Positions 1 to 64,000 of a DNA stretch of 64,000 bases are shown piece by piece. Positions within the stretch are counted from its first letter, which is position 1. Every line of letters begins with the position of its first letter. This stretch comes from a virus. Under the pieces are notes generated by a model. That model did no database searches, had not been told where the DNA came from, and was given only the letters and a program-made list of their open reading frames with translations. The position numbers were made by a program, and so were the translations under genes. The DNA lies in the IMG/VR virus record IMGVR_UViG_3300020202_000001, positions 124,001-188,000 of that record; one strand, written 5' to 3'.

Positions 1-17
1 GCTGAAGTGAGGGCCGC

Positions 18-776
18 ATGCCCCTGCCCGCACTGGACGCCGTCGACCGCGAGTTCCGCCGCCCACTACACTCGTTCTTCGCGAGGCGGGTGGGCGGCGG
101 CAACGCGGACGACGCGGTGCAAGACACGCTCCTGCAGCTCCACCGGATCGCAGACCGGTACGACCCCGCGGTCCCGCTGAGCAAGTGGGTCTTCGGGGTC
201 GCCAAGAACATCGCGAAGCGGGTCAACCGCTCGCGCGGAAGGCACTACATGGCCAGCATCAACGGAAACGGAAACCCCAACAGCGACAGGACCGGCGTCA
301 TCGACCCGGTCGACGAGAAGGTGCGGTCGCCGCACGACAACACGATCGCCGAGGAGCTGAAGGCGAAGATCCGCGCCGTCATCCACCAGCTGCCCGACGA
401 CATGCAGAACGTGGTGAACCTCCACCTGCTGCAGGGGTTCTCGCAGAAGGAGACGGCGAAGCGGCTGAAGTGGGGCGACACGAAGGTCTACAACACGATG
501 AAGAAGGCCCGGCCGCTGCTCGCCGAGCGGTTCCAGGTCGAGCTGCCCGAGACGTGGCAGGCCCGGGTCCGGGCGGGGGCCAAGGCGCGGCGAGGTCGGG
601 CGGCGGCGACGCCCCCGCCGAGGTCGCACAAGAAGGGCGGCCGCGTCGCGGCCCTGCTCGCGAGCGTGCCGCCACCGCCGCTCCCCGCCGCCGGCCCGCT
701 CCCGGTGCCGACGATGGTGAGCACCCTGAAGGAGATCGCCCACCACGCCGCGGCGCTGGCGAGGCTGTTGGAGTAG
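18..776 (+). CDS. ECF-type RNA polymerase sigma factor
   Basis: The 252-aa product has the two-domain plan of an extracytoplasmic-function sigma factor. Residues ~15-72 resemble region 2 (acidic ADDAVQDTLLQLHR helix, then PLSKWVFGVAKNIAKR), which binds core RNA polymerase and the -10 element. Residues ~120-168 resemble region 4, with the helix-turn-helix stretch FSQKETAKRLKWGDTKVYN that reads a -35 element. Regions 1.1 and 3 of housekeeping sigma70 are absent. The last ~80 residues are Ala/Pro/Arg-rich and look disordered. A GAGGG sequence precedes the ATG. By family knowledge it would redirect host polymerase to phage promoters; its targets are unknown. A hairpin-type anti-sigma partner gene is not evident next to it. 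Confidence 0.82.
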   Translation: MPLPALDAVDREFRRPLHSFFARRVGGGNADDAVQDTLLQLHRIADRYDPAVPLSKWVFGVAKNIAKRVNRSRGRHYMASINGNGNPNSDRTGVIDPVDEKVRSPHDNTIAEELKAKIRAVIHQLPDDMQNVVNLHLLQGFSQKETAKRLKWGDTKVYNTMKKARPLLAERFQVELPETWQARVRAGAKARRGRAAATPPPRSHKKGGRVAALLASVPPPPLPAAGPLPVPTMVSTLKEIAHHAAALARLLE

Positions 777-780
777 CCGC

Positions 781-1320
781 ATGCCCGACCTCCCCGCCAT
801 CGACAGCTGGGTGCGCGTCCAGACGCCCTACCGGGGCATCTGGGAGGGTCGCGTCACGCGGCACGCACGCGCGCCCGGCTGTTTCTTCTTCATGCCGAAG
901 CGGATCAACAACCAAGACCTACCGGCGGGGCACTACGAGAGCCTGAACGAAGCCAGGGCCTTCGCCGTCGACATCGTCGAGGAGAAGGACCTCCCGTGGC
1001 TCCAGCCGGCCCCGCCGCCGGAGGAGGACGAGCCGGTCCCGCCGATCGAGGTGCCGGAGCCGGCGAGGCTGTGGAACGCCCAGAGCCACACGAAGAGCAC
1101 GCCCAGCCCGAAGCGGAAGGTCGTGCCCCGGCACCCGGTCGTCGTGGACGCCGGCGAGGACCCGCCCAAGCCAGTCGAGGCGGTGATCCCGCCGGAACTC
1201 AAGGCTGAAGAGCCGCCGCCGGCACCGCAGAAGCGGGCGAGGCGTCGGATCGACGACCTGCACGAAGGCCCAACCGATGGCCAAGACGAAACAGGGCCAC
1301 AAGGCCCGTCCAATCCGTAA
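781..1320 (+). CDS. Hypothetical protein, proline-rich C-terminal half
   Basis: The gene starts 4 bp after the sigma-factor stop, with GGAG about 9 bases upstream of the ATG, so the two are probably co-transcribed. Of 179 residues, the first ~75 look folded (WVRVQTPYRGIWEGRVTRH and a FFFMPKRI strand), suggesting a small beta-rich domain. From ~residue 78 the chain is dominated by Pro, Glu, Lys and Arg and is probably disordered. No family is recognised. Its 3' end overlaps the next gene by 44 bp. Confidence 0.7.
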   Translation: MPDLPAIDSWVRVQTPYRGIWEGRVTRHARAPGCFFFMPKRINNQDLPAGHYESLNEARAFAVDIVEEKDLPWLQPAPPPEEDEPVPPIEVPEPARLWNAQSHTKSTPSPKRKVVPRHPVVVDAGEDPPKPVEAVIPPELKAEEPPPAPQKRARRRIDDLHEGPTDGQDETGPQGPSNP

Positions 1321-3079
1321 ACCCAGCAAGCCCCTCCCGATCCCCAAGGTCAACGCGCTGCGTCAGGCCCTGGCGACGCCGGCGTGGGGCAAGTACCGCA
1401 ACGTGACGTTCCGCGACGTGGTCAAGGTCGACCTGGCGTGGATTCACTGGCTGTACCGCCAGAAGCGGACGCTCGGCGAGATCCGCGACCCGAGCTTCCT
1501 GACGCTCGCGCTGATCTGCAAGCACTACCCGCTCGGCGTCGACGACGAGGCGGAGCGGGAGCTGGCCAAGGGCAAGCTGCTGGCCGAGGAGCCGGGCGAC
1601 GAGTCCCGCGACGAGGACGACGTCGACGAGGGCAGCCTGCCCGGCGAGAACGGCGACGACGACGAGGAGGATGACGACGACTTCGACGAGTCCGAGGACG
1701 ACGACGAAGACGACGACGACGAGGACGACGTGCCGATCACGACGGCCGCCTCGCCGGGCCGCCGCCCGCCCCCGCCGCACGACCCGGTCGCCGAAGCGAT
1801 GCAGGCGAAGATCGCCCTGGTGCAGGGCTGCTTCATGTACGGCGTCGACTCCGACCTCCGCGACGAGCTGGACGTGCTGCGGGAGTTCACCAAGCTCCGG
1901 CTCGTGTTCCTCCGGCCCGGCAACGACCCGCCCGGCGTGGTGCGGGGGACGAAGACGCGGGTGGCCGTGCTCGACATGCCCGGGTACCTGTGCTTCCTGC
2001 CCGACGACATCCGCAGCTTCCTCAAGAGCAAGAAGCGCGGGCTGATGCTCCCGTACCCGTACCCGGTGCAGGCGCTGCGGCGGTATTCCGAGACGGTCAA
2101 GCCGCTGCCCGTCGACGCCCACGTCGTGAAGTGGCCGAGCGTCGAGGACCTGGCGATCGCCGCCCGGGCCTCCGACGAGTCGCTCGACATCCTGGAGACG
2201 CAGCGCGGGGCGTGGCAGGACGGGTACACGGACAGCGACGTGACCGCCATGCTCCGCATCCTGTCCAAGCACTACCCCGACCTCCCGCTCGGGATGGTGT
2301 GGGGCGAGCGGCGGAACGGGATGTGCATGGGCGAGAGCGAGTTGTTCTGCATCGAACCGGACGGCACGCTGAGCCACGCGCCCGACTCGATCTTCGAGTT
2401 CCTCCACCACGCCCCGCAGACCAACGACGCCGTGCTGCCCACCCGGGAGGAGGTCAAGAACTTCTTGGCCGCCCGCCGCGTGACGCAGCACGGCCGGGCG
2501 AAGCCGATCTACGTCGGCGACTACAACTACGTCTGGGTCGACAACGACGCCAGGCAGGAAGAGATCGACCATGGCCAAGGTCCACGCGTGCCCGAAGTGT
2601 GGGTTCCCGTCGCAGCCCTCGCTGGACGTGAGGATGCCGGAGAACCAGGGCAAGACGTACTGCAAACACTGCCTGCAGGTCCCGCCGCCGTCGAAGGCGA
2701 CGCCGATCGACCTGAGCCAGTACACCCTGCAGCCGACGACGTCGAAGTGCGGCCACTGCAGGAGCCCGGTGTTCCTGCTGTGTGCCCGCGAGACGGCACC
2801 GCTGTCGGCGGGGGAGATGCCGATGTTCTACCTGTGCCCGACGTGCGGGAAGATCGTGCGGTCGGGGCAGGTGGAGCCGGTGAGCCCGCCGGAGGTGAAC
2901 CGGTCGCCGGTGGCGGCGGCAGCGGCGACGGTGGAGGACCTGGTGCCGACGACGTCCTCGACTACGACGAGGCGAGGGACGGCGAGAAGTGGGAAGGGTT
3001 CCGCCGGTTCGAGGGCGGCCACGTCCTCGACTCCCGTGGCTACGACCAAGACGGAACCCGCAAGCAATACTGGGACTGA
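1277..3079 (+). CDS. Hypothetical protein with acidic linker; 3' part overprinted
   Basis: The ATG overlaps the previous gene by 44 bp. Residues ~1-110 and ~175-430 look like folded domains joined by a very acidic Asp/Glu linker at ~110-155 built from GAC and GAG codons. No family is recognised. From about position 2571 the codon pattern of this frame weakens, because a zinc-ribbon gene begins in another frame. It becomes strongly coding again (third positions nearly all G/C) from about 2940 to the stop at 3079, ending QDGTRKQYWD. No ATG, GTG or TTG exists in this frame near 2940, so the tail is reached either by reading through or by frameshifting. The N-terminal 431 residues are the secure part. 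Confidence 0.65.
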   Translation: MAKTKQGHKARPIRKPSKPLPIPKVNALRQALATPAWGKYRNVTFRDVVKVDLAWIHWLYRQKRTLGEIRDPSFLTLALICKHYPLGVDDEAERELAKGKLLAEEPGDESRDEDDVDEGSLPGENGDDDEEDDDDFDESEDDDEDDDDEDDVPITTAASPGRRPPPPHDPVAEAMQAKIALVQGCFMYGVDSDLRDELDVLREFTKLRLVFLRPGNDPPGVVRGTKTRVAVLDMPGYLCFLPDDIRSFLKSKKRGLMLPYPYPVQALRRYSETVKPLPVDAHVVKWPSVEDLAIAARASDESLDILETQRGAWQDGYTDSDVTAMLRILSKHYPDLPLGMVWGERRNGMCMGESELFCIEPDGTLSHAPDSIFEFLHHAPQTNDAVLPTREEVKNFLAARRVTQHGRAKPIYVGDYNYVWVDNDARQEEIDHGQGPRVPEVWVPVAALAGREDAGEPGQDVLQTLPAGPAAVEGDADRPEPVHPAADDVEVRPLQEPGVPAVCPRDGTAVGGGDADVLPVPDVREDRAVGAGGAGEPAGGEPVAGGGGSGDGGGPGADDVLDYDEARDGEKWEGFRRFEGGHVLDSRGYDQDGTRKQYWD

Positions 3080-3281
3080 CCAGTGGTACCAGGTCTCGAT
3101 GACTGCCACCGCGTACGTGCAGGGCAAGGTGGTCGTCGCCGCCAAGGACTCGGCCCAGGCCGAGGAGAAGGCGAAGGCCGAGCCGGGCAACGTCGAGTGG
3201 AAGTACGACGGCCTGCACGACGACGCCGCCCCCAGCGTCGACGACGTCCGCCTCGTCTCCGAGGTCCTGAGTCGACAGTAG
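2571..3281 (+). CDS. Zinc-ribbon protein (frame switch in 3' half)
   Basis: A good GGAAGAG ribosome site precedes the ATG. The N-terminal ~115 residues carry several CxxC pairs (CPKCGFPS, CKHC, CGHC, CPTCGK) expected to bind zinc as treble-clef or ribbon modules. Between about 2940 and 3080 this frame turns Thr/Ser/Arg-rich and loses its G/C third-position bias, while the frame of the upstream gene shows it. From about 3083 the bias returns. The last 60 residues, from the ATG at 3099 (MTATAYVQGKVVV), could be a separate small protein. Function unknown; the CxxC clusters suggest nucleic-acid or protein binding. Confidence 0.6.
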   Translation: MAKVHACPKCGFPSQPSLDVRMPENQGKTYCKHCLQVPPPSKATPIDLSQYTLQPTTSKCGHCRSPVFLLCARETAPLSAGEMPMFYLCPTCGKIVRSGQVEPVSPPEVNRSPVAAAAATVEDLVPTTSSTTTRRGTARSGKGSAGSRAATSSTPVATTKTEPASNTGTDQWYQVSMTATAYVQGKVVVAAKDSAQAEEKAKAEPGNVEWKYDGLHDDAAPSVDDVRLVSEVLSRQ

Positions 3282-3383
3282 AATCGTCCCCCGAACGTGT
3301 GTAAGCTCCCCTTGAATCGTTTCCCTGACCACGGGCGTCGGTGAGTGTCACACCACGCCCCAGTCCGACCAGAAGGAGGCCAC

Positions 3384-5039
3384 ATGGCCCGCAAGTCCGC
3401 TTCGAGCGTCGCTGTCTCCGCCACCACCACGACCGCCCTGCCGCGCGGCACCAAGCCCGCCCTCGCCAGCCGCACCGAGGCCGACGAGCAGTACGACGTG
3501 TTCGAGAACAAGGTCCGCATGGCGGTCGGCAAGCTGACCGGCCCGCTGTTCACCACGGACATCGACCCCGACGTCCTGTGGAACCTGTACCTCGACAACC
3601 TGCCCTCGAACCGCCAGCACTACGTCTGCAACGGGTGCCGCCGGTTCATCCAGCGGTACACCGGGCTCGTCTCGATCGACGAGGCCGGCAACCCGACGCC
3701 CGCCATCTGGGGCCAGATCTCCGCGCCGAAGTTCTTCGCCGAGGCCGTCGACGCGATGTACTGCGCGGTCGGCAAGGCGAAGGTCAACGGCGTGTTCCTC
3801 CCGACCGAGGCCGTCTGGGGCCAGCCGAAGGACGGGCAGTGGACCCACCTGTCCGGCCGCTACACCGGCGAGCTGGCCGTGCAGAAGGGGCTGACGACCC
3901 CGGACCAGCAGATGGCCCAGCTGAAGGAGGACTTCGGCATGATCCAGCGGGCGCTGGCGAACTACTCGGCCGACATCGCCGGCCAGGCGCTGCGGTTCCT
4001 GAAGTCCGACACGCTCGCCCGGTCCGAGAAGGCCCTCGGCGTCGCCCAGTGGTTCGTCGACCTCCACGCCAACGTGGCCGGGGCGACGAAGCGGAACCGC
4101 GACAACGTGATCTGGCTGGCGGCCGCCACGGCCCCGGTCGGGTTCGCCCACGTCAACGCCGGGCTGATCTCCACGCTGCTCGACGATCTGCTGGCGGGCC
4201 TCCCGCACGCGGACATCAAGCGGAAGTGGGCCGAGAAGGTCGACGGGATCAACTACATGCGGCCGAAGGCGGCCCCGAAGGCCGGCACGATCGCCCGGGC
4301 CGAGGCGCTGGTCGAGGAGATGGGCCTCAAGCGGTCGCTCGACCGCCGGTTCGCCACGCTCGACGACGTCCTGAAGAAGGACTGGGAGCCGCGGACGATC
4401 AAGCCCCGCAAGCCGGCCCCGACCGGCGGCGTGTTCGGTCACCTGCAGCCGCCCTCGGCCTCGAAGGCGGTGCACAACCGCGACATCAGCGGCGGGACGA
4501 TGACCTGGGCGAAGTTCGAGCGGACGGTGCTGCCCGAGGCGCTGTCGATCGAGATCTCGTGCCCGGCGAGCGGCAACTACTTCGGCACGACGACCGCCAC
4601 CTACCGCACGGCCCCGCCCCTGCTGCAGTGGGACGGGCTGGACGGCCAGGAGCGGAACCCGGTGTCGATGTACGTCTACCACGGCGGCTCGACGGCCCGG
4701 CAGTGGGGCCTGTCGCCGGGGTGGAACAAGGTGACGGCGATCTTCCGCGGCCCGCAGGCGTGGCAGCGGCCGGACCTGTTCAAGAACCAGGGCACCGGCA
4801 TCCACTTCTCGATCGAGGGCTGCCGCGACTCCCGGAACGCCGGGCTCGCGATCTTCCCCGAGACGCTGCGGTCGGAGCTGCACGAGGTGCGGGCCGTGAT
4901 CGAGGCCCACAGCAAGAGCGGCACGCTCAAGCACCCGGAGAAGGGGACCGCGAACGGCCTGGCGTTCTCGGCCAACACCCAGCTGCGAGTCACCACGGCT
5001 GACGGCCGGGCGACGTACGTGATCGACCGCATGGACTAG
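3384..5039 (+). CDS. Hypothetical protein, 551 aa
   Basis: Starts at an ATG preceded by a near-perfect AGAAGGAGG ribosome site and a ~100-base leader. The N-terminus (MARKSASSVAVSATTTTAL) is Ser/Thr/Ala-rich and probably flexible. The body looks globular and alternates helical and beta segments, with a CNGC pair near residue 85 (YVCNGCRRF). No catalytic motif is recognised. Its strong ribosome site and the tight terminator just downstream suggest high expression, as for a structural or early abundant protein, but this is inference. Confidence 0.75.
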   Translation: MARKSASSVAVSATTTTALPRGTKPALASRTEADEQYDVFENKVRMAVGKLTGPLFTTDIDPDVLWNLYLDNLPSNRQHYVCNGCRRFIQRYTGLVSIDEAGNPTPAIWGQISAPKFFAEAVDAMYCAVGKAKVNGVFLPTEAVWGQPKDGQWTHLSGRYTGELAVQKGLTTPDQQMAQLKEDFGMIQRALANYSADIAGQALRFLKSDTLARSEKALGVAQWFVDLHANVAGATKRNRDNVIWLAAATAPVGFAHVNAGLISTLLDDLLAGLPHADIKRKWAEKVDGINYMRPKAAPKAGTIARAEALVEEMGLKRSLDRRFATLDDVLKKDWEPRTIKPRKPAPTGGVFGHLQPPSASKAVHNRDISGGTMTWAKFERTVLPEALSIEISCPASGNYFGTTTATYRTAPPLLQWDGLDGQERNPVSMYVYHGGSTARQWGLSPGWNKVTAIFRGPQAWQRPDLFKNQGTGIHFSIEGCRDSRNAGLAIFPETLRSELHEVRAVIEAHSKSGTLKHPEKGTANGLAFSANTQLRVTTADGRATYVIDRMD

Positions 5040-5063
5040 GCGGCGATCGGAAGGTTCTGACAC

Positions 5064-5093
5064 GAGAGGCCCCGGGGCGACCCGGGGCCTCTC
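5064..5093 (+). terminator. Hairpin terminator after the 551-aa gene
   Basis: A 13-bp perfect stem (GAGAGGCCCCGGG with its complement) closes a GCGA tetraloop and is followed by TTCGT. It lies 25 bp after the stop codon at 5039 and before the next ATG at 5113. Confidence 0.75.
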
Positions 5094-5112
5094 TTCGTGA
5101 AGGGTCCGACAC

Positions 5113-6102
5113 ATGATTACACCCGTTCAAGCGCACGCGGCGATCCGGGAGGCGGCCGGGCCGGCGTGCAAGCAGATCAACGCCATGGCGCGCCGGGACA
5201 TGCTGACCCGGGGCGGCCGGCTCGGCAGCGGTCTCGCGACGACGCTGGAGTACCTGTGGGGGACGCACGTCAGCCGGCACCTCCGCGCCCGGTTCGAGGG
5301 CGACGACGCCTGCGAGCTGGGCTGGATCGCCGGCGACCAGTACAACGACTACGCCCTCGTCTCCTCGGACGGCTACTGGGACCAGGCGACGCGGGGCGGC
5401 GAGCTGCTGCGGGTCGAGGTGAAGTCCATGCGGGCGTCCGCCGAGGAGCCCAAGGCACACTTCGACCAGCTGGTACGCGAGCTGACGGAGCACGACCTAC
5501 TGCTCGTGCTCGTCTGGGACTGGACCCCGGCCGCCTGCGGTCGGGCGTACCCGGAGATCCGCGACCACTTCCTCGGGGCCGCGGTGCCCGTCGCGCGGCT
5601 GCGGGACGCCCTGCACGAGGCGAGGGGCGGGACGTTCGTGGACGCGGCCCGGTGCCCCGACTGCCGCGACCCGGCGGTCTGCCGCCACCACGGCGAGCCG
5701 CTGAACGCGGCGGGCCGGCGGGAGCGGTCCACCGGGCCGGACGCGTGCCGGTCGAACCTGTCGACCAGCGCGGCCAACTTCGGCGGCATGCTGCGGATGC
5801 TCAGGACCGAAACGGAGCCGGCCCGGGCGGTGTTCCGCCACTTCGAGGTCACCGAGCCGGTCGCGGCGGCGTACATCGAGTTCGTGCACCGCAACTTCTC
5901 GGCCGAGGAGTTCAACCAGTACACGCTGGACGAGTGGCGGGAGCTGTGGCGGCGGATGGGCCAGCCCGAGATCGAGCGGAGCCTGAGCAAGCACCAGATC
6001 GCCGCCCAGCTCCGCGACGTGTACCCCGACCTCTACCGGAAGGAGCTTCGGCGGCTCCTCGCCGGCGAGGCGGGCGTCGCCCGCGGGCGGAGCTGGGACT
6101 GA
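5113..6102 (+). CDS. Possible PD-(D/E)xK nuclease-like protein
   Basis: The 329-aa product has the stretch DYALVSSDGYWDQ, then GGELLRVEVKSM at residues ~75-105. An acidic residue followed ~18-20 residues later by E-V-K after a beta strand is the pattern of the PD-(D/E)xK nuclease core. A cysteine/histidine group (CPDCRDPAVCRHH) around residue 180 may bind zinc. The C-terminal third is helical. No overall family is recognised, and nuclease activity is only suggested by the short motif. It is flanked by strong terminators on both sides, so it forms a monocistronic unit or the end of one. Confidence 0.55.
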   Translation: MITPVQAHAAIREAAGPACKQINAMARRDMLTRGGRLGSGLATTLEYLWGTHVSRHLRARFEGDDACELGWIAGDQYNDYALVSSDGYWDQATRGGELLRVEVKSMRASAEEPKAHFDQLVRELTEHDLLLVLVWDWTPAACGRAYPEIRDHFLGAAVPVARLRDALHEARGGTFVDAARCPDCRDPAVCRHHGEPLNAAGRRERSTGPDACRSNLSTSAANFGGMLRMLRTETEPARAVFRHFEVTEPVAAAYIEFVHRNFSAEEFNQYTLDEWRELWRRMGQPEIERSLSKHQIAAQLRDVYPDLYRKELRRLLAGEAGVARGRSWD

Positions 6103-6114
6103 GCCGGAACGAAA

Positions 6115-6148
6115 GAGGCCCCGGCGTCGGTGCCGGGGCCTCTCGCTT
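6115..6148 (+). terminator. Hairpin terminator between convergent genes
   Basis: The 11-bp stem GAGGCCCCGGC/GCCGGGGCCTC is followed by TCGCTTTC. It separates the rightward gene ending at 6102 from the leftward gene ending at 6168 and runs straight into a copy of the dispersed palindrome. The flanking GAAAG and CTTTC may make it work in both directions. Confidence 0.75.
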
Positions 6149-6167
6149 TCAAAAACCGGTTTTGAGA
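6149..6167 (+). repeat. Dispersed palindrome, copy 1
   Basis: TCAAAAACCGGTTTTGAGA, the exact consensus of a repeat seen ten times in this window. It fills the gap between the bidirectional-looking terminator and the stop codon of the leftward gene, which begins at the next base. It is the only copy not upstream of a rightward gene. Confidence 0.85.
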
Positions 6168-7340
6168 TCAGTAGCCCATCGCGATCGGTTCGAGGGCGGC
6201 CGCGCCGCGGAGCCCGTACCGGTCGCCGGCGGTCTTGTTGTGGATCGGCGGCACGCCGGCCTCGGTCAGCAGCTGCTCGAACAGGGCGGCGTCGTCGCGG
6301 GGCATCGTCTCGGCCAGCTCGGCCAGCTTCTCGACGTCGACCTCCAGCCCGGCCTGGACCTCCTTGGCGAAGTCGGCACCCATCAGGGCGGCGATGTCGT
6401 CGAGGGCGATCTTCTTGAACGCCTGGCGGTCGTACACCTTGCCGGTGCTCAGGGCACAGGCGGAGCCGATGCCCGCCGTGGCCTCCTTGTACGTGACCCG
6501 GAAGATCACGTCCTCGGGCCGCTGGATCGTGTCCGTGTACCGGCCGACGAGGTTCAGCGTGCGGTCGACGTCGTCCATCACCTCGGCCAGCTTCACGAGC
6601 TGGGCGGGCTGCAGCGCGAACCGGGGCGACTGCTGGATCGTGTTAGCGAGGGAGATGATCTGGTCCCGCTGGGCGGCGGCCTTCGTGAGGTGGGCTCGCT
6701 GGCGGATCATCGCCACGACCTCCTTCGGCTCGCAGACGCCCTGCCCGGCCTGCCGCTCGACGAACAGCTCCAGGTCGGTGCCGAGCCCGACGCCGAAGTG
6801 GGCCGCCTTCTCCAGGATCTTCCCGGCGATGACGTTCCGGTCGGCGTACGGCATCGTGTCCCGGTACTCCAGCAGCCACTCGGCGGCGGCCTTGGTCTCG
6901 GCGGCGGACTTCATGCGGCAGAACCGCTGCTTGGTTCCGTCCTCGCCGACCCAGACGTAGCCGAAGTCGGAGTCCGGCAGGCGGTCCTCCGCGTTCTTGT
7001 ACAGCTCGTCGTACCGGGCGTCGATCGCGTCGACCGCGGCCTTCAGGCCCCAGTAGTTCACCAGCCCGTCGAGCCGCTGCTTGACCTTGGCGGCGATCTT
7101 CGGGTGGTACTCCGCCGACTTCTCCTTGAAGTAAAGGGCGGAGAACCAGGTGGACGCGGCGTTGTGACACGGGTACAACTTGTTCACCGGGTCGGCGTAC
7201 GCGCTCGGCGCAACCCCTTCCGGGAAAAGGTCATCGGCCGAAGCCTGCTTGGCGAAGTCAGGGAAGGCGTAAAGCAGCGACAGGCGGTTGAGTTCCGCCC
7301 CGTTGGTGTCGCTGGCGAGATCAAGGATGGTCTCCGACAT
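6168..7340 (-). CDS. Hypothetical protein, 390 aa (leftward)
   Basis: Read leftward from an ATG at 7340 with a GAGGAGC ribosome site (MSETILDLASDTNG). The ATG shares two bases with the ATG of the divergent rightward gene at 7339. The protein is mostly helical, rich in Ala, Leu and Glu, with no membrane segment or catalytic motif that I recognise. It is one of only two leftward genes in the window, the other being the terminase, and it is isolated by terminators. Its divergent pairing with a primase-like gene may mean shared regulation. Confidence 0.72.
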   Translation of the reverse strand: MSETILDLASDTNGAELNRLSLLYAFPDFAKQASADDLFPEGVAPSAYADPVNKLYPCHNAASTWFSALYFKEKSAEYHPKIAAKVKQRLDGLVNYWGLKAAVDAIDARYDELYKNAEDRLPDSDFGYVWVGEDGTKQRFCRMKSAAETKAAAEWLLEYRDTMPYADRNVIAGKILEKAAHFGVGLGTDLELFVERQAGQGVCEPKEVVAMIRQRAHLTKAAAQRDQIISLANTIQQSPRFALQPAQLVKLAEVMDDVDRTLNLVGRYTDTIQRPEDVIFRVTYKEATAGIGSACALSTGKVYDRQAFKKIALDDIAALMGADFAKEVQAGLEVDVEKLAELAETMPRDDAALFEQLLTEAGVPPIHNKTAGDRYGLRGAAALEPIAMGY

Positions 7341-9021
7341 GAGTGCTCCTCGTACCAGTTTGAACGTCCGTGTCCCTTGGGACGGGGTCTGTGCGGCGCT
7401 GGGGGTTCCGTTCCCCGGCATGGCCCTACCGCTCCGAACGACGTGCCCGCTCTGCGGCCGGCACGCCCTCGACCTGTTCAATGATAACATCTCGGGGGGT
7501 CAGTGGCACCACTGCGCCGAGTGCCGGTCCGCCGGGGACATGATCGAGCTGGCGTCGGCGAGCTGGGGGTGCGAGCCGGGGACCGCCCTGGCGAGGCTCT
7601 CCGAGGCCGGCGTGCAGCTCCCGCCCGAGTGCGGCGACCCGGCCGAGGTGTCCGCGTACGTCGACCGCTACCCCGCCTACCGCCGCCGGATGGCCGACCT
7701 CTGGGCCGCCGCCAAGGCGAACCTCCCGCAGAGCCGCTCCTCCGACGTCGGCAAGATCCGAACCCGCCACAACCTGAAGCTCGACGTGAGCCTGCAGCGG
7801 TGGCGGGCCGGGCCGGGCCACCTCGTCGGGTCGATCGGGTGGCGGGACGTCGAGGTCGCGTTCAACCCGTCCTCGGCCACGTCCAGCAGCGGGATGAGCA
7901 GCTACCGCGTGTTCAAGGGCAAGCACTGGGGCGAGGTGCTGACCGTCCCGTTCTACGACCTACCCGACCGCATCCGGGCGTTCATGTTCCTCGGCCGCGA
8001 GGGCCGCCCGCACCTCGACCAGGTGTTCCGCCGGCTGACGCTCGGGCAAGGGCGGGCCGACTGGTCCGAGGCGGGGCTCGCCGGGATCGAGTCCGTGGCC
8101 CTCGCCGGCGACCCGGCCAGCGTGATCGCCACCGACGACTACCTCCTCAACCTCCAGGTCCAGTTCCGCAACTTCCGCAGCTCGATGCGGTCGATCCCGA
8201 TGGTCGTGTGGCGGGACGACGGGGAGTGCCGCACCCGCACCGCCTGGTCGATCCTTGGCGGCAAGCGGGTCGTGTTCTGGGCGAGGGAAATAGACCACCG
8301 CGTCGTCATGCAGGCCGTCGAGACGGACGGCCGCATCTCGACGGCCGGGCCGGCGACGCCGACCCGGGAGGCCATGCTCCACTACCTGCGGCTCCGGCCC
8401 GGCAACGACCTCGAACGCGTCGTCCTCAAGCACGCCAAGCCGTGGGCCGAGGCCCTGCGGGCGTGGATGGCCGAAGCGCCCGAGGGCAAGGTGCAGGACC
8501 TGACGCTGCGGCTGGAGCAGGCCGGGGCGGACGTGTCGTACATCTTCCGCCAGCTCGGCGGGGACTACCACACGACCCGCGTCTCCCCAATGCGGGGCGT
8601 GCAGCTGAACGACCAACAGGTCGTCGAGCAGCACGACCGCTGGTACCTCGAAGGCAGCCGCCGGCACGGCAAGGGCCGCCGGCAGGTGTCCAACGCGACG
8701 CTGCGGCTGACGCACGCGATCAAGGACCGGGAGACCGGGACGATGCACTACCGTGGGGTCATCCGGTACAAGGGTACCGAGATCCCGTTCATCGAGAAGC
8801 TGGACACGGTCCGGCGGAAGACGGCGGAGTGGATGGCGGCGAAGATGCTCGATGCCGAGGCGGGCGTGCTCGCCGTCGGCGCGATGCGTACGAACCTCCA
8901 CCAGATCGCCGTCCTGTTTCACGAGCCCGTCTTCGTCGTCGACGACCTCTACAAGTGGGTCGAGCGGCTGAAGGCCGGCGAACAAGACCCCGCTCCGGCG
9001 GGGCAGGAAGGTCAGAGATGA
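7339..9021 (+). CDS. CHC2 primase-like zinc-finger protein
   Basis: Starts at 7339 with an AAGGATGG-like ribosome site (MSAPRTSLNVRVPWDG). Residues 36-70 hold CPLCG, then WHHCAECRSAGDMIELA. This matches the layout of the zinc-binding domain of DnaG-type primases, where the second cysteine pair is followed by Gly-Asp and a hydrophobic helix. The remaining ~480 residues have no TOPRIM motif that I can see, so this may be a DNA-binding relative of primase, not a working primase. A separate TOPRIM primase gene lies at 45067. The start codon overlaps the divergent gene's start. Confidence 0.65.
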   Translation: MSAPRTSLNVRVPWDGVCAALGVPFPGMALPLRTTCPLCGRHALDLFNDNISGGQWHHCAECRSAGDMIELASASWGCEPGTALARLSEAGVQLPPECGDPAEVSAYVDRYPAYRRRMADLWAAAKANLPQSRSSDVGKIRTRHNLKLDVSLQRWRAGPGHLVGSIGWRDVEVAFNPSSATSSSGMSSYRVFKGKHWGEVLTVPFYDLPDRIRAFMFLGREGRPHLDQVFRRLTLGQGRADWSEAGLAGIESVALAGDPASVIATDDYLLNLQVQFRNFRSSMRSIPMVVWRDDGECRTRTAWSILGGKRVVFWAREIDHRVVMQAVETDGRISTAGPATPTREAMLHYLRLRPGNDLERVVLKHAKPWAEALRAWMAEAPEGKVQDLTLRLEQAGADVSYIFRQLGGDYHTTRVSPMRGVQLNDQQVVEQHDRWYLEGSRRHGKGRRQVSNATLRLTHAIKDRETGTMHYRGVIRYKGTEIPFIEKLDTVRRKTAEWMAAKMLDAEAGVLAVGAMRTNLHQIAVLFHEPVFVVDDLYKWVERLKAGEQDPAPAGQEGQR

Positions 9022-9215
9022 AGGCGACCGAGATCCTGGACAAGATCCAGGCGGAAGTGGACGCGGCCCGCGAGGACGCAACGAAGTTCGACGGCGGCAC
9101 CAACGCCGCCGGGACGCGAGTGCGGAAGCGGCTGCAGAGCATCGCGGGTTGGGGCAAGGACGGCCGCAAGCGCATCAGCGAGACCGTCGCCGAGCGGAAG
9201 GAAGCGAAGAAGTAG
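9018..9215 (+). CDS. Histone H1-like (Hc1-type) DNA-binding protein
   Basis: A 65-aa, lysine/arginine-rich protein whose ATG overlaps the end of the previous gene by 4 bp. The pattern of a short helix, then KFDGGTNAAGTRVRKRLQSI, then a basic helix resembles the bacterial histone H1-like Hc1 family, in which a helical pair around a conserved N-A-A-G-T-R-x-R-K segment precedes a basic tail. Such proteins bind DNA without sequence specificity and compact it. Here it may coat or condense phage DNA, or act with the upstream zinc-finger protein. A hairpin terminator follows at 9252. Confidence 0.6.
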   Translation: MKATEILDKIQAEVDAAREDATKFDGGTNAAGTRVRKRLQSIAGWGKDGRKRISETVAERKEAKK

Positions 9216-9251
9216 TTCGCGGCCGCGACGACATGGACATCCGCCAGGTAA

Positions 9252-9282
9252 GGACGCCCCGGGTTCGCAGCCCGGGGCGTCC
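9252..9282 (+). terminator. Hairpin terminator after the Hc1-like gene
   Basis: A 12-bp GGACGCCCCGGG stem and its complement close a 7-base loop, followed by GTGTTT. It lies 37 bp after the stop at 9215. Confidence 0.75.
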
Positions 9283-9302
9283 GTGTTTCACGGAGGCGAG
9301 CG

Positions 9303-10172
9303 ATGAAGGCCAAGCTCAAGCCCGACGCACTGACGCGACACACGAAGAAGCTGAACCAGGGCCGCAACCCGGCCGCCGGCTACTCGCACGAGGAGTGGCA
9401 GTTCAAGCACGCGCTCGAACACCTGGGCGACAAGCTCTGGCCGGTCACGACGCGGATCGTCCGCGGCGTGCAGGACCACGCCTACCTCGTCGTCGGCGAG
9501 ATCCCCAACCGGCACGGCGGCAAGCTCAAGTCGCAGCTGATGGCGGTGCCGAACGACTACCTCGACTTCGAGGACGACGGCGTCGAGCACCCCTCGCCGG
9601 TGTCGAAGGACCACATGCAGTACCGCCTGTTCATCAAGGACGGGATGCAGACCGTGCAGGTGCTGACGTCGTGGACGGACGGGTTCTGCGCGTTCGTCCC
9701 GACGACCATGCAGCCGCCCGAGGAGATCGCCGGCGTCAGGACGTACGCCCCCGGCAACGGGACGCTGTCGTTCAGCCAGCAGGACGCGAGCGGCCGCACC
9801 CACGGCGACGTCACGGTCGAGCAGGCGAAGATGTACATGCAGCTGACGACGGCCGGGCGGGAGCTGCTCGCCCAGCACTGGCAGCTGTACGACCACATGG
9901 GCCACGCGACGCTGGTCAACCGCGTCGAGCGGGTGGGCGACAAGCGGCTGAAATGCTGGCTGTACGGCGAGCACGAGTACACTTACACGGGCGACGCCCA
10001 CGCCGGCTACCTGTGCGAGTTCGAGTACGAGTACAAGGGCGCGAAGCACCGGGTCGTGAACCAGAGCCTGCAGCTGGTCCTCCGGTACTTCATCGCGTTC
10101 GAGCACCTGCTGAAGGAGATGAAACGTGTCCTACCGGAAGGAACAGGGGAGGGGCCACACGGCCCAGGCTAA
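9303..10172 (+). CDS. Hypothetical protein, 289 aa
   Basis: Starts with a CGGAGGCG ribosome site directly after the terminator hairpin. The sequence has beta-rich segments (HAYLVVGEIPNRHGG, MQYRLFIKDGMQTVQVLT) and a Tyr/Glu-rich region near residue 225. No known family is recognised. The last 47 bp overlap the next gene, so its final ~15 residues (PEGTGEGPHGPG) may be of little importance. Confidence 0.72.
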   Translation: MKAKLKPDALTRHTKKLNQGRNPAAGYSHEEWQFKHALEHLGDKLWPVTTRIVRGVQDHAYLVVGEIPNRHGGKLKSQLMAVPNDYLDFEDDGVEHPSPVSKDHMQYRLFIKDGMQTVQVLTSWTDGFCAFVPTTMQPPEEIAGVRTYAPGNGTLSFSQQDASGRTHGDVTVEQAKMYMQLTTAGRELLAQHWQLYDHMGHATLVNRVERVGDKRLKCWLYGEHEYTYTGDAHAGYLCEFEYEYKGAKHRVVNQSLQLVLRYFIAFEHLLKEMKRVLPEGTGEGPHGPG

Positions 10173-10812
10173 CAACGACACGATCGACGACGCGTGGGCG
10201 ATCTACCGCAAGGGCGAGCGGCCCGACCGCCCGTGCGACGAGGACTGCGCGAGGCGGAAGGCCGGCTCGGACGCCGTCGCCTGCGACTGCTCGCGGGCAC
10301 AGGAGGAGGCGGACGACCTGGTGGGCGTGGTCGACACCGAGACGCTCGCCGACCGGTTCATCGCCGCGCTGGAGGCCAACGAGCCGCTGCTCGTGCGGAA
10401 CGAGGAGCTGGTGCGGGAGCTGGGCAACCTCGTGGGCGAGGTGCGGTCGATGGGGTGGACGGACCGCGAGACCGACATCGCCACGCAGCTCCTGCCGCGG
10501 GTCCTCGACGTGCTGAAGACCTTCTCCGGCGAGATCCAGATTATCACCCGCAACGACAACAACGGCGACGAGCCCGAGTTCCTGACCTTCGACAAGGAGA
10601 AGGCCAAGGCGAAGTACCTGGAACTCATCAAGGCCGAGGGCAAGCAGATCCCCGAGGGCCACCAGATCAACGAGGTCGTGACGACGCCGGCCGGCACGGT
10701 CGAGGGCCGGTACGCGGACGACATGGTCGTGCAGGTCGACGGCGTCTGGTACGGCAACACCGACGCCTACGGCGACACGATGATCCGGTGGTTCGCGGAC
10801 CGGCTCAGCTAG
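10126..10812 (+). CDS. Hypothetical protein, 228 aa
   Basis: Starts at GTG with AAGGAGATGAAAC just upstream, inside the end of the preceding gene, so translation is likely coupled. It contains cysteines near the N-terminus (CDEDCARRK, CDCSRAQ) that could bind a metal, a helical middle, and a C-terminal beta-rich part (MVVQVDGVWYGNT). No family is recognised. It ends 3' to 3' with the terminase gene at 10809, overlapping it by 4 bp, with no terminator hairpin visible between them. Confidence 0.72.
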   Translation: MSYRKEQGRGHTAQANNDTIDDAWAIYRKGERPDRPCDEDCARRKAGSDAVACDCSRAQEEADDLVGVVDTETLADRFIAALEANEPLLVRNEELVRELGNLVGEVRSMGWTDRETDIATQLLPRVLDVLKTFSGEIQIITRNDNNGDEPEFLTFDKEKAKAKYLELIKAEGKQIPEGHQINEVVTTPAGTVEGRYADDMVVQVDGVWYGNTDAYGDTMIRWFADRLS

Positions 10813-12743
10813 AGCAGCTCCCGCATCACGTCCTTGTCCTCGGGGTGCATCGCGTTGAGGAGGTCGTACGGGACCGCCATCTTCGCGATCGCCGCCACGT
10901 TGGGCCACTTGTCCGTCATGTTCCACAACGCGCACGCCCCAACGTTCGTCGCCTGGGCGAAGTCGTCTCGCAGGTTCGGGTCGCGGATGATCGTGTACAC
11001 GTCCTTGCCGAGGCGGCTGTCGACCTTCTCGTCCACCAGGGCGAGGAAGTCGCGGATCAGGCCCTCGTCGTCGGCGTGGTGGTAGTCGTCCTGGAAGAAC
11101 CTGATCCACCCGTTCTTGATCTGGTTGCAGGTCAGCAGGAGCGAGCGGGTCTTGTCGACCTGGTAGTGCGACCGCGGCGAGTTCTTCGACCCGGGCTTGA
11201 ACTGCATGATCCGGCTCGTGGCCCCGACGCGGACGTAGGCGACGGGGAGCACGCGTTCGAGCGGGTAGCCGGCCTGGATGATGAACGTCTCGCGGAGCGA
11301 GCCGGCACCGGTGTAGTCGTGGGCGATGGCGTGGCACTTGAACTTGTACGCCAGCCCCACGGCGAGCTTGGCCTCCCGCTCGTGCTCGTGCGGGGTCAGC
11401 GAGCGGTAGGCGAAGATCACGTCGATCTTGCCGTCCACCCGCATGCCCATCACGGAGTAGACGGTGTAGCTCATCCCGTCCTGCCCGCCGCCGCCCCAGT
11501 CGCACGCCAGCACGCGGGCGACGTAGGCGGACGGGTCGAACGCCTCGACGGCCCGTGTCAGGTCGCGGGGCCACGGCAGCACGCACGCCCGCTCCAGGTC
11601 GGAGAGCGTGATGATGCGGGAGCCCGTGTCGGACGACTCGCCGAGCACCTCGTTGTAGTAGACGTGCTCGGGCGTGTTGCCTTGGCCCTCGCGCTTGCCG
11701 AGGAGCATCGACCACTTCTCACGCGACGCGTAGTGCATCGGCATGAGGATCTGGGGGACGTGGTAGCCGGCGAAGTCCCACCGCTTCTCCGGCCGGGCGT
11801 GCACCCACCGGCCGAACTGCGGGAAGACGCTCTTCGGCTGGTGGCACTTGCCGCACACGATCCCCGGCCGCTCGTAGCTGATGTCCTCGGAGTACGGCCC
11901 GATCATGTCGTCGAGGTCGTGCGTCCGGGCGGGCACGTTCCAGTGCCCGCACTTGAAGCACTTCATCACCCACTCGGCCTGGGAGCTGTCCTTCCACAGC
12001 TTCTGGATCGTGTTCTCAAGGGACTTTGGGGTGCCGGCGTACTCCTCGATCACGCCGTAGGGCGAGCCGGACATCGTCTCGCGGATGATCGGGATGTGGT
12101 CCTTGTCGAGGTCCTGCACCTCGTCGTAGGACACCTTGTTCGCCGAGATGCCGCGCGTCCGGTCGCAGTCCGTGAACGCGAAGCTGAAGATCATCTTCGA
12201 GCGGTTGTTGAACGTCCGCTGCAGCACCGAGTTCACGGTGTCGCTGCCGATGAACAACGCCTTCACGGGGCTGGTCTCGATGAACGGCCGGACGTAGTTC
12301 TGCGAGAACCGCCGGATCATCTCGTACAGCGGCGTGACGTACAGCGTCGAGAAGTACGGGATCGCGTTCGAGTGGACGATGCCGCGGGCCGCGAGGTTGG
12401 TGCTCTTGGCGACCTGGCGGCCGGTCTTGTACATGACCTTCCGCGGCATCCGCATGCGGTAGAAGGTCTCGAACGGGAAGTAGCCGGGCGACCGCTTGGC
12501 GTGCTTGCCCGGGCGGCGGTCGAGCGTGTACGGCTCGCCGTTCAGCGAGAGGAGGAGGGGGAGCAGGGCCTTGAAGCTGGCACCCTTGCCCTTGGCGAGG
12601 ATGTGCTGCGCTTCGAGCAGCCGCTTCGTGTCGTTGTCTTCAAAGCCCGAGAGGCGGACGCCTTCGAGGAGGCTCTTGTCGAACTGGGCTGTAACTTCGT
12701 CGGGATCGACGGTCCCGGCAGGAATCACAATGGAGGATGCCAT
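10809..12743 (-). CDS. terL: Terminase large subunit
   Basis: A 644-aa leftward gene starting at MASSIVIPAG (ATG complement at 12741-12743). Residues ~105-115 form a Walker A-like loop (YKTGRQVAKST) of the kind seen in terminase ATPases. VSYDEVQDLD at ~204-212 is the Walker B with the catalytic acidic residue. Two CxxC pairs at ~262-300 suggest a zinc insertion. The C-terminal RNase H-like nuclease domain shows VLACDWGGGG at ~411-420 and a later DDYHHADDEG. It packages DNA into the prohead and cuts it to length. Unlike most phages, it points against nearly all its neighbours, and no small subunit or portal gene is recognised beside it. Confidence 0.9.
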   Translation of the reverse strand: MASSIVIPAGTVDPDEVTAQFDKSLLEGVRLSGFEDNDTKRLLEAQHILAKGKGASFKALLPLLLSLNGEPYTLDRRPGKHAKRSPGYFPFETFYRMRMPRKVMYKTGRQVAKSTNLAARGIVHSNAIPYFSTLYVTPLYEMIRRFSQNYVRPFIETSPVKALFIGSDTVNSVLQRTFNNRSKMIFSFAFTDCDRTRGISANKVSYDEVQDLDKDHIPIIRETMSGSPYGVIEEYAGTPKSLENTIQKLWKDSSQAEWVMKCFKCGHWNVPARTHDLDDMIGPYSEDISYERPGIVCGKCHQPKSVFPQFGRWVHARPEKRWDFAGYHVPQILMPMHYASREKWSMLLGKREGQGNTPEHVYYNEVLGESSDTGSRIITLSDLERACVLPWPRDLTRAVEAFDPSAYVARVLACDWGGGGQDGMSYTVYSVMGMRVDGKIDVIFAYRSLTPHEHEREAKLAVGLAYKFKCHAIAHDYTGAGSLRETFIIQAGYPLERVLPVAYVRVGATSRIMQFKPGSKNSPRSHYQVDKTRSLLLTCNQIKNGWIRFFQDDYHHADDEGLIRDFLALVDEKVDSRLGKDVYTIIRDPNLRDDFAQATNVGACALWNMTDKWPNVAAIAKMAVPYDLLNAMHPEDKDVMRELL

Positions 12744-12745
12744 CC

Positions 12746-12982
12746 TTGGCTCACAAAATGAGTTCACGTCGTGGCCGCGGGCTCCGCCCGCGCGCCGACC
12801 CGGACCAGGCCACACTGGACGAGGCCGAGCGCATGCTCGACGTCCTGGTGGATCAGTTCAAGCTGTTCCTCGCCTTCCTTGGGCGCGGGCTGCTTGAGCT
12901 GGTATGCTTGCCTTTCAAGCGGCCAGAGCCGCCAGTCGAGCAACCGCCACGGCGTAAGCCGCGAAAAACGAGGTCATCCTAA
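12746..12982 (+). CDS. Small basic protein with hydrophobic helix
   Basis: A ~78-aa product diverging from terL. The likely start is TTG at 12746, with GGAGG nine bases upstream; ATGs at 12737 and 12758 are in frame. After an Arg-rich N-terminus comes a long amphipathic to hydrophobic stretch (MLDVLVDQFKLFLAFLGRG, then LLELVCLPF), followed by a Pro/Arg/Lys-rich tail. It could be membrane-associated. Function unknown. Its start region lies within the first codons of the opposite-strand terL. Confidence 0.5.
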   Translation: MAHKMSSRRGRGLRPRADPDQATLDEAERMLDVLVDQFKLFLAFLGRGLLELVCLPFKRPEPPVEQPPRRKPRKTRSS

Positions 12983-12998
12983 CAGGCGAGGGATACGC

Positions 12999-13250
12999 AT
13001 GCCAACCACGTCGCGAAGCGCGATCGAGTTCCTCCGCAGGCACGGGCTCCGACAGACGCCGCAGACCCCGCGGCCGATGTTCGACGCCGGTGCCCTGCTG
13101 ATCCACACGATCCCGCTCGACACGGACCAGCTCAACCCGGCCCTGCTGCTGGACGGGCTGGGCAGTCCGCCGCCGGACCGCGGCGTGACCGGGGCGTGGC
13201 CCCCGCCTCAGGAGGTAATCGAAGATGGGACGACAAGCGAGTCGCAGTAG
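12999..13250 (+). CDS. Hypothetical protein, 83 aa
   Basis: Starts at an ATG 17 bp after the previous stop with GGCGAGGGA upstream. The N-terminal SRSAIEFLRRHGLRQTP could be a short helix; the rest is Pro/Leu/Gly-rich. It overlaps the next gene by 26 bp. No family is recognised; coding status rests on the codon bias and on its place between two other small genes. Confidence 0.5.
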   Translation: MPTTSRSAIEFLRRHGLRQTPQTPRPMFDAGALLIHTIPLDTDQLNPALLLDGLGSPPPDRGVTGAWPPPQEVIEDGTTSESQ

Positions 13251-13407
13251 TTCGCTTCTCGCAGTCCTGGGCATCCTGTGGGCGTGCGGCGTGCTCATCA
13301 CGCTGATCGGCGGGGTCTACATCCACTGGATCGTGATCCTCGCAGCCACCGTCGTCAACGTGAGGACGGCGGCCGCGATCGGCAGGCCGCCGAGCCGCCG
13401 CAGGTAG
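13225..13407 (+). CDS. Small membrane protein, 60 aa
   Basis: Preceded by CAGGAGGTAATC, a strong ribosome site. Residues ~10-47 form two hydrophobic segments (LLAVLGILWACGVLITLIGG and VYIHWIVILAATVV) with a basic C-terminus (GRPPSRRR) that would face the cytoplasm. It may be an inner-membrane protein of the phage, for example one involved in lysis, exclusion or host takeover, but no specific role can be assigned. It sits beside a second membrane protein gene. Confidence 0.65.
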   Translation: MGRQASRSSSLLAVLGILWACGVLITLIGGVYIHWIVILAATVVNVRTAAAIGRPPSRRR

Positions 13408-13449
13408 CCCGGGTGCCGCGTCGCACCCATTCGTCAACCGGAGTCGCGC

Positions 13450-13863
13450 GTGTTCAACCTGATCGTAGCAGCCTTGGCCGTGTGGCAGGCAATCAACATC
13501 TGGCACCACTCCTCCCTCTTCAGCTCGAAGCGGGCGTACGTGGAGTGCTGGGACGACTGGCGGAAGGACTTGCTCCGCTGCCCGTTCTGTCTCAGCCCGT
13601 GGGTGGCCGTCGCTATGGTCCTGTGGCTGGGCCTCGTCGACCACCTGATCGTCCCCAGGCTGCCGGTGCTCGGGCTCGTGCTCGACGCCCCGATCCACGC
13701 CCTGGCCGTCTCCCGCGTTGCGAACGTGCTCCACGACCTGATGAAGAAGCTCGACCAGACGCCCAAAGCGAATAAGCTAGGCGTCCCGGTCACGGGCGAC
13801 CATCAGGCCGAAGAGCCGTCCGGGGCGGAGCAAGCAGACGCAGGGCCGCAACAGGCAGAGTGA
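13450..13863 (+). CDS. DUF1360-like membrane protein
   Basis: A 137-aa protein with an N-terminal hydrophobic helix, a central RCPFCLSPWVAVAMVLWLG segment and a later helix around ALAVSRVANVLHDL. A cysteine pair followed by Pro-Trp and a membrane helix, then a small-residue helix with A-x-A-N, is typical of DUF1360-type proteins known from phages and Bacillus. The hydrophilic last ~35 residues are probably cytoplasmic. The family's function is unknown. The stop is followed at once by a copy of the dispersed palindrome. Confidence 0.55.
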   Translation: MFNLIVAALAVWQAINIWHHSSLFSSKRAYVECWDDWRKDLLRCPFCLSPWVAVAMVLWLGLVDHLIVPRLPVLGLVLDAPIHALAVSRVANVLHDLMKKLDQTPKANKLGVPVTGDHQAEEPSGAEQADAGPQQAE

Positions 13864-13864
13864 A

Positions 13865-13883
13865 TCTCAAAACCGGTTTTTGA
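13865..13883 (-). repeat. Dispersed palindrome, copy 2
   Basis: TCTCAAAACCGGTTTTTGA, the exact consensus in reverse orientation. It ends one base before the ATG at 13885, so it occupies the place where a ribosome site would normally be. Confidence 0.85.
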
Positions 13884-13884
13884 A

Positions 13885-14748
13885 ATGAGCAGTGACGCAA
13901 CGAGAGGACCCCAACAGCCCCCGCAGGCACCGCCGGAGGAGCAGGCCCGAAACCTGCCCTTCTACCAGGCGGCGCTGAACGAGTTCAGGGCGACGGCCGC
14001 CAACGTGTTCGCATCTCACCCCGAGGTGCGTTCGGCGGTCGTCGTCCTGGACTACCGGGGAGGACTGAACGACGCGAAGATCGACAAGGCCATCTGGCTC
14101 GGAGATAACGGACCGGTGAACGAGCCGGCCGCGATGTTCGGCGGGATCTACAACATGCTCGGCGTGCTTGAGGTGATGTTCACCCGGGCGGCGCAGAACG
14201 AGCAGGCCATGGTGCAGCGGGCGCAGGCCCTCGGTGCCGAGATCGTGAAGAGGGAGCAGCGCCTTGCCGAAGTCAACAAAGCCGTCGCGGCTGCCGAGGC
14301 GTCCGCCCCCGGACCTATCGGACCCACGGGTCCGACCGGAGGACCCCGAGGAGAGCCAGAGCCCGAGCGGCCCTGGCCCGACCGCATCTGGTACAACGGC
14401 GGCCGCCGCGAAGTCACCGACTCCAAAGAAGCCCACGGGTTCGGCGACGTCTACGGCCAAGACGTCGGGGAGCACCAGCTCGCCAGCCTCGGGTACGTCC
14501 GGGAAGGGAGCCCCGGGGAAATCGACGGCTGGTGGTACCGCCAGCCCCGGCTCCCCGCCAAGCCCCAGCAGCAAGAGCGGGAAGCGGACGGCCGGTTCAC
14601 CGGGGACTTCGACCCCGGAGCCCCACCCGCAAGGCACCGGCGACTCCTCGACCACGAAGTCCGGCCGCCCGCCGGCGGGGTCGACGACCTCCTCGCCGAC
14701 GTCGGCGGGGGAGACGCTCCAGGCCCTGCTGGCAAGGCTGGGGATTGA
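13885..14748 (+). CDS. Hypothetical protein with collagen-like patch
   Basis: The 287-aa product begins directly after a dispersed palindrome and has no purine-rich ribosome site. Residues ~20-135 look helical, with a coiled-coil-like part (AQNEQAMVQRAQALGAEIV). A short Gly-Pro-rich patch follows (GPIGPTGPTGGPRGEPEPE), resembling the collagen-like repeats common in phage fibre or structural proteins, then a compact domain (WYNGGRREVTDSKE). The 3' third overlaps the RNase H-fold gene in another frame; the codon bias favours this frame until about 14620. Confidence 0.6.
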   Translation: MSSDATRGPQQPPQAPPEEQARNLPFYQAALNEFRATAANVFASHPEVRSAVVVLDYRGGLNDAKIDKAIWLGDNGPVNEPAAMFGGIYNMLGVLEVMFTRAAQNEQAMVQRAQALGAEIVKREQRLAEVNKAVAAAEASAPGPIGPTGPTGGPRGEPEPERPWPDRIWYNGGRREVTDSKEAHGFGDVYGQDVGEHQLASLGYVREGSPGEIDGWWYRQPRLPAKPQQQEREADGRFTGDFDPGAPPARHRRLLDHEVRPPAGGVDDLLADVGGGDAPGPAGKAGD

Positions 14749-15253
14749 GAAGTGGGACGCCGTCATCGTCGGTGACGGGTCCGGCAGCAAGTGGGGCAAC
14801 CCGCTCGGGTGGGCCGCCGTGCTGCTGCAGAAGAACTCGATGGAGCGCAAGGTCTTCCACGGGGCCATGAACGACGGCACCGTGAGCATGGCCGAGATCC
14901 TCGCCTACCTGGCCCCGCTGACGTGGTACGCCATGACGGTCGGGGACCGGCCGAAGATCTACAACGTCCACATCATCACCGACAGCCAGTACGTGCAGAG
15001 CACGGGCGAGGGCGGCAAGCTGAACATGCGGAAGCACAAGGTCCTCTGGACCGCCTTCGGCATGTTCAACCGCCTGGGCCTGCGGCTGCACTGGCACTGG
15101 CTGCCGGCGGAGCACAACGACAAGGTGAAGTCGGCGGGGCTGAACAAGTACGTCGACGAGCTAAGCCGGGCCGCACGGCTCGGGTACACGGCGGCCGCCC
15201 CGGAGAAGGCGGCGAAGGTGCCCGACCGGCACCTCCTCAACCCATGGGAATGA
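14264..15253 (+). CDS. RNase H-fold protein (start uncertain)
   Basis: The conserved part begins near 14710 and reads VIVGDGSGSKWGNPLGWAAV, then SMAEILAYLAPL, IITDSQYVQ and finally WHWLPAEHNDKVK. This gives the spaced D, E and D residues and a late His/Asn-Asp of ribonuclease HI, which cuts RNA in RNA-DNA hybrids, for example primers at phage replication forks. The only canonical start in frame is the ATG at 14264, which would add ~150 Ser/Thr/Pro-rich residues overprinted on the upstream gene. An ATT at 14744, after AAGGCTGGGG and overlapping the upstream TGA, is another possible start. RNase H identity is fairly secure; the N-terminus is not. Confidence 0.7.
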   Translation: MPKSTKPSRLPRRPPPDLSDPRVRPEDPEESQSPSGPGPTASGTTAAAAKSPTPKKPTGSATSTAKTSGSTSSPASGTSGKGAPGKSTAGGTASPGSPPSPSSKSGKRTAGSPGTSTPEPHPQGTGDSSTTKSGRPPAGSTTSSPTSAGETLQALLARLGIEKWDAVIVGDGSGSKWGNPLGWAAVLLQKNSMERKVFHGAMNDGTVSMAEILAYLAPLTWYAMTVGDRPKIYNVHIITDSQYVQSTGEGGKLNMRKHKVLWTAFGMFNRLGLRLHWHWLPAEHNDKVKSAGLNKYVDELSRAARLGYTAAAPEKAAKVPDRHLLNPWE

Positions 15254-15723
15254 AGAAACCCCAAGCGCCGGAGCCGCTCAAGGCGGGCGACCTGCAAGTC
15301 TGGTGGGTCCCCCAGCCGCCGCACCCCGGCTTCACGTTCCGCGTGCCGGACGTGGCCACGGGCGCGGCCGTGCTCGACCGGCTCGCCAGCTACGACCTCG
15401 TCTGCCACCCCGAGGAGCGGTTCACGACCGTCGCGGAGCGGTTGGCGTTCGTCAAGCACATCCCCGACCAGCTCGTGCGGGAAGCCGTCGAGGCCTACGA
15501 GAAGTACCTCCAGTCCCGCGACATCCTCCAGGTCTCCGACAACGCCGGCGGCCTGCAGGTGTTCGAGAAGCCGGAGGGCGAGGACGGCGAGTTCATCGAC
15601 TGGTACGACGACGACACGAACGAGGACGTCGACCACTTCCTCCGCGAGAAGGGCTCGGCCGAGCCGATGACCGTGGAGCAGGCGACGGCGGCCCTCGCGG
15701 AATGGCGGAAGGACTTCGCCTGA
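15244..15723 (+). CDS. Hypothetical protein, 159 aa
   Basis: Two in-frame ATGs lie at the end of the RNase H-fold gene; the second, at 15250, overlaps its TGA as ATGA, indicating translational coupling. It has a short beta-rich N-terminus (LQVWWVPQPPHPGFTFRVP), a helical middle and an acidic C-terminal half (DWYDDDTNEDVDHFL). It is acidic overall with no recognised family. Its stop overlaps the next start as TGATG. Confidence 0.68.
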   Translation: MGMKKPQAPEPLKAGDLQVWWVPQPPHPGFTFRVPDVATGAAVLDRLASYDLVCHPEERFTTVAERLAFVKHIPDQLVREAVEAYEKYLQSRDILQVSDNAGGLQVFEKPEGEDGEFIDWYDDDTNEDVDHFLREKGSAEPMTVEQATAALAEWRKDFA

Positions 15724-16238
15724 TGCGACTGTTCTGCGGAACGTCGGACAGCAACAGCTACTGCGACTACGCCCTGGTGGAGGTCACGCCGGAGCAAGCA
15801 CGCAAGCTGATTGACACGTACAAGCCGCTCTACGAGCACGTCAACAACGTCGACTCCACGCTCTACCGCCTGGAGTTCTTCGACGGCACGCCCACCTGGG
15901 CGAACGCCACGAACGCCGCCGTCTACGGTGTCGACTTCGACAACACGGAGTGGTACGCCGCCGGCGAGGGCGTCACGGCGGGGCACAACGACGCCGACCG
16001 CGACCCCCGCACGGCCGCGTCCTGCATGTCCGTCACGAACGACGGCATCCTCTGGTCCGCCAGCCCCAAGAACTCGGACGGGCACTTCGAGACGCCCGAG
16101 CTGAGCTGGGAGGACCTGGAGAAGATCGCCGCCGGCGAGAACCCGTTCAAGACGATCGAGGTCGACCCGGAGCCGATGGAGGACGACGGCCCGATCGACC
16201 CCGACGACGACGACGAAGACGAAGACGACGGGGAGTAG
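15723..16238 (+). CDS. Hypothetical acidic protein, 171 aa
   Basis: The start shares a base with the upstream stop (TGATG). The body includes YCDYALVEVTPEQARKLI and a Trp-rich segment (WYAAGEGVTAGHND). The last ~20 residues are almost all Asp/Glu, as in several other proteins here. Such tails often mimic nucleic acid or keep proteins soluble. No family is recognised. A hairpin terminator follows. Confidence 0.68.
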   Translation: MRLFCGTSDSNSYCDYALVEVTPEQARKLIDTYKPLYEHVNNVDSTLYRLEFFDGTPTWANATNAAVYGVDFDNTEWYAAGEGVTAGHNDADRDPRTAASCMSVTNDGILWSASPKNSDGHFETPELSWEDLEKIAAGENPFKTIEVDPEPMEDDGPIDPDDDDEDEDDGE

Positions 16239-16263
16239 CCCGTCGCGTCAGCAGCAACCACAC

Positions 16264-16285
16264 AGCCCGGCCGCGTGGCCGGGCT
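16264..16285 (+). terminator. Hairpin terminator
   Basis: A 9-bp stem AGCCCGGCC/GGCCGGGCT with a GCGT loop, followed by CTCTC. It separates the gene ending at 16238 from the well-placed ribosome site of the gene at 16318. Confidence 0.65.
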
Positions 16286-16317
16286 CTCTCACGTCCGAAC
16301 GAAAGAAGGATCTCACT

Positions 16318-17127
16318 ATGGCTTCCAAGAAGAACAACACCGTCCGCAACGCCGCCGCCGCCACCGTCGCCGCCAGCACCGCCCTGGTCCAGGCCCACCC
16401 GGTCCAGCCGCTGCCGATGGTGAACATGCCCCAGCCGCAGATGATGCTCGACCTGACGATCAAGACCGACGACGTGGTCGACATCATGGTCAGCGAGCAG
16501 CGCGAGGCGCTCTCGATGCAGGCCGAGCAGATCGAGAAGGACCTGCAGGAGGCCTTCAAGGCCCACGGCAAGGCGGAGAAGCAGCTGACCGCGCTGGCGG
16601 AGCGGCTGATCGACGAGCAGAGCGCGGACACCGCCACGAAGGAGCTGGTCGCCCGGATGGACGACTTCTCGGGCACCAAGCACGGGATCAAGATCGTCCG
16701 CGTGGACGCCCCGGAGAGCCGCTACCACTACGACAAGAAGGAGGACGACACCCCCGAGGTCAACATCGCCAAGCTGAAGATCGTCGGGGAGATCCGCATC
16801 ACCACGAAGGACAAGGAGGTCGTCCTCAAGCGCCGGTTCGAGCTGCCGTTCTCGGACCAGATGAAGGAGGTCGTGGCCGACATCGAGCGGAAGGCCGCCG
16901 AGGCCGCCCGGATCGAGGAGACGCTCCGCGACGTGCGGAAGAAGATGGCCGACGCCATCAACCCGAACGGCCTGCGGATGCGCACGAAGAGCACGCTCGT
17001 GAAGGCGTACCTGCAGGGCGGCATCACCAACACCGGCGACATGCTCAACACCGTGATGAGCACGCCGGTGAAGGCCCTGCCGTCGAGCATCACCAACGCG
17101 AAGACCACCGTGGTCGGCGACGACTGA
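16318..17127 (+). CDS. Coiled-coil hypothetical protein, 269 aa
   Basis: Preceded by GAAAGAAGGA at good spacing, so it probably heads a new unit after the terminator. The N-terminus is Ala/Thr-rich and flexible. Residues ~55-110 (REALSMQAEQIEKDLQEAFK onward) and ~180-220 (DIERKAAEAARIEETLRD) have strong coiled-coil character, flanking a likely beta domain. It lacks catalytic motifs and may be a structural or scaffold-type protein. No family is recognised. Confidence 0.7.
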   Translation: MASKKNNTVRNAAAATVAASTALVQAHPVQPLPMVNMPQPQMMLDLTIKTDDVVDIMVSEQREALSMQAEQIEKDLQEAFKAHGKAEKQLTALAERLIDEQSADTATKELVARMDDFSGTKHGIKIVRVDAPESRYHYDKKEDDTPEVNIAKLKIVGEIRITTKDKEVVLKRRFELPFSDQMKEVVADIERKAAEAARIEETLRDVRKKMADAINPNGLRMRTKSTLVKAYLQGGITNTGDMLNTVMSTPVKALPSSITNAKTTVVGDD

Positions 17128-17171
17128 TCGGCGGCCGGCGTGAGGCGGCGTAGCAACCCGGTGCGTTCAAC

Positions 17172-18794
17172 ATGAAGATCGTGCACTCCGAACGCACCGC
17201 CATCGGCCGGCAGAGGAAGGAGGTCGCCTCTTCGTTGAAGACGAAGAAGGCGGCCTCCTCCTCGCCGGACCTGGCGGGTGCAATCCTGTTCCCGCGACTG
17301 TCCTCCGACGAGCGAGACGTGTACGCGCTCTGCTCGGTGGACCACATCGACCGGCTGCTGAAAGACCCCGAGAGCTGCGTCCTCGGCGACAGCGTCGAGG
17401 AGATCGAGGCCCAGATCGCCGCGAAGCACCCGTGCTCGCGGGCCGACGCGACGTTCATCATCCCCTGCGCAGACATCAGCGTCACGTACCGGCACGAGAT
17501 GACGGACGAGGAGCAGCAGGCGTACAAGAAGCTGCACGGCGTGGCGCGGGCCGGCGGGATCGACACCCGCAGCCAGAAGGTCACGAAGGGGTGGATCGTC
17601 ACCGACCGGGCCTACATGGCCAAGCCGCAGGACGCGAACCACCTGAAGGTCGCCACAATCGAGCTTGGCCCGGTCCTCGTCGACGACGAGCGGTTCAAGG
17701 AGATCTTCGGCGACCCGACCGACCGGTACGGCAACTACGACATCGACGCGGTCGGCGTGCGGTGTGCGAACGAGGCCGGGTTCTCGGTCGCGTACCGCCA
17801 GATCTACGGCGACGACTACGTCCAGGTGAACTACAACCCGAACGTGTCCCGCCAGCGCGAGTACCGCCGCAAGCGGAAGGAGGTGTCGGACCGGTTCGAG
17901 ACGGAGTTCAGCCCGAAGATGACGTACAGCGCGTACGCCATCCTCCACCCGGGGCACTGGCCCGGCCGCTCGATCGGCCACGCCCACCTGCGGGGCCGCG
18001 AGATGTACGAGTCCCGGGGCTGGGGCAACAAGCGACGCAACAGCTTCGACGAGCGGGAGGTCATGGACCTCCTCGCCCTCGGCCGGCGGATGAACCCGAC
18101 CGACCGGTACTGGTACCGCAGCGCCCGCGCCTACGACTCGTACTTCGACTGCATCAAGGACCTGTGCGAGGCGGCGTTCCCCCGCATCCACAGCGTCGAG
18201 AAGCGCATCCGCAAGCAGCGGGCGAAGATGGAGGAGGAGATCCGCGAGGAGTACCGTGAGCACCAGGAACGGTGCCAGCGGTACCTCGACCACACCCGCG
18301 AGTTCCACGCCCTGATCCGGCTCGAAGGCGAGGGCGGGATCGTGGTCGAGGACGAGCTGGTGATGAAGGGCGAGTACCAGTACGACTACGAGGAGAAGCG
18401 GAACCGCTACGTCGAGCGGCTGCGGCCCGAGTGGCGGTGGCCCGAGCACCTGGAGAAATACTACGACCGGATCTCCGAGCGCGACCACGAGCCCCCGGTG
18501 CGGTACGACCACACCGAGGACGAGCACGTCGCCAAGGAGTTCCCCACGCGGTGGGGCGAGAGCATGGCCGCACAGGAGGAGGCCTTCTGCCGCTGGCTGC
18601 GGCGGGAGGGCAAGGAGGCCGGGGTCAAGCTCCCGAAGCCGCCGGTCATGCCCAAGCCGCCGAAGAAGGTGGTCCGAAAGAAGAAGGTGAAGCGTGGCAG
18701 GAAAGGCCGCCGCCGCAAGCAACTCCGACACCTGTGTGGTGTTGGTGCGGATTTCGTACGACAGATCACGCGTCAAGCCCGCAAAGCTGGTTGA
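17172..18794 (+). CDS. Hypothetical protein, 540 aa
   Basis: A long protein, notably rich in Tyr, Arg and Glu. Around residues 220-300 lies YVQVNYNPNVSRQREYRRKR, and a charged helical region sits near 340-375 (KQRAKMEEEIREEYREHQE). The C-terminal tail is very basic (PKPPKKVVRKKKVKRGRKG). The last ~100 bp overlap the next gene, so the final residues may be incidental. The mix of acidic helices and a basic tail would suit nucleic-acid binding, but no family is recognised. Confidence 0.72.
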   Translation: MKIVHSERTAIGRQRKEVASSLKTKKAASSSPDLAGAILFPRLSSDERDVYALCSVDHIDRLLKDPESCVLGDSVEEIEAQIAAKHPCSRADATFIIPCADISVTYRHEMTDEEQQAYKKLHGVARAGGIDTRSQKVTKGWIVTDRAYMAKPQDANHLKVATIELGPVLVDDERFKEIFGDPTDRYGNYDIDAVGVRCANEAGFSVAYRQIYGDDYVQVNYNPNVSRQREYRRKRKEVSDRFETEFSPKMTYSAYAILHPGHWPGRSIGHAHLRGREMYESRGWGNKRRNSFDEREVMDLLALGRRMNPTDRYWYRSARAYDSYFDCIKDLCEAAFPRIHSVEKRIRKQRAKMEEEIREEYREHQERCQRYLDHTREFHALIRLEGEGGIVVEDELVMKGEYQYDYEEKRNRYVERLRPEWRWPEHLEKYYDRISERDHEPPVRYDHTEDEHVAKEFPTRWGESMAAQEEAFCRWLRREGKEAGVKLPKPPVMPKPPKKVVRKKKVKRGRKGRRRKQLRHLCGVGADFVRQITRQARKAG

Positions 18795-18936
18795 GGACGT
18801 CCAGAGCACCCTGAAGGCCAGCATGGAGTCGGGGTTCTCGGACGTCCTCGGCGGCGCGGTCATCGACGTGGACGGCATCAAGGAGCTGAGGCTCCCGCCG
18901 GCACTCCGGCGAGGAGGTGGCCGTGACGCAGAGTAA
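18694..18936 (+). CDS. Small hypothetical protein, 80 aa
   Basis: Starts at GTG preceded by AAGAAGAAGGTGAAGC inside the previous gene. After a short Ala/Ser leader it has a compact alpha/beta pattern (TCVVLVRISYDRSRV, then AKLVEDVQSTLKA and AVIDVDGIKELRL), which looks like a small folded domain. No family is recognised. Codon bias switches to this frame at the overlap, supporting the call. Confidence 0.6.
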   Translation: MAGKAAAASNSDTCVVLVRISYDRSRVKPAKLVEDVQSTLKASMESGFSDVLGGAVIDVDGIKELRLPPALRRGGGRDAE

Positions 18937-19942
18937 CGAGACGAAGAAGCCCAGCCCGAAGCTGCGGAGCCGCAAGGCGATCGCGGCGTGGATCTTGGAC
19001 GCGCTGGAGGACGGGTACGACCGCCACGAGCAGGAGACCTTCATCTTCTGCCTCGACACCGAGGACAGCTCCGCCGACTTCAGCTTCGACCACCTGCTGG
19101 AGGTGTACCAGAAGGGCGAGGGCGGCGAGGCCGCCAAGGACCCGCTCTGGATCAAGCACGTCCGCCGGCACTTCGCCAAGGAGTATTGCAAGTGGGAGCC
19201 GGACGGGCTCGACCAGGAGGAGGACGACGTACCCGAGGAGGACCAGTTCCCCCCGGACGACTACGACCTCGACCCGACCGAGCACGGCTGCTACACGCTG
19301 TACGAGTGGGCGAACGACGACATGCAGCGGCTCTTCGGGACCAGCCTGAAGAGCGGCGTCCCCGACGACGACTGCTGGAACACGCTCCCTGACGGCACGG
19401 AGGTGGCGGTAAAGTTCGGCTGGGTCGACCGCGGGTACGGCGACAACACGCTCGTGCTGGCGGAGTTCGAGGGCTACAAGTGCACCGAGGACGACCTCGG
19501 GTACCGCCTGAAGATCGACGCCGAGGGCCTGAAGCCGACCTACTGGCACCAGATCAAGGGCGAGACGATCGAGCGCGACTACGACCCCGACGACACCGGC
19601 CCCCTCTCGTGGAAGGAGCTGAAGCTCCTGTACGAGTACGTCAAGATGATTAAGGACTGGTTCGACGCGGGGCACTACAAGCAGGAGATGGAGTACCAGG
19701 CGAGCTGGTCCTTCTTCGAGAACATCTGCGAGGGCGAGGACTTCCCCAACCCGACGCAGGACCGCATCGACGCCGAGTGGACGCAGAAGCGGAAGGACGC
19801 CGAGCGCGCCCGCCAGCTCGCGTTCCTCGACACGTTCCGAGGCACCGGCCGCCGCGCGGTCGCGACGATCACACCCGGCAAAAGACTCAAGCGGTCGCAC
19901 ACGTTGCGTCGCCGGGTCGAGTTCGTGGACGCAATGCTATGA
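18923..19942 (+). CDS. Acidic hypothetical protein, ~339 aa
   Basis: GTG at 18923 lies five bases after GAGGAGG; an earlier GTG at 18917 overlaps that site and is less likely. The protein is acidic, with several Asp/Glu clusters and many aromatic residues. It has a short Lys/Arg-rich start and a helical C-terminal third (WKELKLLYEYVKMIKDWFD) ending in a basic tail. No catalytic motif or family is recognised. The stop overlaps the next start as ATGA. Confidence 0.68.
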   Translation: MTQSNETKKPSPKLRSRKAIAAWILDALEDGYDRHEQETFIFCLDTEDSSADFSFDHLLEVYQKGEGGEAAKDPLWIKHVRRHFAKEYCKWEPDGLDQEEDDVPEEDQFPPDDYDLDPTEHGCYTLYEWANDDMQRLFGTSLKSGVPDDDCWNTLPDGTEVAVKFGWVDRGYGDNTLVLAEFEGYKCTEDDLGYRLKIDAEGLKPTYWHQIKGETIERDYDPDDTGPLSWKELKLLYEYVKMIKDWFDAGHYKQEMEYQASWSFFENICEGEDFPNPTQDRIDAEWTQKRKDAERARQLAFLDTFRGTGRRAVATITPGKRLKRSHTLRRRVEFVDAML

Positions 19943-20643
19943 AGATCCAATACGAAGAGGGCGACAAGGTCGTCGTGAAGGAGACCGGCGTCTGGGCACG
20001 GGTCAAGCGGGTCGTGGTGAACAGCACCACGACGCAGACGCTCGTGCTCGACAACGGCGACACGCCGTTCGCCGACCAGGTCAGGCCGGCGATCGACGTC
20101 GGGCTGCTGATGGGTGAGGGGCAGACCAGCCGCGTGTTCCTCGGCATGCCCGGGACGCTGGCGGAGGAGCCCCACCGCGACGCGATGGAGCTGGCACAGC
20201 ACTACAACCAGGCCCTGGAGATGGAGGACAAGTCCAACTTCGAGGTGATCTGGGTCGAGACGGTCGACGAGCTGGAGGCCGCCATCCGGGAGGCCAACGG
20301 CGACGAGGTGCCCGAGACGGTCACCTGCAACGACGGCACCGTCGTCAAGGTGGGCGACCCCGTGTGGTGGGAGGACCCCGACGAGGGTAAGTGCTCGGGC
20401 AACCGCAAGATCGCCAAGATCAAGTCCGAGGACGAGGTCGTCCTGACGGACGAGACCGGCGACGACGAGACCGAGTGCGACCCCGGCGAGGAGCTGTCGG
20501 TCGCCCAGCTCGACTGCGACCAGTGCGGCAAGCCGATGTTCGTGCAGGAGGACGGCGTCGCCCACCACCTCGACGTGGACCGGGCCGAGGTCGACCACGA
20601 CGCGGACGCCGACCACGTCCCGCTGAACAAGCTGCTGGCGTAG
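19939..20643 (+). CDS. Hypothetical protein with CxxC, 234 aa
   Basis: The start overlaps the previous stop (ATGA). The N-terminal ~60 residues read as a small beta-barrel-like domain (GDKVVVKETGVWARVKRVVV), reminiscent of KOW/SH3-like folds, and a second such segment appears near residue 140 (VKVGDPVWWEDPDEG). Residues ~190-200 include CDQCGKPMF, and a His/Asp-rich stretch follows. Function unknown. It ends just before a C5/G5 inverted repeat and a dispersed palindrome that lead the next gene. Confidence 0.66.
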   Translation: MKIQYEEGDKVVVKETGVWARVKRVVVNSTTTQTLVLDNGDTPFADQVRPAIDVGLLMGEGQTSRVFLGMPGTLAEEPHRDAMELAQHYNQALEMEDKSNFEVIWVETVDELEAAIREANGDEVPETVTCNDGTVVKVGDPVWWEDPDEGKCSGNRKIAKIKSEDEVVLTDETGDDETECDPGEELSVAQLDCDQCGKPMFVQEDGVAHHLDVDRAEVDHDADADHVPLNKLLA

Positions 20644-20644
20644 T

Positions 20645-20669
20645 CCCCCGACCGGGGGTGTGATAGGAT
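20645..20669 (+). promoter_or_regulatory. C5/G5 inverted repeat with -10-like TAGGAT
   Basis: CCCCCG-AC-CGGGGG at 20645-20658 is followed by TAGGAT at 20664-20669. No good -35 is visible 17 bp upstream (TAGTCC). It belongs to a family of such palindromes in leaders of new units (28321, 55930, 63469) and lies just before a dispersed palindrome and the gene at 20728. Confidence 0.45.
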
Positions 20670-20693
20670 GTGTCCCTTTCCGGGCACCGACAT

Positions 20694-20712
20694 TCAAAAA
20701 CCGGTTTTGAGA
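20694..20712 (+). repeat. Dispersed palindrome, copy 3
   Basis: TCAAAAACCGGTTTTGAGA, exact consensus, about 25 bp downstream of the putative -10 at 20664. It runs into the AAGGAG ribosome site of the gene at 20728, so a bound protein here would block transcription or elongation into that gene. Confidence 0.85.
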
Positions 20713-20727
20713 AGGAGATCAAACAGC

Positions 20728-21477
20728 ATGGCCGAAGACCAACCCCCAGCCGAAGCGCCGAAGGTCCGCAAGGACCTCAACGCGTCGGAGTACCTCGCCA
20801 AGTCCCTGAAGGTGGCCGAGGACTTCGTCGTGAACGCCAACGGCTACATCGACCTCGTGAACTCGACGCCCCGCCCGGACAAGATCGCCGTGGGCGACTT
20901 CTTCCTCACGCTCGACGGCAGCCTGGTGCAGGTGATCCGCGAGATCCGACCGAACCCGACCCAGTGCCCGAGCTGCGGCGGGCAGCAGGCCCCCGGCGGC
21001 ATCATGGGCCTCTTCATCGGCATGACGCAGCAAGGCATGTTCGCCCGGCCGGCGTCCGAGGAGGAGGCCGGTGCCGGCGACGAGGCGGGCGACGACGAAC
21101 AGGCGTGCGAGCATAAGCCCGACGACAAGGACAACCCGCTCAAGGGCTACGTCTGCTCGATCATCAAGGGCGGGCACGGGTACAAGGACCTGTACGGGGA
21201 GAAGCCGGGCGAGAAGTACGGCGTCGACCCGACCGGGCTGGCGATCATCCCGAACGCCGACCCCGAGGACCGCGGCGTCATCGTCAGCTACCAGATCCGC
21301 CTCGTCGGGCTCACGCTCAAGAAGCGGATGCGTGCCACGTTCGTCTCGGCCGAGGCGGCCACGACCGAGCACCCGGAGGTCCGGCAGCAGCACGTCATGC
21401 CGCCGGCCGAGCAGCGCCCGGTCGAGAGCGAGTCGCTGACGACCGCCAAGGACCGGAACCCCAACCCCAATGCGTGA
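20728..21477 (+). CDS. Hypothetical protein with CPSC motif, 249 aa
   Basis: The ATG is preceded by GAAGGAGATC. After a helical N-terminus comes a beta-rich part (DKIAVGDFFLTLDGSLVQVI), CPSCGGQQ near residue 90, an acidic loop and a second cysteine/histidine group (ACEHKPDDK, VCSIIKGGHGY), suggesting a zinc-stabilised domain. The C-terminal third has RGVIVSYQIRLVGL strands. No family is recognised. Its leader holds both phage-wide DNA signals, so it is probably the first gene of a regulated unit. Confidence 0.68.
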   Translation: MAEDQPPAEAPKVRKDLNASEYLAKSLKVAEDFVVNANGYIDLVNSTPRPDKIAVGDFFLTLDGSLVQVIREIRPNPTQCPSCGGQQAPGGIMGLFIGMTQQGMFARPASEEEAGAGDEAGDDEQACEHKPDDKDNPLKGYVCSIIKGGHGYKDLYGEKPGEKYGVDPTGLAIIPNADPEDRGVIVSYQIRLVGLTLKKRMRATFVSAEAATTEHPEVRQQHVMPPAEQRPVESESLTTAKDRNPNPNA

Positions 21478-21751
21478 GCGAGTAGCCCGACTCCTGCGGC
21501 GGATCACGGAGGGCTGCAAGGCCCTCCGTGGTCGGCTGCGGGAGTTCTACAACGTGCACCTCGGCCCCGGCCACGTCGTCATCATGGAGCGGGGCAAGGT
21601 GATCTACGACGGGCCGAGGGCGAACATGCCCCCGCACGTCAAGCGACGGTCGGACGCGCTGGAGGCCGAGGGCCTCCGCATGGCGGCCGACGCCGAGAAG
21701 ATGTTCAAGGACTTCGCCGAGAAGCTCCGCGAGCACCGCAAGAGGAGCTGA
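21470..21751 (+). CDS. Small basic helical protein, 93 aa
   Basis: Overlaps the previous gene by 8 bp. It is strongly basic and helical: an Arg-rich N-terminus (MRERVARLLRRITEGCKALR), a short beta segment (VVIMERGKVIYDG) and a charged C-terminal helix (KMFKDFAEKLREHRKR). It may bind nucleic acid or phage DNA. No family is recognised. Confidence 0.6.
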   Translation: MRERVARLLRRITEGCKALRGRLREFYNVHLGPGHVVIMERGKVIYDGPRANMPPHVKRRSDALEAEGLRMAADAEKMFKDFAEKLREHRKRS

Positions 21752-21753
21752 CC

Positions 21754-22509
21754 ATGTTCCGTGGACCCAAGGGCATGCTGTCCGGGATCGAGATCGCCGA
21801 CGCCGTGCGGCGCGAGCGTGAGTACCGAAGCCTGATCGCGCAGACGCTGGTCGGCCCGCACGGCGACAGCCTGGACGGCGACGGCCACCTGTCGTGGGCG
21901 CAGCGGGCCAGGCTCTGGTGGCTGCAGCGGCAGCCGCGCATCCACATCGACGACTTCGACCCGACCCCGAGCGACCAGGGCGGCCGGCTGAACCCGAACA
22001 GCTACAACCTGCGGCTCCACCCGGACATGCTGGTGTACGACCTGATCGACGGCGTGCAGCTCAAGAGCAACGGCGCGGTGCCGTACCTCGACATGCGGAA
22101 GCCGAACCCGACGAAGAAGGTCGTCATCCCGGCCGAGGGCTACCTGCTCAAGCCGGGCGTCGGGTACCTGGCCCGCACGGTCGAGAACACCAACGCGTTC
22201 AACTGCGTGCCGTGCCTGAACGGACGCAGCTCGATCGGCCGGCTGTTCATCAACGTCCACGTCACGGCCGGGTTCGGCGACGTGGGCTTCTGCGGCACCT
22301 GGACGCTGGAGATCTTCGTGCTCCACCCGGTCATGGTGTACCCCAACGTCGAGATCTGTCAGATCGCCTACGACTCGATCTCACGACGCCACCGCCCCTA
22401 CCAGTCCCGCAAGTACGCGGGGCAGCAGGATGCGACGGCGTCCCGGCTCTACATGGACTTCCAACATGCCGGTCCTGACCGTCAACACCCAGCCACCGTA
22501 CCCGCCTAA
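21754..22509 (+). CDS. dcd: dCTP deaminase/dUTPase-fold enzyme
   Basis: Residues ~78-90 contain NPNSYNLRLHP. Residues ~159-190 contain RSSIGRLF, then HVTAGFGDVGFCGTWTLEI, the signature of the trimeric dCTP deaminase/dUTPase fold. RSS binds phosphates and the Glu in TLEI aligns with the catalytic Glu of dCTP deaminase. It would convert dCTP to dUTP, feeding dTMP synthesis by the ThyX-like enzyme encoded at 61658. At 251 aa it is longer than typical Dcd (~190), with an extra ~65-residue N-terminus. The final ~14 codons overlap the next gene. Deaminase versus dUTPase cannot be settled here. Confidence 0.85.
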   Translation: MFRGPKGMLSGIEIADAVRREREYRSLIAQTLVGPHGDSLDGDGHLSWAQRARLWWLQRQPRIHIDDFDPTPSDQGGRLNPNSYNLRLHPDMLVYDLIDGVQLKSNGAVPYLDMRKPNPTKKVVIPAEGYLLKPGVGYLARTVENTNAFNCVPCLNGRSSIGRLFINVHVTAGFGDVGFCGTWTLEIFVLHPVMVYPNVEICQIAYDSISRRHRPYQSRKYAGQQDATASRLYMDFQHAGPDRQHPATVPA

Positions 22510-22999
22510 GCACGTCACGCTCGCCCGGATGCACATCGGCTTCGGGAAGGTGATGAAGCTCATCACGATCCTGATCCACAACCCGGCCAAGCCCGACGAG
22601 GAGGGCAACCCCTCCGTCGAGGGCGAGGCCGTGATCGACGAGGACGCGTTCAAGTCGCTCCTCGCCGGCACGTTCCCGCACAAGGAGCTGGACGGGCTCA
22701 AGGCCCCGACCGAGTCGAGCAGCGACCCGTCCCTGCCGGACGCGCTGCCGGCCCACGCGATCCGCTCGAACTTCGAGCACATGGCGAAGACGACCCTCCT
22801 GCCGGCCTTCAAGGGCAAGCGGGTGACCGTCAAGCCGGGCGTGCTGTTCAACCACAACAAGACGACCCCGACGACCGGGACGATCCACGACATCGTCTTC
22901 GCCGACACCGGCAACCCGCTGCTGCAGCTGGTCGTCGACGAGGTGCCGTACACGACGACCGGCGAGAAGCCGACCGTCCAGTTCAACGAGATCGAGTAA
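22466..22999 (+). CDS. Hypothetical protein, 177 aa
   Basis: Starts at an ATG inside the end of the dcd-like gene (MPVLTVNTQPPYPPKH). It has helical and beta segments, with basic stretches toward the C-terminus (AFKGKRVTVKPGVLF, VFADTGNPLLQLVVDEV). No known domain is recognised. Codon bias favours this frame from the overlap onward. Confidence 0.66.
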   Translation: MPVLTVNTQPPYPPKHVTLARMHIGFGKVMKLITILIHNPAKPDEEGNPSVEGEAVIDEDAFKSLLAGTFPHKELDGLKAPTESSSDPSLPDALPAHAIRSNFEHMAKTTLLPAFKGKRVTVKPGVLFNHNKTTPTTGTIHDIVFADTGNPLLQLVVDEVPYTTTGEKPTVQFNEIE

Positions 23000-23003
23000 C
23001 GCC

Positions 23004-23360
23004 ATGGCCGACAAGCAGAAGCCCAAGGGCAAGGCGGGGCAGTGGGAGATCGAGCACAACATCGTGCTCAGCACCGGGCACATCACCCTCAAGGACCGCG
23101 ACCTGTTGCACGAGGACGCCGGGCCGTGGGAGTCGAGGCCGAAGCCCGGCCTGATCGTGTACGAGTACGAGGAGGGGTTCTTCCTCCACTGCTCGCCCGA
23201 CCAGGGGTTCTTCGAGGACGAGCTGCGGGTCGCCCAGCACCGCGGGTACAGCGCCGACCTCATCGCCCTGATGCGGCTGGCCAAGGCCCAGAACTGCAAG
23301 TTCGTCCACCTCGACGCGGACGGCCCGGTCCACCCCAACCTCCCCCAGCACGATTGGTAG
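23004..23360 (+). CDS. Hypothetical protein, 118 aa
   Basis: Starts 5 bp after the previous stop. It is an acidic to neutral alpha/beta protein (GLIVYEYEEGFFLHCSPDQG, then ELRVAQHRGYSADLIALMRL), perhaps a small fold of about 100 residues. No family is recognised. It is the last gene before the 245-bp non-coding structured region. Confidence 0.65.
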   Translation: MADKQKPKGKAGQWEIEHNIVLSTGHITLKDRDLLHEDAGPWESRPKPGLIVYEYEEGFFLHCSPDQGFFEDELRVAQHRGYSADLIALMRLAKAQNCKFVHLDADGPVHPNLPQHDW

Positions 23361-23447
23361 GCTCGAAGGGGACCGGGACAGGGCTCGGGGAGCGGAGCGT
23401 AGCGAAGCGACCCCGAGCCCGACTCGAAGAGAAGCCAGGCGGTTAAG

Positions 23448-23506
23448 AACAACACCGTGGAAATGAGCCGCCCTAGCGGCCGGCGAAGCCGGCCACGGGG
23501 GTTGTT
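23448..23506 (+). ncRNA. Candidate three-way-junction RNA or complex terminator
   Basis: AACAAC (23448) pairs with GTTGTT (23501) and CCGTGG (23455) with CCACGG (23493), leaving a one-base against two-base bulge. Inside the closing stem are two hairpins: GCCGC-CCTA-GCGGC (23467-23480) and CGGC-GAA-GCCG (23481-23491). The fold ends in GTTGTTTTG, a weak U-tract. It may be a stable small RNA, a riboregulator or an elaborate terminator. Confidence 0.45.
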
Positions 23507-23532
23507 TTGATCTCTTCGGGGTGACGTCTTGC

Positions 23533-23561
23533 TTGACTCCCCCGAATGGAGGAGGTATTTA
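23533..23561 (+). promoter_or_regulatory. Sigma70-type promoter before the Rep-like gene
   Basis: TTGACT (23533-23538), a 17-bp spacer, then TATTTA (23556-23561). This is the best promoter match in the window. It fires toward the gene at 23606. Confidence 0.7.
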
Positions 23562-23574
23562 TACCCTAAGGGTA
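23562..23574 (+). promoter_or_regulatory. Palindromic operator candidate at the transcription start
   Basis: TACCCT-A-AGGGTA, a perfect 6+1+6 inverted repeat beginning right after the -10 hexamer, so a protein bound there would cover the transcription start of the promoter at 23533. Confidence 0.5.
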
Positions 23575-23605
23575 GAATAACAAGACTTTTCCACTTTGGA
23601 GCCAA

Positions 23606-24553
23606 ATGGCCGCGTTCATCACCTATCCGTTCGAGCCCGAGGGCCTGTTCCAGGGTCACGGCTACTCGGCGGCGCGGCGGGCGGTCCTCTGGCCGGTCGT
23701 CCTGCCGGCGCTGAAGGCCGCCGCCCGGCAGGCGGGCACGAAGTTCGAGAAGCCGGGGCTGGCGGTCGCCCACCAGACCCTGCACGACGTGTGGCGGTCC
23801 CGCATCAAGAAGCTCGCCTCGGCCGGGTGGTCCCCGGTGCGGGCCGACGCCGACGCGGACCCCAAGGCGGACGGGACCCGGTCTGCCAACTACCGGTTCG
23901 TGTGCGTCGCCAACTGCCCGCCGTTCGCCGCCCGTACGCGGCGGGGGCAGAAGGGCCACGAGTGCCACCGGTCCCGCGTCTGCCCGATGTGCTACGCCCG
24001 CCGCGTCGTCATCGAGCTGTACAAGGCGACCGCGTACGCGTTCTTCCCCGACGACGAGGGCCGGCGGCACCAGCGGGTCGGGATCGCCGCCTGCCGGCGG
24101 ACGTTCGACGTGGGGCTGAGCGAGCGCGGGGCGGACGGGTGGCTGCTGGAGGCCAACCGCCTCCGGTTCGCCGACGCCGACCGCGTGCCCACCGCCCGCG
24201 GGTCCGCCGTGCTCACCACGTTCGAGCCGCTGCAGGGCCAGCCCGGCCGCATCCGCATCGTCCGGTCCACGCTGCTGCTCGTCCCGCAGGCGATCGACCT
24301 CGACCCGCTCCGGGTCAAAGGCGACGTCATGGCGGTCGAGCCGGCCGAGGTGACGAAGAAGTCGATCGGGCAGGTGGTGTCGTGGGCGGCGAAGTACCCG
24401 CTCGGCATGATGTACGGGGACGCCCCGATCGCCGTGGCCCTGTACGAGGCGGCGGCCGCCAAGCGGGCGAAGATGTTCACGACCGCCGGCCTGTTACGCA
24501 ACAACCAAGCCCGCACCCCCGCCCGTGCGGCGGACGCGAGCCAGCTCGATTGA
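23606..24553 (+). CDS. Rep-like zinc-motif protein
   Basis: A 315-aa protein with its own promoter and AT-rich leader. Around residues 95-135 it has CVANCPP and then CHRSRVCPMCYARRVV, a C-x5-C-x2-C motif followed by Arg-Arg. This recalls the cysteine motif of plasmid rolling-circle replication initiators. Near the C-terminus, WAAKYPLGMMYGDAPI then KRAKMFTTAGLLR resembles the conserved end of such proteins. The central histidine pair (HxH) that binds metal in HUH enzymes is not visible; the matching place reads RIVRSTLLLVP. It could therefore be a divergent or nicking-deficient initiator. The upstream structured region would be a natural target. Identity is tentative. Confidence 0.5.
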   Translation: MAAFITYPFEPEGLFQGHGYSAARRAVLWPVVLPALKAAARQAGTKFEKPGLAVAHQTLHDVWRSRIKKLASAGWSPVRADADADPKADGTRSANYRFVCVANCPPFAARTRRGQKGHECHRSRVCPMCYARRVVIELYKATAYAFFPDDEGRRHQRVGIAACRRTFDVGLSERGADGWLLEANRLRFADADRVPTARGSAVLTTFEPLQGQPGRIRIVRSTLLLVPQAIDLDPLRVKGDVMAVEPAEVTKKSIGQVVSWAAKYPLGMMYGDAPIAVALYEAAAAKRAKMFTTAGLLRNNQARTPARAADASQLD

Positions 24554-24562
24554 CCATCACGC

Positions 24563-24868
24563 ATGAAGCAACTCTACCGAATCATCGAGACGGATGTGGA
24601 CGGGTGCGGCTCCGACGCCGCTTCCGGCCTGTACACCGACCCGCAGGACCGCGACCCGAAGGAGGTCACCGACGCGATCATGCGGGAATCTGAGGCATTC
24701 CTCGACCGCAAGCGCGCTCTGCGAAACGAGACCGACGACAACGCGGCCGACCGCGACGAAGAGGACGACGACGGGACCTACGACAGCGACGAGCTGTTCG
24801 AGGCCGTCGTCGAGGCGATCGGCCTCGCCCCCGTCGAGGACGTCCTCCTCACGGAGGTCGAGGTTTGA
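24563..24868 (+). CDS. Acidic small protein, 101 aa
   Basis: Starts 9 bp after the Rep-like gene. Strongly acidic (RDEEDDDGTYDSDELFE), with a short N-terminal alpha/beta segment (MKQLYRIIETDVDGC) and a C-terminal helix (AVVEAIGLAPVEDVLL). It may be a DNA-mimic-type regulator of its neighbour, but no homology is seen. The stop is followed within 20 bp by a dispersed palindrome. Confidence 0.6.
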   Translation: MKQLYRIIETDVDGCGSDAASGLYTDPQDRDPKEVTDAIMRESEAFLDRKRALRNETDDNAADRDEEDDDGTYDSDELFEAVVEAIGLAPVEDVLLTEVEV

Positions 24869-24883
24869 CCTTGGAGGGCCGGT

Positions 24884-24902
24884 TCTCAAAACCGGTTTTT
24901 GA
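24884..24902 (-). repeat. Dispersed palindrome, copy 4
   Basis: TCTCAAAACCGGTTTTTGA, exact consensus in reverse orientation. It touches the ATG at 24903 with no gap, leaving no room for a normal ribosome site. Confidence 0.85.
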
Positions 24903-25286
24903 ATGGCGAAGCGAATCCACCTGAGCAAGGCGGTAACCTCGCAGGAGTTCGCCGAGATGCTTACCGGCCTGCACGAGAACGTCACGGCGATGCTGTGCCG
25001 GCTCGTGACGGGGAAGGGCGAGTTCGTCGACGAAGCGCCCGTGCTCATCAAGCGGCTGGAACACACGCCGCTGCGGATCGGCGGCGATCTGCTGACCGCG
25101 GTCGAGCTGCACACGGAGAAGAACGAGCTGCACTTCTTCGTCGATTACGTCCACGACCCCGACGACCAAGCGATTCCGCAGGGCAACCCCGAGTATCGGG
25201 GCGAAGAGGACTGGTGGGACCTTCTGCAGCCCCTGCGGATGATCGAGATCCTGGAGTGGGCCGAGCAGGCCCCGGTGAAGGCATGA
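24903..25286 (+). CDS. Hypothetical protein, 127 aa
   Basis: The ATG directly follows a dispersed palindrome. The sequence is an alpha/beta mix (TSQEFAEMLTGLHENVTAML, then LTAVELHTEKNELHFFVDYV) typical of a small globular protein. No family is recognised. It overlaps the next gene as ATGA. Translation without a ribosome site suggests either a leaderless message starting near the palindrome or another initiation mode. Confidence 0.66.
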   Translation: MAKRIHLSKAVTSQEFAEMLTGLHENVTAMLCRLVTGKGEFVDEAPVLIKRLEHTPLRIGGDLLTAVELHTEKNELHFFVDYVHDPDDQAIPQGNPEYRGEEDWWDLLQPLRMIEILEWAEQAPVKA

Positions 25287-25741
25287 CGCAGGAGACAGGC
25301 ACCACCGAGCAGACGCTCGAAGCCGTGTGCGACGCGATGCTCGTCGACATGGACGGGCTCGCGCGGCAGGCGGCACCGAACGACGCGAAGCGACAGGACG
25401 AGCTGAAGACCGGCGAGAACCTGGGCACGTTCATCAACGTGCTCTTCAACGCCGACAACAGCATCGCGGACGTGCTCCGGCTGATCCTCAAGGCGGCCGA
25501 GGAGCCGTACTGGAAGGTCAACGGGTACTTCCGCGAACCGGACGGCGGGAAGCGGAACCACCTCGGCGAGGTCGCGTTCCGCGCCCCCGACGTCCAGACG
25601 GCCGGCGACCAGGCCTGGGAGCGACTGTGGGAGGCACGACTGACCTCCGCCGGCTGCACCTGGGTCTTCGACGCCGACCAGGTCGACCACCACGAGGCGA
25701 ACAGCCTCGAAGACGACACCGGCACCGTCCGGCGATTGTGA
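25283..25741 (+). CDS. Hypothetical protein, 152 aa
   Basis: Start overlaps the previous stop (ATGA), so the two are probably translated together. Helical N-terminal half (LEAVCDAMLVDMDGLARQA), then a beta-rich second half (PYWKVNGYFREPDG, CTWVFDADQVDHHE). No family is recognised. Confidence 0.66.
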   Translation: MTQETGTTEQTLEAVCDAMLVDMDGLARQAAPNDAKRQDELKTGENLGTFINVLFNADNSIADVLRLILKAAEEPYWKVNGYFREPDGGKRNHLGEVAFRAPDVQTAGDQAWERLWEARLTSAGCTWVFDADQVDHHEANSLEDDTGTVRRL

Positions 25742-25748
25742 CAACACC

Positions 25749-27278
25749 ATGAAGCAACACGTCCGAATCACGCAGGCCACGCAAGAGGGGACGATCCAGA
25801 CCGCCGAGGGCGTCCTCGACTTCGCCTCGGGCCAGGTCGCCCTCGACTTCGAGATGGCGGTCAACGCGGGGATGACCTACCGCATCCACCTGAACGACGA
25901 GAAGCCCGCCAAGACCGGCAAGGAGGACCACCTCCGGGCCGCCGTCGAGAACGCCGCCGCGATCAGCGACTACTTCCACTGCCAGAAGGAGCGGTTCCAG
26001 CGGTTCTACGACGAGCACGCCGACGCGCTCTCCGGGTTCCCCGGGATCTGGAAGCTGTGCGGCGACGCCGGCATCGCGCTGGCGATCGCCGAGCGGAAGC
26101 TCAAGATCGAGTGGGGCGAGGACGCCGAGTGGATCGACACGGTCCAGGCGTTCTCGCACCGCGTCATGTACCCGCAGCACGTCGAGGGGCTGCCCGCCCA
26201 CGAGTACCAAGGCGGCAACCACGACGACAAGTTCCTCCTCGCCCTGGCGGTGCGGACGATCGAGGACGCGAAGGCCGGGAAGCTCGACGGGTACTGGGAC
26301 ACCGACGAGGCGAACAAGTCGGGCGACGTCGCCGCCGACCACCCCGAGGAGCTGGACTCGGCCGAGCGGGCCGACCAGCAGCGACAGGTCGAAAAGTTCA
26401 CCCCGGCCGTGAAGCCCGGCCCGGACGACCCGTGCCCGGGCTGCTCGTACTGCGAGGGCTTGGGCGGGGACAAGCACGCGACCGGGCAGGCGGCCGCCCG
26501 GTGCCCCCGCTGTGGCGGCAAGGCCACGCCGGTCGACGTCGGCGCGGCGGTCGTGTTCAACGCCCGCCGACTCGTCCTGCTGATCCTCCGGCGGGCCGAC
26601 GTGCCGAGCACGTACGCGGGGCAGTGGGTGCTGCCGGGCGGCAAGGCGGACACGCTCGAATCCGTCAGCGACGCCGCCGTACGCGAGCTGAAGGAGGAGA
26701 CGGGCGTCGTCGCGTACGCGACCGGGCGGCTGGAGCGTACGACGCTCACGCCGGACGGCCGCCACCGCCGGCACTGGATTACCTGCCACCTCGACCCCGA
26801 CAGCCCGCAGGCGGAGAACAAGGAGCCGGAGAAGCACGAGCGTGTGTACTGGTTCAACCCGACCGCCCTGCCGGAGAACATGTCGGAGGACGACCGGCAG
26901 GCGATCCTCTACCTGACCGGGCCGATTACCCCCGGCCACCCGTACGCCGTCATCAACGCCGAGCCGGTGACGGCCAAGGCGCTCGTCATCACCCTGTTGG
27001 CGACCGTCTCCCTCGACGCGACCGAGGAGGAGCTGGCGAAGCTCACCCCGGACGAGCGGTGGGAGGCGGCGAACTGGGCGATGGCGAGCAGCCTGAGCGC
27101 GAGCGACAACGACGACGTCGTGGTGCCGCCCAAGCCGGCGTGCCTCGACAAGATCAAGGAGTGCCCCCAGCCGTGGGATCAACCAACACCGAGCAGCTCC
27201 GCAGCGCCTCCCGCATCAACACCGGACGGGTCACCAAGCCCGCCACCGTCGACGTCCCCGGACCCGTCGAACAGCTGA
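25749..27278 (+). CDS. Multidomain protein: unknown, zinc ribbon, Nudix hydrolase
   Basis: Residues 1-215 are an unrecognised domain. Residues ~229-255 carry CPGCSYC and CPRCGG, a zinc ribbon. Residues ~262-400 form a Nudix domain: the box at 298-320 (GKADTLESVSDAAVRELKEE then TGV) fits Gx5Ex7REUxEExGU exactly, so the metal-binding glutamates are intact. Nudix enzymes hydrolyse nucleoside diphosphates linked to another group, such as oxidised or modified NTPs, NAD or capped RNA; the substrate here is unknown. A zinc ribbon before a Nudix domain is the arrangement of NudC-type NAD/decapping enzymes, but the long N-terminus is different. The last ~100 bp overlap the next gene. Confidence 0.8.
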   Translation: MKQHVRITQATQEGTIQTAEGVLDFASGQVALDFEMAVNAGMTYRIHLNDEKPAKTGKEDHLRAAVENAAAISDYFHCQKERFQRFYDEHADALSGFPGIWKLCGDAGIALAIAERKLKIEWGEDAEWIDTVQAFSHRVMYPQHVEGLPAHEYQGGNHDDKFLLALAVRTIEDAKAGKLDGYWDTDEANKSGDVAADHPEELDSAERADQQRQVEKFTPAVKPGPDDPCPGCSYCEGLGGDKHATGQAAARCPRCGGKATPVDVGAAVVFNARRLVLLILRRADVPSTYAGQWVLPGGKADTLESVSDAAVRELKEETGVVAYATGRLERTTLTPDGRHRRHWITCHLDPDSPQAENKEPEKHERVYWFNPTALPENMSEDDRQAILYLTGPITPGHPYAVINAEPVTAKALVITLLATVSLDATEEELAKLTPDERWEAANWAMASSLSASDNDDVVVPPKPACLDKIKECPQPWDQPTPSSSAAPPASTPDGSPSPPPSTSPDPSNS

Positions 27279-27544
27279 CGCAGGAGCAGATGATCGTGCT
27301 GATCTCGCCCGGCAGCCCCTCGCCGGGCGAGATCGACTCGGACGCGTCGTTCGACGCGTTCGAGCGGCTGGGCGGCCCGTTCGGCGGCCGCATCCGGTTC
27401 GTCCGGGACAAGGCCGGTGACATCTGGGCCTGCGAGGTCCCCACGCGGCCGAAGACGCAGATGGAGCTGGAGGCGGACGTCGCCCTGGCCACGATGACGA
27501 TCATGGCCGGGACGAGGAAGCCCCATGGCCGACGCAACCCGTAA
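27173..27544 (+). CDS. Hypothetical protein, 123 aa
   Basis: Starts at GTG with AAGGAG ten bases upstream, inside the end of the Nudix gene. The sequence MGSTNTEQLRSASRINTGRV is followed by an alpha/beta region (QMIVLISPGSPSPGEID, RIRFVRDKAGDIWACEV). No family is recognised; codon bias supports this frame throughout. Confidence 0.62.
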   Translation: MGSTNTEQLRSASRINTGRVTKPATVDVPGPVEQLTQEQMIVLISPGSPSPGEIDSDASFDAFERLGGPFGGRIRFVRDKAGDIWACEVPTRPKTQMELEADVALATMTIMAGTRKPHGRRNP

Positions 27545-27671
27545 GCGGTGCCCGCACGACGGCGGCACCTGTCACCACAACTGCAAGCGGACGTGCTACC
27601 GGCAACGGGGTCAAATGCGGCTGACGCAGCCGCACCCCGGTTTCCGATCCACGGCCGCACATCCCCCGTAG
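27525..27671 (+). CDS. 48-aa cysteine/histidine-rich zinc protein
   Basis: A short gene starting at an ATG with GACGAGGAAG just upstream and overlapping the previous gene by 20 bp. It encodes CPHDGGTCHHNCKRTCYR near the N-terminus: four cysteines and three histidines within ~18 residues. Compact zinc motifs of this type occur in small phage proteins. The remainder is Arg/Gln/Pro-rich. Likely zinc-binding; function unknown. Confidence 0.6.
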   Translation: MADATRKRCPHDGGTCHHNCKRTCYRQRGQMRLTQPHPGFRSTAAHPP

Positions 27672-27688
27672 GAAGGACCCTGAAGCCA

Positions 27689-28306
27689 ATGGCTAAGAAG
27701 ATCAAGATCGAGAAGACGAGCAACAAGAAGAGCACCGTGCACGGCGTGCAGGTCACGATCGGCGGCATCCTGTTCGTGCCCGCCGGCAAGAAGACCTGGC
27801 CCACCCGCACGCACCGCGACCGCGCCGTCGAGAAGGTCGTGCAGGCGGTCATCGGGGCCAAGCCGCTCGACCTCGTGACGAAGGACCTGAACCCGCCGGC
27901 CCCGCTCAAGCCGCTCGGCAAGAGCAAGCCGGCGGCGAAGAAGGCCGCCGCCCCGGCCCCGAAGGCGGTCGGCACGAAGAGCGGCCGCGTCTCGGCGGCG
28001 AAGCCGAACAAGGCCAACAAGCCGAAGCGGTTGACGAAGGCCCAGGTCGCCGCGAACCCGGACCAGCCCTCGATCGACGCGGCCAACTCCGTCGACATCG
28101 ACGCGCTCGACACGGACGACGAGGCGGTGCCCAGCCCGGCCACCGACGCGGCGGCCGACGCCGCCGACGCGGCTGCCGCCGACGACGACACGCCGGACGG
28201 TGCCGCGCAGGCGATCGCCGAGGAGCAGGGCGAGCCCGAGGGCGAGCCGCTCGACGACCTCTCCGGCCCGAACGACGACGCCTCGAAGATGCCCGACGAG
28301 GCGTAG
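27689..28306 (+). CDS. Hypothetical protein with Ala/Lys-rich linker, 205 aa
   Basis: Starts at an ATG with AGGAAGGA upstream. Residues 1-75 look like a small folded domain (HGVQVTIGGILFVPAGKKTW). Then a Lys/Ala/Pro-rich stretch (KSKPAAKKAAAPAPKAVGTK) resembling histone H1-like tails leads into an acidic Ala/Asp-rich C-terminus. The basic part could contact DNA; this is inference from composition only. A strong promoter follows the stop. Confidence 0.62.
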   Translation: MAKKIKIEKTSNKKSTVHGVQVTIGGILFVPAGKKTWPTRTHRDRAVEKVVQAVIGAKPLDLVTKDLNPPAPLKPLGKSKPAAKKAAAPAPKAVGTKSGRVSAAKPNKANKPKRLTKAQVAANPDQPSIDAANSVDIDALDTDDEAVPSPATDAAADAADAAAADDDTPDGAAQAIAEEQGEPEGEPLDDLSGPNDDASKMPDEA

Positions 28307-28310
28307 GCCG

Positions 28311-28340
28311 TTGACGCGGTCCCCCGTCCGGGGGTAGTCT
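28311..28340 (+). promoter_or_regulatory. Sigma70-like promoter with C5/G5 palindrome in spacer
   Basis: TTGACG (28311-28316), 18-bp spacer, TAGTCT (28335-28340). The spacer contains CCCCCG-TC-CGGGGG (28321-28334). It leads to the gene at 28384. Confidence 0.65.
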
Positions 28341-28383
28341 TCCACAACTCATACACCGGCCGAGCCGGGAAAAGGACGATGCA

Positions 28384-28659
28384 GTGGCAACCAAGTTCAA
28401 GGTCGAGATGCACACGACGCGGGCGAAGCAACCCTTCAACGCGCGCGTGATGAAGGGCGGCAAGGAGATCTGGCGGACGAGCGAGGGCTACGAGAAGCGT
28501 GGCCCCCGCGACAAGGCCGCGAAGGAGCTGGTCGACGCGATCAACTCCGGCAGCCTGGCGACCGCCAAGCTCGTCGACCTCAACCCGCCGGAGCTGGGCA
28601 AGGCCCCGGCCGCCGGCAAGGCGACGACGAAGACGAAGGCCGCCGCCGCCTCGGCCTGA
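28384..28659 (+). CDS. DUF1508/YegP-like small protein
   Basis: A 91-aa product from a GTG start 43 bp after a strong promoter. Residues ~17-60 (FNARVMKGGKEIWRTSEGYE, then DKAAKELVDAI) match the layout of DUF1508/YegP repeats: a beta hairpin ending S-E-G-Y, then a helix of x-K-A-A-K-x-L-V. The family's role is unknown. The C-terminus is Ala/Lys/Thr-rich. A hairpin terminator follows, so this may be a single-gene unit. Confidence 0.6.
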   Translation: MATKFKVEMHTTRAKQPFNARVMKGGKEIWRTSEGYEKRGPRDKAAKELVDAINSGSLATAKLVDLNPPELGKAPAAGKATTKTKAAAASA

Positions 28660-28705
28660 CCCAACGGCTGCCGCCGCTTTCCCCGGCCCAGCCCCGCGAC
28701 TCGAT

Positions 28706-28738
28706 ACGCCCGGCCGGGACCCGTACCCGGCCGGGCGT
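28706..28738 (+). terminator. Hairpin terminator
   Basis: A 13-bp stem ACGCCCGGCCGGG with its complement and a 7-base loop, followed by GTCATTTT. It lies 47 bp after the stop at 28659 and just before the ATG at 28751. Confidence 0.8.
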
Positions 28739-28750
28739 GTCATTTTCACC

Positions 28751-29119
28751 ATGGCAAAGAAACCCCCGCGAAGGGTCACGTTCTGGGGCCGCAAGAAGGA
28801 CCCCGACGAGGACTTCAACAAGCCGCCGCCGAGCAAGGCGGACGCGCTCAAGCAGTGTGCCCGGATCAAGAAGAAGATCCAGGACGCCCCCAAGAAGGTG
28901 TGGGACAAGGCGTTCAAGTTCTTCGAGGACATCGACCAGAAGGCCAGCGAGATCGCCGACTCGATCAAGTCGAACGGCAGCGTCAGCGAGGGGCAGAAGA
29001 AGGCCCTCGACGGCTGGGAACGCGGCGTCGACAAGTGGATCGCCAACAACAAGCCGGCCGAGCCCGCAGAGGGCGACGAGGACGGCGAGGACGACGACGA
29101 AGAAGGCGACGAAGAGTAA
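28751..29119 (+). CDS. Hypothetical protein with acidic tail, 122 aa
   Basis: Starts 12 bp after the terminator stem. Helical (ARIKKKIQDAPKKVWDKAF, FFEDIDQKASEIADSIK) with a Lys-rich N-terminus and a ~20-residue Asp/Glu tail. No family is recognised. The stop overlaps the next start (TAATG). Confidence 0.65.
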   Translation: MAKKPPRRVTFWGRKKDPDEDFNKPPPSKADALKQCARIKKKIQDAPKKVWDKAFKFFEDIDQKASEIADSIKSNGSVSEGQKKALDGWERGVDKWIANNKPAEPAEGDEDGEDDDEEGDEE

Positions 29120-29682
29120 TGCCCGAGCAAGACGGAACAACCTCTCCCCCGTACCCCAGCCAGGTCACCACCAGCCCCGGGCTGTACCGGTACCTCGAAC
29201 TCCTCCGCGCGTGGGTGGTCGAGCAGCAGCAGGAGCTGGTGCCGCTCGTGCCCCGCAAGCACCGCCACAAGATCGACGACGAGCCGGGCTCCTTCCCGCC
29301 CCTGAGCGTGTGGGAGAACGTCAGCGTCGTCGACAAGTATTGGGTGCTGATGTACATCCGCAAGATCCGCGAGGGGTGGGACTACACCCTTCGGGAACAC
29401 GAGGACAGCTGGGACTCCAAGCTGGCCCTCCGCAAGCGGTTCAGCCTCCTGTTCTCCGCCATGCACATCCTCAAGGAGGCGTTCGTCGCCCCCGAGGTCC
29501 GTGAGATGCGGAACCAGCAGGCGGCCGACCAGCACAACGCGCAGATGCAGACCCTGGAGAAGCACCTCCGGGAGGTCCTGGTGCCGCCCGAGATGCGGCA
29601 GGACGCTGCGAAGGCCGAGGGCAGCGACGAGGGCGACCTCACCGACTGGTTCACGGCCGACGACACCGAAGACGAAAGTTGA
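29119..29682 (+). CDS. Helical hypothetical protein, 187 aa
   Basis: Start shares a base with the upstream stop, indicating coupling. Mostly long helices (YLELLRAWVVEQQQELV, DKYWVLMYIRKIREGWDY, HNAQMQTLEKHLREVLV) with an acidic C-terminus. No family is recognised. Confidence 0.66.
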   Translation: MPEQDGTTSPPYPSQVTTSPGLYRYLELLRAWVVEQQQELVPLVPRKHRHKIDDEPGSFPPLSVWENVSVVDKYWVLMYIRKIREGWDYTLREHEDSWDSKLALRKRFSLLFSAMHILKEAFVAPEVREMRNQQAADQHNAQMQTLEKHLREVLVPPEMRQDAAKAEGSDEGDLTDWFTADDTEDES

Positions 29683-29687
29683 CCCCC

Positions 29688-30920
29688 ATGCTCTTGATCG
29701 CAGTCACCATCGCGAAGCCCGTCGTCGACGACGCGGCCCTCCGCAACCAGTACGCGGCGAACCCGCAGATCCTCCAGCTCGCGCTGGCGAAGATGGCCCG
29801 CAAGGTCGTCGAGCACGTCCGCGAGAAGGACCAGTCGTGGATTCCGGGCGAGGTCGTCCTCGTCGCGGAGCCGGACTCGGACCGGCCGGTCGTCGTGCTC
29901 CAGCGGTCGCTGGACGTGGCGGGCAGCCTGCGGAGCCTCCCCAACACGATCATCGCGGCCACCAACCAGGTCGAGGCCCTCGGGGCGCTCCTGCACGCCT
30001 ACGAGACCGAGGAGGGGCTGCCGGTCGACCGGGCCGCCCTCCCGCTCGACGAGCGGCTCAACGCGCTGGTCGAGCACTACATCGAGCTGCTCCCCTCGGA
30101 CGTGCCGGCCGTCCAGCAGCACCGGCAGACCGAGCCCGAGCCCGAGGAGCCCCGCGACGACCTCGCGGCGGTCGACTCCGACATCCTCGCCCGGGAGCTG
30201 CGGCTGACGCGGCAGCACCTGGTCGACCTGTACGGCGTCGTCACCACGATCGTCGAGGAGGGCACCTACAACCTCTCGGACGACCAGAGCAAGGTGATCG
30301 AGATGTCGCAGGAGCACCTGATGGGCTCCGCGGCGAACGACCCGCTGTTCGTGCTCGCCGACCAGGCCGAGGCGGCGTGGAAGGCGGGCGAGGTCGAGGG
30401 GGCGATGAACGTCGGCTTCCCCGAGGCCCTGGAGAAGCTGCTCGCCGAGGTCCGCAAGGGCCGCCCCCGGCCGGAGGAGGGCCAGATCCTCATCCCGGTC
30501 TCGCGTCGGTCGTACGAGCGGCTGAAGTTCGCGGCCGGGGCCACCGGCATCGCGAAGAGCGTCGAGGCCCTACTCGACACGACGACCCAGCGGAAGACGG
30601 TCCCGACGTACCACGCGGACGGCCGCGGGCACGCCGAGCCGCTGGTGCCGGTCCAGGTATCGGTGGGGCAGGGTGTGACCGTCACGCTCGGCGAGAACGA
30701 CGACGTCGGCCCGCCGGACGTGTACGTCGAACGCCACCCCGAGATGTGGCAGGTGAACCTCACGCCGGACGGGTCCGACGTCCGGCTGGTCGCCAAGGTC
30801 CACGACAACGGCAAGCTCGTCGTCACCGACGCGCACGGCACCACACTCCTCGACGAGGACCCGGTGCCCGAGTCCCCGGAACCCGAACGCAATGAGCGAA
30901 GCGAATCCCCCGAAGCGTAA
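29688..30920 (+). CDS. Hypothetical protein, ~410 aa
   Basis: ATG at 29688 is preferred over an in-frame TTG at 29679. The N-terminal ~115 residues look like one domain (MLLIAVTIAKPVVDD), a linker of Pro/Glu follows, then a helical region (ELRLTRQHLVDLYGVVTTIV) and a final beta-rich domain near residues 310-395 (VQVSVGQGVTVTLGEND, MWQVNLTPDGSDVRLVA). The closing segment (NERSESPEA) overlaps the next gene. No enzyme motif is recognised. Confidence 0.68.
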   Translation: MLLIAVTIAKPVVDDAALRNQYAANPQILQLALAKMARKVVEHVREKDQSWIPGEVVLVAEPDSDRPVVVLQRSLDVAGSLRSLPNTIIAATNQVEALGALLHAYETEEGLPVDRAALPLDERLNALVEHYIELLPSDVPAVQQHRQTEPEPEEPRDDLAAVDSDILARELRLTRQHLVDLYGVVTTIVEEGTYNLSDDQSKVIEMSQEHLMGSAANDPLFVLADQAEAAWKAGEVEGAMNVGFPEALEKLLAEVRKGRPRPEEGQILIPVSRRSYERLKFAAGATGIAKSVEALLDTTTQRKTVPTYHADGRGHAEPLVPVQVSVGQGVTVTLGENDDVGPPDVYVERHPEMWQVNLTPDGSDVRLVAKVHDNGKLVVTDAHGTTLLDEDPVPESPEPERNERSESPEA

Positions 30921-31401
30921 GCAACACGAGACCCCCTGCGCGGCCTGCCCGTTCTCCAAGACGTGCAAGCCGTACGCCGACGACCGGGCGGCGCTGGGCA
31001 ACAGCAGCCCGTTCGTCTACGTCGGCCAGGCCAACGGCAGCTTCACCCTGCCGTGCCACTCGACCCACGACTACACCCAGCTGGAGGAGCGGCTCGCGGC
31101 CGCCCAGCCGGGCAGCGGGTGCGAGTGCGCCGGCGCGGCGATCTTCCGGGCCAACATCGGCCTGCGGTACGCCGAGCGGCTGCTCCACCTGCCGGCCAAC
31201 CTCGGACCCGACTCGCCGGTGTTCGGCTCGTTCACCGAGTTCGTCGCCCACCACTACAAGATCCCGATCGACACGGCGAACATGATCGTCCACGATCTGC
31301 CGCCGGACCTGTTGACCGCGATCGAGGTGAGCAAGGTGCAGTTCAAGGCCCGGGTGCAGCCCGGGTCGGTCATCATCGCGGGTCAGCCGAAAGGCGGGTA
31401 G
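30892..31401 (+). CDS. Cysteine-rich protein, possible DUF6283 relative
   Basis: A 169-aa protein with CAACPFSKTC at residues ~16-25, then LPCHSTHDY, then GCECAGAAIF. The spacing (a CxxCP-F pair, a later CH, then a Cys before a small hydrophobic turn) parallels the protein encoded at 33298, a better DUF6283 candidate. It probably binds a metal. The two cysteine-rich genes bracket the PAPS-reductase-like and methyltransferase genes, which hints at a shared pathway. The last bases run into a degenerate dispersed palindrome. Confidence 0.55.
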   Translation: MSEANPPKRKQHETPCAACPFSKTCKPYADDRAALGNSSPFVYVGQANGSFTLPCHSTHDYTQLEERLAAAQPGSGCECAGAAIFRANIGLRYAERLLHLPANLGPDSPVFGSFTEFVAHHYKIPIDTANMIVHDLPPDLLTAIEVSKVQFKARVQPGSVIIAGQPKGG

Positions 31402-31410
31402 ACTGGAGAT

Positions 31411-31429
31411 GCAAAAACCAGTTTTGAGA
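31411..31429 (+). repeat. Dispersed palindrome, copy 5 (two mismatches)
   Basis: GCAAAAACCAGTTTTGAGA, two changes from consensus, one of which breaks the central CCGG. It lies 7 bp after a TAGACT hexamer at 31399-31404 and 21 bp before the GTG start at 31451. Confidence 0.65.
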
Positions 31430-31450
31430 TCTACCGGACAAGGAGGTCCA

Positions 31451-32434
31451 GTGGTCCCCGACCTGCATCGCTACGACTGGGTGATCGTGAACTCTAGCGC
31501 CGGAAAGGATTCTCAGGCGTCCCTCTCGAAAGTCATCAAGACGGCCAAGGCCCAGAACTACCCGCTCGACCGCATCGTCGTCGCCCACGCGGACCTGGGC
31601 GAGATGGAGTGGCCGGGCACGCTGGACTTGGCCAAGGAGCACGCGGCCCACTACGGGCTGCGGTTCGAGGTCGAGCGTCGCCCGCAGGGGGATCTGCTGC
31701 AGCAGGTTGAGGAGCGGGGCATGTGGCCCGACTCCAAGAACCGGTTCTGCACCTCCGACCACAAGCGGGGGCAGATCGCCCGCTTGTTCACCAAACTGAC
31801 CAAGGAGACCCGTGACGCGCTGGCAACTGCTGGCTCTGGGGTTCGGGATCAACCTCGCCCTGTTCGTGATCGCGTACGTGCTGATCGGCACCCACGCCAC
31901 GTCGGATTCGACGAGGCGGACGTGGATTGGGGCGGTCATCGCGGTCGAGGCGGCCGTGTACTTCGCGTTCGTCCGGCACGTCCTGCGAAGCGGTCGCTGA
32001 AGAAGGTACGCTTCCTGAGCGTGTTCGGCTTCCGCTCCGAGGAGAGCCCGGCCCGGAAGAAGATGGTCGAGTTCGAGATCGACGAGCGGCTGACGAACAC
32101 GCTCAGGCACGTCGACCGGTGGCTGCCCGTGCACCACTGGTCGACCCGGGACGTGTGGCACGAGATCCACCAGTCGGGCATGCGGTCGCACTGGGCCTAC
32201 CAGCGCGGCATGAGCCGGCTGTCCTGCCGGTTCTGCATCTTCGCCCCCAAGTCGCAGCTGATGATCTCCGCGCAGCAGCCGGAGAATCGAGAGGTGTTCG
32301 AGAGGTACGTGCAGCTTGAGATCAAAATCGGTCACCGCTTCAAGGCCAAGGAGTCCCTCCAAGACATCAAGGCGGCGGTCGAAGCCGGCGAGCAAGTCGC
32401 CCCCGGCTCCGACGACGGCTGCTGGAACATGTAA
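31451..32434 (+). CDS. PAPS reductase-like PP-loop protein, interrupted by a nested membrane gene
   Basis: Starts at GTG right after AAGGAGGTCCA. Residues ~12-22 (VNSSAGKDSQASL) form the SxGxDS PP-loop that binds ATP or adenylyl groups. Later CTSDHKRGQIARL (~95-108) and VRFLSVFGFRSEESPARKK (~190-208) are typical of the PAPS reductase/phage sulfotransfer family, and CRFCIFAP near residue 260 supplies further cysteines. Between the two halves, at 31812-32000, this frame loses its codon bias and a hydrophobic protein is encoded in another frame, yet the reading frame stays open. The enzyme may therefore carry a ~62-residue nonsense linker or be made as two pieces. Role unknown; DNA or tRNA sulfur chemistry is possible. 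Confidence 0.72.
   Translation: MVPDLHRYDWVIVNSSAGKDSQASLSKVIKTAKAQNYPLDRIVVAHADLGEMEWPGTLDLAKEHAAHYGLRFEVERRPQGDLLQQVEERGMWPDSKNRFCTSDHKRGQIARLFTKLTKETRDALATAGSGVRDQPRPVRDRVRADRHPRHVGFDEADVDWGGHRGRGGRVLRVRPARPAKRSLKKVRFLSVFGFRSEESPARKKMVEFEIDERLTNTLRHVDRWLPVHHWSTRDVWHEIHQSGMRSHWAYQRGMSRLSCRFCIFAPKSQLMISAQQPENREVFERYVQLEIKIGHRFKAKESLQDIKAAVEAGEQVAPGSDDGCWNM
31812..32000 (+). CDS. Nested small membrane protein, 62 aa
   Basis: Lies wholly inside the PAPS-reductase-like gene, in another frame. GTG start with AAGGAGACC just upstream. It has two clear transmembrane segments (WQLLALGFGINLALFVIAYV and AVIAVEAAVYFAFV), a short polar loop (THATSDSTRRTW) and a basic end (RHVLRSGR). Over this stretch third positions in this frame carry the G/C bias, so it is the true coding frame. 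No family is recognised. Confidence 0.6.
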   Translation: MTRWQLLALGFGINLALFVIAYVLIGTHATSDSTRRTWIGAVIAVEAAVYFAFVRHVLRSGR

Positions 32435-33296
32435 CAACCCGTTCCTCGACGCCTTCATCGAGCAGGAGGTCGAGCGGTTCGGCCCGAAGCCGATCCCGAA
32501 GGTCGTCAAGGACAAGGAGAAGATCGTCTACAAGAAGGGAGGCGTCGAGGTCGGGTGGCGGTTCCTGCAGGGCCACAACGACGACTACCTCTCGGTCAAC
32601 TGGCGGGCCGAGGGCAAGGACCCGAGCTGTCCGAACATGGCGGCGCTGTGGGTGCCGTTCCTGCGGATCGACGGCCGGCTCTGGATGAGCTACGCCCCGG
32701 CCGAGATCCAGAGCCAGTGGGTCCCGATCCAGATGGCCCGCGGGCACGTCGCCGTGGGCGGCCTGGGGATGGGCTACGTCGCGATGGCGATGGCGGCCCG
32801 GCCCGAGGTCGAGAAGGTCGTCGTGTTCGAGCGGGACGACCGGGTCCTGCGCATGTTCAACGACCTGAACCCGGACCCGTTCCCCGGGTCGACGAAGATC
32901 AAGGTCGTCATGGGCGACCTGTACGAGGAGCTGCCCAAGTACGAGCCGCCCGGCGGCGAGTGGGACCTCGTGTACATGGACCCGTACCTGAAGCGGGCGA
33001 GCGTCGAGGCGGTCCGGGACACGATCACGCTCTGGCTCGGCCGGAAGGTCAAGACCAAGGCGTACCGGTTCTGGGCGCAGGAGGAGATCACCCGCTACCT
33101 CGTGCGGTCCATGGGCGTACGCCCGCCGCGCGAGATGTTCTCCGTCCACGACGCCCGCTTCTTCCGCCTCTTCGACAGCACGGTCCAGCTCCGGGAGCAC
33201 AACAACTTCCAGAACGATCTGCTGGCCAAGGTGGCGGCGATGGCCTTCGCCCGAGACGCGAAGGCCCGCCGCGCGATCGACAAGGTCACCGAGTGA
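32316..33296 (+). CDS. SAM-dependent methyltransferase-like protein (start uncertain)
   Basis: From about 32436 the protein is clearly coded (NPFLDAFIEQEVERFG). Around residues 150-180 lies VAVGGLGMGYVAMAMA, then VEKVVVFERDDRVLRMFND. This is the Rossmann nucleotide loop and acidic ribose-binding residue of class I methyltransferases, closest in layout to spermidine-synthase-like folds. WDLVYMDPY follows at ~230, compatible with a catalytic motif of N-methyltransferases (DPPY-like). The only canonical start upstream is TTG at 32316, inside the previous gene; no start lies near 32436. Substrate unknown; DNA or nucleotide modification with the upstream gene is possible. Confidence 0.7.
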   Translation: MRSKSVTASRPRSPSKTSRRRSKPASKSPPAPTTAAGTCNNPFLDAFIEQEVERFGPKPIPKVVKDKEKIVYKKGGVEVGWRFLQGHNDDYLSVNWRAEGKDPSCPNMAALWVPFLRIDGRLWMSYAPAEIQSQWVPIQMARGHVAVGGLGMGYVAMAMAARPEVEKVVVFERDDRVLRMFNDLNPDPFPGSTKIKVVMGDLYEELPKYEPPGGEWDLVYMDPYLKRASVEAVRDTITLWLGRKVKTKAYRFWAQEEITRYLVRSMGVRPPREMFSVHDARFFRLFDSTVQLREHNNFQNDLLAKVAAMAFARDAKARRAIDKVTE

Positions 33297-33297
33297 C

Positions 33298-33744
33298 ATG
33301 GCCAAGCGACGCAAGCGAAAGCAGAGGAACCGCGTCGTCGGTGCCCGCCCCGCCGGCCCGGACCACCAGGTGGTCACGATCACGGGCCAAGGCGAGGCGG
33401 GGTATTGCACCCGGCCGTGCCCGCAGTGCCCGTGGCGGAAGGACCAGGCCGGGAGCTTCCCGGCCGAGGCCTTCCGCCACTCGGCGAACACGGCGTACGA
33501 CATGGACCAGCACACGTTCGCCTGTCACATGGCGGGCGTCGAGAACCCGAAGATCTGTGCCGGCTTCCTCCTCAACGGCGCTGCACACAACATGACGATC
33601 CGCCTGGCCGTGATCCGGGACGAGATCGACTTGGACAAGGTCACGGACGGCGGGCACGAGCTGCACGAGAGCTACCGCGCCATGGCCGAGGCGAACGGGG
33701 TGCCGCCGGACGACCCGGCGCTCGCCCCCTGCAGGGAACCATGA
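33298..33744 (+). CDS. DUF6283-like cysteine-rich protein
   Basis: A 148-aa protein starting at the ATG 1 bp after the previous stop. After a basic N-terminus (MAKRRKRKQRNR) it contains CPQCPWRKDQAGSFPAEAF, then ANTAYDM and FACHMAG, ending in CAGFLLNGA. The C-x2-C-P-W-R, F-x-C-H and C-A-G-F elements are the known pattern of DUF6283, a phage and actinobacterial family of unknown function that probably binds a metal. Its partner-like gene lies at 30892. Confidence 0.7.
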   Translation: MAKRRKRKQRNRVVGARPAGPDHQVVTITGQGEAGYCTRPCPQCPWRKDQAGSFPAEAFRHSANTAYDMDQHTFACHMAGVENPKICAGFLLNGAAHNMTIRLAVIRDEIDLDKVTDGGHELHESYRAMAEANGVPPDDPALAPCREP

Positions 33745-34244
33745 AGAAGGTCCTGTTCATCCTCCAGAACGCCTGGAGCCCGATGTACGCCGGCGGCACC
33801 TGGCCCCGGGACTCGTGGCTGCGGGCGTTGCACCGGTCGAGGAGCGGCCAACGTCTGCGGACGATCACCAAAGCCGTCGACGCCACCGGTGCGTTCGAGT
33901 TCGACTACGACAACACGACCCCGCAGGTGACGGCCAAGCCGTGCGGGGTCTCGCCGATCGACTACGTGCACGTCGAGGGCGTGCTGGCCCGGCTGGTCGG
34001 GTACGACGTGGAGCGGTCCGTCGTCGTCCTCTGCGGCGACCAGGCGGCCAAGGTCCTCGACCGGTTCCTGATCCCCCAGCCGACGCTCCTGATCCCGCAC
34101 CCGGCCTACCGGGTCGTGACCAACCTGCTGCTCGAACAGGCCGCCGATCTCATCCGTAATGGGTTCCAGGGGCAGGTGAGGCTGAAGCAGGATCGCGGGC
34201 GCGTAGTCCAATCCTGTTGCAAGTCAAGCCCCGAGCGGGCATGA
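33741..34244 (+). CDS. Hypothetical protein, possible uracil-glycosylase-like fold
   Basis: A 167-aa protein whose ATG overlaps the previous gene end by 4 bp. It begins KVLFILQNAWSPMYAGG and later has RSVVVLCGDQAAKVLD, then LLIPHPAYRVVTN. A beta strand ending in N near the N-terminus, a central G-D/A-x-A strand and a late H-P-x is the order seen in the uracil-DNA-glycosylase superfamily. The match is loose and I do not see the family's catalytic triad, so this is a structural guess only. The C-terminal ~20 residues look unstructured. Confidence 0.5.
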   Translation: MKKVLFILQNAWSPMYAGGTWPRDSWLRALHRSRSGQRLRTITKAVDATGAFEFDYDNTTPQVTAKPCGVSPIDYVHVEGVLARLVGYDVERSVVVLCGDQAAKVLDRFLIPQPTLLIPHPAYRVVTNLLLEQAADLIRNGFQGQVRLKQDRGRVVQSCCKSSPERA

Positions 34245-34245
34245 T
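34217..34245 (+). promoter_or_regulatory. Weak promoter candidate
   Basis: TTGCAA (34217-34222), 17-bp spacer, CATGAT (34240-34245), at the end of the gene stopping at 34244. The spacer includes the decamer GTCAAGCCCC, also found in two other leaders. It would serve the gene at 34342. Confidence 0.3.
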
Positions 34246-34341
34246 CCGCGGGTCAGGCCCGGGCAGCCTTTTGCGTCAGCACCTTCTCGCCCGGCCAGTT
34301 GTAACGGTGCGGCCAAGGATAGGCCCGCCGCGGGAGCTGCC

Positions 34342-34896
34342 ATGGACGGCTTGCGAGTGCCCCCTTCAAAGAGCGGAACGGTCACCTGCCTGAAGTGCCG
34401 AAAGGCCTTCGGCTCCCCCGACCGCGTCTGCATCCGCATCTGTCCAAAGTGTAAACGCGACAAGGAAAGGCTCGGCCTGATCGCCGAGCGGGTATCGTCC
34501 GTGCACGGCGTGGACGTGTACGACGTGGACGGAGGTGACTGTGCTCCAACGCGTGAAGAGGTGGGCGAGGTCCGTCCTGCAAAAGTGGGTGCTAAGCCTG
34601 ATCGCGGACCGGCTGTTGTTGATGACGCGGTCGTACAACGAGACGGTCGCCAAGGTAAAGGGGCAGGCGGCCGAGGCGGCGGTCGCGGGGGCAAAGGGCG
34701 AGGTCGCGGCACTGCGTCGCCAGCTGGCGGCGCTGCAGGCGATCGACCTGGACTTCCGCCACGGCGGCAAGATCATCGTCGTGGCAAAGGTCAACGGAAA
34801 GGACATCGTCAAGATCGTCGAAATCGCGCCGCGAATGAACATGGAACAGTGGCGGTTCCTCTCGCGCGAGATCGAGGATCGGTATGGGATTTCTGA
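34342..34896 (+). CDS. Zinc-ribbon protein with overprinted tail
   Basis: The N-terminal ~65 residues are the secure part: CLKCRKAFGSPDRVCIRICP followed by KCKRDKERLG, a treble-clef-like zinc motif with CxxC pairs about 17 residues apart, common in small phage regulators. After the GTG at 34541 the third-position bias moves to the overlapping gene. The rest of this frame becomes Gly/Arg-rich and is probably a by-product of missing stop codons at high GC. Confidence 0.55.
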   Translation: MDGLRVPPSKSGTVTCLKCRKAFGSPDRVCIRICPKCKRDKERLGLIAERVSSVHGVDVYDVDGGDCAPTREEVGEVRPAKVGAKPDRGPAVVDDAVVQRDGRQGKGAGGRGGGRGGKGRGRGTASPAGGAAGDRPGLPPRRQDHRRGKGQRKGHRQDRRNRAANEHGTVAVPLARDRGSVWDF

Positions 34897-34945
34897 GCGG
34901 CGCATCGACGGGCCGCCGGGGATCTCCGGTAACCACTTCCTCTGA
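34541..34945 (+). CDS. Coiled-coil hypothetical protein, ~134 aa
   Basis: GTG at 34541 follows GGAGGT at close spacing; an upstream in-frame GTG at 34535 lies within that site. The N-terminal half has helices with coiled-coil character (KVKGQAAEAAVAGAKGEVAA, LRRQLAALQA). A beta-rich segment (GKIIVVAKVNGKDIVKIVEI) and an Arg/Glu-rich end follow. No family is recognised. It starts inside the zinc-ribbon gene at 34342. Confidence 0.62.
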   Translation: MLQRVKRWARSVLQKWVLSLIADRLLLMTRSYNETVAKVKGQAAEAAVAGAKGEVAALRRQLAALQAIDLDFRHGGKIIVVAKVNGKDIVKIVEIAPRMNMEQWRFLSREIEDRYGISERRIDGPPGISGNHFL

Positions 34946-34948
34946 ACA

Positions 34949-35146
34949 ATGGTGAGCCAACAACTCAGAGACCTGATTCAACAGCACGTACGGGAGGGCG
35001 GGGCCAAGGACGTGATCGAGGCCCTGGCCGCGTCCTGCACGGAAGAGGGTAGGGACATTGAGACCGGCAAGTCCGACGAGGACCGCCGGGACCTCCGCGA
35101 GCTGGCGGTCGAGCTGAACGGCCTGGCCGACCGGACGTACGTCTGA
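34949..35146 (+). CDS. Small helical protein, 65 aa
   Basis: Starts 3 bp after the previous stop. Predominantly helical and acidic (LRDLIQQHVREGGAKDVIEA, DRRDLRELAVELNGLADRT). No family is recognised. It is the last gene before a copy of the dispersed palindrome and the sbcD leader. Confidence 0.55.
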   Translation: MVSQQLRDLIQQHVREGGAKDVIEALAASCTEEGRDIETGKSDEDRRDLRELAVELNGLADRTYV

Positions 35147-35149
35147 GAC

Positions 35150-35167
35150 CTCAAAACCGGTTTTGAG
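35150..35167 (+). repeat. Dispersed palindrome, copy 6 (perfect)
   Basis: CTCAAAACCGGTTTTGAG, a perfect 18-bp palindrome, the only fully symmetric copy. It sits 140 bp upstream of the sbcD-like ATG in a 163-bp leader that also holds a GTCAAGCCCC decamer (35280-35289). Confidence 0.9.
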
Positions 35168-35309
35168 AACGGCAGCGGACCGCACCGGCGGTGCCGATCG
35201 CGACGGCGGCCGAGCCAGAGGTTGCGGAGGGCCGGTACACATGCCGCCCCGCTCGCTATGGCCACGGTTTAGAGTACCCGTCAAGCCCCGCTGCCCTTGT
35301 GAAGGAGCC

Positions 35310-36434
35310 ATGCCCAAACCCATCCTGTCCATGTCGGCTGACTGGCACCTGCAGAACCGGGCGTGGACGCTCGCTGCGGGTCGTGACATCAGCGGCGACA
35401 GCTACTACTCCCTGAAGCAGATCGTCGACCACGCCATCGAGCACGAGGTGCAGGCGGTGGTCGGCGCTGGCGACCTGATCGACAAGACGATCAACAACTC
35501 CGACCCGATCGTGTTCCTCAACCAGCAGCTCGACCGGCTCCAGAAGAAGGAGATCCGGTGCCTGTACGTGCAGGGCCAGCACGAGATGCAGGACCGCCCC
35601 TGGCTCAGCGGCCACGCCTGGCCCGAGCACATGAGCGGCCTGCAGGTGACGATCGACACCGTCTGCATGTTCGGTCTCGACTTCCACCACAGCCCCCAGC
35701 TCCAGATCGCCCTGAACGCGATCCCGGAGGGCACGCACCTGCTCGTGGCCCACCAGGTGTGGGGCGAGTTCATGGGGTCGGTCGCGGCCCCGCAGGGCGG
35801 GATGTCGGACGTGCCGATGGTGGGCACCGTGTTCACCGGCGACTACCACGTCCGCAAGGAGATCGAGACGCGGGGCAAGGACGGCCAGAAGCTCCGCGTG
35901 ATCTCGCCCGGGTCGACGTGCATGCAGAGCATCGACGAGCCGTGGAAGAAGTTCTTCTACGTCGTCTACGACGACTACACCTGGAAGAAGGTGCGGCTCA
36001 AGACCCGCCACCGCGTCGACTGGCACGTCAGCGCGGCGGCCGACGTCGACAACCTGCTGCAGACGGTCGACACCGAGCTGACGCGGATCGCCGACGAGAC
36101 GGCCGGGTACGACGAGCGGGTCCGCAAGCCGATCTACTGGGTCGAGTACCCGCACAAGCTGGGCGAGCACCGGGGCCGGATCGTGAAAGCGATCGGCGAC
36201 CGGGCGTTCATCTTCTGGAAGGAAGTGCCGCCGGAGCCCCCGCCGGAGGTCGTGGCCCGCCGCAAGGAGGCCCAGGCCAAGGGCGAGCGGCGGGCGGCCA
36301 CGCTGCTGACCGAACTGCCCGGCTACCTGCAACAGGCGGAGCTGGGCCACCTGCAAGGCGACTGCACGCGGCTCCTGCAAGCCGGCAGCGTCGAGGACGA
36401 GCTTCGTCGCATGCGAGAGGAAGCGCTGAAATAG
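35310..36434 (+). CDS. sbcD: SbcD/Mre11-like nuclease
   Basis: ATG preceded by GAAGGAG. The metallophosphoesterase motifs appear in order: DWH at residues 11-13, GDLID near 54, a GQHE in place of GNHD/E at ~89-92, HQVW near 150 and TGDYH near 175. It should be the Mn-dependent nuclease subunit that, with the SbcC-like ATPase encoded at 37076, processes DNA ends, hairpins and replication intermediates; phage T4 gp47 is the classical equivalent. The 374-aa length is normal. The pair is separated by two small genes, all rightward and tightly spaced. Confidence 0.85.
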   Translation: MPKPILSMSADWHLQNRAWTLAAGRDISGDSYYSLKQIVDHAIEHEVQAVVGAGDLIDKTINNSDPIVFLNQQLDRLQKKEIRCLYVQGQHEMQDRPWLSGHAWPEHMSGLQVTIDTVCMFGLDFHHSPQLQIALNAIPEGTHLLVAHQVWGEFMGSVAAPQGGMSDVPMVGTVFTGDYHVRKEIETRGKDGQKLRVISPGSTCMQSIDEPWKKFFYVVYDDYTWKKVRLKTRHRVDWHVSAAADVDNLLQTVDTELTRIADETAGYDERVRKPIYWVEYPHKLGEHRGRIVKAIGDRAFIFWKEVPPEPPPEVVARRKEAQAKGERRAATLLTELPGYLQQAELGHLQGDCTRLLQAGSVEDELRRMREEALK

Positions 36435-36733
36435 TGGCTAGACCTGACCCCGAGGCGATCGAACAAGACCCGCGGTTCGCAAAAATCCTGGACGCCGGCC
36501 ACGGCATACCGAGCAGCGACTCGGAGCTGGGGAGCCGGGCGATCGCGGACATGATCGACTGGTGGCGGCGCTGTTACGCCGGCGGCGAGCAACTCGGAAA
36601 CATGCTCGACGACGTCGACCAGCTCGTTTGCATACTCAACAAGTTCAAAGCCGCCGTCGCCAAGGACCACTCCCTGGTGATCGACGACTCGCCGTTGCGG
36701 CGGCACGCCGCACTGGGACCGAACGACGGATGA
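36434..36733 (+). CDS. Hypothetical protein, 99 aa
   Basis: GTG start shares a base with the upstream TAG (TAGTG). Helical (AIADMIDWWRRCYAGGEQLG, LVCILNKFKAAVAKDHSLV) with a flexible end. It lies within the sbcD-sbcC cluster. No family is recognised. The stop overlaps the next ATG (ATGA). Confidence 0.6.
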   Translation: MARPDPEAIEQDPRFAKILDAGHGIPSSDSELGSRAIADMIDWWRRCYAGGEQLGNMLDDVDQLVCILNKFKAAVAKDHSLVIDDSPLRRHAALGPNDG

Positions 36734-37068
36734 AGCTACGCATCGAGATCGACCTTGACAACGACGCCTTCGCCGGCCGCAAGCTCGCCCGCGAGGTCGA
36801 GAAGATCCTCGACCTCCTCCCGTCCGACCTGGACGGGGTGGGGCGGCGGCAGCTGGCGACGTTCTCCAAGACGCTGATGGACAGCAACGGCAACTCGGTC
36901 GGAAAGGCCGTGGTCGTCGACGACGAGGTCACGCCCCGTTGTGCCAAGTGCACGACGAAGCTGACGGAGTCGACCCCGACGATGACGGTCTGCTCGAACG
37001 ACACCGCCCGCAGCCTGCGCGTCGAGATCGGCGACGTGGTCTGCAAGGCGTGCTACGACCGGGCCTGA
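36730..37068 (+). CDS. Hypothetical protein with CxxC pairs, 112 aa
   Basis: Start overlaps the previous stop as ATGA. The N-terminal half is helical and acidic; the C-terminal half carries CAKC near residue 75 and a later CKAC, spaced ~40 residues apart, suggesting a zinc-binding fold. It lies between sbcD and sbcC. No family is recognised. Confidence 0.6.
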   Translation: MKLRIEIDLDNDAFAGRKLAREVEKILDLLPSDLDGVGRRQLATFSKTLMDSNGNSVGKAVVVDDEVTPRCAKCTTKLTESTPTMTVCSNDTARSLRVEIGDVVCKACYDRA

Positions 37069-37075
37069 GGTAACT

Positions 37076-39247
37076 ATGTGGATCAAGCGAGCGCTCTTCA
37101 GGAACATCGGCCGCCACCGCGAGCTGGACATCTACTTCCAGCGCGGGCTGGTGGGGATCTTCGGCCCGAACGGGTGGGGCAAGTCCACGATCGTCGACGG
37201 GATCTACGCCTGCCTGACGAACGACTGGAGCCGGTTCGCCGGCGTGAAACTCGACAACATCCGCGACACGGCCGACCCCGATGAGGAGTCGAGCATCACG
37301 GTCTGGGGCGAGCACGGGGACGTGCCGTTCGAGGTGTTCCGCCGCCTCCGCCGGGCCGAGAGCGAGAAGCGGAAGAAGGGCCTCCGCAAGGACAACGAGC
37401 TGATCGTCGACGGTAAGACGTTCGACAAGGACGAGGACATCAGGCGTGAGCTGACGGTACGCCTCGGCGTCAACCACAAGCTGATCGGCACGCACGTCTT
37501 CGTGGCCCAGCGGGAGATGTTCCGGTTCGTCTCCGACACCCCGGGCGACCGGGCGGCGACGTTCCAGATGCTCTGCGGGACCGAGAAGGCCAAGCAGATC
37601 GTCGACGCGATCGAGGCCCTGCTGGAGCAGGACAAGGAGCTGCTGGTCGTCGTCGACGACAACAGCGACGAGATCAACGCCCGCATCGGCGGCCGGGCGG
37701 TCGAGCTGCAGGCGGCCAAGGAGGAGCTGGCGGCCGCCACGGCGCTGCTGCTGCCCAAGAAGCGGCGGCTACTTTCAAAAACCGTTATTGAGAAGCGGCA
37801 GGCCTGGCGGCGGGCGGTCAAGGCGATCACGGCCCTGAAGCCGACGATCGTCGCGAGGAAGAAGGAGGTGTCGTCGGCGGAGCTGAAGTACACGGTGACG
37901 TCCACGGAGCTGAACGCCCTCGCCGCCGCCTTCAAGCGGGACAAGCCGCTGGCAGAGGAGGCTCGGGCCACGCTGAAGCGGATCACCGAGTACAACGAGC
38001 GACAGGAGGTGCAGGGCAACATCGAGCGGCGGCTGGCCGACGCCCGGACGAAGGTGAAGGAGCTGGGCGACCGCCCGCCCCTCCACGCGTCGGACGACAA
38101 CCGCGAGCGCCTCGTCGAGGAGCGGGGCACGCTGCGGGTGGAGTACCGGGAGAACAAGACGCTCCTGACCACGTTCGCGATCGAGGGCGTGGTGAAGTGC
38201 CCGACGTGCGGCACGAGCGTCCGGGACCTCGACGAGCACCTGCGGCTCGTGAAGGTCAAGCAGCCCAGGCTCAAGGCGCGGGGGCTGAAGCTCGCCAACT
38301 TGATCGAGGCGATCGACGCGGCCCGCGCGGCCCGGGAGGCGTACGACAAGGAGCGGCGGAAGGCGGACGCGAAGGTCTCGGAGTACGAGGCCCTGCTGAA
38401 GCACGCCAAGGTGAGCGATCCGCCGAAGGGCGACGCCAAGGCTCTGCAGCGGGTGGTCGACGACTTCGATGCGTTGGAGAAGAAGTACGACAAGGCCCGG
38501 CAGGTGAACGGCGATGCCGTCACCGCCGTGTCCACGGCCAAGGCCCGGCACGACGCCGTGGTCCAGCAGCGGGCGGACCTCCGGGTCGAGCGCGACGGCA
38601 ACGTCGTGACCGACGAGGAGCTGGAGCGTGCCAAGAAGCGGATGGCCCGCCACGAGGCGGCCAAGGTCAACGTCGCCGCCCTCAAGCAGAAGGTCGAGGG
38701 GATCGAGGCGGCCCAGGCCCAGGACGTCGAGGAGCTGGAGCGGCTCAAGGCGAAGCTGGCCAAGAACAAGAAGGCCCACCAGTTCGCGGCGAAGCTCAAG
38801 AAGATCGCCGAGGTCATGCACCGGCAGGCCCTGCCGCAGATGGTGGCCCAGTCGAACCTCCAGGACATGGAGGGCGACATCAACAAGATCCTCGACATGT
38901 TCGGCAGCCCGTTCTGGGTCGAGACGGCGGAGGACCTGACCTTCACCGTCCACTTCCCGGGCGAGCCGCCGCGCAACGCCCAGCGGCTCAGCGTCGGGCA
39001 GAAGGGCGTGCTCGCGATGGCGTTCCGCCCCGCGATCTCCGCCCTGTTCGACGCCGAGATCGGCATGATGACGCTGGACGAGCCGACCGCCGACATGGAC
39101 GAGCGGAACCGCGGGTTCATGGCCGCGGCGCTGGCCCAGTACGCGGCCCAGGTCCGGGGCCGCCGGCAGGTGATCGTCATCACCCACGCGAACGAGCTGC
39201 GGCAGTCGTTCGACCAGGTTGTGGAGCTAGGTGCACATGGCAACTGA
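37076..39247 (+). CDS. sbcC: SbcC/Rad50-like ATPase
   Basis: Residues 30-38 form the Walker A loop (GPNGWGKST). A long coiled coil (~160-370 and ~385-600) flanks the zinc hook CPTC at residues 375-378, the hallmark of Rad50/SbcC. Near the C-terminus, LSVGQKG (~638) is the signature motif and MTLDEPTADMD (~664-676) is Walker B with the catalytic Glu. It dimerises with SbcD to recognise and process DNA ends. At 723 aa it is short but complete. A degenerate copy of the dispersed palindrome lies inside it at 37775. Confidence 0.9.
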   Translation: MWIKRALFRNIGRHRELDIYFQRGLVGIFGPNGWGKSTIVDGIYACLTNDWSRFAGVKLDNIRDTADPDEESSITVWGEHGDVPFEVFRRLRRAESEKRKKGLRKDNELIVDGKTFDKDEDIRRELTVRLGVNHKLIGTHVFVAQREMFRFVSDTPGDRAATFQMLCGTEKAKQIVDAIEALLEQDKELLVVVDDNSDEINARIGGRAVELQAAKEELAAATALLLPKKRRLLSKTVIEKRQAWRRAVKAITALKPTIVARKKEVSSAELKYTVTSTELNALAAAFKRDKPLAEEARATLKRITEYNERQEVQGNIERRLADARTKVKELGDRPPLHASDDNRERLVEERGTLRVEYRENKTLLTTFAIEGVVKCPTCGTSVRDLDEHLRLVKVKQPRLKARGLKLANLIEAIDAARAAREAYDKERRKADAKVSEYEALLKHAKVSDPPKGDAKALQRVVDDFDALEKKYDKARQVNGDAVTAVSTAKARHDAVVQQRADLRVERDGNVVTDEELERAKKRMARHEAAKVNVAALKQKVEGIEAAQAQDVEELERLKAKLAKNKKAHQFAAKLKKIAEVMHRQALPQMVAQSNLQDMEGDINKILDMFGSPFWVETAEDLTFTVHFPGEPPRNAQRLSVGQKGVLAMAFRPAISALFDAEIGMMTLDEPTADMDERNRGFMAAALAQYAAQVRGRRQVIVITHANELRQSFDQVVELGAHGN
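37775..37793 (+). repeat. Dispersed palindrome, copy 7 (degenerate, inside sbcC)
   Basis: TCAAAAACCGTTATTGAGA, two mismatches to consensus, within the sbcC coding sequence. It may be chance or an old site; its codons (SKTVIE) are ordinary. Confidence 0.4.
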
Positions 39248-40196
39248 GTGTCTCCGATTGCAAGTCTCGCCCGAGGGACAGGTGTGGTTCGGCGACGACC
39301 GCGAGGTCGCCGTCAACTCACGCCTGTCCCCCGAGGCGTTCGTCGCCGGCGAGCGGTTCCACGACGCGAAGCTGGTGCGGTTCCTCGGCCGGGCGGACAA
39401 CGCCGTCCTGGTCGAGGCCGTGCACCAGCACAAGGCCCGGCTGGACCCGACGCAGCGGCTGTCGCTGCCGAAGGTCCAGATCGGGAGCCCGCAGATGGCG
39501 CTGGGCAAGCGGCCCGGCGACGTGCTGCCGGGCCTGTGGCACGCCTGTGTCAGCTCCGACGTGTTCGCCAGCTGGTACGAGCTGGCGGACGCGGACTACG
39601 TCGTCTACTCGCTGGTCGCGGCCGTGCGGGCCAACGGCGGGCGGCCGGACGACAAGGCGCGGCGGATCATGTACTACCACCCGGCGTGGCCGGCGATGAG
39701 CTTCACGCCCGCCTACGACATCGACGCGTGCTGCGTGACGCTCGCGACGATCGTGGACGTGCGGTGGTTCACGCACCCGGCCAAGCCACACCGCCCGAGC
39801 AAGCTGTGGACGTACCTCGGGCTGACGCCGGAGAACGCCCGGGCGGTCTGCGGGGGCAAGCAGTACGGCGGCCACCACTACGACCGGGCGCGGACGGCGA
39901 TGCGGGCGTGGCTCGGCTTCGACCCGCTCGTCTCGCACATGCTCGAAGGGAGCCTGGCCGAGAGCGGCCCGGCGTTCCTGCGACGCATCTGCGCGACGAC
40001 GGAGGAGCGGAGCAAGGGCCTCCTGCTGGCGACGCGGAAGTACGTCCAGTTCTTCCGCGACGTGTGGGCGGCGGAGCGGTCGCAGGGCCGCCAGGCGTTC
40101 GAGCCCGAGATGTTTTTCAACACGACCGACGAGGTCACGGCGTACCGCTTACACCGGCAAACGCTGCACACGCCCGCCGAGGGCGGGCCGATTTGA
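39237..40196 (+). CDS. Hypothetical protein, 319 aa
   Basis: ATG at 39237 with a TGGAGC-like site; an in-frame GTG lies at 39231. The sequence is alpha/beta with many Trp, His and Tyr residues (WFGDDREVAVNSRLS, RIMYYHPAWPAMSFTPAYD, YVQFFRDVWAAERS) and no catalytic motif that I can place. It overlaps the end of sbcC by 11 bp, so it may be part of the same operon. A promoter lies at its end for the next gene. Confidence 0.68.
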   Translation: MATECLRLQVSPEGQVWFGDDREVAVNSRLSPEAFVAGERFHDAKLVRFLGRADNAVLVEAVHQHKARLDPTQRLSLPKVQIGSPQMALGKRPGDVLPGLWHACVSSDVFASWYELADADYVVYSLVAAVRANGGRPDDKARRIMYYHPAWPAMSFTPAYDIDACCVTLATIVDVRWFTHPAKPHRPSKLWTYLGLTPENARAVCGGKQYGGHHYDRARTAMRAWLGFDPLVSHMLEGSLAESGPAFLRRICATTEERSKGLLLATRKYVQFFRDVWAAERSQGRQAFEPEMFFNTTDEVTAYRLHRQTLHTPAEGGPI

Positions 40197-40221
40197 CGCC
40201 CCTCTAACACGGCTGTAACAT
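40193..40221 (+). promoter_or_regulatory. Sigma70-type promoter
   Basis: TTGACG (40193-40198), 17-bp spacer, TAACAT (40216-40221). It leads to the gene at 40285. Confidence 0.6.
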
Positions 40222-40284
40222 GCTGTCGCGAATGGCATCGCGCACGGAACGCGCGGTTCGGCGGCACAGCCAAGGACGGCTGGA

Positions 40285-40815
40285 GTGCGAGAACTAACTG
40301 TCAGGATCAGGTTCACGAAGCACTGCCTCGGCAGGGTGCTTGACCGGTCGGCGGCGGACGGGCGAATGGTCTTCGCCCGCACCCCGGACGCCCACGTCAT
40401 GTTCCCCGCGAGCTGGCATGCCTCGAACATGGTCCTCGCGGCGAAGTTGCTCGGGCGGCATCAGGGCTCGGTACGCAAGATCCTCTGGGACCCCGAAGTG
40501 GACTGCGTGACCCGGCCCGACCGGTGGTTCAAGCGGTACTACACCGGCAGGGACAACAAGCGACGCTTCGCGGTACACGAGGCGTTCTTCCCCGGCCAGG
40601 TGGTGGGCCTGAACTGTGCGGTCCCGTCCGAGGTGTCCGACGACGACCTCGTGCAGCTGATGAACATCGCCGGCCGGTACAAGGGCCTGAGCCCGTGGGA
40701 CCCCGGCGAGTACGGACAGTTCCAGGTGGAGTCGATCGCGTTGCGACGAGGGCCGGCAATCCCTCCCGCCGCGACACAGAAGGAGAGCGAACAACAGTCA
40801 AACGTCAGCGCATAA
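40285..40815 (+). CDS. Hypothetical protein, 176 aa
   Basis: GTG start 64 bp after a promoter, with AAGGACGGCTGGA upstream. The N-terminus resembles a small basic domain (VRIRFTKHCLGRVLDRS), followed by Trp/Tyr/Arg-rich segments (WDPEVDCVTRPDRWFKRYY). It may contact nucleic acid. No family is recognised. A hairpin terminator follows, so this looks like a one-gene unit. Confidence 0.68.
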   Translation: MRELTVRIRFTKHCLGRVLDRSAADGRMVFARTPDAHVMFPASWHASNMVLAAKLLGRHQGSVRKILWDPEVDCVTRPDRWFKRYYTGRDNKRRFAVHEAFFPGQVVGLNCAVPSEVSDDDLVQLMNIAGRYKGLSPWDPGEYGQFQVESIALRRGPAIPPAATQKESEQQSNVSA

Positions 40816-40819
40816 AGAA

Positions 40820-40843
40820 GGCCTTCGACCGGCATCGAAGGCC
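40820..40843 (+). terminator. Hairpin terminator before the helicase gene
   Basis: A 9-bp stem GGCCTTCGA/TCGAAGGCC and a 6-base loop, followed by CTCTCGTTCT. It lies 5 bp after the stop at 40815 and separates this unit from the 41004 helicase gene. Confidence 0.7.
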
Positions 40844-41003
40844 CTCTCGTTCTAGGAGGTAGCTACCCCTGCGGGCGTCCACCGAAGGTTTCCAACGCCC
40901 ACATCATAGCGCCCTCCTGAACGCAATGCAATACGAGTCAAGCCCCCGCGTGCGCGAAAAACGCCGTGCCGGGTCTCCGCGTCCAGGTTGAGGGCACTAC
41001 GCA

Positions 41004-42548
41004 ATGGCAGAAAAACCGCAGATAACGCTGCTCAAGAGCGGCAACCGGCTGGTCGTCGCCCCTACCCCGACGCAGGTCAGGGAGGTGCTCGAAACGAAGC
41101 TGAGCTTCACCGCGAAGCACATGCTCTACGGTGCCGAGCGGTTCGAGGAAGGCAACAAGGGCAAGCGGTTAGAGCTGATCGACTACCAGTGCTACTTCCT
41201 CGATCACAAGAACCGCATCGCGACCAGCCTCGGCTTTTACCACCGCATCACCAAGGCCCTGAAGGCCCGCGGCTACCCGGTCAGGATTAAGGACCTGACG
41301 CCCCCGGCAAAGCCTGAGATCTTCGTCCCCCGCTGGAACCGCGTTCTCGGCCCCGACTCCGGCATCAAGCTGCGGCACGGGCAGAAGGAGTTCCTGGAGT
41401 GGTTCGTCGCCCAGGTGCAGGCCGGGCTCCCCGGCCGCGCCGACGCCCCGCCCGGCTACGGCAAGAGCTTCCTGATCGGCCTCGCGGCCATGCTCTTCCC
41501 GAAGGCCAAGATCCACTACACGTCCAAGCGGGCCAGCGTCATGCGGGACCGCATCTTCCCCGAGCTGTGCGGGATGCTCCCCGACGTCGGCCTGGTCGGC
41601 GGCGGGGTGCGGAAGGCCGGCTGTCGCGTGCAGGGGTACACGTTCGACTCGCTCCACCACAGCGACGGCAAGTGCGACATCCTCTTCACCGACGAGTGCC
41701 ACGAGGCGGCGGCGGACGACGCGGCCGAGCAGCTGGCGAAGTACGACGAGAGCCTGAACTACGGGTTCAGCGCCACGCAGGACATGCGGATCGACAACAA
41801 GGACCTCCGCGTCGAGGCCATGTTCGGGCCGGTCGGCTACAAGATGACGTACCAGACCGCCGTGAAGCACGGGCTCGTCGTGCCGCTCGAAGTGCGGTGG
41901 CGGAACGTGCGGATGGACATGGACCCGTGCGAGGGGATCGAGGACTCGGTCGAGCGTAAGCGGTGGGGCATCTGGCGGAACCGCCACCGCAACCAGCTGA
42001 TCGCCAAGGACGCGCGGAGCCACCCGGACCAGCAGGTGCTCGTCACCTGCGAGACGATCGAGCACGCGCTGGCCCTGAAGCGCGAGATGCCCGAGTTCAC
42101 GCTCGTGTACGCCGCGCGGGACATCTCGTTCGAGAAGCGACGCTACTTCCGCAAGCTGGGCCTGTGGCCGAAGAAGGGCCTCAAGCAGATGACGGAGGAG
42201 CGCAAGCAGAAGCTCACCCGCCTGTTCGAGCGGGGCAAGCTGCGGAAGGTGATCGTCACGACCGTCTGGAACGTCGGCGTGTCGATGAACCACCTCGAAG
42301 TCCTGGTGCGGGCCGACGCCGGCGGCAGCCCGATCATGGACACGCAGATCCCCGGCCGCGTCAGCCGCACGAACAAGGCGATCGGCAAGAAGCAGGGCGT
42401 CATCTACGACTACAAGGACCAGTTCAACTCCGGCTTCAAACGGAAGAGCGGCAGCCGCCGCTCCAGCTACGTCGGCAACGGCTGGACCCAGGTCGACCCA
42501 GGCACGAAACCCGGCGAGAAACTGCAGCACCGGCTGTGGGAGGATTGA
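41004..42548 (+). CDS. Superfamily II DEXH helicase
   Basis: Residues ~148-156 (APPGYGKSF) form the Walker A motif I, FTDECHE at ~228-234 is the DECH box (motif II) and YGFSAT near 252 is motif III. Later VLVTCETIEHAL, VIVTTVWNVGVSMN and the arginine-rich QIPGRVSR are motifs IV to VI. It is therefore an ATP-dependent SF2 helicase, similar in plan to the UvsW/Rad25-like family used by phages to remodel replication and recombination forks. At 514 aa it is complete. It opens a unit leading into DnaB-like and primase genes after a 188-bp leader with a GTCAAGCCCC decamer. Confidence 0.85.
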   Translation: MAEKPQITLLKSGNRLVVAPTPTQVREVLETKLSFTAKHMLYGAERFEEGNKGKRLELIDYQCYFLDHKNRIATSLGFYHRITKALKARGYPVRIKDLTPPAKPEIFVPRWNRVLGPDSGIKLRHGQKEFLEWFVAQVQAGLPGRADAPPGYGKSFLIGLAAMLFPKAKIHYTSKRASVMRDRIFPELCGMLPDVGLVGGGVRKAGCRVQGYTFDSLHHSDGKCDILFTDECHEAAADDAAEQLAKYDESLNYGFSATQDMRIDNKDLRVEAMFGPVGYKMTYQTAVKHGLVVPLEVRWRNVRMDMDPCEGIEDSVERKRWGIWRNRHRNQLIAKDARSHPDQQVLVTCETIEHALALKREMPEFTLVYAARDISFEKRRYFRKLGLWPKKGLKQMTEERKQKLTRLFERGKLRKVIVTTVWNVGVSMNHLEVLVRADAGGSPIMDTQIPGRVSRTNKAIGKKQGVIYDYKDQFNSGFKRKSGSRRSSYVGNGWTQVDPGTKPGEKLQHRLWED

Positions 42549-42551
42549 CCC

Positions 42552-43370
42552 GTGGAGGCAACCTTGAAACGACGCAGGCGGGCCGGCGGCGCTGACCGCG
42601 GCCTGGAACAACTGGCGACGCTGCTGCTGCGCACCTGGCAGGTGGAGCTGCAGCGTTACCTGAGCATGGGCCGCGAGCCCGACGACGTCGCCGACCCCGA
42701 CGACGTCGTCCGCCACCTGACCGACACGTCGGGGGCGAGGCGGCAGCGGCGGATCGACAACCTGACGGAGAACATCGAGCTGGCCCCGGCCCGCGCCCGG
42801 GTCGACCGGTCGACGAGCCTGTGGATGGACGTCGCCCGGATCGTGGTGCGGAACCGGTTCGACCCGGAGCGGTTCGTGCGGCGGCAGTTCGCCGTGCTGT
42901 CGCCCCGGATGCCGACCGAGAAGCGCAGCCGGCTCCCGCAGCCGGAAATGCTCAAGAGCGAGCGGGCGATCAAGAACTACAAGGCCGGGCACGGCGTCTC
43001 GATCACTGAGATCCAGGCCGCCTTCAAGTCGCAGCTCTCCCGGTTCAAGGTGCAGGTCGCGGTCCTCGGGCAGTCGCGGTTCTACAACCTCGACAGCGAG
43101 GGGACGTGGATCGCGGTGCTGACCAACGAGGAGGAGCCGCTGTCGGCGCTGTTCCGGTACTGCACCGCCCGCCGCATCCTCAAGCAGGCGGGGCTCAAGC
43201 AGCGGGCGAAGTTCAAGGAGATCGCGGCCACCTACCGGACGGCGGCGGCGATCCAGTACGTCTTCGAGGCGGACGAGTACGACGAGATCTGGAAGGACCA
43301 CCTGCCCGAGGGCTGGTCCGAGAAGGCCCAACGTATCTACCGCAGCTTTTACGGCTTCAACGACGAGTGA
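42552..43370 (+). CDS. Hypothetical replication-region protein, 272 aa
   Basis: GTG start 3 bp after the helicase gene. Basic and helical (KRRRRAGGADRGLEQLATLL, RSTSLWMDVARIVVRNRF), with QVAVLGQSRFYNL near the middle. It lies between the SF2 helicase and the DnaB-like helicase, so a loader or DNA-binding accessory role is possible, but no family is recognised. Confidence 0.68.
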   Translation: MEATLKRRRRAGGADRGLEQLATLLLRTWQVELQRYLSMGREPDDVADPDDVVRHLTDTSGARRQRRIDNLTENIELAPARARVDRSTSLWMDVARIVVRNRFDPERFVRRQFAVLSPRMPTEKRSRLPQPEMLKSERAIKNYKAGHGVSITEIQAAFKSQLSRFKVQVAVLGQSRFYNLDSEGTWIAVLTNEEEPLSALFRYCTARRILKQAGLKQRAKFKEIAATYRTAAAIQYVFEADEYDEIWKDHLPEGWSEKAQRIYRSFYGFNDE

Positions 43371-43384
43371 AGGAGCACGCGACC

Positions 43385-45061
43385 ATGCCCAAGCAGAGCG
43401 ACAAGAAGAAGCGGAAAGAGGGTCAGTTCGAGGACATGAAGCGGCGGCCGGCGCTCGACCAGCGGAAGAAGGAGCTGATGATGGCCGTCCTCCTCCGCAA
43501 CGAGGACGCCTTCAAGGCCACCCGGGAGATCCTCAAGCCCGAGCACTTCGGGGAGTTCGACCGCGGGTACAAGGTCGCGTGGGCGTTGGCCAACGAGTTC
43601 TACGACGAGCACGAGGCCCTGCCCGGCTTCGAGTTCCTGATGGCGGAGATCGAGGGGGCCAGCGAGGCCAACCCGAACCTGTTCAACGACGCCGAGTACG
43701 ACAAGCTCTCGTCGTTCATCGAGTACGCGTTCGACAAGGACAGCTTCGAGGCGGACATCACCCAGGACCGCGCCAGCGCGGACTGGGGCATCAAGACGGC
43801 GAAGAAGTTTCTCGACGAGCGGCTCGCCGCCAAGATGAAGGAGGTCATCCAGTCCAAGGACATGCTCCCGGCGAACCTGCCGGAGTTCATGAACCAGATG
43901 GCCGCCGAGGCGGAGCAGATCGCGTCCGTCTCTACCGAGGTCGACTTCGACCCGTTCCCCGACGACTGGCACAAGACCGCCAGCATCAAGGTCTTCTCCA
44001 CCGGCATCCCGTTCTTCGACGAGTTCCTCGGCGGCGGCCACGCGCCGGGCGAGGTGTACGGGCTGATGGGGCCGTACGGGTCGTGCAAGACGACGATCGC
44101 GTCGATGCTGATCGTCGAGGCGGCCAAGGCGTTCTACCAGGAGCACCTGCTCGACCCGAGCCAGCCGCCCAAGCTGGCCGTGATCGCCTGCTACGAGGCC
44201 CGCAAGCCGGAAATGCGGAACCGGACGCTCGGGTACGCCGCGATGATCCGCCGGGCGACGATGGAGGCGATGGCCCCGGACAAGCCGCTGGAGCTGGCCG
44301 GGTTCTCGACCTCCGACAAGCTGAAGAAGTACGAGAAGCGGATCTGGCGGGCGAAGATCAACAACGGCGAGAAGGTGGCCGGGGAGCTGGAACGCGTCAT
44401 GGACGCGCTGACCTACCTCCGCCGGCACATGGTCGTGCTGGACATGACCGGCCACGAGACGAAGGGCGTGGGCAACGGCGGGATCAAGGAGGTCTCGCAG
44501 ATGATCTCCAACGTCTGCCGCCAGCGGAAGGCCAAGTGCGGCCTGTTCGTGATGGACTACGTCGGCGCGATGGTGAAGCGGTACATGGGCGGCAACGACG
44601 TCGAGACGAGCGAGCTGCGGCACCTGATCGGCGGGGCTCCCCTGACGATCAAGAGCCAGATCGGCGACGTGTTCGACTGCCCCTCGTACGCCCTCCACCA
44701 GCTCGCCGGCGAGGCCAACAGCTTCGGGTCGGCCGTCCTGGCCGACCACACGAACGCGGCGGAGTCGAAGAGCTTCGCGGAGAACCTCGACTTCAGCTTC
44801 TCGATCAGCAAGCCGCAGGACCCCGACGCGGTCGCGCTGTTCGGCTGCACGAAGCACCGCCGCCAGCCGGGGCGGATGAACACGATCATCAAGATCGACG
44901 GCGGGCTCAATCGCGTGTTGTCGGCCGACGACAAGTACATGATTAACACCCACGCCCGGAAGATCATGCTGATCGCCGACGTCAACAAGCTGCCCGAGAA
45001 CTCGGCGATCAAGAAGAACAGCGCCGCGGCCGGCGGCGGGTCGGCGTCCAGCCTGGACTAG
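43385..45061 (+). CDS. DnaB-like replicative helicase
   Basis: A 558-aa protein. The N-terminal ~180 residues match the helical domain of DnaB-type helicases. The C-terminal RecA-like domain starts at about 215, with a Walker A loop of unusual sequence (GPYGSCKTT at ~229-237), then VIACYEARKPEM and a Walker B-like GLFVMDYVGAMV. It should unwind DNA 5'-3' ahead of the polymerase. A primase with a TOPRIM domain follows at once, the usual partner. The Walker A loop has Cys where most have Gly, which is uncommon but not disabling. Confidence 0.8.
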   Translation: MPKQSDKKKRKEGQFEDMKRRPALDQRKKELMMAVLLRNEDAFKATREILKPEHFGEFDRGYKVAWALANEFYDEHEALPGFEFLMAEIEGASEANPNLFNDAEYDKLSSFIEYAFDKDSFEADITQDRASADWGIKTAKKFLDERLAAKMKEVIQSKDMLPANLPEFMNQMAAEAEQIASVSTEVDFDPFPDDWHKTASIKVFSTGIPFFDEFLGGGHAPGEVYGLMGPYGSCKTTIASMLIVEAAKAFYQEHLLDPSQPPKLAVIACYEARKPEMRNRTLGYAAMIRRATMEAMAPDKPLELAGFSTSDKLKKYEKRIWRAKINNGEKVAGELERVMDALTYLRRHMVVLDMTGHETKGVGNGGIKEVSQMISNVCRQRKAKCGLFVMDYVGAMVKRYMGGNDVETSELRHLIGGAPLTIKSQIGDVFDCPSYALHQLAGEANSFGSAVLADHTNAAESKSFAENLDFSFSISKPQDPDAVALFGCTKHRRQPGRMNTIIKIDGGLNRVLSADDKYMINTHARKIMLIADVNKLPENSAIKKNSAAAGGGSASSLD

Positions 45062-45066
45062 GAACT

Positions 45067-46134
45067 ATGTCGGAACCCCTGAACCCAGCGCTCTACCGCA
45101 ACCTGAAGAGGGTCTTCGGCAAGGTGGTGATCTCGAACGAGGGCGTCGCCTTCGTCGGTCGCTACGTGCCGAAGATCGTCGAGGAGGGCGAGGAACTCTA
45201 CATCGAGAACTCGGGCGAGTATTACCGGGTGAACTGCAACAAGTGCAGCGACACCCGGCACCGCCTGTACATCAACCACCGGTGGGCGAAGCGGGACGAG
45301 AAGGGCCGGCGGAACCTGTGGATGGCCGTCTGCTACAACGACCCCACCTGCTACTCCGACCAGGAATCCCGCGAGGAGCTGTACAACCGGCTGAGCGAGA
45401 TCCGGGGCGTGCTGGAGGAGGCGAAGATCAAGCAGGGCGTCGTCCGCAAGGAGGCGTCGATCGTCGACCCGCCCGGCCCGATCATCACGCTCGACAAGCT
45501 GCCGCCGAACCACCCCGCCAACGTCTACCTCGCCGACCGGTACTTCGACCCCGAGCTGCTCGGGCGGACGTACGGCGTCGGGCTGGTGACGAACTCGATG
45601 TACTACCTCGCCCGCGACCGCATCTACTTCCCGATCGTCCAGGACGGGAAGCTGCGGGGCTGGCAGTGCCGGTACGCCGGGGAGCTGGACTGGAAGGACA
45701 AGTCCAACCCGCCGAAGAGCTTCAACTGCCCGGACATGATGCGGGGCCACCTGCTGTACGGCCTCGACCAGGCGAAGCGCTACCAGACCGGGGTCCTCGT
45801 CGAGGGGCCGACGTCGCGGCTCAACTTCGGGCCGATGGCGATGGCCTCGCTCGGGTTCCCGATCACGAACAACCAGTCCCGCTTGGTCGTGCCGCACTTC
45901 AAGGACCACTCGATGGTCATGCTGTTCGACCCCGACGTGCTGGAGAGCCCGTCGATGAAGCGGAAGTACGACCAGGTGTACGACGAGCTGAAGGACCAGT
46001 TTCGACACGGGCTCGCGGCGGTCGCGCTGCCCAAGCCTTACGACCCGGCCGACCTCGATCGGTACTGGGTCCGGGAGTACGTCCGCCGCGAGGCCAAGGC
46101 CCAAGGGGTCAAGGTGCGGTGGGAGAAACGGTGA
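45067..46134 (+). CDS. DnaG-type primase (zinc finger and TOPRIM)
   Basis: A 355-aa protein. Residues ~57-98 contain CNKCSDTRHRLYIN and CYNDPTC, the zinc-binding domain. A TOPRIM domain follows, with VLVEGPTSRLN near residue 244 (the conserved Glu) and MLFDPDV near 287 (Asp-x-Asp). These residues bind Mg2+ and nucleotides. It should make RNA primers for DNA synthesis, in complex with the adjacent DnaB-like helicase. It is shorter than bacterial DnaG and lacks a C-terminal helicase-binding domain, as in many phage primases. Confidence 0.82.
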   Translation: MSEPLNPALYRNLKRVFGKVVISNEGVAFVGRYVPKIVEEGEELYIENSGEYYRVNCNKCSDTRHRLYINHRWAKRDEKGRRNLWMAVCYNDPTCYSDQESREELYNRLSEIRGVLEEAKIKQGVVRKEASIVDPPGPIITLDKLPPNHPANVYLADRYFDPELLGRTYGVGLVTNSMYYLARDRIYFPIVQDGKLRGWQCRYAGELDWKDKSNPPKSFNCPDMMRGHLLYGLDQAKRYQTGVLVEGPTSRLNFGPMAMASLGFPITNNQSRLVVPHFKDHSMVMLFDPDVLESPSMKRKYDQVYDELKDQFRHGLAAVALPKPYDPADLDRYWVREYVRREAKAQGVKVRWEKR

Positions 46135-46141
46135 GGTCGGC

Positions 46142-46510
46142 ATGGAAGCTGAGCACGTCAAGGCAGCCGCGTTTCGCGACCCGGAGACGGGCCACGTAAC
46201 CGAGGGCGACTACCACGTCGACGCAGAACTCAACAGCCCCAGAGCCGACCGGCTGCGGTCGGAGGGGTACGAGGACGGCGGGGCCGTCATCGAGAAGATG
46301 ATGTTCCAGCTCGGGGAGGCGTTCCACGACGCGGAGGGGTTCGTGACCAGCACGGGCCGCTTCGTGAGCCGGCACGAGGCGCTGACGGTGGCCAAGGCCG
46401 CCGAGCAGCGCATCGGCGGCAGGGTGGACCGAAAGACCTGGCTGAACTCGGAAGATCTCGAACATGACGACCGTTACATGCCACCCGCTGAGCAACTATG
46501 CAGCGCGTGA
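46142..46510 (+). CDS. Hypothetical protein, 122 aa
   Basis: Starts 7 bp after the primase stop. It has the pattern GYEDGGAVIEKMMFQLGEAF, then STGRFVSRHEALTVAKAAEQ. A region of Gly/Phe-rich turns followed by S/T-R-x-x-A-x-x-x-A is common in small phage proteins of unknown role. It overlaps the next gene by 47 bp. Confidence 0.6.
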   Translation: MEAEHVKAAAFRDPETGHVTEGDYHVDAELNSPRADRLRSEGYEDGGAVIEKMMFQLGEAFHDAEGFVTSTGRFVSRHEALTVAKAAEQRIGGRVDRKTWLNSEDLEHDDRYMPPAEQLCSA

Positions 46511-46673
46511 GGCCCGGCGACAGTGGATGCGGCACTTCCGCCGGGTCTACCTCGACCGGACGGGCCTGCACTACATCGGCCCGATCACCGAGCTGCAGAT
46601 GTTCCTCAACTGCAACTACCTGCCGGAGACGGCGGTCTACCAGCTGACCGGGGTCGGCGGGGCCTGGATCTAA
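46464..46673 (+). CDS. Small hypothetical protein, 69 aa
   Basis: Starts at an ATG within the previous gene. Basic N-terminus (AAREARRQWMRHFRRVYLD) and a hydrophobic C-terminal half (GPITELQMFLNCNYLPET). No family is recognised. Its last codons merge into the palindrome copy at 46670. Confidence 0.55.
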   Translation: MTTVTCHPLSNYAAREARRQWMRHFRRVYLDRTGLHYIGPITELQMFLNCNYLPETAVYQLTGVGGAWI

Positions 46674-46688
46674 AAACCGGTTTTGAGA
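46670..46688 (+). repeat. Dispersed palindrome, copy 8
   Basis: CTAAAAACCGGTTTTGAGA, two 5' mismatches to consensus but with an intact core. It lies 12 bp before the likely polymerase ATG at 46701 and overlaps the stop of the preceding small gene. Confidence 0.75.
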
Positions 46689-46700
46689 TCGGTGAGTCAC

Positions 46701-49700
46701 ATGCAGACAGTGAAGAAACGACGCAAGATCATCACCGACCTCGACGCCGACGCGAAGAAGGCGGAAGCGAGGGCGGCACACAAGGAGATCGGTGGCAGCG
46801 GGCTGTACCCGCTCGACGCCCCGGGCATGCCCCTGCCCGGCCCCGACTTCATGGAACACGCCCGCAACCTGGGCGACCTCTCGGACTTCAAGAAGGTGAA
46901 GGTCGAGGGGCAGGGCAAGAAGAAGACCGACACGGTGCTCGACTCGATCGGCGACAAGCTGGTCGAGCTGCACCGCAGGGCTCTCCGCGAGCCCGGGTTC
47001 ACGATGCCGATCCAGACGAAGCCGGGCATGCGCAAGAGCGTGCCGTTCGTGCCGGGTCACATCTGGGGCCAGTACATGAAGGAGTACGAGGCGGGCGACC
47101 GGATCGCGGTCGACGGCCCCCGCCCGGCCGACGTCATGGTCCTCGGCAAGATGCCGGGCAAGACGGAGGTGCAGGAAGGCCGGAACATGGTCGGCGAGTC
47201 CGGCAAGCTGCTGATCGACGTGATCCGCGAGCACCACATCAAGGGCTCGCCGAACTGGTACGTGACGAACGTGCTGAAGTTCCAGCCGCCGGACAGCAGC
47301 GGCACGATCAAGGCCCCGTGGCTCAAGGACTGCATGCCGCTGCTCCACCAGGAGCTGCGGATCGTGCGGCCGAAGTACATCCTCTGCCTCGGGGCCGACG
47401 CGTCCAAGGCCCTGCTCGGGCCGAAGTACGGCGTCGACTACATGGACGGCCGGGTGATGGAGCTGGAGTACCCGGTCCACATGGAGGCGACGGACGACCC
47501 GGACAAGGTGCTGATGCACAAGGCCCTGGTCATGACGGTCGTCCACCCGGCGGCCGTCGTCCGCGCCCCCGAGCAGCGCCGCCGGCTGGAGCGGGGCATG
47601 GCCCGCTTCGCGATGCTCCAGAACGGCATCCGGTTCGACAAGGAAGAGGTCGACATCGACCACCGGACGATCCGCACGCTGGAGCAGCTCCAGGCCCTGC
47701 TGCACGAGATCGACCACGACCCCTACAAGAAGGACGACTGGATCTCGTTCGACGCGGAGTGGAACGGCGAGCACCCGCAGAACAAGGGCAGCTACGTCCG
47801 CACGATGCAGCTGGCGTGGCGGCCGAAGCACGCGGCCGCGATCATCTGGTCCGACACGACCGGCAAGTTCGTCTTCTGCGACGAGGACGGCAAGCCGGCC
47901 AAGAAGCGGGCGATCAAGCTGCTGAACGAGTGGTTCGCGACCAAGCGGATCACGATGCACTTCGGGGTGGCCGACCTGGAGTGGATGCAGTTCATCGGCC
48001 TGACCGAGCTGGCGAAGCGGTACCGGGTCCCGCTGTACGACAAGTTCTTCGGCGAGTTCGAGAAGCCACAGCGGAAGAAGCTGCGGAAGATGGGCTTCGC
48101 CCCCGGCGACCTCGTGCCGGCCTGGGTCCGCACCCACTTCGAGGGCGGGCACGACACCGGCCTCGCCGGCCACGCGATCGAGGAGACCGCCCAGCTCGGC
48201 CTCGAAGTGCTGGCGATGCGGTACACGACGTGCCCCCGGTACGACATCCCGCTCCACAACTGGAAGGAGGCGTTCTGCAAGGAGAAGGGGTACAAGGCCA
48301 AGGACCTCGAAGGGTACGGCCCCTGCCCCGACGAGATCATCGTGCCGTACGGCTGCTACGACGCGGACGCGACCCTGCGGCTGATGTACGAGCAGCTCCC
48401 GCTGATCGACAACGACTACGAGGGCAACTGCTGCCGGGAGAGCTTCTGGGAGTCGATGCTCACCGTGGGGCCGATCCTGGAGATGCACTGCACGGGCATC
48501 CCGGTCGACCGCAAGCGGATCGACTTCCTGACGGCCGCGTTCATGAAGGCCCGGGCCGAGCAGGAGGAGAAGATCCGCAAGTGGGCGAGGTGGCCGGAGT
48601 TCAACATCCGGTCCGTCACCCAGGTGCGGGAGTTCCTGTTCGGCGAGAAGTACAACGGCAAGAAGACCCCGACCGGCGACATCGTCAGCGTCCGCCCCCG
48701 CAAGGGCGTGGACGGGGCGAAGCACACCGCCAAGAGCCTCTACCTCGAACCGATCCTCGACACGTCCAAGCCGCCCAAGGCGTGGTTCGACATCAAGGAC
48801 AAGGGGCTCGAACACGAGCACACGCCCGGGACCGGCAAGACGATCCTCGGCGTGCTCGCGCAGGAGAACCAGGAGCAGAGCGAGTACGTCCAGTGGATTC
48901 GCGACTACCGGTTCCTCGACCAGGTCCTCAAGAGCGTGCTCCGGCCGCCCGTGGTGGACAAGGACGGAGAGGTCGTGCGGGACGAGACGGCCGAGGCGGC
49001 CAGCAGCATCGACGCCTCGACCGGGCAGGAGGCCAGCCCGTACAGCTTCGGGCGGGACAACCTCGGCGGCGTGGTCTACGACGCCGGGCTCGCGGCCGTG
49101 ATCTGCGGCGACGGCCGGGTGCGGACGCACCTGTACCCGACCACCGAGACCAAGCGGTGGCGGTCGGCCCGGCCGAACCTGCAGAACATGTCGAAGCGGC
49201 GGGACCCCGACTACACCCGCCTGCTGGGCGGCACGAAGAACGAGAAGGGCAAGTGGGTCGGCGGCGACTACAAGTACAAGCTGCGGTCGCTGCTGCACGC
49301 CATCCCCGGGCACGTCCTGGTCGAGGCGGACTTCATCGGCGCGGAGCTGTACCTGATGGCGGTCATGTCGGGCGACCCGACGATGATCGAGCACGCCACG
49401 CGGAACCAGCTGCCCGAGGACGACCCGCTCTACTACGACATCCACTCCAACGTCGCCGTGCTCGCCTTCAACCTGAAGTGCGAGCCGACGAAGAAGGGGC
49501 TGGAGTCGATCGGGAAGGTGTCCCTCCGCATCGCGGCGAAGAACGTGATCTTCGGCGTCGCCTACGGGCGGCAGGCGAAGGCGATCGCGCTGCAGTGCAA
49601 GGAGGAGGGCAACCCGATCACGGTGCAGCAGGCGCAGATCATCATCGACATCGTGTTCCAGCTGTACCCGGGGCTCAAGCCGTTCTTCACCGAGGCCCAG

Positions 49701-50174
49701 CAGCGGTCGAAGGACCCCCGCTGGATCTGCTCGTGCTTCGGGGCGTTCCGCCGGTTCCCGCAGACCGACGACTTCTCGCTGCAGGGCGAGTTCGAGCGGC
49801 AGGCGATGAACTTCGGGATTCAGTCGGGCATCGCCTCGGCCATGGACCGGGCGCTGGCCTACATGGAGGACTATCGCAACAACACGATCGGGGACCCGGA
49901 CTTCTTCAAGTTCGCCCTCCAGATCCACGACGCCGTCCTGCTGCACGTCCCCTACGCCAACGTCGAGCGGGTCGTCGAGGACGTGCTGCCGTACAACCTG
50001 ACCAAGCGGGTCGAGATCTACCCGACCACGCTCGACGGGGTGCCCACCGGCGAGGGTCCGTACCACCTGGGCATCGACACCGAGATCTTCGACCACTGGG
50101 GCGAGCCGCTCACGCCGAACTTCTGCGAGGAGCACGGCATCCCCCTCAAGTACGCCAAAGGAAAGGCAGCGTGA
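46701..50174 (+). CDS. UDG-fold / 3'-5' exonuclease / family A DNA polymerase fusion
   Basis: A 1157-aa protein. Residues ~130-300 form a uracil-DNA-glycosylase-like domain (VMVLGKMPGKTEVQEGRN, then a late HPAAVVR). Residues ~345-570 form a DnaQ-like proofreading exonuclease (FDAEW, HFGVADLEW, YDADATL). The polymerase domain has motif A (VEADFIGAELYLM, ~875), motif B (RIAAKNVIFGVAYGRQ, ~940-958) and motif C (QIHDAVLLHV, ~1074). Motif C has HDA where most family A enzymes have HDE, so one acidic residue is missing. The UDG-exo-Pol order is known from SPO1-type phage polymerases. It is the replicative polymerase, co-located with helicase, primase and dTMP-supply genes. Upstream in-frame GTG and TTG codons make the exact start uncertain. 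Confidence 0.88.
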   Translation: MQTVKKRRKIITDLDADAKKAEARAAHKEIGGSGLYPLDAPGMPLPGPDFMEHARNLGDLSDFKKVKVEGQGKKKTDTVLDSIGDKLVELHRRALREPGFTMPIQTKPGMRKSVPFVPGHIWGQYMKEYEAGDRIAVDGPRPADVMVLGKMPGKTEVQEGRNMVGESGKLLIDVIREHHIKGSPNWYVTNVLKFQPPDSSGTIKAPWLKDCMPLLHQELRIVRPKYILCLGADASKALLGPKYGVDYMDGRVMELEYPVHMEATDDPDKVLMHKALVMTVVHPAAVVRAPEQRRRLERGMARFAMLQNGIRFDKEEVDIDHRTIRTLEQLQALLHEIDHDPYKKDDWISFDAEWNGEHPQNKGSYVRTMQLAWRPKHAAAIIWSDTTGKFVFCDEDGKPAKKRAIKLLNEWFATKRITMHFGVADLEWMQFIGLTELAKRYRVPLYDKFFGEFEKPQRKKLRKMGFAPGDLVPAWVRTHFEGGHDTGLAGHAIEETAQLGLEVLAMRYTTCPRYDIPLHNWKEAFCKEKGYKAKDLEGYGPCPDEIIVPYGCYDADATLRLMYEQLPLIDNDYEGNCCRESFWESMLTVGPILEMHCTGIPVDRKRIDFLTAAFMKARAEQEEKIRKWARWPEFNIRSVTQVREFLFGEKYNGKKTPTGDIVSVRPRKGVDGAKHTAKSLYLEPILDTSKPPKAWFDIKDKGLEHEHTPGTGKTILGVLAQENQEQSEYVQWIRDYRFLDQVLKSVLRPPVVDKDGEVVRDETAEAASSIDASTGQEASPYSFGRDNLGGVVYDAGLAAVICGDGRVRTHLYPTTETKRWRSARPNLQNMSKRRDPDYTRLLGGTKNEKGKWVGGDYKYKLRSLLHAIPGHVLVEADFIGAELYLMAVMSGDPTMIEHATRNQLPEDDPLYYDIHSNVAVLAFNLKCEPTKKGLESIGKVSLRIAAKNVIFGVAYGRQAKAIALQCKEEGNPITVQQAQIIIDIVFQLYPGLKPFFTEAQQRSKDPRWICSCFGAFRRFPQTDDFSLQGEFERQAMNFGIQSGIASAMDRALAYMEDYRNNTIGDPDFFKFALQIHDAVLLHVPYANVERVVEDVLPYNLTKRVEIYPTTLDGVPTGEGPYHLGIDTEIFDHWGEPLTPNFCEEHGIPLKYAKGKAA

Positions 50175-50905
50175 TGAACCGAGAGACCATCTCATTCCCG
50201 CCCCTGTCGCCGCGACTGTTGGAACGGCTCAAAGGAGCCTTCATCGTCGTGGACGGCATGAACGGGTCCGGCAAGACGACCGTCTCGACCCTGCTCGTAG
50301 ACGTCATCCGCGACGCGCGGCGGCGGGCGGACCCGTCGTGCGACAACGTGACCTACCCGGACTGGGTCGCCCACTTCCGAGAGCCGGGCGGCACCGCGTA
50401 CGGCGAGAAGCTCCGCGAGCTGCTGATCGCCCCCGGCGTGGGGGACGTGTGCCCGGAGACCCAGGCCCTGATGTTCATGGCCGCCCGGGCGCAACTCGTG
50501 CGGGAGAAGACCCACCCGCTGCGTCGCGCCGGCTTCACCGTCGTGTGCGACCGCTGGGCCTCGACGACGTTCGCCTACCAGGGCGGGGGCGGCGGGATGG
50601 ACTACATCGTGATCGACGACATCTACGACGCGGCCGTGCCGGACGACCTACGGCCGGACCTCGTCCTGATCCTCGACGTCCCCGTCGAGTCGGCGGTGAA
50701 GCGGCTGCAGGCCGCCGACCCGACCAACAACCGGTGGCGGGAGATGTCCGAGTCGTTCTACCGCAACGTCCGCACGGGGTACGCCAAGTGGCAGGACATG
50801 TACCCGGCCGTGACCCGGGTCGTGGACGCCAACGCGAGGCTCCAGACGGTCCTCGACCGGGTCGTCGAGGCCGCCGAGGAGTTCTTCCAACCGAAGGAGC
50901 TGTGA
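50174..50905 (+). CDS. tmk: Thymidylate kinase
   Basis: Start shares bases with the polymerase stop (TGATG). Residues 28-37 are the P-loop DGMNGSGKTT. REPGGTAYGEKL at ~70 matches the substrate-binding region, CDRWASTTFAYQG at ~119-131 is the DR-motif and Y-Q-G is typical, and VLILDVPVESAVKRL follows. It phosphorylates dTMP to dTDP. With the dCTP-deaminase-like enzyme (21754) and ThyX (61658) it completes a phage dTTP supply route. The 243-aa length is slightly above the bacterial ~210. Confidence 0.9.
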   Translation: MNRETISFPPLSPRLLERLKGAFIVVDGMNGSGKTTVSTLLVDVIRDARRRADPSCDNVTYPDWVAHFREPGGTAYGEKLRELLIAPGVGDVCPETQALMFMAARAQLVREKTHPLRRAGFTVVCDRWASTTFAYQGGGGGMDYIVIDDIYDAAVPDDLRPDLVLILDVPVESAVKRLQAADPTNNRWREMSESFYRNVRTGYAKWQDMYPAVTRVVDANARLQTVLDRVVEAAEEFFQPKEL

Positions 50906-50936
50906 CCCCCCGTTAGGGTGGTATCCGGCTCGCCTT

Positions 50937-50945
50937 CTGCTACAA
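50937..50945 (+). promoter_or_regulatory. Extended -10 promoter candidate
   Basis: TGCTACAAT at 50937-50945 is an extended -10 (TGn followed by TACAAT). No good -35 lies 17 bp upstream. A CCCCCC-GTTA-GGG inverted repeat lies just upstream (50906-50918). It points at the gene at 51018. Confidence 0.5.
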
Positions 50946-51017
50946 TGCGACCACTCAATCCGGGTCCCCGAAGGTTCCCCAGTGGTCGAGAGAAACCAGT
51001 TCTAGGAGACAGATCCC

Positions 51018-53171
51018 ATGGCTCGAAACCGAGGCCTCAAGCCCCGCTCCAGCGGGCAGTACGACAACCGTTCCCACGGCCGGCGCGAGGGCGGCGGCCC
51101 GCCGGACGACCGGACGATCAACACCCAGGTGGCCCGCGTGAACCTGGTGCGTGCGCGGTGGAAGGAGGGGCCGCTGATCGCCCGCCCGTGGCCGGCGCTG
51201 GGGTACGAGGACCCGACGCAGCTCGTGCCGGGCCGCAAGCACATCGACAGCCACGGCCAGAACCACTGGATCGTGCGTGCCCCGGTGGCGAAGTACATCG
51301 GCATCCACGAGCACTTCACCTTCATCCTCTACAAGCCGTGGGAGGTGGAGACGAACCCGGAGGTCAAGAAGAACAACCCGTACCTCGTGCTCTACCGCGC
51401 GGCGAAGGCGGCCCTCAAGGCCGGCAACTTCGGCCCCGGGCGGAAGTGGGACGCGGACTGGAACAAGCTGATGCCGACGATCGGCGGCGACGACACGGGC
51501 GGTGCCCCGATGTCCAACCCGAACGCGGTCGGCTTCTTCCAGGGCGAGATCTACGCCAACGGCGACAAGGACTACATCGGCAACGACCGCACCCTGCCGC
51601 TCGGCGCGGCGGACGGCGACGACCTGCAGGTGGTCCAGATCGCCGGGGCCGCGTTCGACCGGCTGCTCGATCTGCTCGACACGCCCAAGCCGGACGCGGA
51701 GGGTGACGAGGAGAAGGAGCCCTGGAAGTTCTTCAAGTTCGGCGACCCGACCGGCGTCCCGCAGGAGGACGGCAGCGTCGAGGGCGGCAAGTTCATCTAC
51801 GTCTTCAACCCCAAGCGGGCGAAGGTGAAGGACGGCGACAAGGGCAAGATCGTCACCGTGGGCGGGCAGAGCTTCATGCTCAGCCGGTCCAGCTGGGAGG
51901 GCAAGATCAGCCAGACCCAGGGGTACGAGACGGCCCTGGCCAGCGTGTTCAAGAGCGAGGACGGGACGAAGTTCACGCCCGACCTCGACAACGACCGGGC
52001 CGAGCGCGTCCGCGACACGTTCCAGTTCTGGTGGGACGACGAGGAGAGCGGGCAGAAGGGCCTGCTCAAGGTCCCCTCGATCGAGGAGCAGTGCGTGCTG
52101 ATCGCCCGCGCGTTCCAGGACGTCCCCAAGCTGCTGACGTATGCCTGGGGCGACCACGACGAGTTCCTGTCCGGCGAGGTGCAGGACATCCTCAAGCAGA
52201 AGCGCACGGCGGCCATGCCGGGCGACGACGACGAGCGTGACGCCGCCCGCGGCGACGACGACGACGATGACGTGGAGGGCGACGACGACGACGACGCGCC
52301 GAAGGCGGGCAAGAAGGTCCGCACCGACCCCACGCAGAAGACCGGCAAGAAGAAGCCGGCCGACGACGAGGACGACGACACGGACGGCGACGACGATGAC
52401 GACGCCGACGAGAAGCCGGCCGCCGGCAAGAAGGGCGACAAGAAGAAGCCCGCCAAGAAGGACGATGACGAGGACGACGACGCCGACGACGACACGGACG
52501 CGGAGAACGCGGACGATGACGACGCCGGCGACGACGACGATGACGCCGACGACACGGACGACACCGGCGACGACGAGGACGAGGCCGAGGGCGAAGCCGA
52601 GGCGGGCGACGACGACGATGACGCCGACGACTCGGACGACGACGAGGCCGGTGACGATGACGACGACACCGACGAGGACGCTGGCGACGACGACGACGCT
52701 GACGACACCGACGACGATGACGCCGGTGACGACGACGACGACGACGCGGACGCGCCCAAGCCCGGCAAGAAGGGCGACAAGAAGCCGGCGGGCAAGGCCG
52801 ACAAGAAGCCGGCCGGCAAGAAGGACGACGACGACGAGAACGCCGGCTACTTCGCCGAGGGCGACGACGACAAGAAGCCCGCGGGCAAGAAGGGCGACAA
52901 GAAGCCGGCCGCGAAGAAGGACGACGACGACGACGCGGACGATGACGACGCCGGCGACGACGCCGACGACGACAAGACCGCGTCGATGAAGAAGTCCACG
53001 GACGCCGCCCGCGACCGCGCGGGCAAGCGTGCCAACCTGCCGCCCGACAAGAAGGGCGACGGGAAGAAGCCCGCCGCCGACAAGAAGCCGGCCGACAAGC
53101 CGGCGGACAAGAAGGCGGACAAGAAGCCGGCGGATAAGCCCGCCGCCGGCAAGACCGGCAAGAAGAAGTAG
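51018..53171 (+). CDS. Protein with large acidic/basic low-complexity tail; possible SSB
   Basis: 717 aa. Residues 1-390 are an ordinary folded domain (starts MARNRGLKPRSSGQYDNR; WIVRAPVAKYIGIHEHFTFI). The last ~320 residues are runs of Asp (GAC/GAT codons) alternating with Lys/Pro/Ala blocks such as KPAGKKGDKKPA. Replication ssDNA-binding proteins end in acidic tails, and this gene lies between tmk and a UvsX-like recombinase, so an SSB role is plausible but unproven. The tail is one of the most extreme low-complexity stretches in the window and could also buffer divalent cations or bind partner proteins. Confidence 0.6.
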   Translation: MARNRGLKPRSSGQYDNRSHGRREGGGPPDDRTINTQVARVNLVRARWKEGPLIARPWPALGYEDPTQLVPGRKHIDSHGQNHWIVRAPVAKYIGIHEHFTFILYKPWEVETNPEVKKNNPYLVLYRAAKAALKAGNFGPGRKWDADWNKLMPTIGGDDTGGAPMSNPNAVGFFQGEIYANGDKDYIGNDRTLPLGAADGDDLQVVQIAGAAFDRLLDLLDTPKPDAEGDEEKEPWKFFKFGDPTGVPQEDGSVEGGKFIYVFNPKRAKVKDGDKGKIVTVGGQSFMLSRSSWEGKISQTQGYETALASVFKSEDGTKFTPDLDNDRAERVRDTFQFWWDDEESGQKGLLKVPSIEEQCVLIARAFQDVPKLLTYAWGDHDEFLSGEVQDILKQKRTAAMPGDDDERDAARGDDDDDDVEGDDDDDAPKAGKKVRTDPTQKTGKKKPADDEDDDTDGDDDDDADEKPAAGKKGDKKKPAKKDDDEDDDADDDTDAENADDDDAGDDDDDADDTDDTGDDEDEAEGEAEAGDDDDDADDSDDDEAGDDDDDTDEDAGDDDDADDTDDDDAGDDDDDDADAPKPGKKGDKKPAGKADKKPAGKKDDDDENAGYFAEGDDDKKPAGKKGDKKPAAKKDDDDDADDDDAGDDADDDKTASMKKSTDAARDRAGKRANLPPDKKGDGKKPAADKKPADKPADKKADKKPADKPAAGKTGKKK

Positions 53172-53205
53172 CCCGCCGGCGCTACACCTGATCCGACGCC
53201 CGGAA

Positions 53206-53236
53206 CGGGGGCGGGTGCCACTAGGACCCGCCCCCG
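53206..53236 (+). terminator. GC-rich stem-loop after the acidic-tail gene
   Basis: An 11-bp stem CGGGGGCGGGT/ACCCGCCCCCG with a 9-base loop, 35 bp after the stop. No U-tract follows, so terminator activity is uncertain. Confidence 0.4.
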
Positions 53237-53266
53237 CTCCTGCGTACACCCCTGAGGAACCTCGAC

Positions 53267-54802
53267 ATGCCGAAACAGGAACGCAAGGCACGGAAGCCGG
53301 TCCCCGTCGCGAAGCGACAGCCCCGCGACGAGGACGACGGCGAGGAGACGAAGGCCGCGAAGCCGGCCGCCAAGCCGGCAGCCTCGGAGAAGGCCACCGG
53401 GTCCGCCCCCGGCACGCTCAAGCGCCGCTTGAAGCCCCGGGAGGACCCCACCGGCGCGAGCACCGGTCCGAACGACCGTGTTCACGCCCCGCGGCCCGTC
53501 CACAGCCTCGACAACCGGGACCTCTCCAAGATCCCCAAGAAGGGCAAGCAGCGCCTCGCCGAGTGGCGGGGCCAGAACCACGGCAAGAAGCTCGACAAGT
53601 ACATGCAGGGCATGATGAGTGCCTCGCGTCGAAAGTTCGGCCACAACGCCGTGTTCGCGGGGCACACCGACGAGAACATGATCGTCGGCATCCCGTGCCC
53701 GCTCGCCTTCGAGTACCTGCTCTGCCAGGACGTCTTCCCCCTCGGCCTCATCTACCAGATCGTCGGTCTGGCGGGCTCGCTCAAGAGTTCGCTGATCTAC
53801 GAGATCATGCGCTGGTTCCGCAACGCCGGCGGCGGCTCGCACCTTGAGGAGGTGGAGACGAAGTTCTCCCCAGAACTCATGCGGTCGATCGTCGGGTACG
53901 CGGAGGACGAGACGAACGTCATCGTCGACCGGTGCGACTCGGTCGAGGACTGGCAGCGGAAACTGCTCTACAACATCGACCAGCAGAAGGAGCTGCTGAC
54001 CTGGGAGGACAAGGCCAACAAGATCCCGGGTCCGGGTCGAACGGTGCCCATCTGCTTCGCGGTCGACAGCGTCAGCGGCAAGCTGAGCATGGAGACGCAG
54101 GAGAAGGTCAACGACCAGGGCTTCCACGGCCGGTCGTTCCCGATCGAGGCGATGAGCATCACCGGGTTCATGAAGACCGTGCCCCAGATGATCGACGGGT
54201 GGCCGTTCGCGCTGGTGCTGAACAACCACCTGAAGATGGGCAAGGACGACCAGGGCCACGACGTCCGGCGGATCACCGGCGGCGCGGGCCTGAACTTCCA
54301 GGAGTCGTTCGAGCTGGAGACGAAGGTCCGCAAGTCGAAGATCGAGTGCTCCGAGTGGGAGGGCATCCAGATCGGCATCCGCTGCACGAAGAACTCGTTC
54401 GGCCCCACGCACCGCCGCATCGACGCACGCATGCTGTGGTGGGAGGAGATGAACGAGGAGACGGGCGACTACGACCAGATCACCCGCTGGGACTGGCACT
54501 GGTCCACCGTGCAGCTGCTGACCGGCGAGAACATGCTGAGCGCCATGATCCGGGCTCGGCTGAAGGAAGCCGGCGTCCACGTCGACGCGCCGAAGAAGGC
54601 CGACGTGGAGAACCTCGCGTGGAGCAAGAACCTCGGCATGAAGAAGGAAGACGCCGTGCCGTGGAGCGAACTCGGCGCGATGATCGCCAAGGACACCGTT
54701 CTGTTGAACACCATCAGGCAGTGCCTCGGCATCAAGCGCCGCCCGCTCCTGCAGGGCGACTACCTCCAGCAACTGGAAGGGCTGCGAGAGCAGCTCCCGT
54801 GA
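53267..54802 (+). CDS. UvsX/RecA-like recombinase
   Basis: 511 aa. After a ~110-residue basic, flexible N-terminus, a RecA-fold ATPase appears: GLAGSLKSSL near residue 166 replaces the usual GxxxxGKT, as in T4 UvsX where Phe-Lys-Ser occurs at this point. FAVDSVSGKL near 265 resembles the Walker B strand and its following Ser, and FALVLNNHLKMG follows. It should bind ssDNA and drive strand exchange and recombination-dependent replication. It lies next to the possible SSB and an unknown gene, forming a recombination module. Confidence 0.75.
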   Translation: MPKQERKARKPVPVAKRQPRDEDDGEETKAAKPAAKPAASEKATGSAPGTLKRRLKPREDPTGASTGPNDRVHAPRPVHSLDNRDLSKIPKKGKQRLAEWRGQNHGKKLDKYMQGMMSASRRKFGHNAVFAGHTDENMIVGIPCPLAFEYLLCQDVFPLGLIYQIVGLAGSLKSSLIYEIMRWFRNAGGGSHLEEVETKFSPELMRSIVGYAEDETNVIVDRCDSVEDWQRKLLYNIDQQKELLTWEDKANKIPGPGRTVPICFAVDSVSGKLSMETQEKVNDQGFHGRSFPIEAMSITGFMKTVPQMIDGWPFALVLNNHLKMGKDDQGHDVRRITGGAGLNFQESFELETKVRKSKIECSEWEGIQIGIRCTKNSFGPTHRRIDARMLWWEEMNEETGDYDQITRWDWHWSTVQLLTGENMLSAMIRARLKEAGVHVDAPKKADVENLAWSKNLGMKKEDAVPWSELGAMIAKDTVLLNTIRQCLGIKRRPLLQGDYLQQLEGLREQLP

Positions 54803-54806
54803 CACG

Positions 54807-55220
54807 ATGACCCTTCCCGCAAAGCCCGCCTCGGCGGGCACCAGGACATCCACACTCCCCGAGCTGCCGGTCGTGCCGGCGGTTCGGGGAGAGGTGTTCC
54901 CGGACGGCTTCAAACCCCTCGACGACGTCATCACGCTCGAACGGACGATCACTGTCTCGAAACGGATCAAGGTCGTCGGTAAGCTGACCACGAAGGGCGG
55001 CAACGCGGCGATCAAGGTCGAGCCCTGGTCGACCGACCGGCACCGCCGGATCGCCGACGACGCCGTGCCGTTCGACGACCTCGACGCCACCGTGGTCGCG
55101 ATGAACTTCCTCAAGTCCTGGCTGAAGACGGAGGGCGAGCGGCTGGTGATCGCCGAGGCCCCCGCCGTGAAGGAACCGCCCGAGCGGCGGCCCGATGACG
55201 ACGATGACGACGGCGAATAA
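54807..55220 (+). CDS. Hypothetical protein with acidic tail, 137 aa
   Basis: Starts 4 bp after the recombinase stop. The N-terminal ~100 residues look folded (LDDVITLERTITVSKRIKVV, then ATVVAMNFLKSWLKTEGERL). The last ~15 residues are acidic. Its position behind the recombinase suggests an accessory role such as a loader or mediator, but no family is recognised. Confidence 0.62.
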   Translation: MTLPAKPASAGTRTSTLPELPVVPAVRGEVFPDGFKPLDDVITLERTITVSKRIKVVGKLTTKGGNAAIKVEPWSTDRHRRIADDAVPFDDLDATVVAMNFLKSWLKTEGERLVIAEAPAVKEPPERRPDDDDDDGE

Positions 55221-55247
55221 CCCACGCGTTCGGACACCCGACACATC

Positions 55248-55895
55248 ATGAGCGACGACGCACCACGCAAGAACTGGTTCAGCGAGCGGATGAAGGGGCA
55301 GAACGCCCAAGGCCGCCTGGACCACGAGCTGTTGCAGTTCGAGGCCGAGCGGCTGAAGTGGCTGCTCCAGCGATTCGGGCTGAAGAAACGGATGCACCAG
55401 GTGATCCGCCGCTACCACGCGGACACCGGCCGTTCGGAGCTTCGGTTCGAGGCGTTCAACGAAGTGTTCCCCACCTTCCCCTTCCTGATCGGGTGCACGA
55501 AGCTCCAGGGCGTACCGATGCCCGGCCGCGTGTCCAAGAGCGGGCAGCAGAAGGTGACGCCGGTCGACTACCACATCTACCTCGACCCGGCCTCGACCGA
55601 GCCGGCGCGGTTCAAGAACTTCACGAAGGTCCCGTTCGTCGGGGCCTACAAGGACTTCTACGCCGCGTCGGCCGGTCGGGCCAACGGTCGGAAGGTGGCA
55701 CTGATCTTCCCGCGCAAGGGGTTCCTGCACGGGATGGTCATGCACAACGACTCCTCCGAGCAGTTCTGGACGGAGGGACTGTCGTGGGTGTACAAGGTGC
55801 CCGGGACGGAGAACCGCCTGTACGTCCAGCCCCTGTCGGCCCTCGTGGAGGCGATCTACGAGGGAGGCAGGGGGTGGCGTCCGCCCGGGGAGTAG
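55248..55895 (+). CDS. Hypothetical protein, 215 aa
   Basis: Starts 27 bp after the preceding stop. The body contains QFEAERLKWLLQRFGLKKRM and later DYHIYLDPASTEPARFKNFT. It is basic with many aromatic residues and could be a DNA-binding or nuclease-like protein, but no catalytic motif is recognised. The stop is directly followed by a copy of the dispersed palindrome. Confidence 0.64.
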   Translation: MSDDAPRKNWFSERMKGQNAQGRLDHELLQFEAERLKWLLQRFGLKKRMHQVIRRYHADTGRSELRFEAFNEVFPTFPFLIGCTKLQGVPMPGRVSKSGQQKVTPVDYHIYLDPASTEPARFKNFTKVPFVGAYKDFYAASAGRANGRKVALIFPRKGFLHGMVMHNDSSEQFWTEGLSWVYKVPGTENRLYVQPLSALVEAIYEGGRGWRPPGE

Positions 55896-55896
55896 A

Positions 55897-55915
55897 TCTC
55901 AAAACCGGTTTTTAG
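55897..55915 (-). repeat. Dispersed palindrome, copy 9
   Basis: TCTCAAAACCGGTTTTTAG, reverse orientation with an intact core and two changed end bases. It begins 1 bp after the stop at 55895 and sits 6 bp upstream of a promoter -35 element at 55922. Confidence 0.75.
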
Positions 55916-55921
55916 ATCCCC

Positions 55922-55950
55922 TAGACATTCCCCCTGACGGGGGATAGACT
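55922..55950 (+). promoter_or_regulatory. Sigma70-like promoter with C5/G5 palindrome in spacer
   Basis: TAGACA (55922-55927), 17-bp spacer, TAGACT (55945-55950). CCCCC-TGAC-GGGGG (55930-55943) fills the spacer. A dispersed palindrome ends 6 bp before the -35. It leads to the ParB-like gene at 56009. Confidence 0.6.
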
Positions 55951-56008
55951 CCGGCCACGTCGCCGGAACGACTGAACACCACTCACAGAAGAAGGAGACC
56001 CCAAGACC

Positions 56009-56902
56009 ATGAGCAAGAACGAATCCACGCTTCTCCCCGAAGAGCAGAAGCGCGCGGCGATCTACGAAGAGATGTCCCCGGCCCTCAAGAAGGTCGCGGA
56101 CGACTTCCGCAAGAAGGAGGCCGTCGCCTCCAAGGGCAACCTCACCCTCCGCTACGACATGGGCGTGAAGGTGAAGCAGGTGATCGAGGAGGAGGCCGAG
56201 TACGGCGCGAACGCCGTCAAGCAGCTCGCCGCCTTCCTCGGCCGCTCGGAGACGGACCTGTACGACCTGCGGAACGTCGTGACCACCTACGACAAGGACG
56301 AGATCATCGCCCTGTCGGAGCGCGAGATGGCCAACGGCGGGCACATCACGATGGGCCACGTCATGGCCATCGTCCGCGTGAAGAAGCAGGCCGACCGGAA
56401 GAAGCTGTGGGACCGCGTGTTCGCCGAGTCCCTCACCGTGGGCCAGCTCGCCGGCGAGGTGTCGGCCGGGTACGAGAAGGCCAACAAGCGCTCGGGCGGC
56501 CGCAAGCCGTCCAAGCCGACGAGCCCCGTGGCGGGCATCGCCCAGATCGCGGAGCGGACGCAGGAGCTGAACAACCGCTTCGAGGGCTGGGACGAGACCG
56601 TGTTCACGGCCATCGCCGACCTCCCCCCGGACAAGATCGACAAGATCGTCCTGGAGAAGGCCGAGAAGGCCAGCGCGGAGCTGCACAAGCTGGAGGAGAA
56701 CCTCACCCAGTACGTCGGCAAGTACGACAAGGGCGTCGAGCACATCCGCAAGGTCGTGGCGGCGAAGGCGAAGGAAGAGGCCGACGCCAAGGCCGAGCAC
56801 AAGAAGGAAGAGAAGCAGCTCGAAGGCAAGGGCGCGAAGAAGGCAGTCGGCAAGAAGGCCGACGCGAAGGCCGGCAAGAGCCGCCGGCCCGCTGCCGCCT
56901 AA
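56009..56902 (+). CDS. ParB-like helix-turn-helix DNA-binding protein
   Basis: A 297-aa protein. Residues ~70-95 (GANAVKQLAAFLGRSETDLY) read as a helix-turn-helix. Residues ~110-150 (GHITMGHVMAIVRVKKQADR, then WDRVFAESLTVGQLAG) match the helix pattern that follows the HTH in ParB/KorB proteins (I-x-x-G-H-A/V-x-A-I, then L-S/T-V-x-x-L). The N-terminal nuclease-like domain of true ParB is not seen. The C-terminus is Lys/Ala/Glu-rich. It may bind a palindromic site; the dispersed palindrome and the C5/G5 repeats both lie just upstream of its own start, so autoregulation is possible. Identity is moderate. Confidence 0.55.
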   Translation: MSKNESTLLPEEQKRAAIYEEMSPALKKVADDFRKKEAVASKGNLTLRYDMGVKVKQVIEEEAEYGANAVKQLAAFLGRSETDLYDLRNVVTTYDKDEIIALSEREMANGGHITMGHVMAIVRVKKQADRKKLWDRVFAESLTVGQLAGEVSAGYEKANKRSGGRKPSKPTSPVAGIAQIAERTQELNNRFEGWDETVFTAIADLPPDKIDKIVLEKAEKASAELHKLEENLTQYVGKYDKGVEHIRKVVAAKAKEEADAKAEHKKEEKQLEGKGAKKAVGKKADAKAGKSRRPAAA

Positions 56903-56943
56903 GCGCTCCCGCCTGAGAGCGGCGACGGTTGTCTGACGACGTG

Positions 56944-56988
56944 ACGCCCCGGGCGGTTTGCGGAGAGTACCGCGGCCGCCCGGGGCGT
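56944..56988 (+). terminator. Long hairpin terminator
   Basis: A 13-bp stem ACGCCCCGGGCGG with its complement. The loop contains a small GCGG/CCGC hairpin, and TCTCTTT follows. It lies 42 bp after the stop at 56902 and just before the glycosyltransferase gene at 57007. Confidence 0.8.
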
Positions 56989-57006
56989 TCTCTTTGGGCT
57001 TTAGCT

Positions 57007-57924
57007 ATGAGTCACCCCACGGGCGACGAGATGAACGGCTTCACCGTCTTCGTGCTCCTCTACGGGGACCACCTGGAGCTGGCCAGGCGTTCACTCGGGT
57101 CGATCGCGTACAACTGTGACCCCGCCCTATGCCGGTCGATCAGGGTGGGCATGAACGCGGTCAGCGACCGCTCCCGGGCCGCGGCCCTGGAGCTGCTGAC
57201 CACGATCGTGCCCGCCGGCGTCGAGACGCTGGTCTACGACGCCGGACCCCACAACCGGCTCAAGTACCCCATGATGCGGAAGATGTTCAACGACCCGAAG
57301 CACCGGGTCGTGACGCCGCACACCATGTGGTTCGACGACGACTCGTGCATCGACCCCGACACCGACTACACCTGGTGGCGGCGGGTCTACGACCGGATGC
57401 AGCAGGCCGACATGATCGGCAAGCTGTACACGTTCCCCGTCGCCCCCCGGCAGCGACAGGCGATCGAGGCCCAGCCCTGGTACACGGGCAAGCTGGTGCC
57501 GGGCAAGTTCACGTTCGCCACCGGCGGGTGGTGGGCGTGCCGGACGAAACACCTGCAGCGGTGGGACTACCCGTTCCGCCAGCTGACGCACAACGGGGGC
57601 GACACGGTCCTCGGGGAGCTGATGCGGCAGCAGGGGCTGTCGCTCAGAAACTTCTCGGAGGGCGTGTGGATCAACGCGGACGAACACGGCAACGCGAGCA
57701 AGGCCCCCCGAAGGGGTGAAAGTCGCAAGCCGCTCTGGTACAACTACCCGGCCGACGAGGACACCGCCGCCTACCACGCGTTCAAGATCGAGGCGGTAGA
57801 CCCGAACGCGGGCGAGTGGTGGGTGGGGCGGCCGAAGTCGGAGGTCATCGGACAGGTGCAGCGGACCGTCGACCAGCTCGGCAGGCAGTACCGCAGGCGA
57901 CCCCCACAGGTACCAGGACTATGA
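57007..57924 (+). CDS. Glycosyltransferase, family 2-like
   Basis: A 305-aa protein. It starts with a Rossmann-like strand (FTVFVLLYGDHLELARRSL), then a helix-strand pattern ending at MWFDDDSCIDPDTDY near residues 108-122, which supplies the Asp-rich metal-binding D-x-D of GT-A glycosyltransferases. FATGGWWACRTKHL follows at ~175, resembling the acceptor-side loop. It would transfer a sugar from a nucleotide sugar to a protein, DNA or cell-envelope acceptor. The ATG at 57031 is also possible. It is flanked by a strong terminator upstream. The acceptor is unknown; DNA glucosylation is possible but not shown. Confidence 0.75.
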   Translation: MSHPTGDEMNGFTVFVLLYGDHLELARRSLGSIAYNCDPALCRSIRVGMNAVSDRSRAAALELLTTIVPAGVETLVYDAGPHNRLKYPMMRKMFNDPKHRVVTPHTMWFDDDSCIDPDTDYTWWRRVYDRMQQADMIGKLYTFPVAPRQRQAIEAQPWYTGKLVPGKFTFATGGWWACRTKHLQRWDYPFRQLTHNGGDTVLGELMRQQGLSLRNFSEGVWINADEHGNASKAPRRGESRKPLWYNYPADEDTAAYHAFKIEAVDPNAGEWWVGRPKSEVIGQVQRTVDQLGRQYRRRPPQVPGL

Positions 57925-58355
57925 ACTTCAACCTCCACTGGATCGACGTCAGCGAGGCACTCCAAAAGCAGGTGCAGCCCCGGGCCATCCTCGAACGCCC
58001 GCAGGTGGGCGGGAAGAACCGGGCGGCCAACGCCGGGATCTTCGGGACGGCCCGGGTCGGCCGGCAGGGCGAGTTCTGGGTGCCGAGCAACGCGATCACC
58101 GAGCCGGCGATCAAGTGGGAGGTCACGAACCAGGGCGACCACGTCTCGATCCCGCTCAACGCGTACCGCACCCCGGAGCAGGCCAAGGGCTGGCTGGTGG
58201 CGGCGGCGATGGAGCACGGGCTCCGGGCCGGGTTCGACCTGGGCCGACGATGTCACAAGCAACCGGTCGAGATCACCCTCGTGCTCGGGCACAAGGTCGA
58301 CGCGGTCGAGGAAGGTTATCGCTTCTACCTGGGCCTCTCGGTCCAGGTCGAATGA
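57921..58355 (+). CDS. Hypothetical protein, 144 aa
   Basis: Start overlaps the previous stop (ATGA), indicating coupling with the glycosyltransferase. Alpha/beta mix: NRAANAGIFGTARVGRQGEF, then AKGWLVAAAMEHGLRAGFDL and EITLVLGHKVDAVEEGYRF. No family is recognised. Confidence 0.62.
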   Translation: MNFNLHWIDVSEALQKQVQPRAILERPQVGGKNRAANAGIFGTARVGRQGEFWVPSNAITEPAIKWEVTNQGDHVSIPLNAYRTPEQAKGWLVAAAMEHGLRAGFDLGRRCHKQPVEITLVLGHKVDAVEEGYRFYLGLSVQVE

Positions 58356-58368
58356 AGGAGTTCACGCA

Positions 58369-58956
58369 ATGGCCAAGGCAGCACAGATCGCGCAGTCCCG
58401 CAGGGCGGCCCCGGCGGCCCCCGCAGCGGCCCCGCAGAGGGCCGCCAGGCCCCCGAAGGCACCCGCACCGCCCCCGAGCCCCACGCAGCTGCTCGCGGAC
58501 GCGTACGACGCCCTGCGGCTCTGCGAGGACGGCATGGCGGCGTACTCGACGCTGCAGAACATGATGGCCGGCGACAAGCCGGGGGCGCAAACGGGCGTCC
58601 CGGCCCCCCGGTTCGCTTGGGAGGCCGCCCCTCCGGGCGGGACGCCCCGGCAGATCGTGTCCAACCTCGCCAAGCTGCCGCCGGAGGACCGCCCGGCCGT
58701 GCTCGGGCCGCTCGTCAACCTCCACTTCGACCAGATGCTGGCCGGAGCGGAGAAGGCGAAGGCCATGGTCGACCGGCTGGTGGCGATCCTGACCGCCAGC
58801 GCTCAGGCGGCGGCCCCGGCCGACGAGGAGGCGGGCGACGACCAGCCCGAGGACGACCAGCCCGTCGAGGACGGCGACGACATGGAGGCCGCCGACGAGG
58901 ACCAGGACGACCAGGACGACGACGAAGAGACCGACGACGACCAGCAAGGCGGATGA
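58369..58956 (+). CDS. Hypothetical protein with acidic tail, 195 aa
   Basis: Starts at an ATG with AAGGAG upstream. The N-terminal ~40 residues are Ala/Pro/Arg-rich. Residues ~45-145 look folded and helical (PTQLLADAYDALRLCEDGMA). The last ~45 residues are very acidic and rich in Asp/Glu/Gln. No family is recognised. Confidence 0.62.
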   Translation: MAKAAQIAQSRRAAPAAPAAAPQRAARPPKAPAPPPSPTQLLADAYDALRLCEDGMAAYSTLQNMMAGDKPGAQTGVPAPRFAWEAAPPGGTPRQIVSNLAKLPPEDRPAVLGPLVNLHFDQMLAGAEKAKAMVDRLVAILTASAQAAAPADEEAGDDQPEDDQPVEDGDDMEAADEDQDDQDDDEETDDDQQGG

Positions 58957-58958
58957 CC

Positions 58959-59609
58959 ATGAGCTTCGTGCGAAAAGAGGACGTGGAGGCGATCGTCGCG
59001 GAGGCCGACCCGCACGACGGCTTCCGGGTGAAGGACGTGGTGGTAGGGGGCGAGCACTCCCTCCACCTCGTCTTTCGCCGGGGCGGCGTGCCGGTGGCCC
59101 CGCCGTGGCGGATCGGCGGCGGCATGAGCAAGCAGGTGTGGGCGCGAAAGGACCCCACGCCCGAGCAGATTGGCGAGAAGCGCCGGCTCATCATGCTGCT
59201 CGAAGCGGTCTGCCGCTTCATGAACACCTGCGGCGACTGGAACCAACTGGAGGACGTGCTGAGCGGGTTCAGCACGATGATCGGCGGCGACCTGCAGCTC
59301 GCGCTGTGCGGGTCGTTCCAGCTGATCGACTCGTGCGTGACCACCGAGGGCATGTACGAGCACGTCTTCTACTCGCCCGAGAGCCCGTGGGCGATCCGGT
59401 GGGCCGACGAGCAGTTCTTCGACGTCGTCTCGCTGAACGAGATCAACCGGGAGCTACAAGAACAGGAAGCGAGCGAACCAGATGTCCTCCCCGGAGGAAC
59501 CGATCAAGGGTTCGGAGAGGACCTACCCCGTCAACCAGATCATCGACAACTGGAAGCGGTGGAGGGCGACGCTGGCGAAGACGTACCTGGACCAGACCCC
59601 GAGGGGTGA
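58959..59609 (+). CDS. Hypothetical protein, ~216 aa
   Basis: ATG at 58959 follows AAGGCGG; an in-frame ATG at 58953 overlaps the previous stop. The first ~170 residues look folded (FRVKDVVVGGEHSLHLVFRR, NQLEDVLSGFSTMIGGDLQL, TEGMYEHVFYSPESPWAIRW). The C-terminal ~40 residues overlap the next gene and lose codon bias. No family is recognised. Confidence 0.6.
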   Translation: MSFVRKEDVEAIVAEADPHDGFRVKDVVVGGEHSLHLVFRRGGVPVAPPWRIGGGMSKQVWARKDPTPEQIGEKRRLIMLLEAVCRFMNTCGDWNQLEDVLSGFSTMIGGDLQLALCGSFQLIDSCVTTEGMYEHVFYSPESPWAIRWADEQFFDVVSLNEINRELQEQEASEPDVLPGGTDQGFGEDLPRQPDHRQLEAVEGDAGEDVPGPDPEG

Positions 59610-60399
59610 CACGTTCGACATCTTCGTCAACGATCTCTACGAGCTACTGCCCAAGACGATCAACTACGACACCGTGTACGCCTCGGTCGAGGACCTGGCG
59701 GGCACCAAGCTGACCTCGGACGTGCTCCGGCAGGTGTGCTGGCGGCTGGCCGGCAACCTCGGGCGGATGGCCGAGCAGACGCCCGTGCCGACCTGGACCC
59801 GCCAGCCGTTCCCGGAGTGGGTGCCCGCGCAGATCGCGTCCGCCAAGCGGCGGCTGAGCGGCAAGGGCGACCTCGGGTACGTCTACACGATCCAGGTGCT
59901 GGCCGGGCTCTCCGCCGGCCTGAAGACGACGAAGTTCTGGACCGACAAACAGGTCCGCTACATGGCCGGCGACTTCGGGTTCGCACGCCGCCGGCCGAGC
60001 GAGCGGTCGACGCAGCTGCCCCGCAACCAGTTCCAGAGCCCGATGGAGCTGGTCACGTTACGCCTCACGCTCCTGATCGACCCCAAGCTGTGCACGCCGG
60101 CCGAGCCCGGGTTCGAGAAGACGAAGATCTCCTCGGCCAACCTGGACTGGAACCGGGAGCAGATGAAGTACCGCGACCGGTACGACCCGGGCTACCAGTG
60201 CCCGCAGGGCGTCACCCACCAGGTGCCGTGCTGCCGGTGCCCGTTCGGGATCAGCACCTGCCGGGCGGCCGTGCACCCGACCGACTACGAGTTCGACTAC
60301 TGCGAGCAATGTGGCCGCGACCGCGCCCCCTACGACACGTCCGTGTCGAAGGAGATGTGCGTCGAGTGCTACGAGCGAAAGATCCTCCAGAGGAGGTAG
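59482..60399 (+). CDS. Hypothetical protein with C-terminal zinc motif, 305 aa
   Basis: The body is helical (NWKRWRATLAKTYLDQTPRG, then CWRLAGNLGRMAEQTPVPTW). The C-terminus carries CCRCPFGISTC near residue 245, then CEQCGRDRAP and CVECYERK, two or three CxxC pairs likely to bind zinc. Function unknown. It starts inside the previous gene with no strong ribosome site, and a clear AGGAGGT site for the next gene lies at its own end. Confidence 0.64.
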   Translation: MSSPEEPIKGSERTYPVNQIIDNWKRWRATLAKTYLDQTPRGDTFDIFVNDLYELLPKTINYDTVYASVEDLAGTKLTSDVLRQVCWRLAGNLGRMAEQTPVPTWTRQPFPEWVPAQIASAKRRLSGKGDLGYVYTIQVLAGLSAGLKTTKFWTDKQVRYMAGDFGFARRRPSERSTQLPRNQFQSPMELVTLRLTLLIDPKLCTPAEPGFEKTKISSANLDWNREQMKYRDRYDPGYQCPQGVTHQVPCCRCPFGISTCRAAVHPTDYEFDYCEQCGRDRAPYDTSVSKEMCVECYERKILQRR

Positions 60400-60401
60400 C
60401 G

Positions 60402-60806
60402 TTGCCGGAAGACTTGAGCTGGATGAGCCGGCCGCTGGAAGAGGGCGAGTTCGAGACGGGTTGCCACACCCACCAGGGTAACGACCTGATCCTGTTCGCC
60501 CAGACGACGAGAGAGCTGCACGACCGCCGGTACACGATCTTCGGGACCGTGTACGGCAGGCACCGCACCGAGCCCGACTTCGACTGGGTGGAGGCGCTGC
60601 GAGCACCGATCAAGGAGCTGTTCCGTGAAACGACACGCAAGTACCGCCGCGAGGTCCGGGAAGACCCCGGCGGCGACGTCTACACCTACCCCGACTTCTT
60701 CAACTGCTGCATCCGCGACTACCTCCGGTGGATCGAGGACTACGGCCACGACGCCGGCCCAGCCCCAGCCGGACACGAGCATCCCCGACTCCGCCACGCC
60801 TGCTGA
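60402..60806 (+). CDS. Hypothetical protein, 134 aa (TTG start)
   Basis: TTG start with AGGAGGT four bases upstream, one of the best ribosome sites in this part. Charged and alpha/beta (DLILFAQTTRELHDRRYTIF, DYLRWIEDYGHDAG). The last residues overlap the next gene. No family is recognised. Confidence 0.6.
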   Translation: MPEDLSWMSRPLEEGEFETGCHTHQGNDLILFAQTTRELHDRRYTIFGTVYGRHRTEPDFDWVEALRAPIKELFRETTRKYRREVREDPGGDVYTYPDFFNCCIRDYLRWIEDYGHDAGPAPAGHEHPRLRHAC

Positions 60807-61248
60807 GCGCCGGCGCTACCAGGCGTACCTCCGCGAGGCCCACCCGTTCCCCGGCGTGAGCTTCCGCAAGTTCATCGACGGCGAGCGGTCGCAGGAGCCG
60901 ACGCCGAAGGAGGACCCCAACGGCCCGCCGGCCCCGCTGCGGGACTGGACGAGCCTTACCGAGGACGTGAAGCTGCCGGGCGACCTGACGCCCGGGTTCA
61001 TGTCCGCCCGCCCCGAGCTGATCCGCGTCCGCGAGGGCCGCACGTTCAACGAGGAGGAGACGCAGGCGGTCGTGCACGCGCTGCGGGTCCTGGTCGAGAC
61101 GAACGTGCTGCTGCAGGGTCGCAGCCGGGAGATCGCCAAGCGGGTAAAGAACGTCCTCGGGGCCGTCGAGAACGTCCGGGTCACGCTCAGCAACCTCGAC
61201 GACGAGGCGAACTACCGCACGCCGCACCCGAGGACCGACGAGTCATGA
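60625..61248 (+). CDS. Hypothetical protein, 207 aa (start uncertain)
   Basis: The C-terminal two-thirds, from about 60740, carry the codon bias and look folded (YQAYLREAHPFPGVSFRKFI, QAVVHALRVLVETNVLLQGR, NVLGAVENVRVTLSNLDDE). The only canonical start upstream is GTG at 60625, inside the previous gene, and that part of the frame is Ser/Thr-rich and shadow-like. No start codon lies near 60740. No family is recognised. The stop overlaps the next ATG. Confidence 0.55.
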   Translation: MKRHASTAARSGKTPAATSTPTPTSSTAASATTSGGSRTTATTPAQPQPDTSIPDSATPAERRRYQAYLREAHPFPGVSFRKFIDGERSQEPTPKEDPNGPPAPLRDWTSLTEDVKLPGDLTPGFMSARPELIRVREGRTFNEEETQAVVHALRVLVETNVLLQGRSREIAKRVKNVLGAVENVRVTLSNLDDEANYRTPHPRTDES

Positions 61249-61427
61249 CCTGTCCGTTCTGCCACCGCGACGTGCCGAAGGAGCAGCTGAAGTCGGGGCG
61301 GTGTCCGCACTGCGGCACGTCCGTCCCGACCGTGCACCTCCAGCGGCGGTGGCAGCCCGTGCCGATGATCGACCACAGCCAACGACGCGGCCGCGAGGGC
61401 CGCCTCAAGCGACGAAGGGACGACTGA
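61245..61427 (+). CDS. Small zinc-ribbon protein, 60 aa
   Basis: Start overlaps the previous stop (ATGA). MTCPFCHRDVPKEQ and RCPHCGTSV give two CxxC pairs about 17 residues apart, a zinc-ribbon module, followed by an Arg-rich C-terminus (RRGREGRLKRRRDD). Probably binds nucleic acid; no specific role. Confidence 0.6.
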   Translation: MTCPFCHRDVPKEQLKSGRCPHCGTSVPTVHLQRRWQPVPMIDHSQRRGREGRLKRRRDD

Positions 61428-61428
61428 C

Positions 61429-61620
61429 GTGACGGAGCACCCCCAGCAAGGCCAGGACCGACTGGACGACATCCTGAACCACCTGGCCGAGCTGGGGGTG
61501 CCGCACGCGGCCATCCGCGTCACCCGCGACCCCGCGGGCGACCGCGTCGCCGTCGCCCCGCCCTACGACACGTCCGAGGTGAGGGTGTACCTCGCCTCCG
61601 CCTCGCAGCGGCCCAACTGA
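61429..61620 (+). CDS. Small hypothetical protein, 63 aa
   Basis: GTG start 1 bp after the zinc-ribbon stop. Short alpha/beta sequence (RLDDILNHLAELGVPHAAIR, then EVRVYLASASQ). No family is recognised. It is the last gene before palindrome copy 10 and thyX. Confidence 0.55.
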   Translation: MTEHPQQGQDRLDDILNHLAELGVPHAAIRVTRDPAGDRVAVAPPYDTSEVRVYLASASQRPN

Positions 61621-61628
61621 GGGCCGAT

Positions 61629-61647
61629 CCAAAAACCGGTTTTGAGA
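61629..61647 (+). repeat. Dispersed palindrome, copy 10
   Basis: CCAAAAACCGGTTTTGAGA, one mismatch at the 5' end with an intact core. It overlaps the AGAAGGAG ribosome site of the thyX-like gene, whose ATG is at 61658, so binding here could block thyX expression. Confidence 0.8.
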
Positions 61648-61657
61648 AGGAGCGTGC

Positions 61658-62731
61658 ATGAGTTTCGTACTCCCCAAGGTCTTCCGCGTCGGCTACACGA
61701 AGGTCGACTTCGAGCAGGTGTCCGAGTACCTGCGGTACACCAAGCAGGAGCTGTTCGCCGGCGAGCTGCAGGCCGCCAAGGAGGACGGCATCAGCCCGGC
61801 CGAGGCCCTGTGCTCGATGTTCGGCAAGATGTGCTACAAGAGCCTCGTGCTCGGGCAGAACGCGAACGTGAAGAAGGTGCGGGCCGTCCGCGAGAACCTG
61901 GCCGGCACGTTCGCCAGCGGGCACGGGTCCGTGTTCGAGCACGTCGGGTTCAACTTCATCGTCACCGACTGCAGCCGCGTGTTCACGCACGAGCTGGTGC
62001 GGCACCGCGTCGGCACGGCGTTCAGCCAGACGAGCGGCCGGTACGTCCGCCCGGTCCCGAACGAGCAGGGCGAGCTGGACATCGCGTTCGTCCACGACCC
62101 GATCCTCGACCCCGTCCGCGAGAACATCGAGAACGTCCTCTCCTACCTGGCGATGAACTACCAGGACATGGAGATCAAGCTGGGCATCGCCGACCCGGAG
62201 GTCGTGGCCAAGCGGCTCAAGCAGGTCCGCGAGGACATGGTCGGGGCGCAGGGCTCCCTCCTGGCCGAGCTGCAGGCCGAGGCGGACGAGCTGGCGGCGT
62301 ACAAGGTGACCGTCGACAACTTCGAGCTGAAGAAGAAGCTGACGTCGGCGCTGCGTCGCATCCTGCCGAACGGGCAGGCGAACGAGATCGCGTTCAGCGT
62401 GAACATCCGCACGCTCCGCCACTGCGTCCAGATCCGCACGCAGCGGTTCGCCGAGTGGGAGATCCGGGCGGTCTTCGCCCAGATCTACCAGCTCATCAAG
62501 GACAAGTTCCCCATGGTCTTCCACGGGGCCAAGGAGCGGATCGTCGACGGCCTGCCCGAGGTGTACGGCATGAAGCTCCAGCCGTACGACGTGACGGTCG
62601 AGGGCCTGCCCGACGTCGAGCTGCTGAACGAGGCCGCCTTCCGCAACTTCAAACGGCTTTCCCCCGCGACGGAGAAGCTGCTCAAGGACGGCGCGACCGC
62701 CGCCCTCAACGAGCTGCTGCCCGCCGCATAA
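61658..62731 (+). CDS. thyX: Flavin-dependent thymidylate synthase
   Basis: A 357-aa protein. RHRVGTAFSQTSGRYV near residues 115-130 is the ThyX signature: an RHR motif, then the Ser and Arg-Tyr that bind FAD and dUMP. A second conserved region (NIRTLRHCVQIRTQRFAEWE, ~248-267) is also present. ThyX makes dTMP from dUMP using methylenetetrahydrofolate, FAD and NADPH, independent of ThyA. It is longer than typical ThyX (~220-250 aa) owing to insertions around residues 150-240. It sits behind a dispersed palindrome, so it is probably under phage control. Confidence 0.88.
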   Translation: MSFVLPKVFRVGYTKVDFEQVSEYLRYTKQELFAGELQAAKEDGISPAEALCSMFGKMCYKSLVLGQNANVKKVRAVRENLAGTFASGHGSVFEHVGFNFIVTDCSRVFTHELVRHRVGTAFSQTSGRYVRPVPNEQGELDIAFVHDPILDPVRENIENVLSYLAMNYQDMEIKLGIADPEVVAKRLKQVREDMVGAQGSLLAELQAEADELAAYKVTVDNFELKKKLTSALRRILPNGQANEIAFSVNIRTLRHCVQIRTQRFAEWEIRAVFAQIYQLIKDKFPMVFHGAKERIVDGLPEVYGMKLQPYDVTVEGLPDVELLNEAAFRNFKRLSPATEKLLKDGATAALNELLPAA

Positions 62732-62738
62732 CACCTAC

Positions 62739-62777
62739 GGCGACCGGGGCGGGCTAGGCGGCCCGCCCCGCGTCGCC
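62739..62777 (+). terminator. Hairpin terminator candidate after thyX
   Basis: GGCGAC and GGGGCGGGC pair with GCCCGCCCC and GTCGCC around a 6-base loop, with small bulges. No U-tract follows. It lies between the thyX stop at 62731 and the methyltransferase start at 62802. Confidence 0.5.
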
Positions 62778-62801
62778 CTCACATCTGCAGCGGAGGACAA
62801 C

Positions 62802-63461
62802 ATGAGTCGCGAGGCGTTCTTCTCGGAGGTGTACGCGAAGTGTCACTGGTCCGGCGGCGGGTCCGGGTCCGGCAGCTCGCCGGCGAACTCCGCCCGGTAC
62901 CGCGAGCTGCTCGACCGGCTGCTGCGGGCCGTCCCGTTCGGCCTGGTCGTCGACGTCGGGTGCGGCGACTGGCGGGTGGGCGGGCTGATGAACTACCACG
63001 AGCGACCGCTCCGGTACGTCGGCCTGGAGATCGTGCCCGCCGTGTGCGCCAAGCTGGTCGAGACGCACAAGCACCGGAACGTCGAGTTCCGCCGGGCCGA
63101 CGTGCTGGTCGACCCGCTGCCGCCGGTGAACCCGGTGGTCGCCTCGCTGCTCGTCGTCAAGGACGTCATGCAGCACTGGCTGCCCGAGGAGGTGCAGTCG
63201 TTCCTCCCCAAGATGGTCCCGTTCGACTACGCGCTGCTGACGAACGACGTGGCGACGCCGGGGGCGGAGAAGAGCTGGCACAGCAAGACGCGGGACCGCT
63301 ACCGGCCCTGCGACGTGCGGCTGCTCGGGCTCCAGGCGGTCGAGGTCCTGTCGCAGGACTCGCCCAAGCCGAACCACCCCCGCAAGGTCACACTGCTGCT
63401 CCGGCGGGGCGGGACGGAACCCGTGCCCGCGGAACTGGCGGCGAGGCTCGCCGTCCGCTAA
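62802..63461 (+). CDS. Class I SAM-dependent methyltransferase
   Basis: A 219-aa protein. Residues ~47-60 (GLVVDVGCGDWRVGG) are motif I, the SAM-binding glycine loop, and YVGLEIV follows with the acidic residue that holds the ribose. An N-terminal W-S-G-G-G-S-G-S-G region precedes it, a feature of a known phage methyltransferase group. The acceptor is unknown. A C-C-C-C-C/G-G-G element lies between its stop and the next gene. Confidence 0.72.
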   Translation: MSREAFFSEVYAKCHWSGGGSGSGSSPANSARYRELLDRLLRAVPFGLVVDVGCGDWRVGGLMNYHERPLRYVGLEIVPAVCAKLVETHKHRNVEFRRADVLVDPLPPVNPVVASLLVVKDVMQHWLPEEVQSFLPKMVPFDYALLTNDVATPGAEKSWHSKTRDRYRPCDVRLLGLQAVEVLSQDSPKPNHPRKVTLLLRRGGTEPVPAELAARLAVR

Positions 63462-63468
63462 GATCTCC

Positions 63469-63484
63469 CCCGTTCGGGTAAACC
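63469..63484 (+). promoter_or_regulatory. C/G inverted repeat with -10-like TAAACC
   Basis: CCCG-TT-CGGG (63469-63478), followed at once by TAAACC (63479-63484). A weak -35 and the family resemblance to the elements at 20645, 28321 and 55930 support it. It leads to the gene at 63514. Confidence 0.4.
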
Positions 63485-63513
63485 CCTGTCATCCAACCGA
63501 AGGAGCGACCGCG

Positions 63514-64000
63514 ATGAGCATGCAGCTTCGTAACCCCAACGGCGGCGACAACCGGGCCTACGCACCCTACCGGGACGTGGCCCACAACTTCCGCTTCGTC
63601 GTCACCGAGGTGGCGGAGCGGCTGACCGACCACCGTTGGAAGGAGCTGCACGCCGTCGTGCTCCCCGAGCCCACCCCGGAGCAGCTCGGCCAGGCCTCGC
63701 AGGCGTTCATCACGTTCGTCGTGTCCGCCACGCAGGACAAGAACGAGAAGATGTACGACGCCCTGAAGCGGTCGGGCTGGTTCGACTGCCACCCCAGCGC
63801 CCAGGCGATCTACATGGCCACCCTCGGGGCGGTCATGAGCGGCATCTACTTCAACGGAGCCCGCGAGGCCACCCTCGGCGGCGAAGGCCCGTGCAGCGAC
63901 GTCGCAGGCGTCGTCCGCGCGGGCCGTGAGTTCCACCAGCTGATCTCCGCCCCACGGTGGAAGCGCCCGTGGCTCAAGCTGAAGAACAAGCTGGCGAAAG
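63514..64000 (+). CDS. Hypothetical protein, truncated at right edge
   Basis: ATG at 63514 with GAAGGAG upstream. The open frame runs off the end of the window: at least 162 residues, starting MSMQLRNPNGGDNRAYAPY. The body has ELHAVVLPEPTPEQLGQASQ, QDKNEKMYDALKRSGWFD and helical ATLGAVMSGIYFNGAREATL. No family is recognised; the sequence is incomplete. Confidence 0.65.
   Translation, partial: MSMQLRNPNGGDNRAYAPYRDVAHNFRFVVTEVAERLTDHRWKELHAVVLPEPTPEQLGQASQAFITFVVSATQDKNEKMYDALKRSGWFDCHPSAQAIYMATLGAVMSGIYFNGAREATLGGEGPCSDVAGVVRAGREFHQLISAPRWKRPWLKLKNKLAK

Follow-up and report, generated by a model that had tools for sequence, protein, structure and literature searches.

Near-evenly spaced palindromes and a ParB/Noc-fold candidate binding protein in a large phage genome and its relatives

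A 24-bp pseudo-palindrome, GATCYMAAAACCGGTTTTKRGATC, recurs in 37 copies across a phage genome at a spacing more even than any random placement reproduced, and related phages carry dispersed palindromes of their own whose sequences differ from lineage to lineage. These sites may serve as loading or anchoring points for a genome-organising phage protein of ParB/Noc fold that also controls itself through the site upstream of its gene, a reading that in our judgement has about an even chance of being right.

The window, a 64,000-nucleotide stretch, corresponds to bases 124,001-188,000 of a 224,418-bp IMG/VR virus record, called G000. All ten copies listed in an earlier sequence-only reading were present in it, with the core AAAACCGGTTTT exact at eight positions (6152, 13869, 20697, 24888, 35153, 46673, 55901, and 61632), with one mismatch at 31414, and with two mismatches at 37778. 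With up to two mismatches allowed, 11 matches were observed against 0.26 expected from the shuffled window, and none of 100 shuffles reached 11; the eleventh match (31737, AGAACCGGTTCT; record position 155737, two mismatches) is without flanks and is probably due to chance. New gene calls agreed with the placement of nine copies at gene boundaries and one (37778) within an sbcC-like gene, and the description of copies as preceding rightward genes failed at 6152, which is located between two convergent genes. The sites and the proposed binding protein are as follows.

6146 to 6169, plus strand: site, core exact, between convergent genes; G002 has a site at the same boundary (16207)
13863 to 13886, minus strand: site, core exact, with a stop codon 5 bp before it
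20691 to 20714, plus strand: site, core exact; gene 20728-21477 starts 19 bp on
24882 to 24905, minus strand: site, core exact, 3 bp before gene 24903-25286
31408 to 31431, plus strand: site, core with 1 mismatch (CCAG), intergenic, after gene 30892-31401
35147 to 35170, no strand assigned: site, core exact, flanks symmetric, 6 bp past a stop codon; a metallophosphatase-like gene is next
37772 to 37795, plus strand: site, core with 2 mismatches (CCGTTATT), within the sbcC-like gene 37076-39247
46667 to 46690, plus strand: site, core exact; a UDG-DNA polymerase A fusion gene lies 16 bp on
55895 to 55918, minus strand: site, core exact, upstream of the ParB/Noc-fold gene; position kept in G002, G004, and G012
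61626 to 61649, plus strand: site, core exact; thyX lies 14 bp on
56009 to 56902, plus strand: protein of 297 aa with a ParB/Noc-type DNA-binding domain (Pfam, AlphaFold2, Foldseek), the proposed binder

Over the whole record, AAAACCGGTTTT occurred 35 times with at most one mismatch and its reversed control did not occur, so that the genome-wide count proposed earlier as a test came out in favor of the motif. Two copies with good flanks (161778, which is window position 37778, and 192914) were added to give a 37-site set, from which the two-mismatch match at 155737 was excluded. Column counts over these 37 copies indicated about 24 conserved bases with GATC at the outer ends, and the length of 18-19 bp first assigned to the element was therefore too short; beyond the 24-bp palindrome there were no conserved columns and no fixed promoter element adjoining it. 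The half-sites were unequal, one tending to TCCAAAAACC and the other to TCTCAAAACC, and the asymmetric combinations (A..G, 18; C..T, 10) outnumbered the symmetric ones (A..T, 6; C..G, 2), which gives each copy a weak orientation. This orientation was divided 18:10 in G000 although nearly all genes are rightward, and it does not follow gene direction. Intergenic DNA makes up about 10% of the genome (about 90% being coding) and holds 28 of the 37 sites. An RNA hairpin was considered and rejected, since a loopless perfect palindrome would form a stable stem only if its center opened and Rfam had no match in the window. No related DNA was detected in isolated phages by megablast or blastn.

The spacing of the 37 sites had a mean of 6.1-6.4 kb, a range of 2.3-10.4 kb, and a CV of 0.335, or 0.37 (from the mean and s.d.) when 161778 and 192914 were omitted. 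Random placement matched for the numbers of intergenic and coding sites gave a CV of 1.08 (0 of 20,000 placements as even as G000; P<=5e-5), and random choice among intergenic gaps gave about 0.94-0.95, again with 0 of 20,000 as even. When the intergenic sites were fixed and the coding positions randomized, a CV of 0.60 was expected against the 0.335 observed (0 of 20,000), which indicates that the in-gene copies sit in the gaps left by the intergenic ones. The evenness, the absence of orientation relative to genes, this gap filling, and the site in a convergent gap together fit genome organization better than a promoter or operator function.

Relatives were sought using terminase homologues (45-63% identical), which yielded 35 further loci, and fourteen of these were read over all or nearly all of their length. 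Ten of the terminase-found relatives bear dispersed palindromes of their own, so that the lack of conservation in close relatives, which the sequence-only reading had named as a ground for refutation, was not borne out.

G002: CAAAACCGTTTTTG, 19 sites, orientation 8:8
G004: CTCAAAASCGSTTTTGAG, 8 sites
G014 and G010: TTACGCNGCGTAA, 14 and 13 sites
G012: AAAAAGTACTTTTT, 16 curated sites (unfiltered, 19 sites with a CV of 0.62)
G016: TTACGCNGCGTAA, 13 sites
G017: TTGATCNNNNGATCAA, 26 sites
G001: TTCATCNNNNGATGAA, 7 sites
G024: ACTTAATTTTTAAGT, 23 sites
G011: TAAATTCCGGAATTTA, 13 sites, CV 0.44

G020 bears a motif related to that of G017. Relative to uniform placement, sites were significantly even in eight of 11 genomes (G000, G002, G004, G010, G011, G012, G014, and G016), with P values of 5e-5 to 0.028, or 6.5e-4 to 0.028 without G000, that are approximate because motif thresholds were set genome by genome; the evenness of the sites in G001, G017, and G024 was not significant (P 0.13-0.14). 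No clear dispersed site set was found in G003, G015, and G025, which are lower in G+C, and a repeat in G012, AGCAGGTATTACGA, was rejected as a dispersed palindrome. A search of viral contigs with the pattern TCYMAAAACCGGTTTTKRGA found none, owing to the divergence of the relatives' motifs. The genome of G002 is colinear with G000 over 130-209 kb, and some boundaries keep a site in both (G000/G002 coordinates), namely 130152/16207, between convergent genes, 179901/57879, and 204835/78661; most sites have moved, so that spacing is better conserved than position. In the nearest isolate, Salmonella phage Arash, neither a ParB/Noc-fold gene nor a comparable dispersed palindrome was found.

The protein encoded at 56009-56902 matched two Pfam families weakly, HTH_ParB (E 4e-4, just short of the cut-off) and DUF1016_N. 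An AlphaFold2 model built from ten homologues (mean pLDDT 80) predicted a helical HTH domain (about residues 10-158) followed by a coiled coil (173-271) and a disordered Lys/Ala-rich tail; the model was helical except for isolated strand residues at about 105-113 and had no N-terminal alpha/beta domain. The 28 best-ranked Foldseek matches against the PDB were all to ParB, Noc, Spo0J, or SopB DNA-binding domains, mostly with a probability near 1.0 and with weak E-values (best 8e-3), and comparison with the BFVD viral structures returned weak matches to uncharacterized proteins only. The ParB CTPase domain (PF02195) had no match in G000, G012, G014, G017, and G024. Likewise, searches of five large genomes with PF13614 for a ParA-type ATPase and with PF00589 for a tyrosine integrase or recombinase gave no match. 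Homologues, of which a single-protein search found none, were obtained by way of the terminase relatives and a profile, and every genome read contained them, apart from the partial contigs G010 and G020. Several have Lys-rich tails, with an AT-hook-like KRGRPRG in G003; upstream of the G003 homologue lies TAAATTCTGGAATTTA.

Comparative evidence supports this protein well as the candidate binder, a role for which the sequence-only reading had put it forward. Among genes with orthologues, the ParB/Noc-fold gene was the only one with an upstream site in G000, G002, G004, and G012. Over the ten genomes with a known motif, 6 of 11 homologues had an upstream site, and the corresponding P value of 3.6e-5 versus other genes is somewhat optimistic because the G011 motif was counted although it had been discovered through this gene. 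When the 260 bp ahead of each homologue were scanned blind to the motif, the dispersed motif was retrieved in G000, G002, G012, and G024, and in G011 the scan singled out TAAATTCCGGAATTTA, which was afterwards shown to be dispersed and even; in G004 the motif was present without being the top-scoring word, and no recognized site was obtained in G014, G016, G017, G001, G025, and G015. Homologue clades coincide with motif classes, weak support in that terminase clades are nearly the same and the match is confounded with phage phylogeny. The one partial exception is G004, whose terminase is nearest those of G011 and G003 and whose motif and homologue group with those of G000 and G012.

On the genome-organizing reading, the 56009-56902 protein would bind the palindromes specifically as a dimer, with one DNA-binding domain per half-site, and the site just upstream would control its own gene. 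Sites every 5-15 kb would give it evenly placed points for loading or anchoring, and the intervening DNA could be bridged or coated by the coiled coil and lysine-rich tail, so that the genome, once injected or during replication, would take on a regular higher-order organization loosely like that of Noc with its scattered sites. The sites, their evenness, their lack of orientation, and their lineage-specific sequences are observed, as are the predicted fold of the protein and the position of its gene; we infer both that the protein binds these sites and bridges or coats DNA and that its purpose is genome organization rather than gene control. The CTPase domain is what lets ParB and Noc spread, and its absence makes the coating mechanism speculative. 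Many sites abut gene starts, as expected of gene-control sites, an observation that counts against the organizing reading, as do the homologues with no recognized upstream site, the uneven sites of G001, G017, and G024, the weak Foldseek E-values, and the lack of both gene and motif in Arash.

The strongest rival is silencing by regular road-blocks, in which the ParB/Noc-fold protein or another repressor would block stray transcription, perhaps keeping a dormant or plasmid-like state, and even spacing would make the road-blocks efficient. The mostly intergenic sites, the site upstream of a putative regulator gene, the variation of the palindromes by lineage, as stoperator sequences vary by immunity group (PMC3029335), and the precedent of KorB, a ParB-family long-range silencer working from distal operators (PMC11790492), are all consistent with it. 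We nevertheless consider it unlikely. Bxb1 stoperators, run in the same way as a control, were uneven (32 sites, CV 0.91, P 0.42) and strictly oriented, whereas the G000 sites are even and unoriented; moreover, the lack of a tyrosine integrase in the five large genomes and of any related terminase in the bacterial genomes searched for prophages means that these searches gave no sign of lysogeny.

Rather more doubtful is a transcription element, either a promoter part or an activator site, used by a phage multi-subunit or host RNA polymerase and spaced by operon length. In its favor are a phage gene for an RNA polymerase subunit (Rpb1 domain 5, 1.6e-15), the many sites 3-40 bp ahead of start codons, and a search of the record that gave no second strong intergenic motif. 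Against it, the site is symmetric and unoriented, about 13 copies overlap or abut the ribosome-binding site and so leave no room for a leader, one conserved copy lies between convergent genes and others within genes, and phages with unrelated palindromes have polymerase subunits that are 52-61% identical. A promoter as the leading explanation was rejected on account of the symmetry, the lack of orientation, and the ribosome-site overlap. Binding by some other protein of phage or host that lacks annotation, with the ParB/Noc-fold gene merely having a conserved upstream site, appears improbable: most phage proteins are unannotated and the proteome was scanned in part, but among site-bearing genes only the ParB-like one keeps its site in four of four genomes, and the lineage-specific site sequences argue against a host protein.

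Extended to the relatives, the organizing reading is that a widespread giant-phage lineage maintains a chromatin-like order through a CTPase-less ParB/Noc-fold protein, with its coiled coil and histone-H1-like tail, on near-even palindromes whose spacing is under selection, the protein and its site diverging together; this we put forward tentatively, at somewhat less than even chances. Where selection keeps a protein-binding site evenly spaced, this is the mark of genome architecture and not of gene control, and no description of such selection in a phage was found in the literature searched. If true, nature would have supplied about five unrelated classes of site whose candidate binders are homologous, and the system would inform both the question of how the genomes of large phages stay ordered during infection and that of how specificity changes in ParB/Noc-type domains.

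Among known systems, the likeness to dispersed operators or stoperators that was first proposed is supported for dispersed protein-binding sites in general and fails for the mycobacteriophage stoperator with its one-way orientation and asymmetric site. The stoperators of L5 and Bxb1 are likewise present in tens of mainly intergenic copies across the phage genome with lineage-specific sequences (PMC3029335), but they are 13-bp, asymmetric, oriented, and uneven, in contrast to an unoriented, even 24-bp pseudo-palindrome, and belong to temperate phages with an integrase. The SPBRE repeat of Bacillus phage SPbeta is also dispersed and intergenic, with one phage protein, MrpR, as binder (PMC10516654), but SPBRE is located in promoter regions, and MrpR has a tyrosine-recombinase fold, in contrast to the ParB/Noc fold of the candidate, and PF00589 gave no match here. 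KorB of plasmid RK2 shares a ParB-family DNA-binding domain, several operators, and control of distant genes (PMC11790492), but is a CTP-dependent sliding clamp, and the CTPase domain was not found in the candidate. A centromere-like partition site, the other early suggestion, was not supported, as the sites are spread evenly and do not cluster, and searches for a ParA-type ATPase (PF13614) and for the ParB CTPase domain yielded neither. Palindromic and scattered, unlike clustered parS, the sites are similar in arrangement to the NBS of Noc in Bacillus subtilis, of which there are about 70 (PMC4331003), with the sequence TATTTCCC-GGGAAATA (PMC7383237). The likeness lies in the fold of the DNA-binding domain and in short palindromes scattered unclustered over the genome; the phage protein differs in having a coiled coil and Lys-rich tail instead of the N-terminal CTPase domain, and its sites differ in being phage-borne, evenly spaced, and changing in sequence between related phages.

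Two homologues of the ParB/Noc-fold protein, the proposed palindrome binder, are encoded in the related genome G001 (L014:3910-4731 and L016:2443-3552), one of which adjoins the terminase gene. The nearest match of the second is the homologue from G017, a relative with the same palindrome layout as G001. Among other repeats, TCTCATCTTCTAAACCGATGAGCAGGTATTAAGATCCTCGGTATT is a longer sequence common to positions 124142 and 136030 of G012, and CCGTAGCC/GCTACGGC repeats were strongly over-represented in G025 (L068-L076), where CCGTAGCCGT was present in 44 copies versus 0.5 expected.

The following genes were annotated in the virus record (G000).

Window 21754-22509: dCTP deaminase-like protein
Window 46701-50174: uracil-DNA-glycosylase-like domain and family A DNA polymerase, fused in a single protein
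Window 61658-62731: ThyX
Record 28817-31573 (L002:8917-11673): subunit of a multi-subunit RNA polymerase, matching Rpb1 domain 5 with E 1.6e-15

The nucleotide metabolism genes (dCTP deaminase-like and ThyX) may hint at unusual DNA bases. Relatives of the RNA polymerase subunit were found at 52-61% in G010, G012, G014, G017, and G024, and at approximately 26% in Salmonella phage Arash, the nearest isolate, and Vibrio phages D69, D148, and D181.
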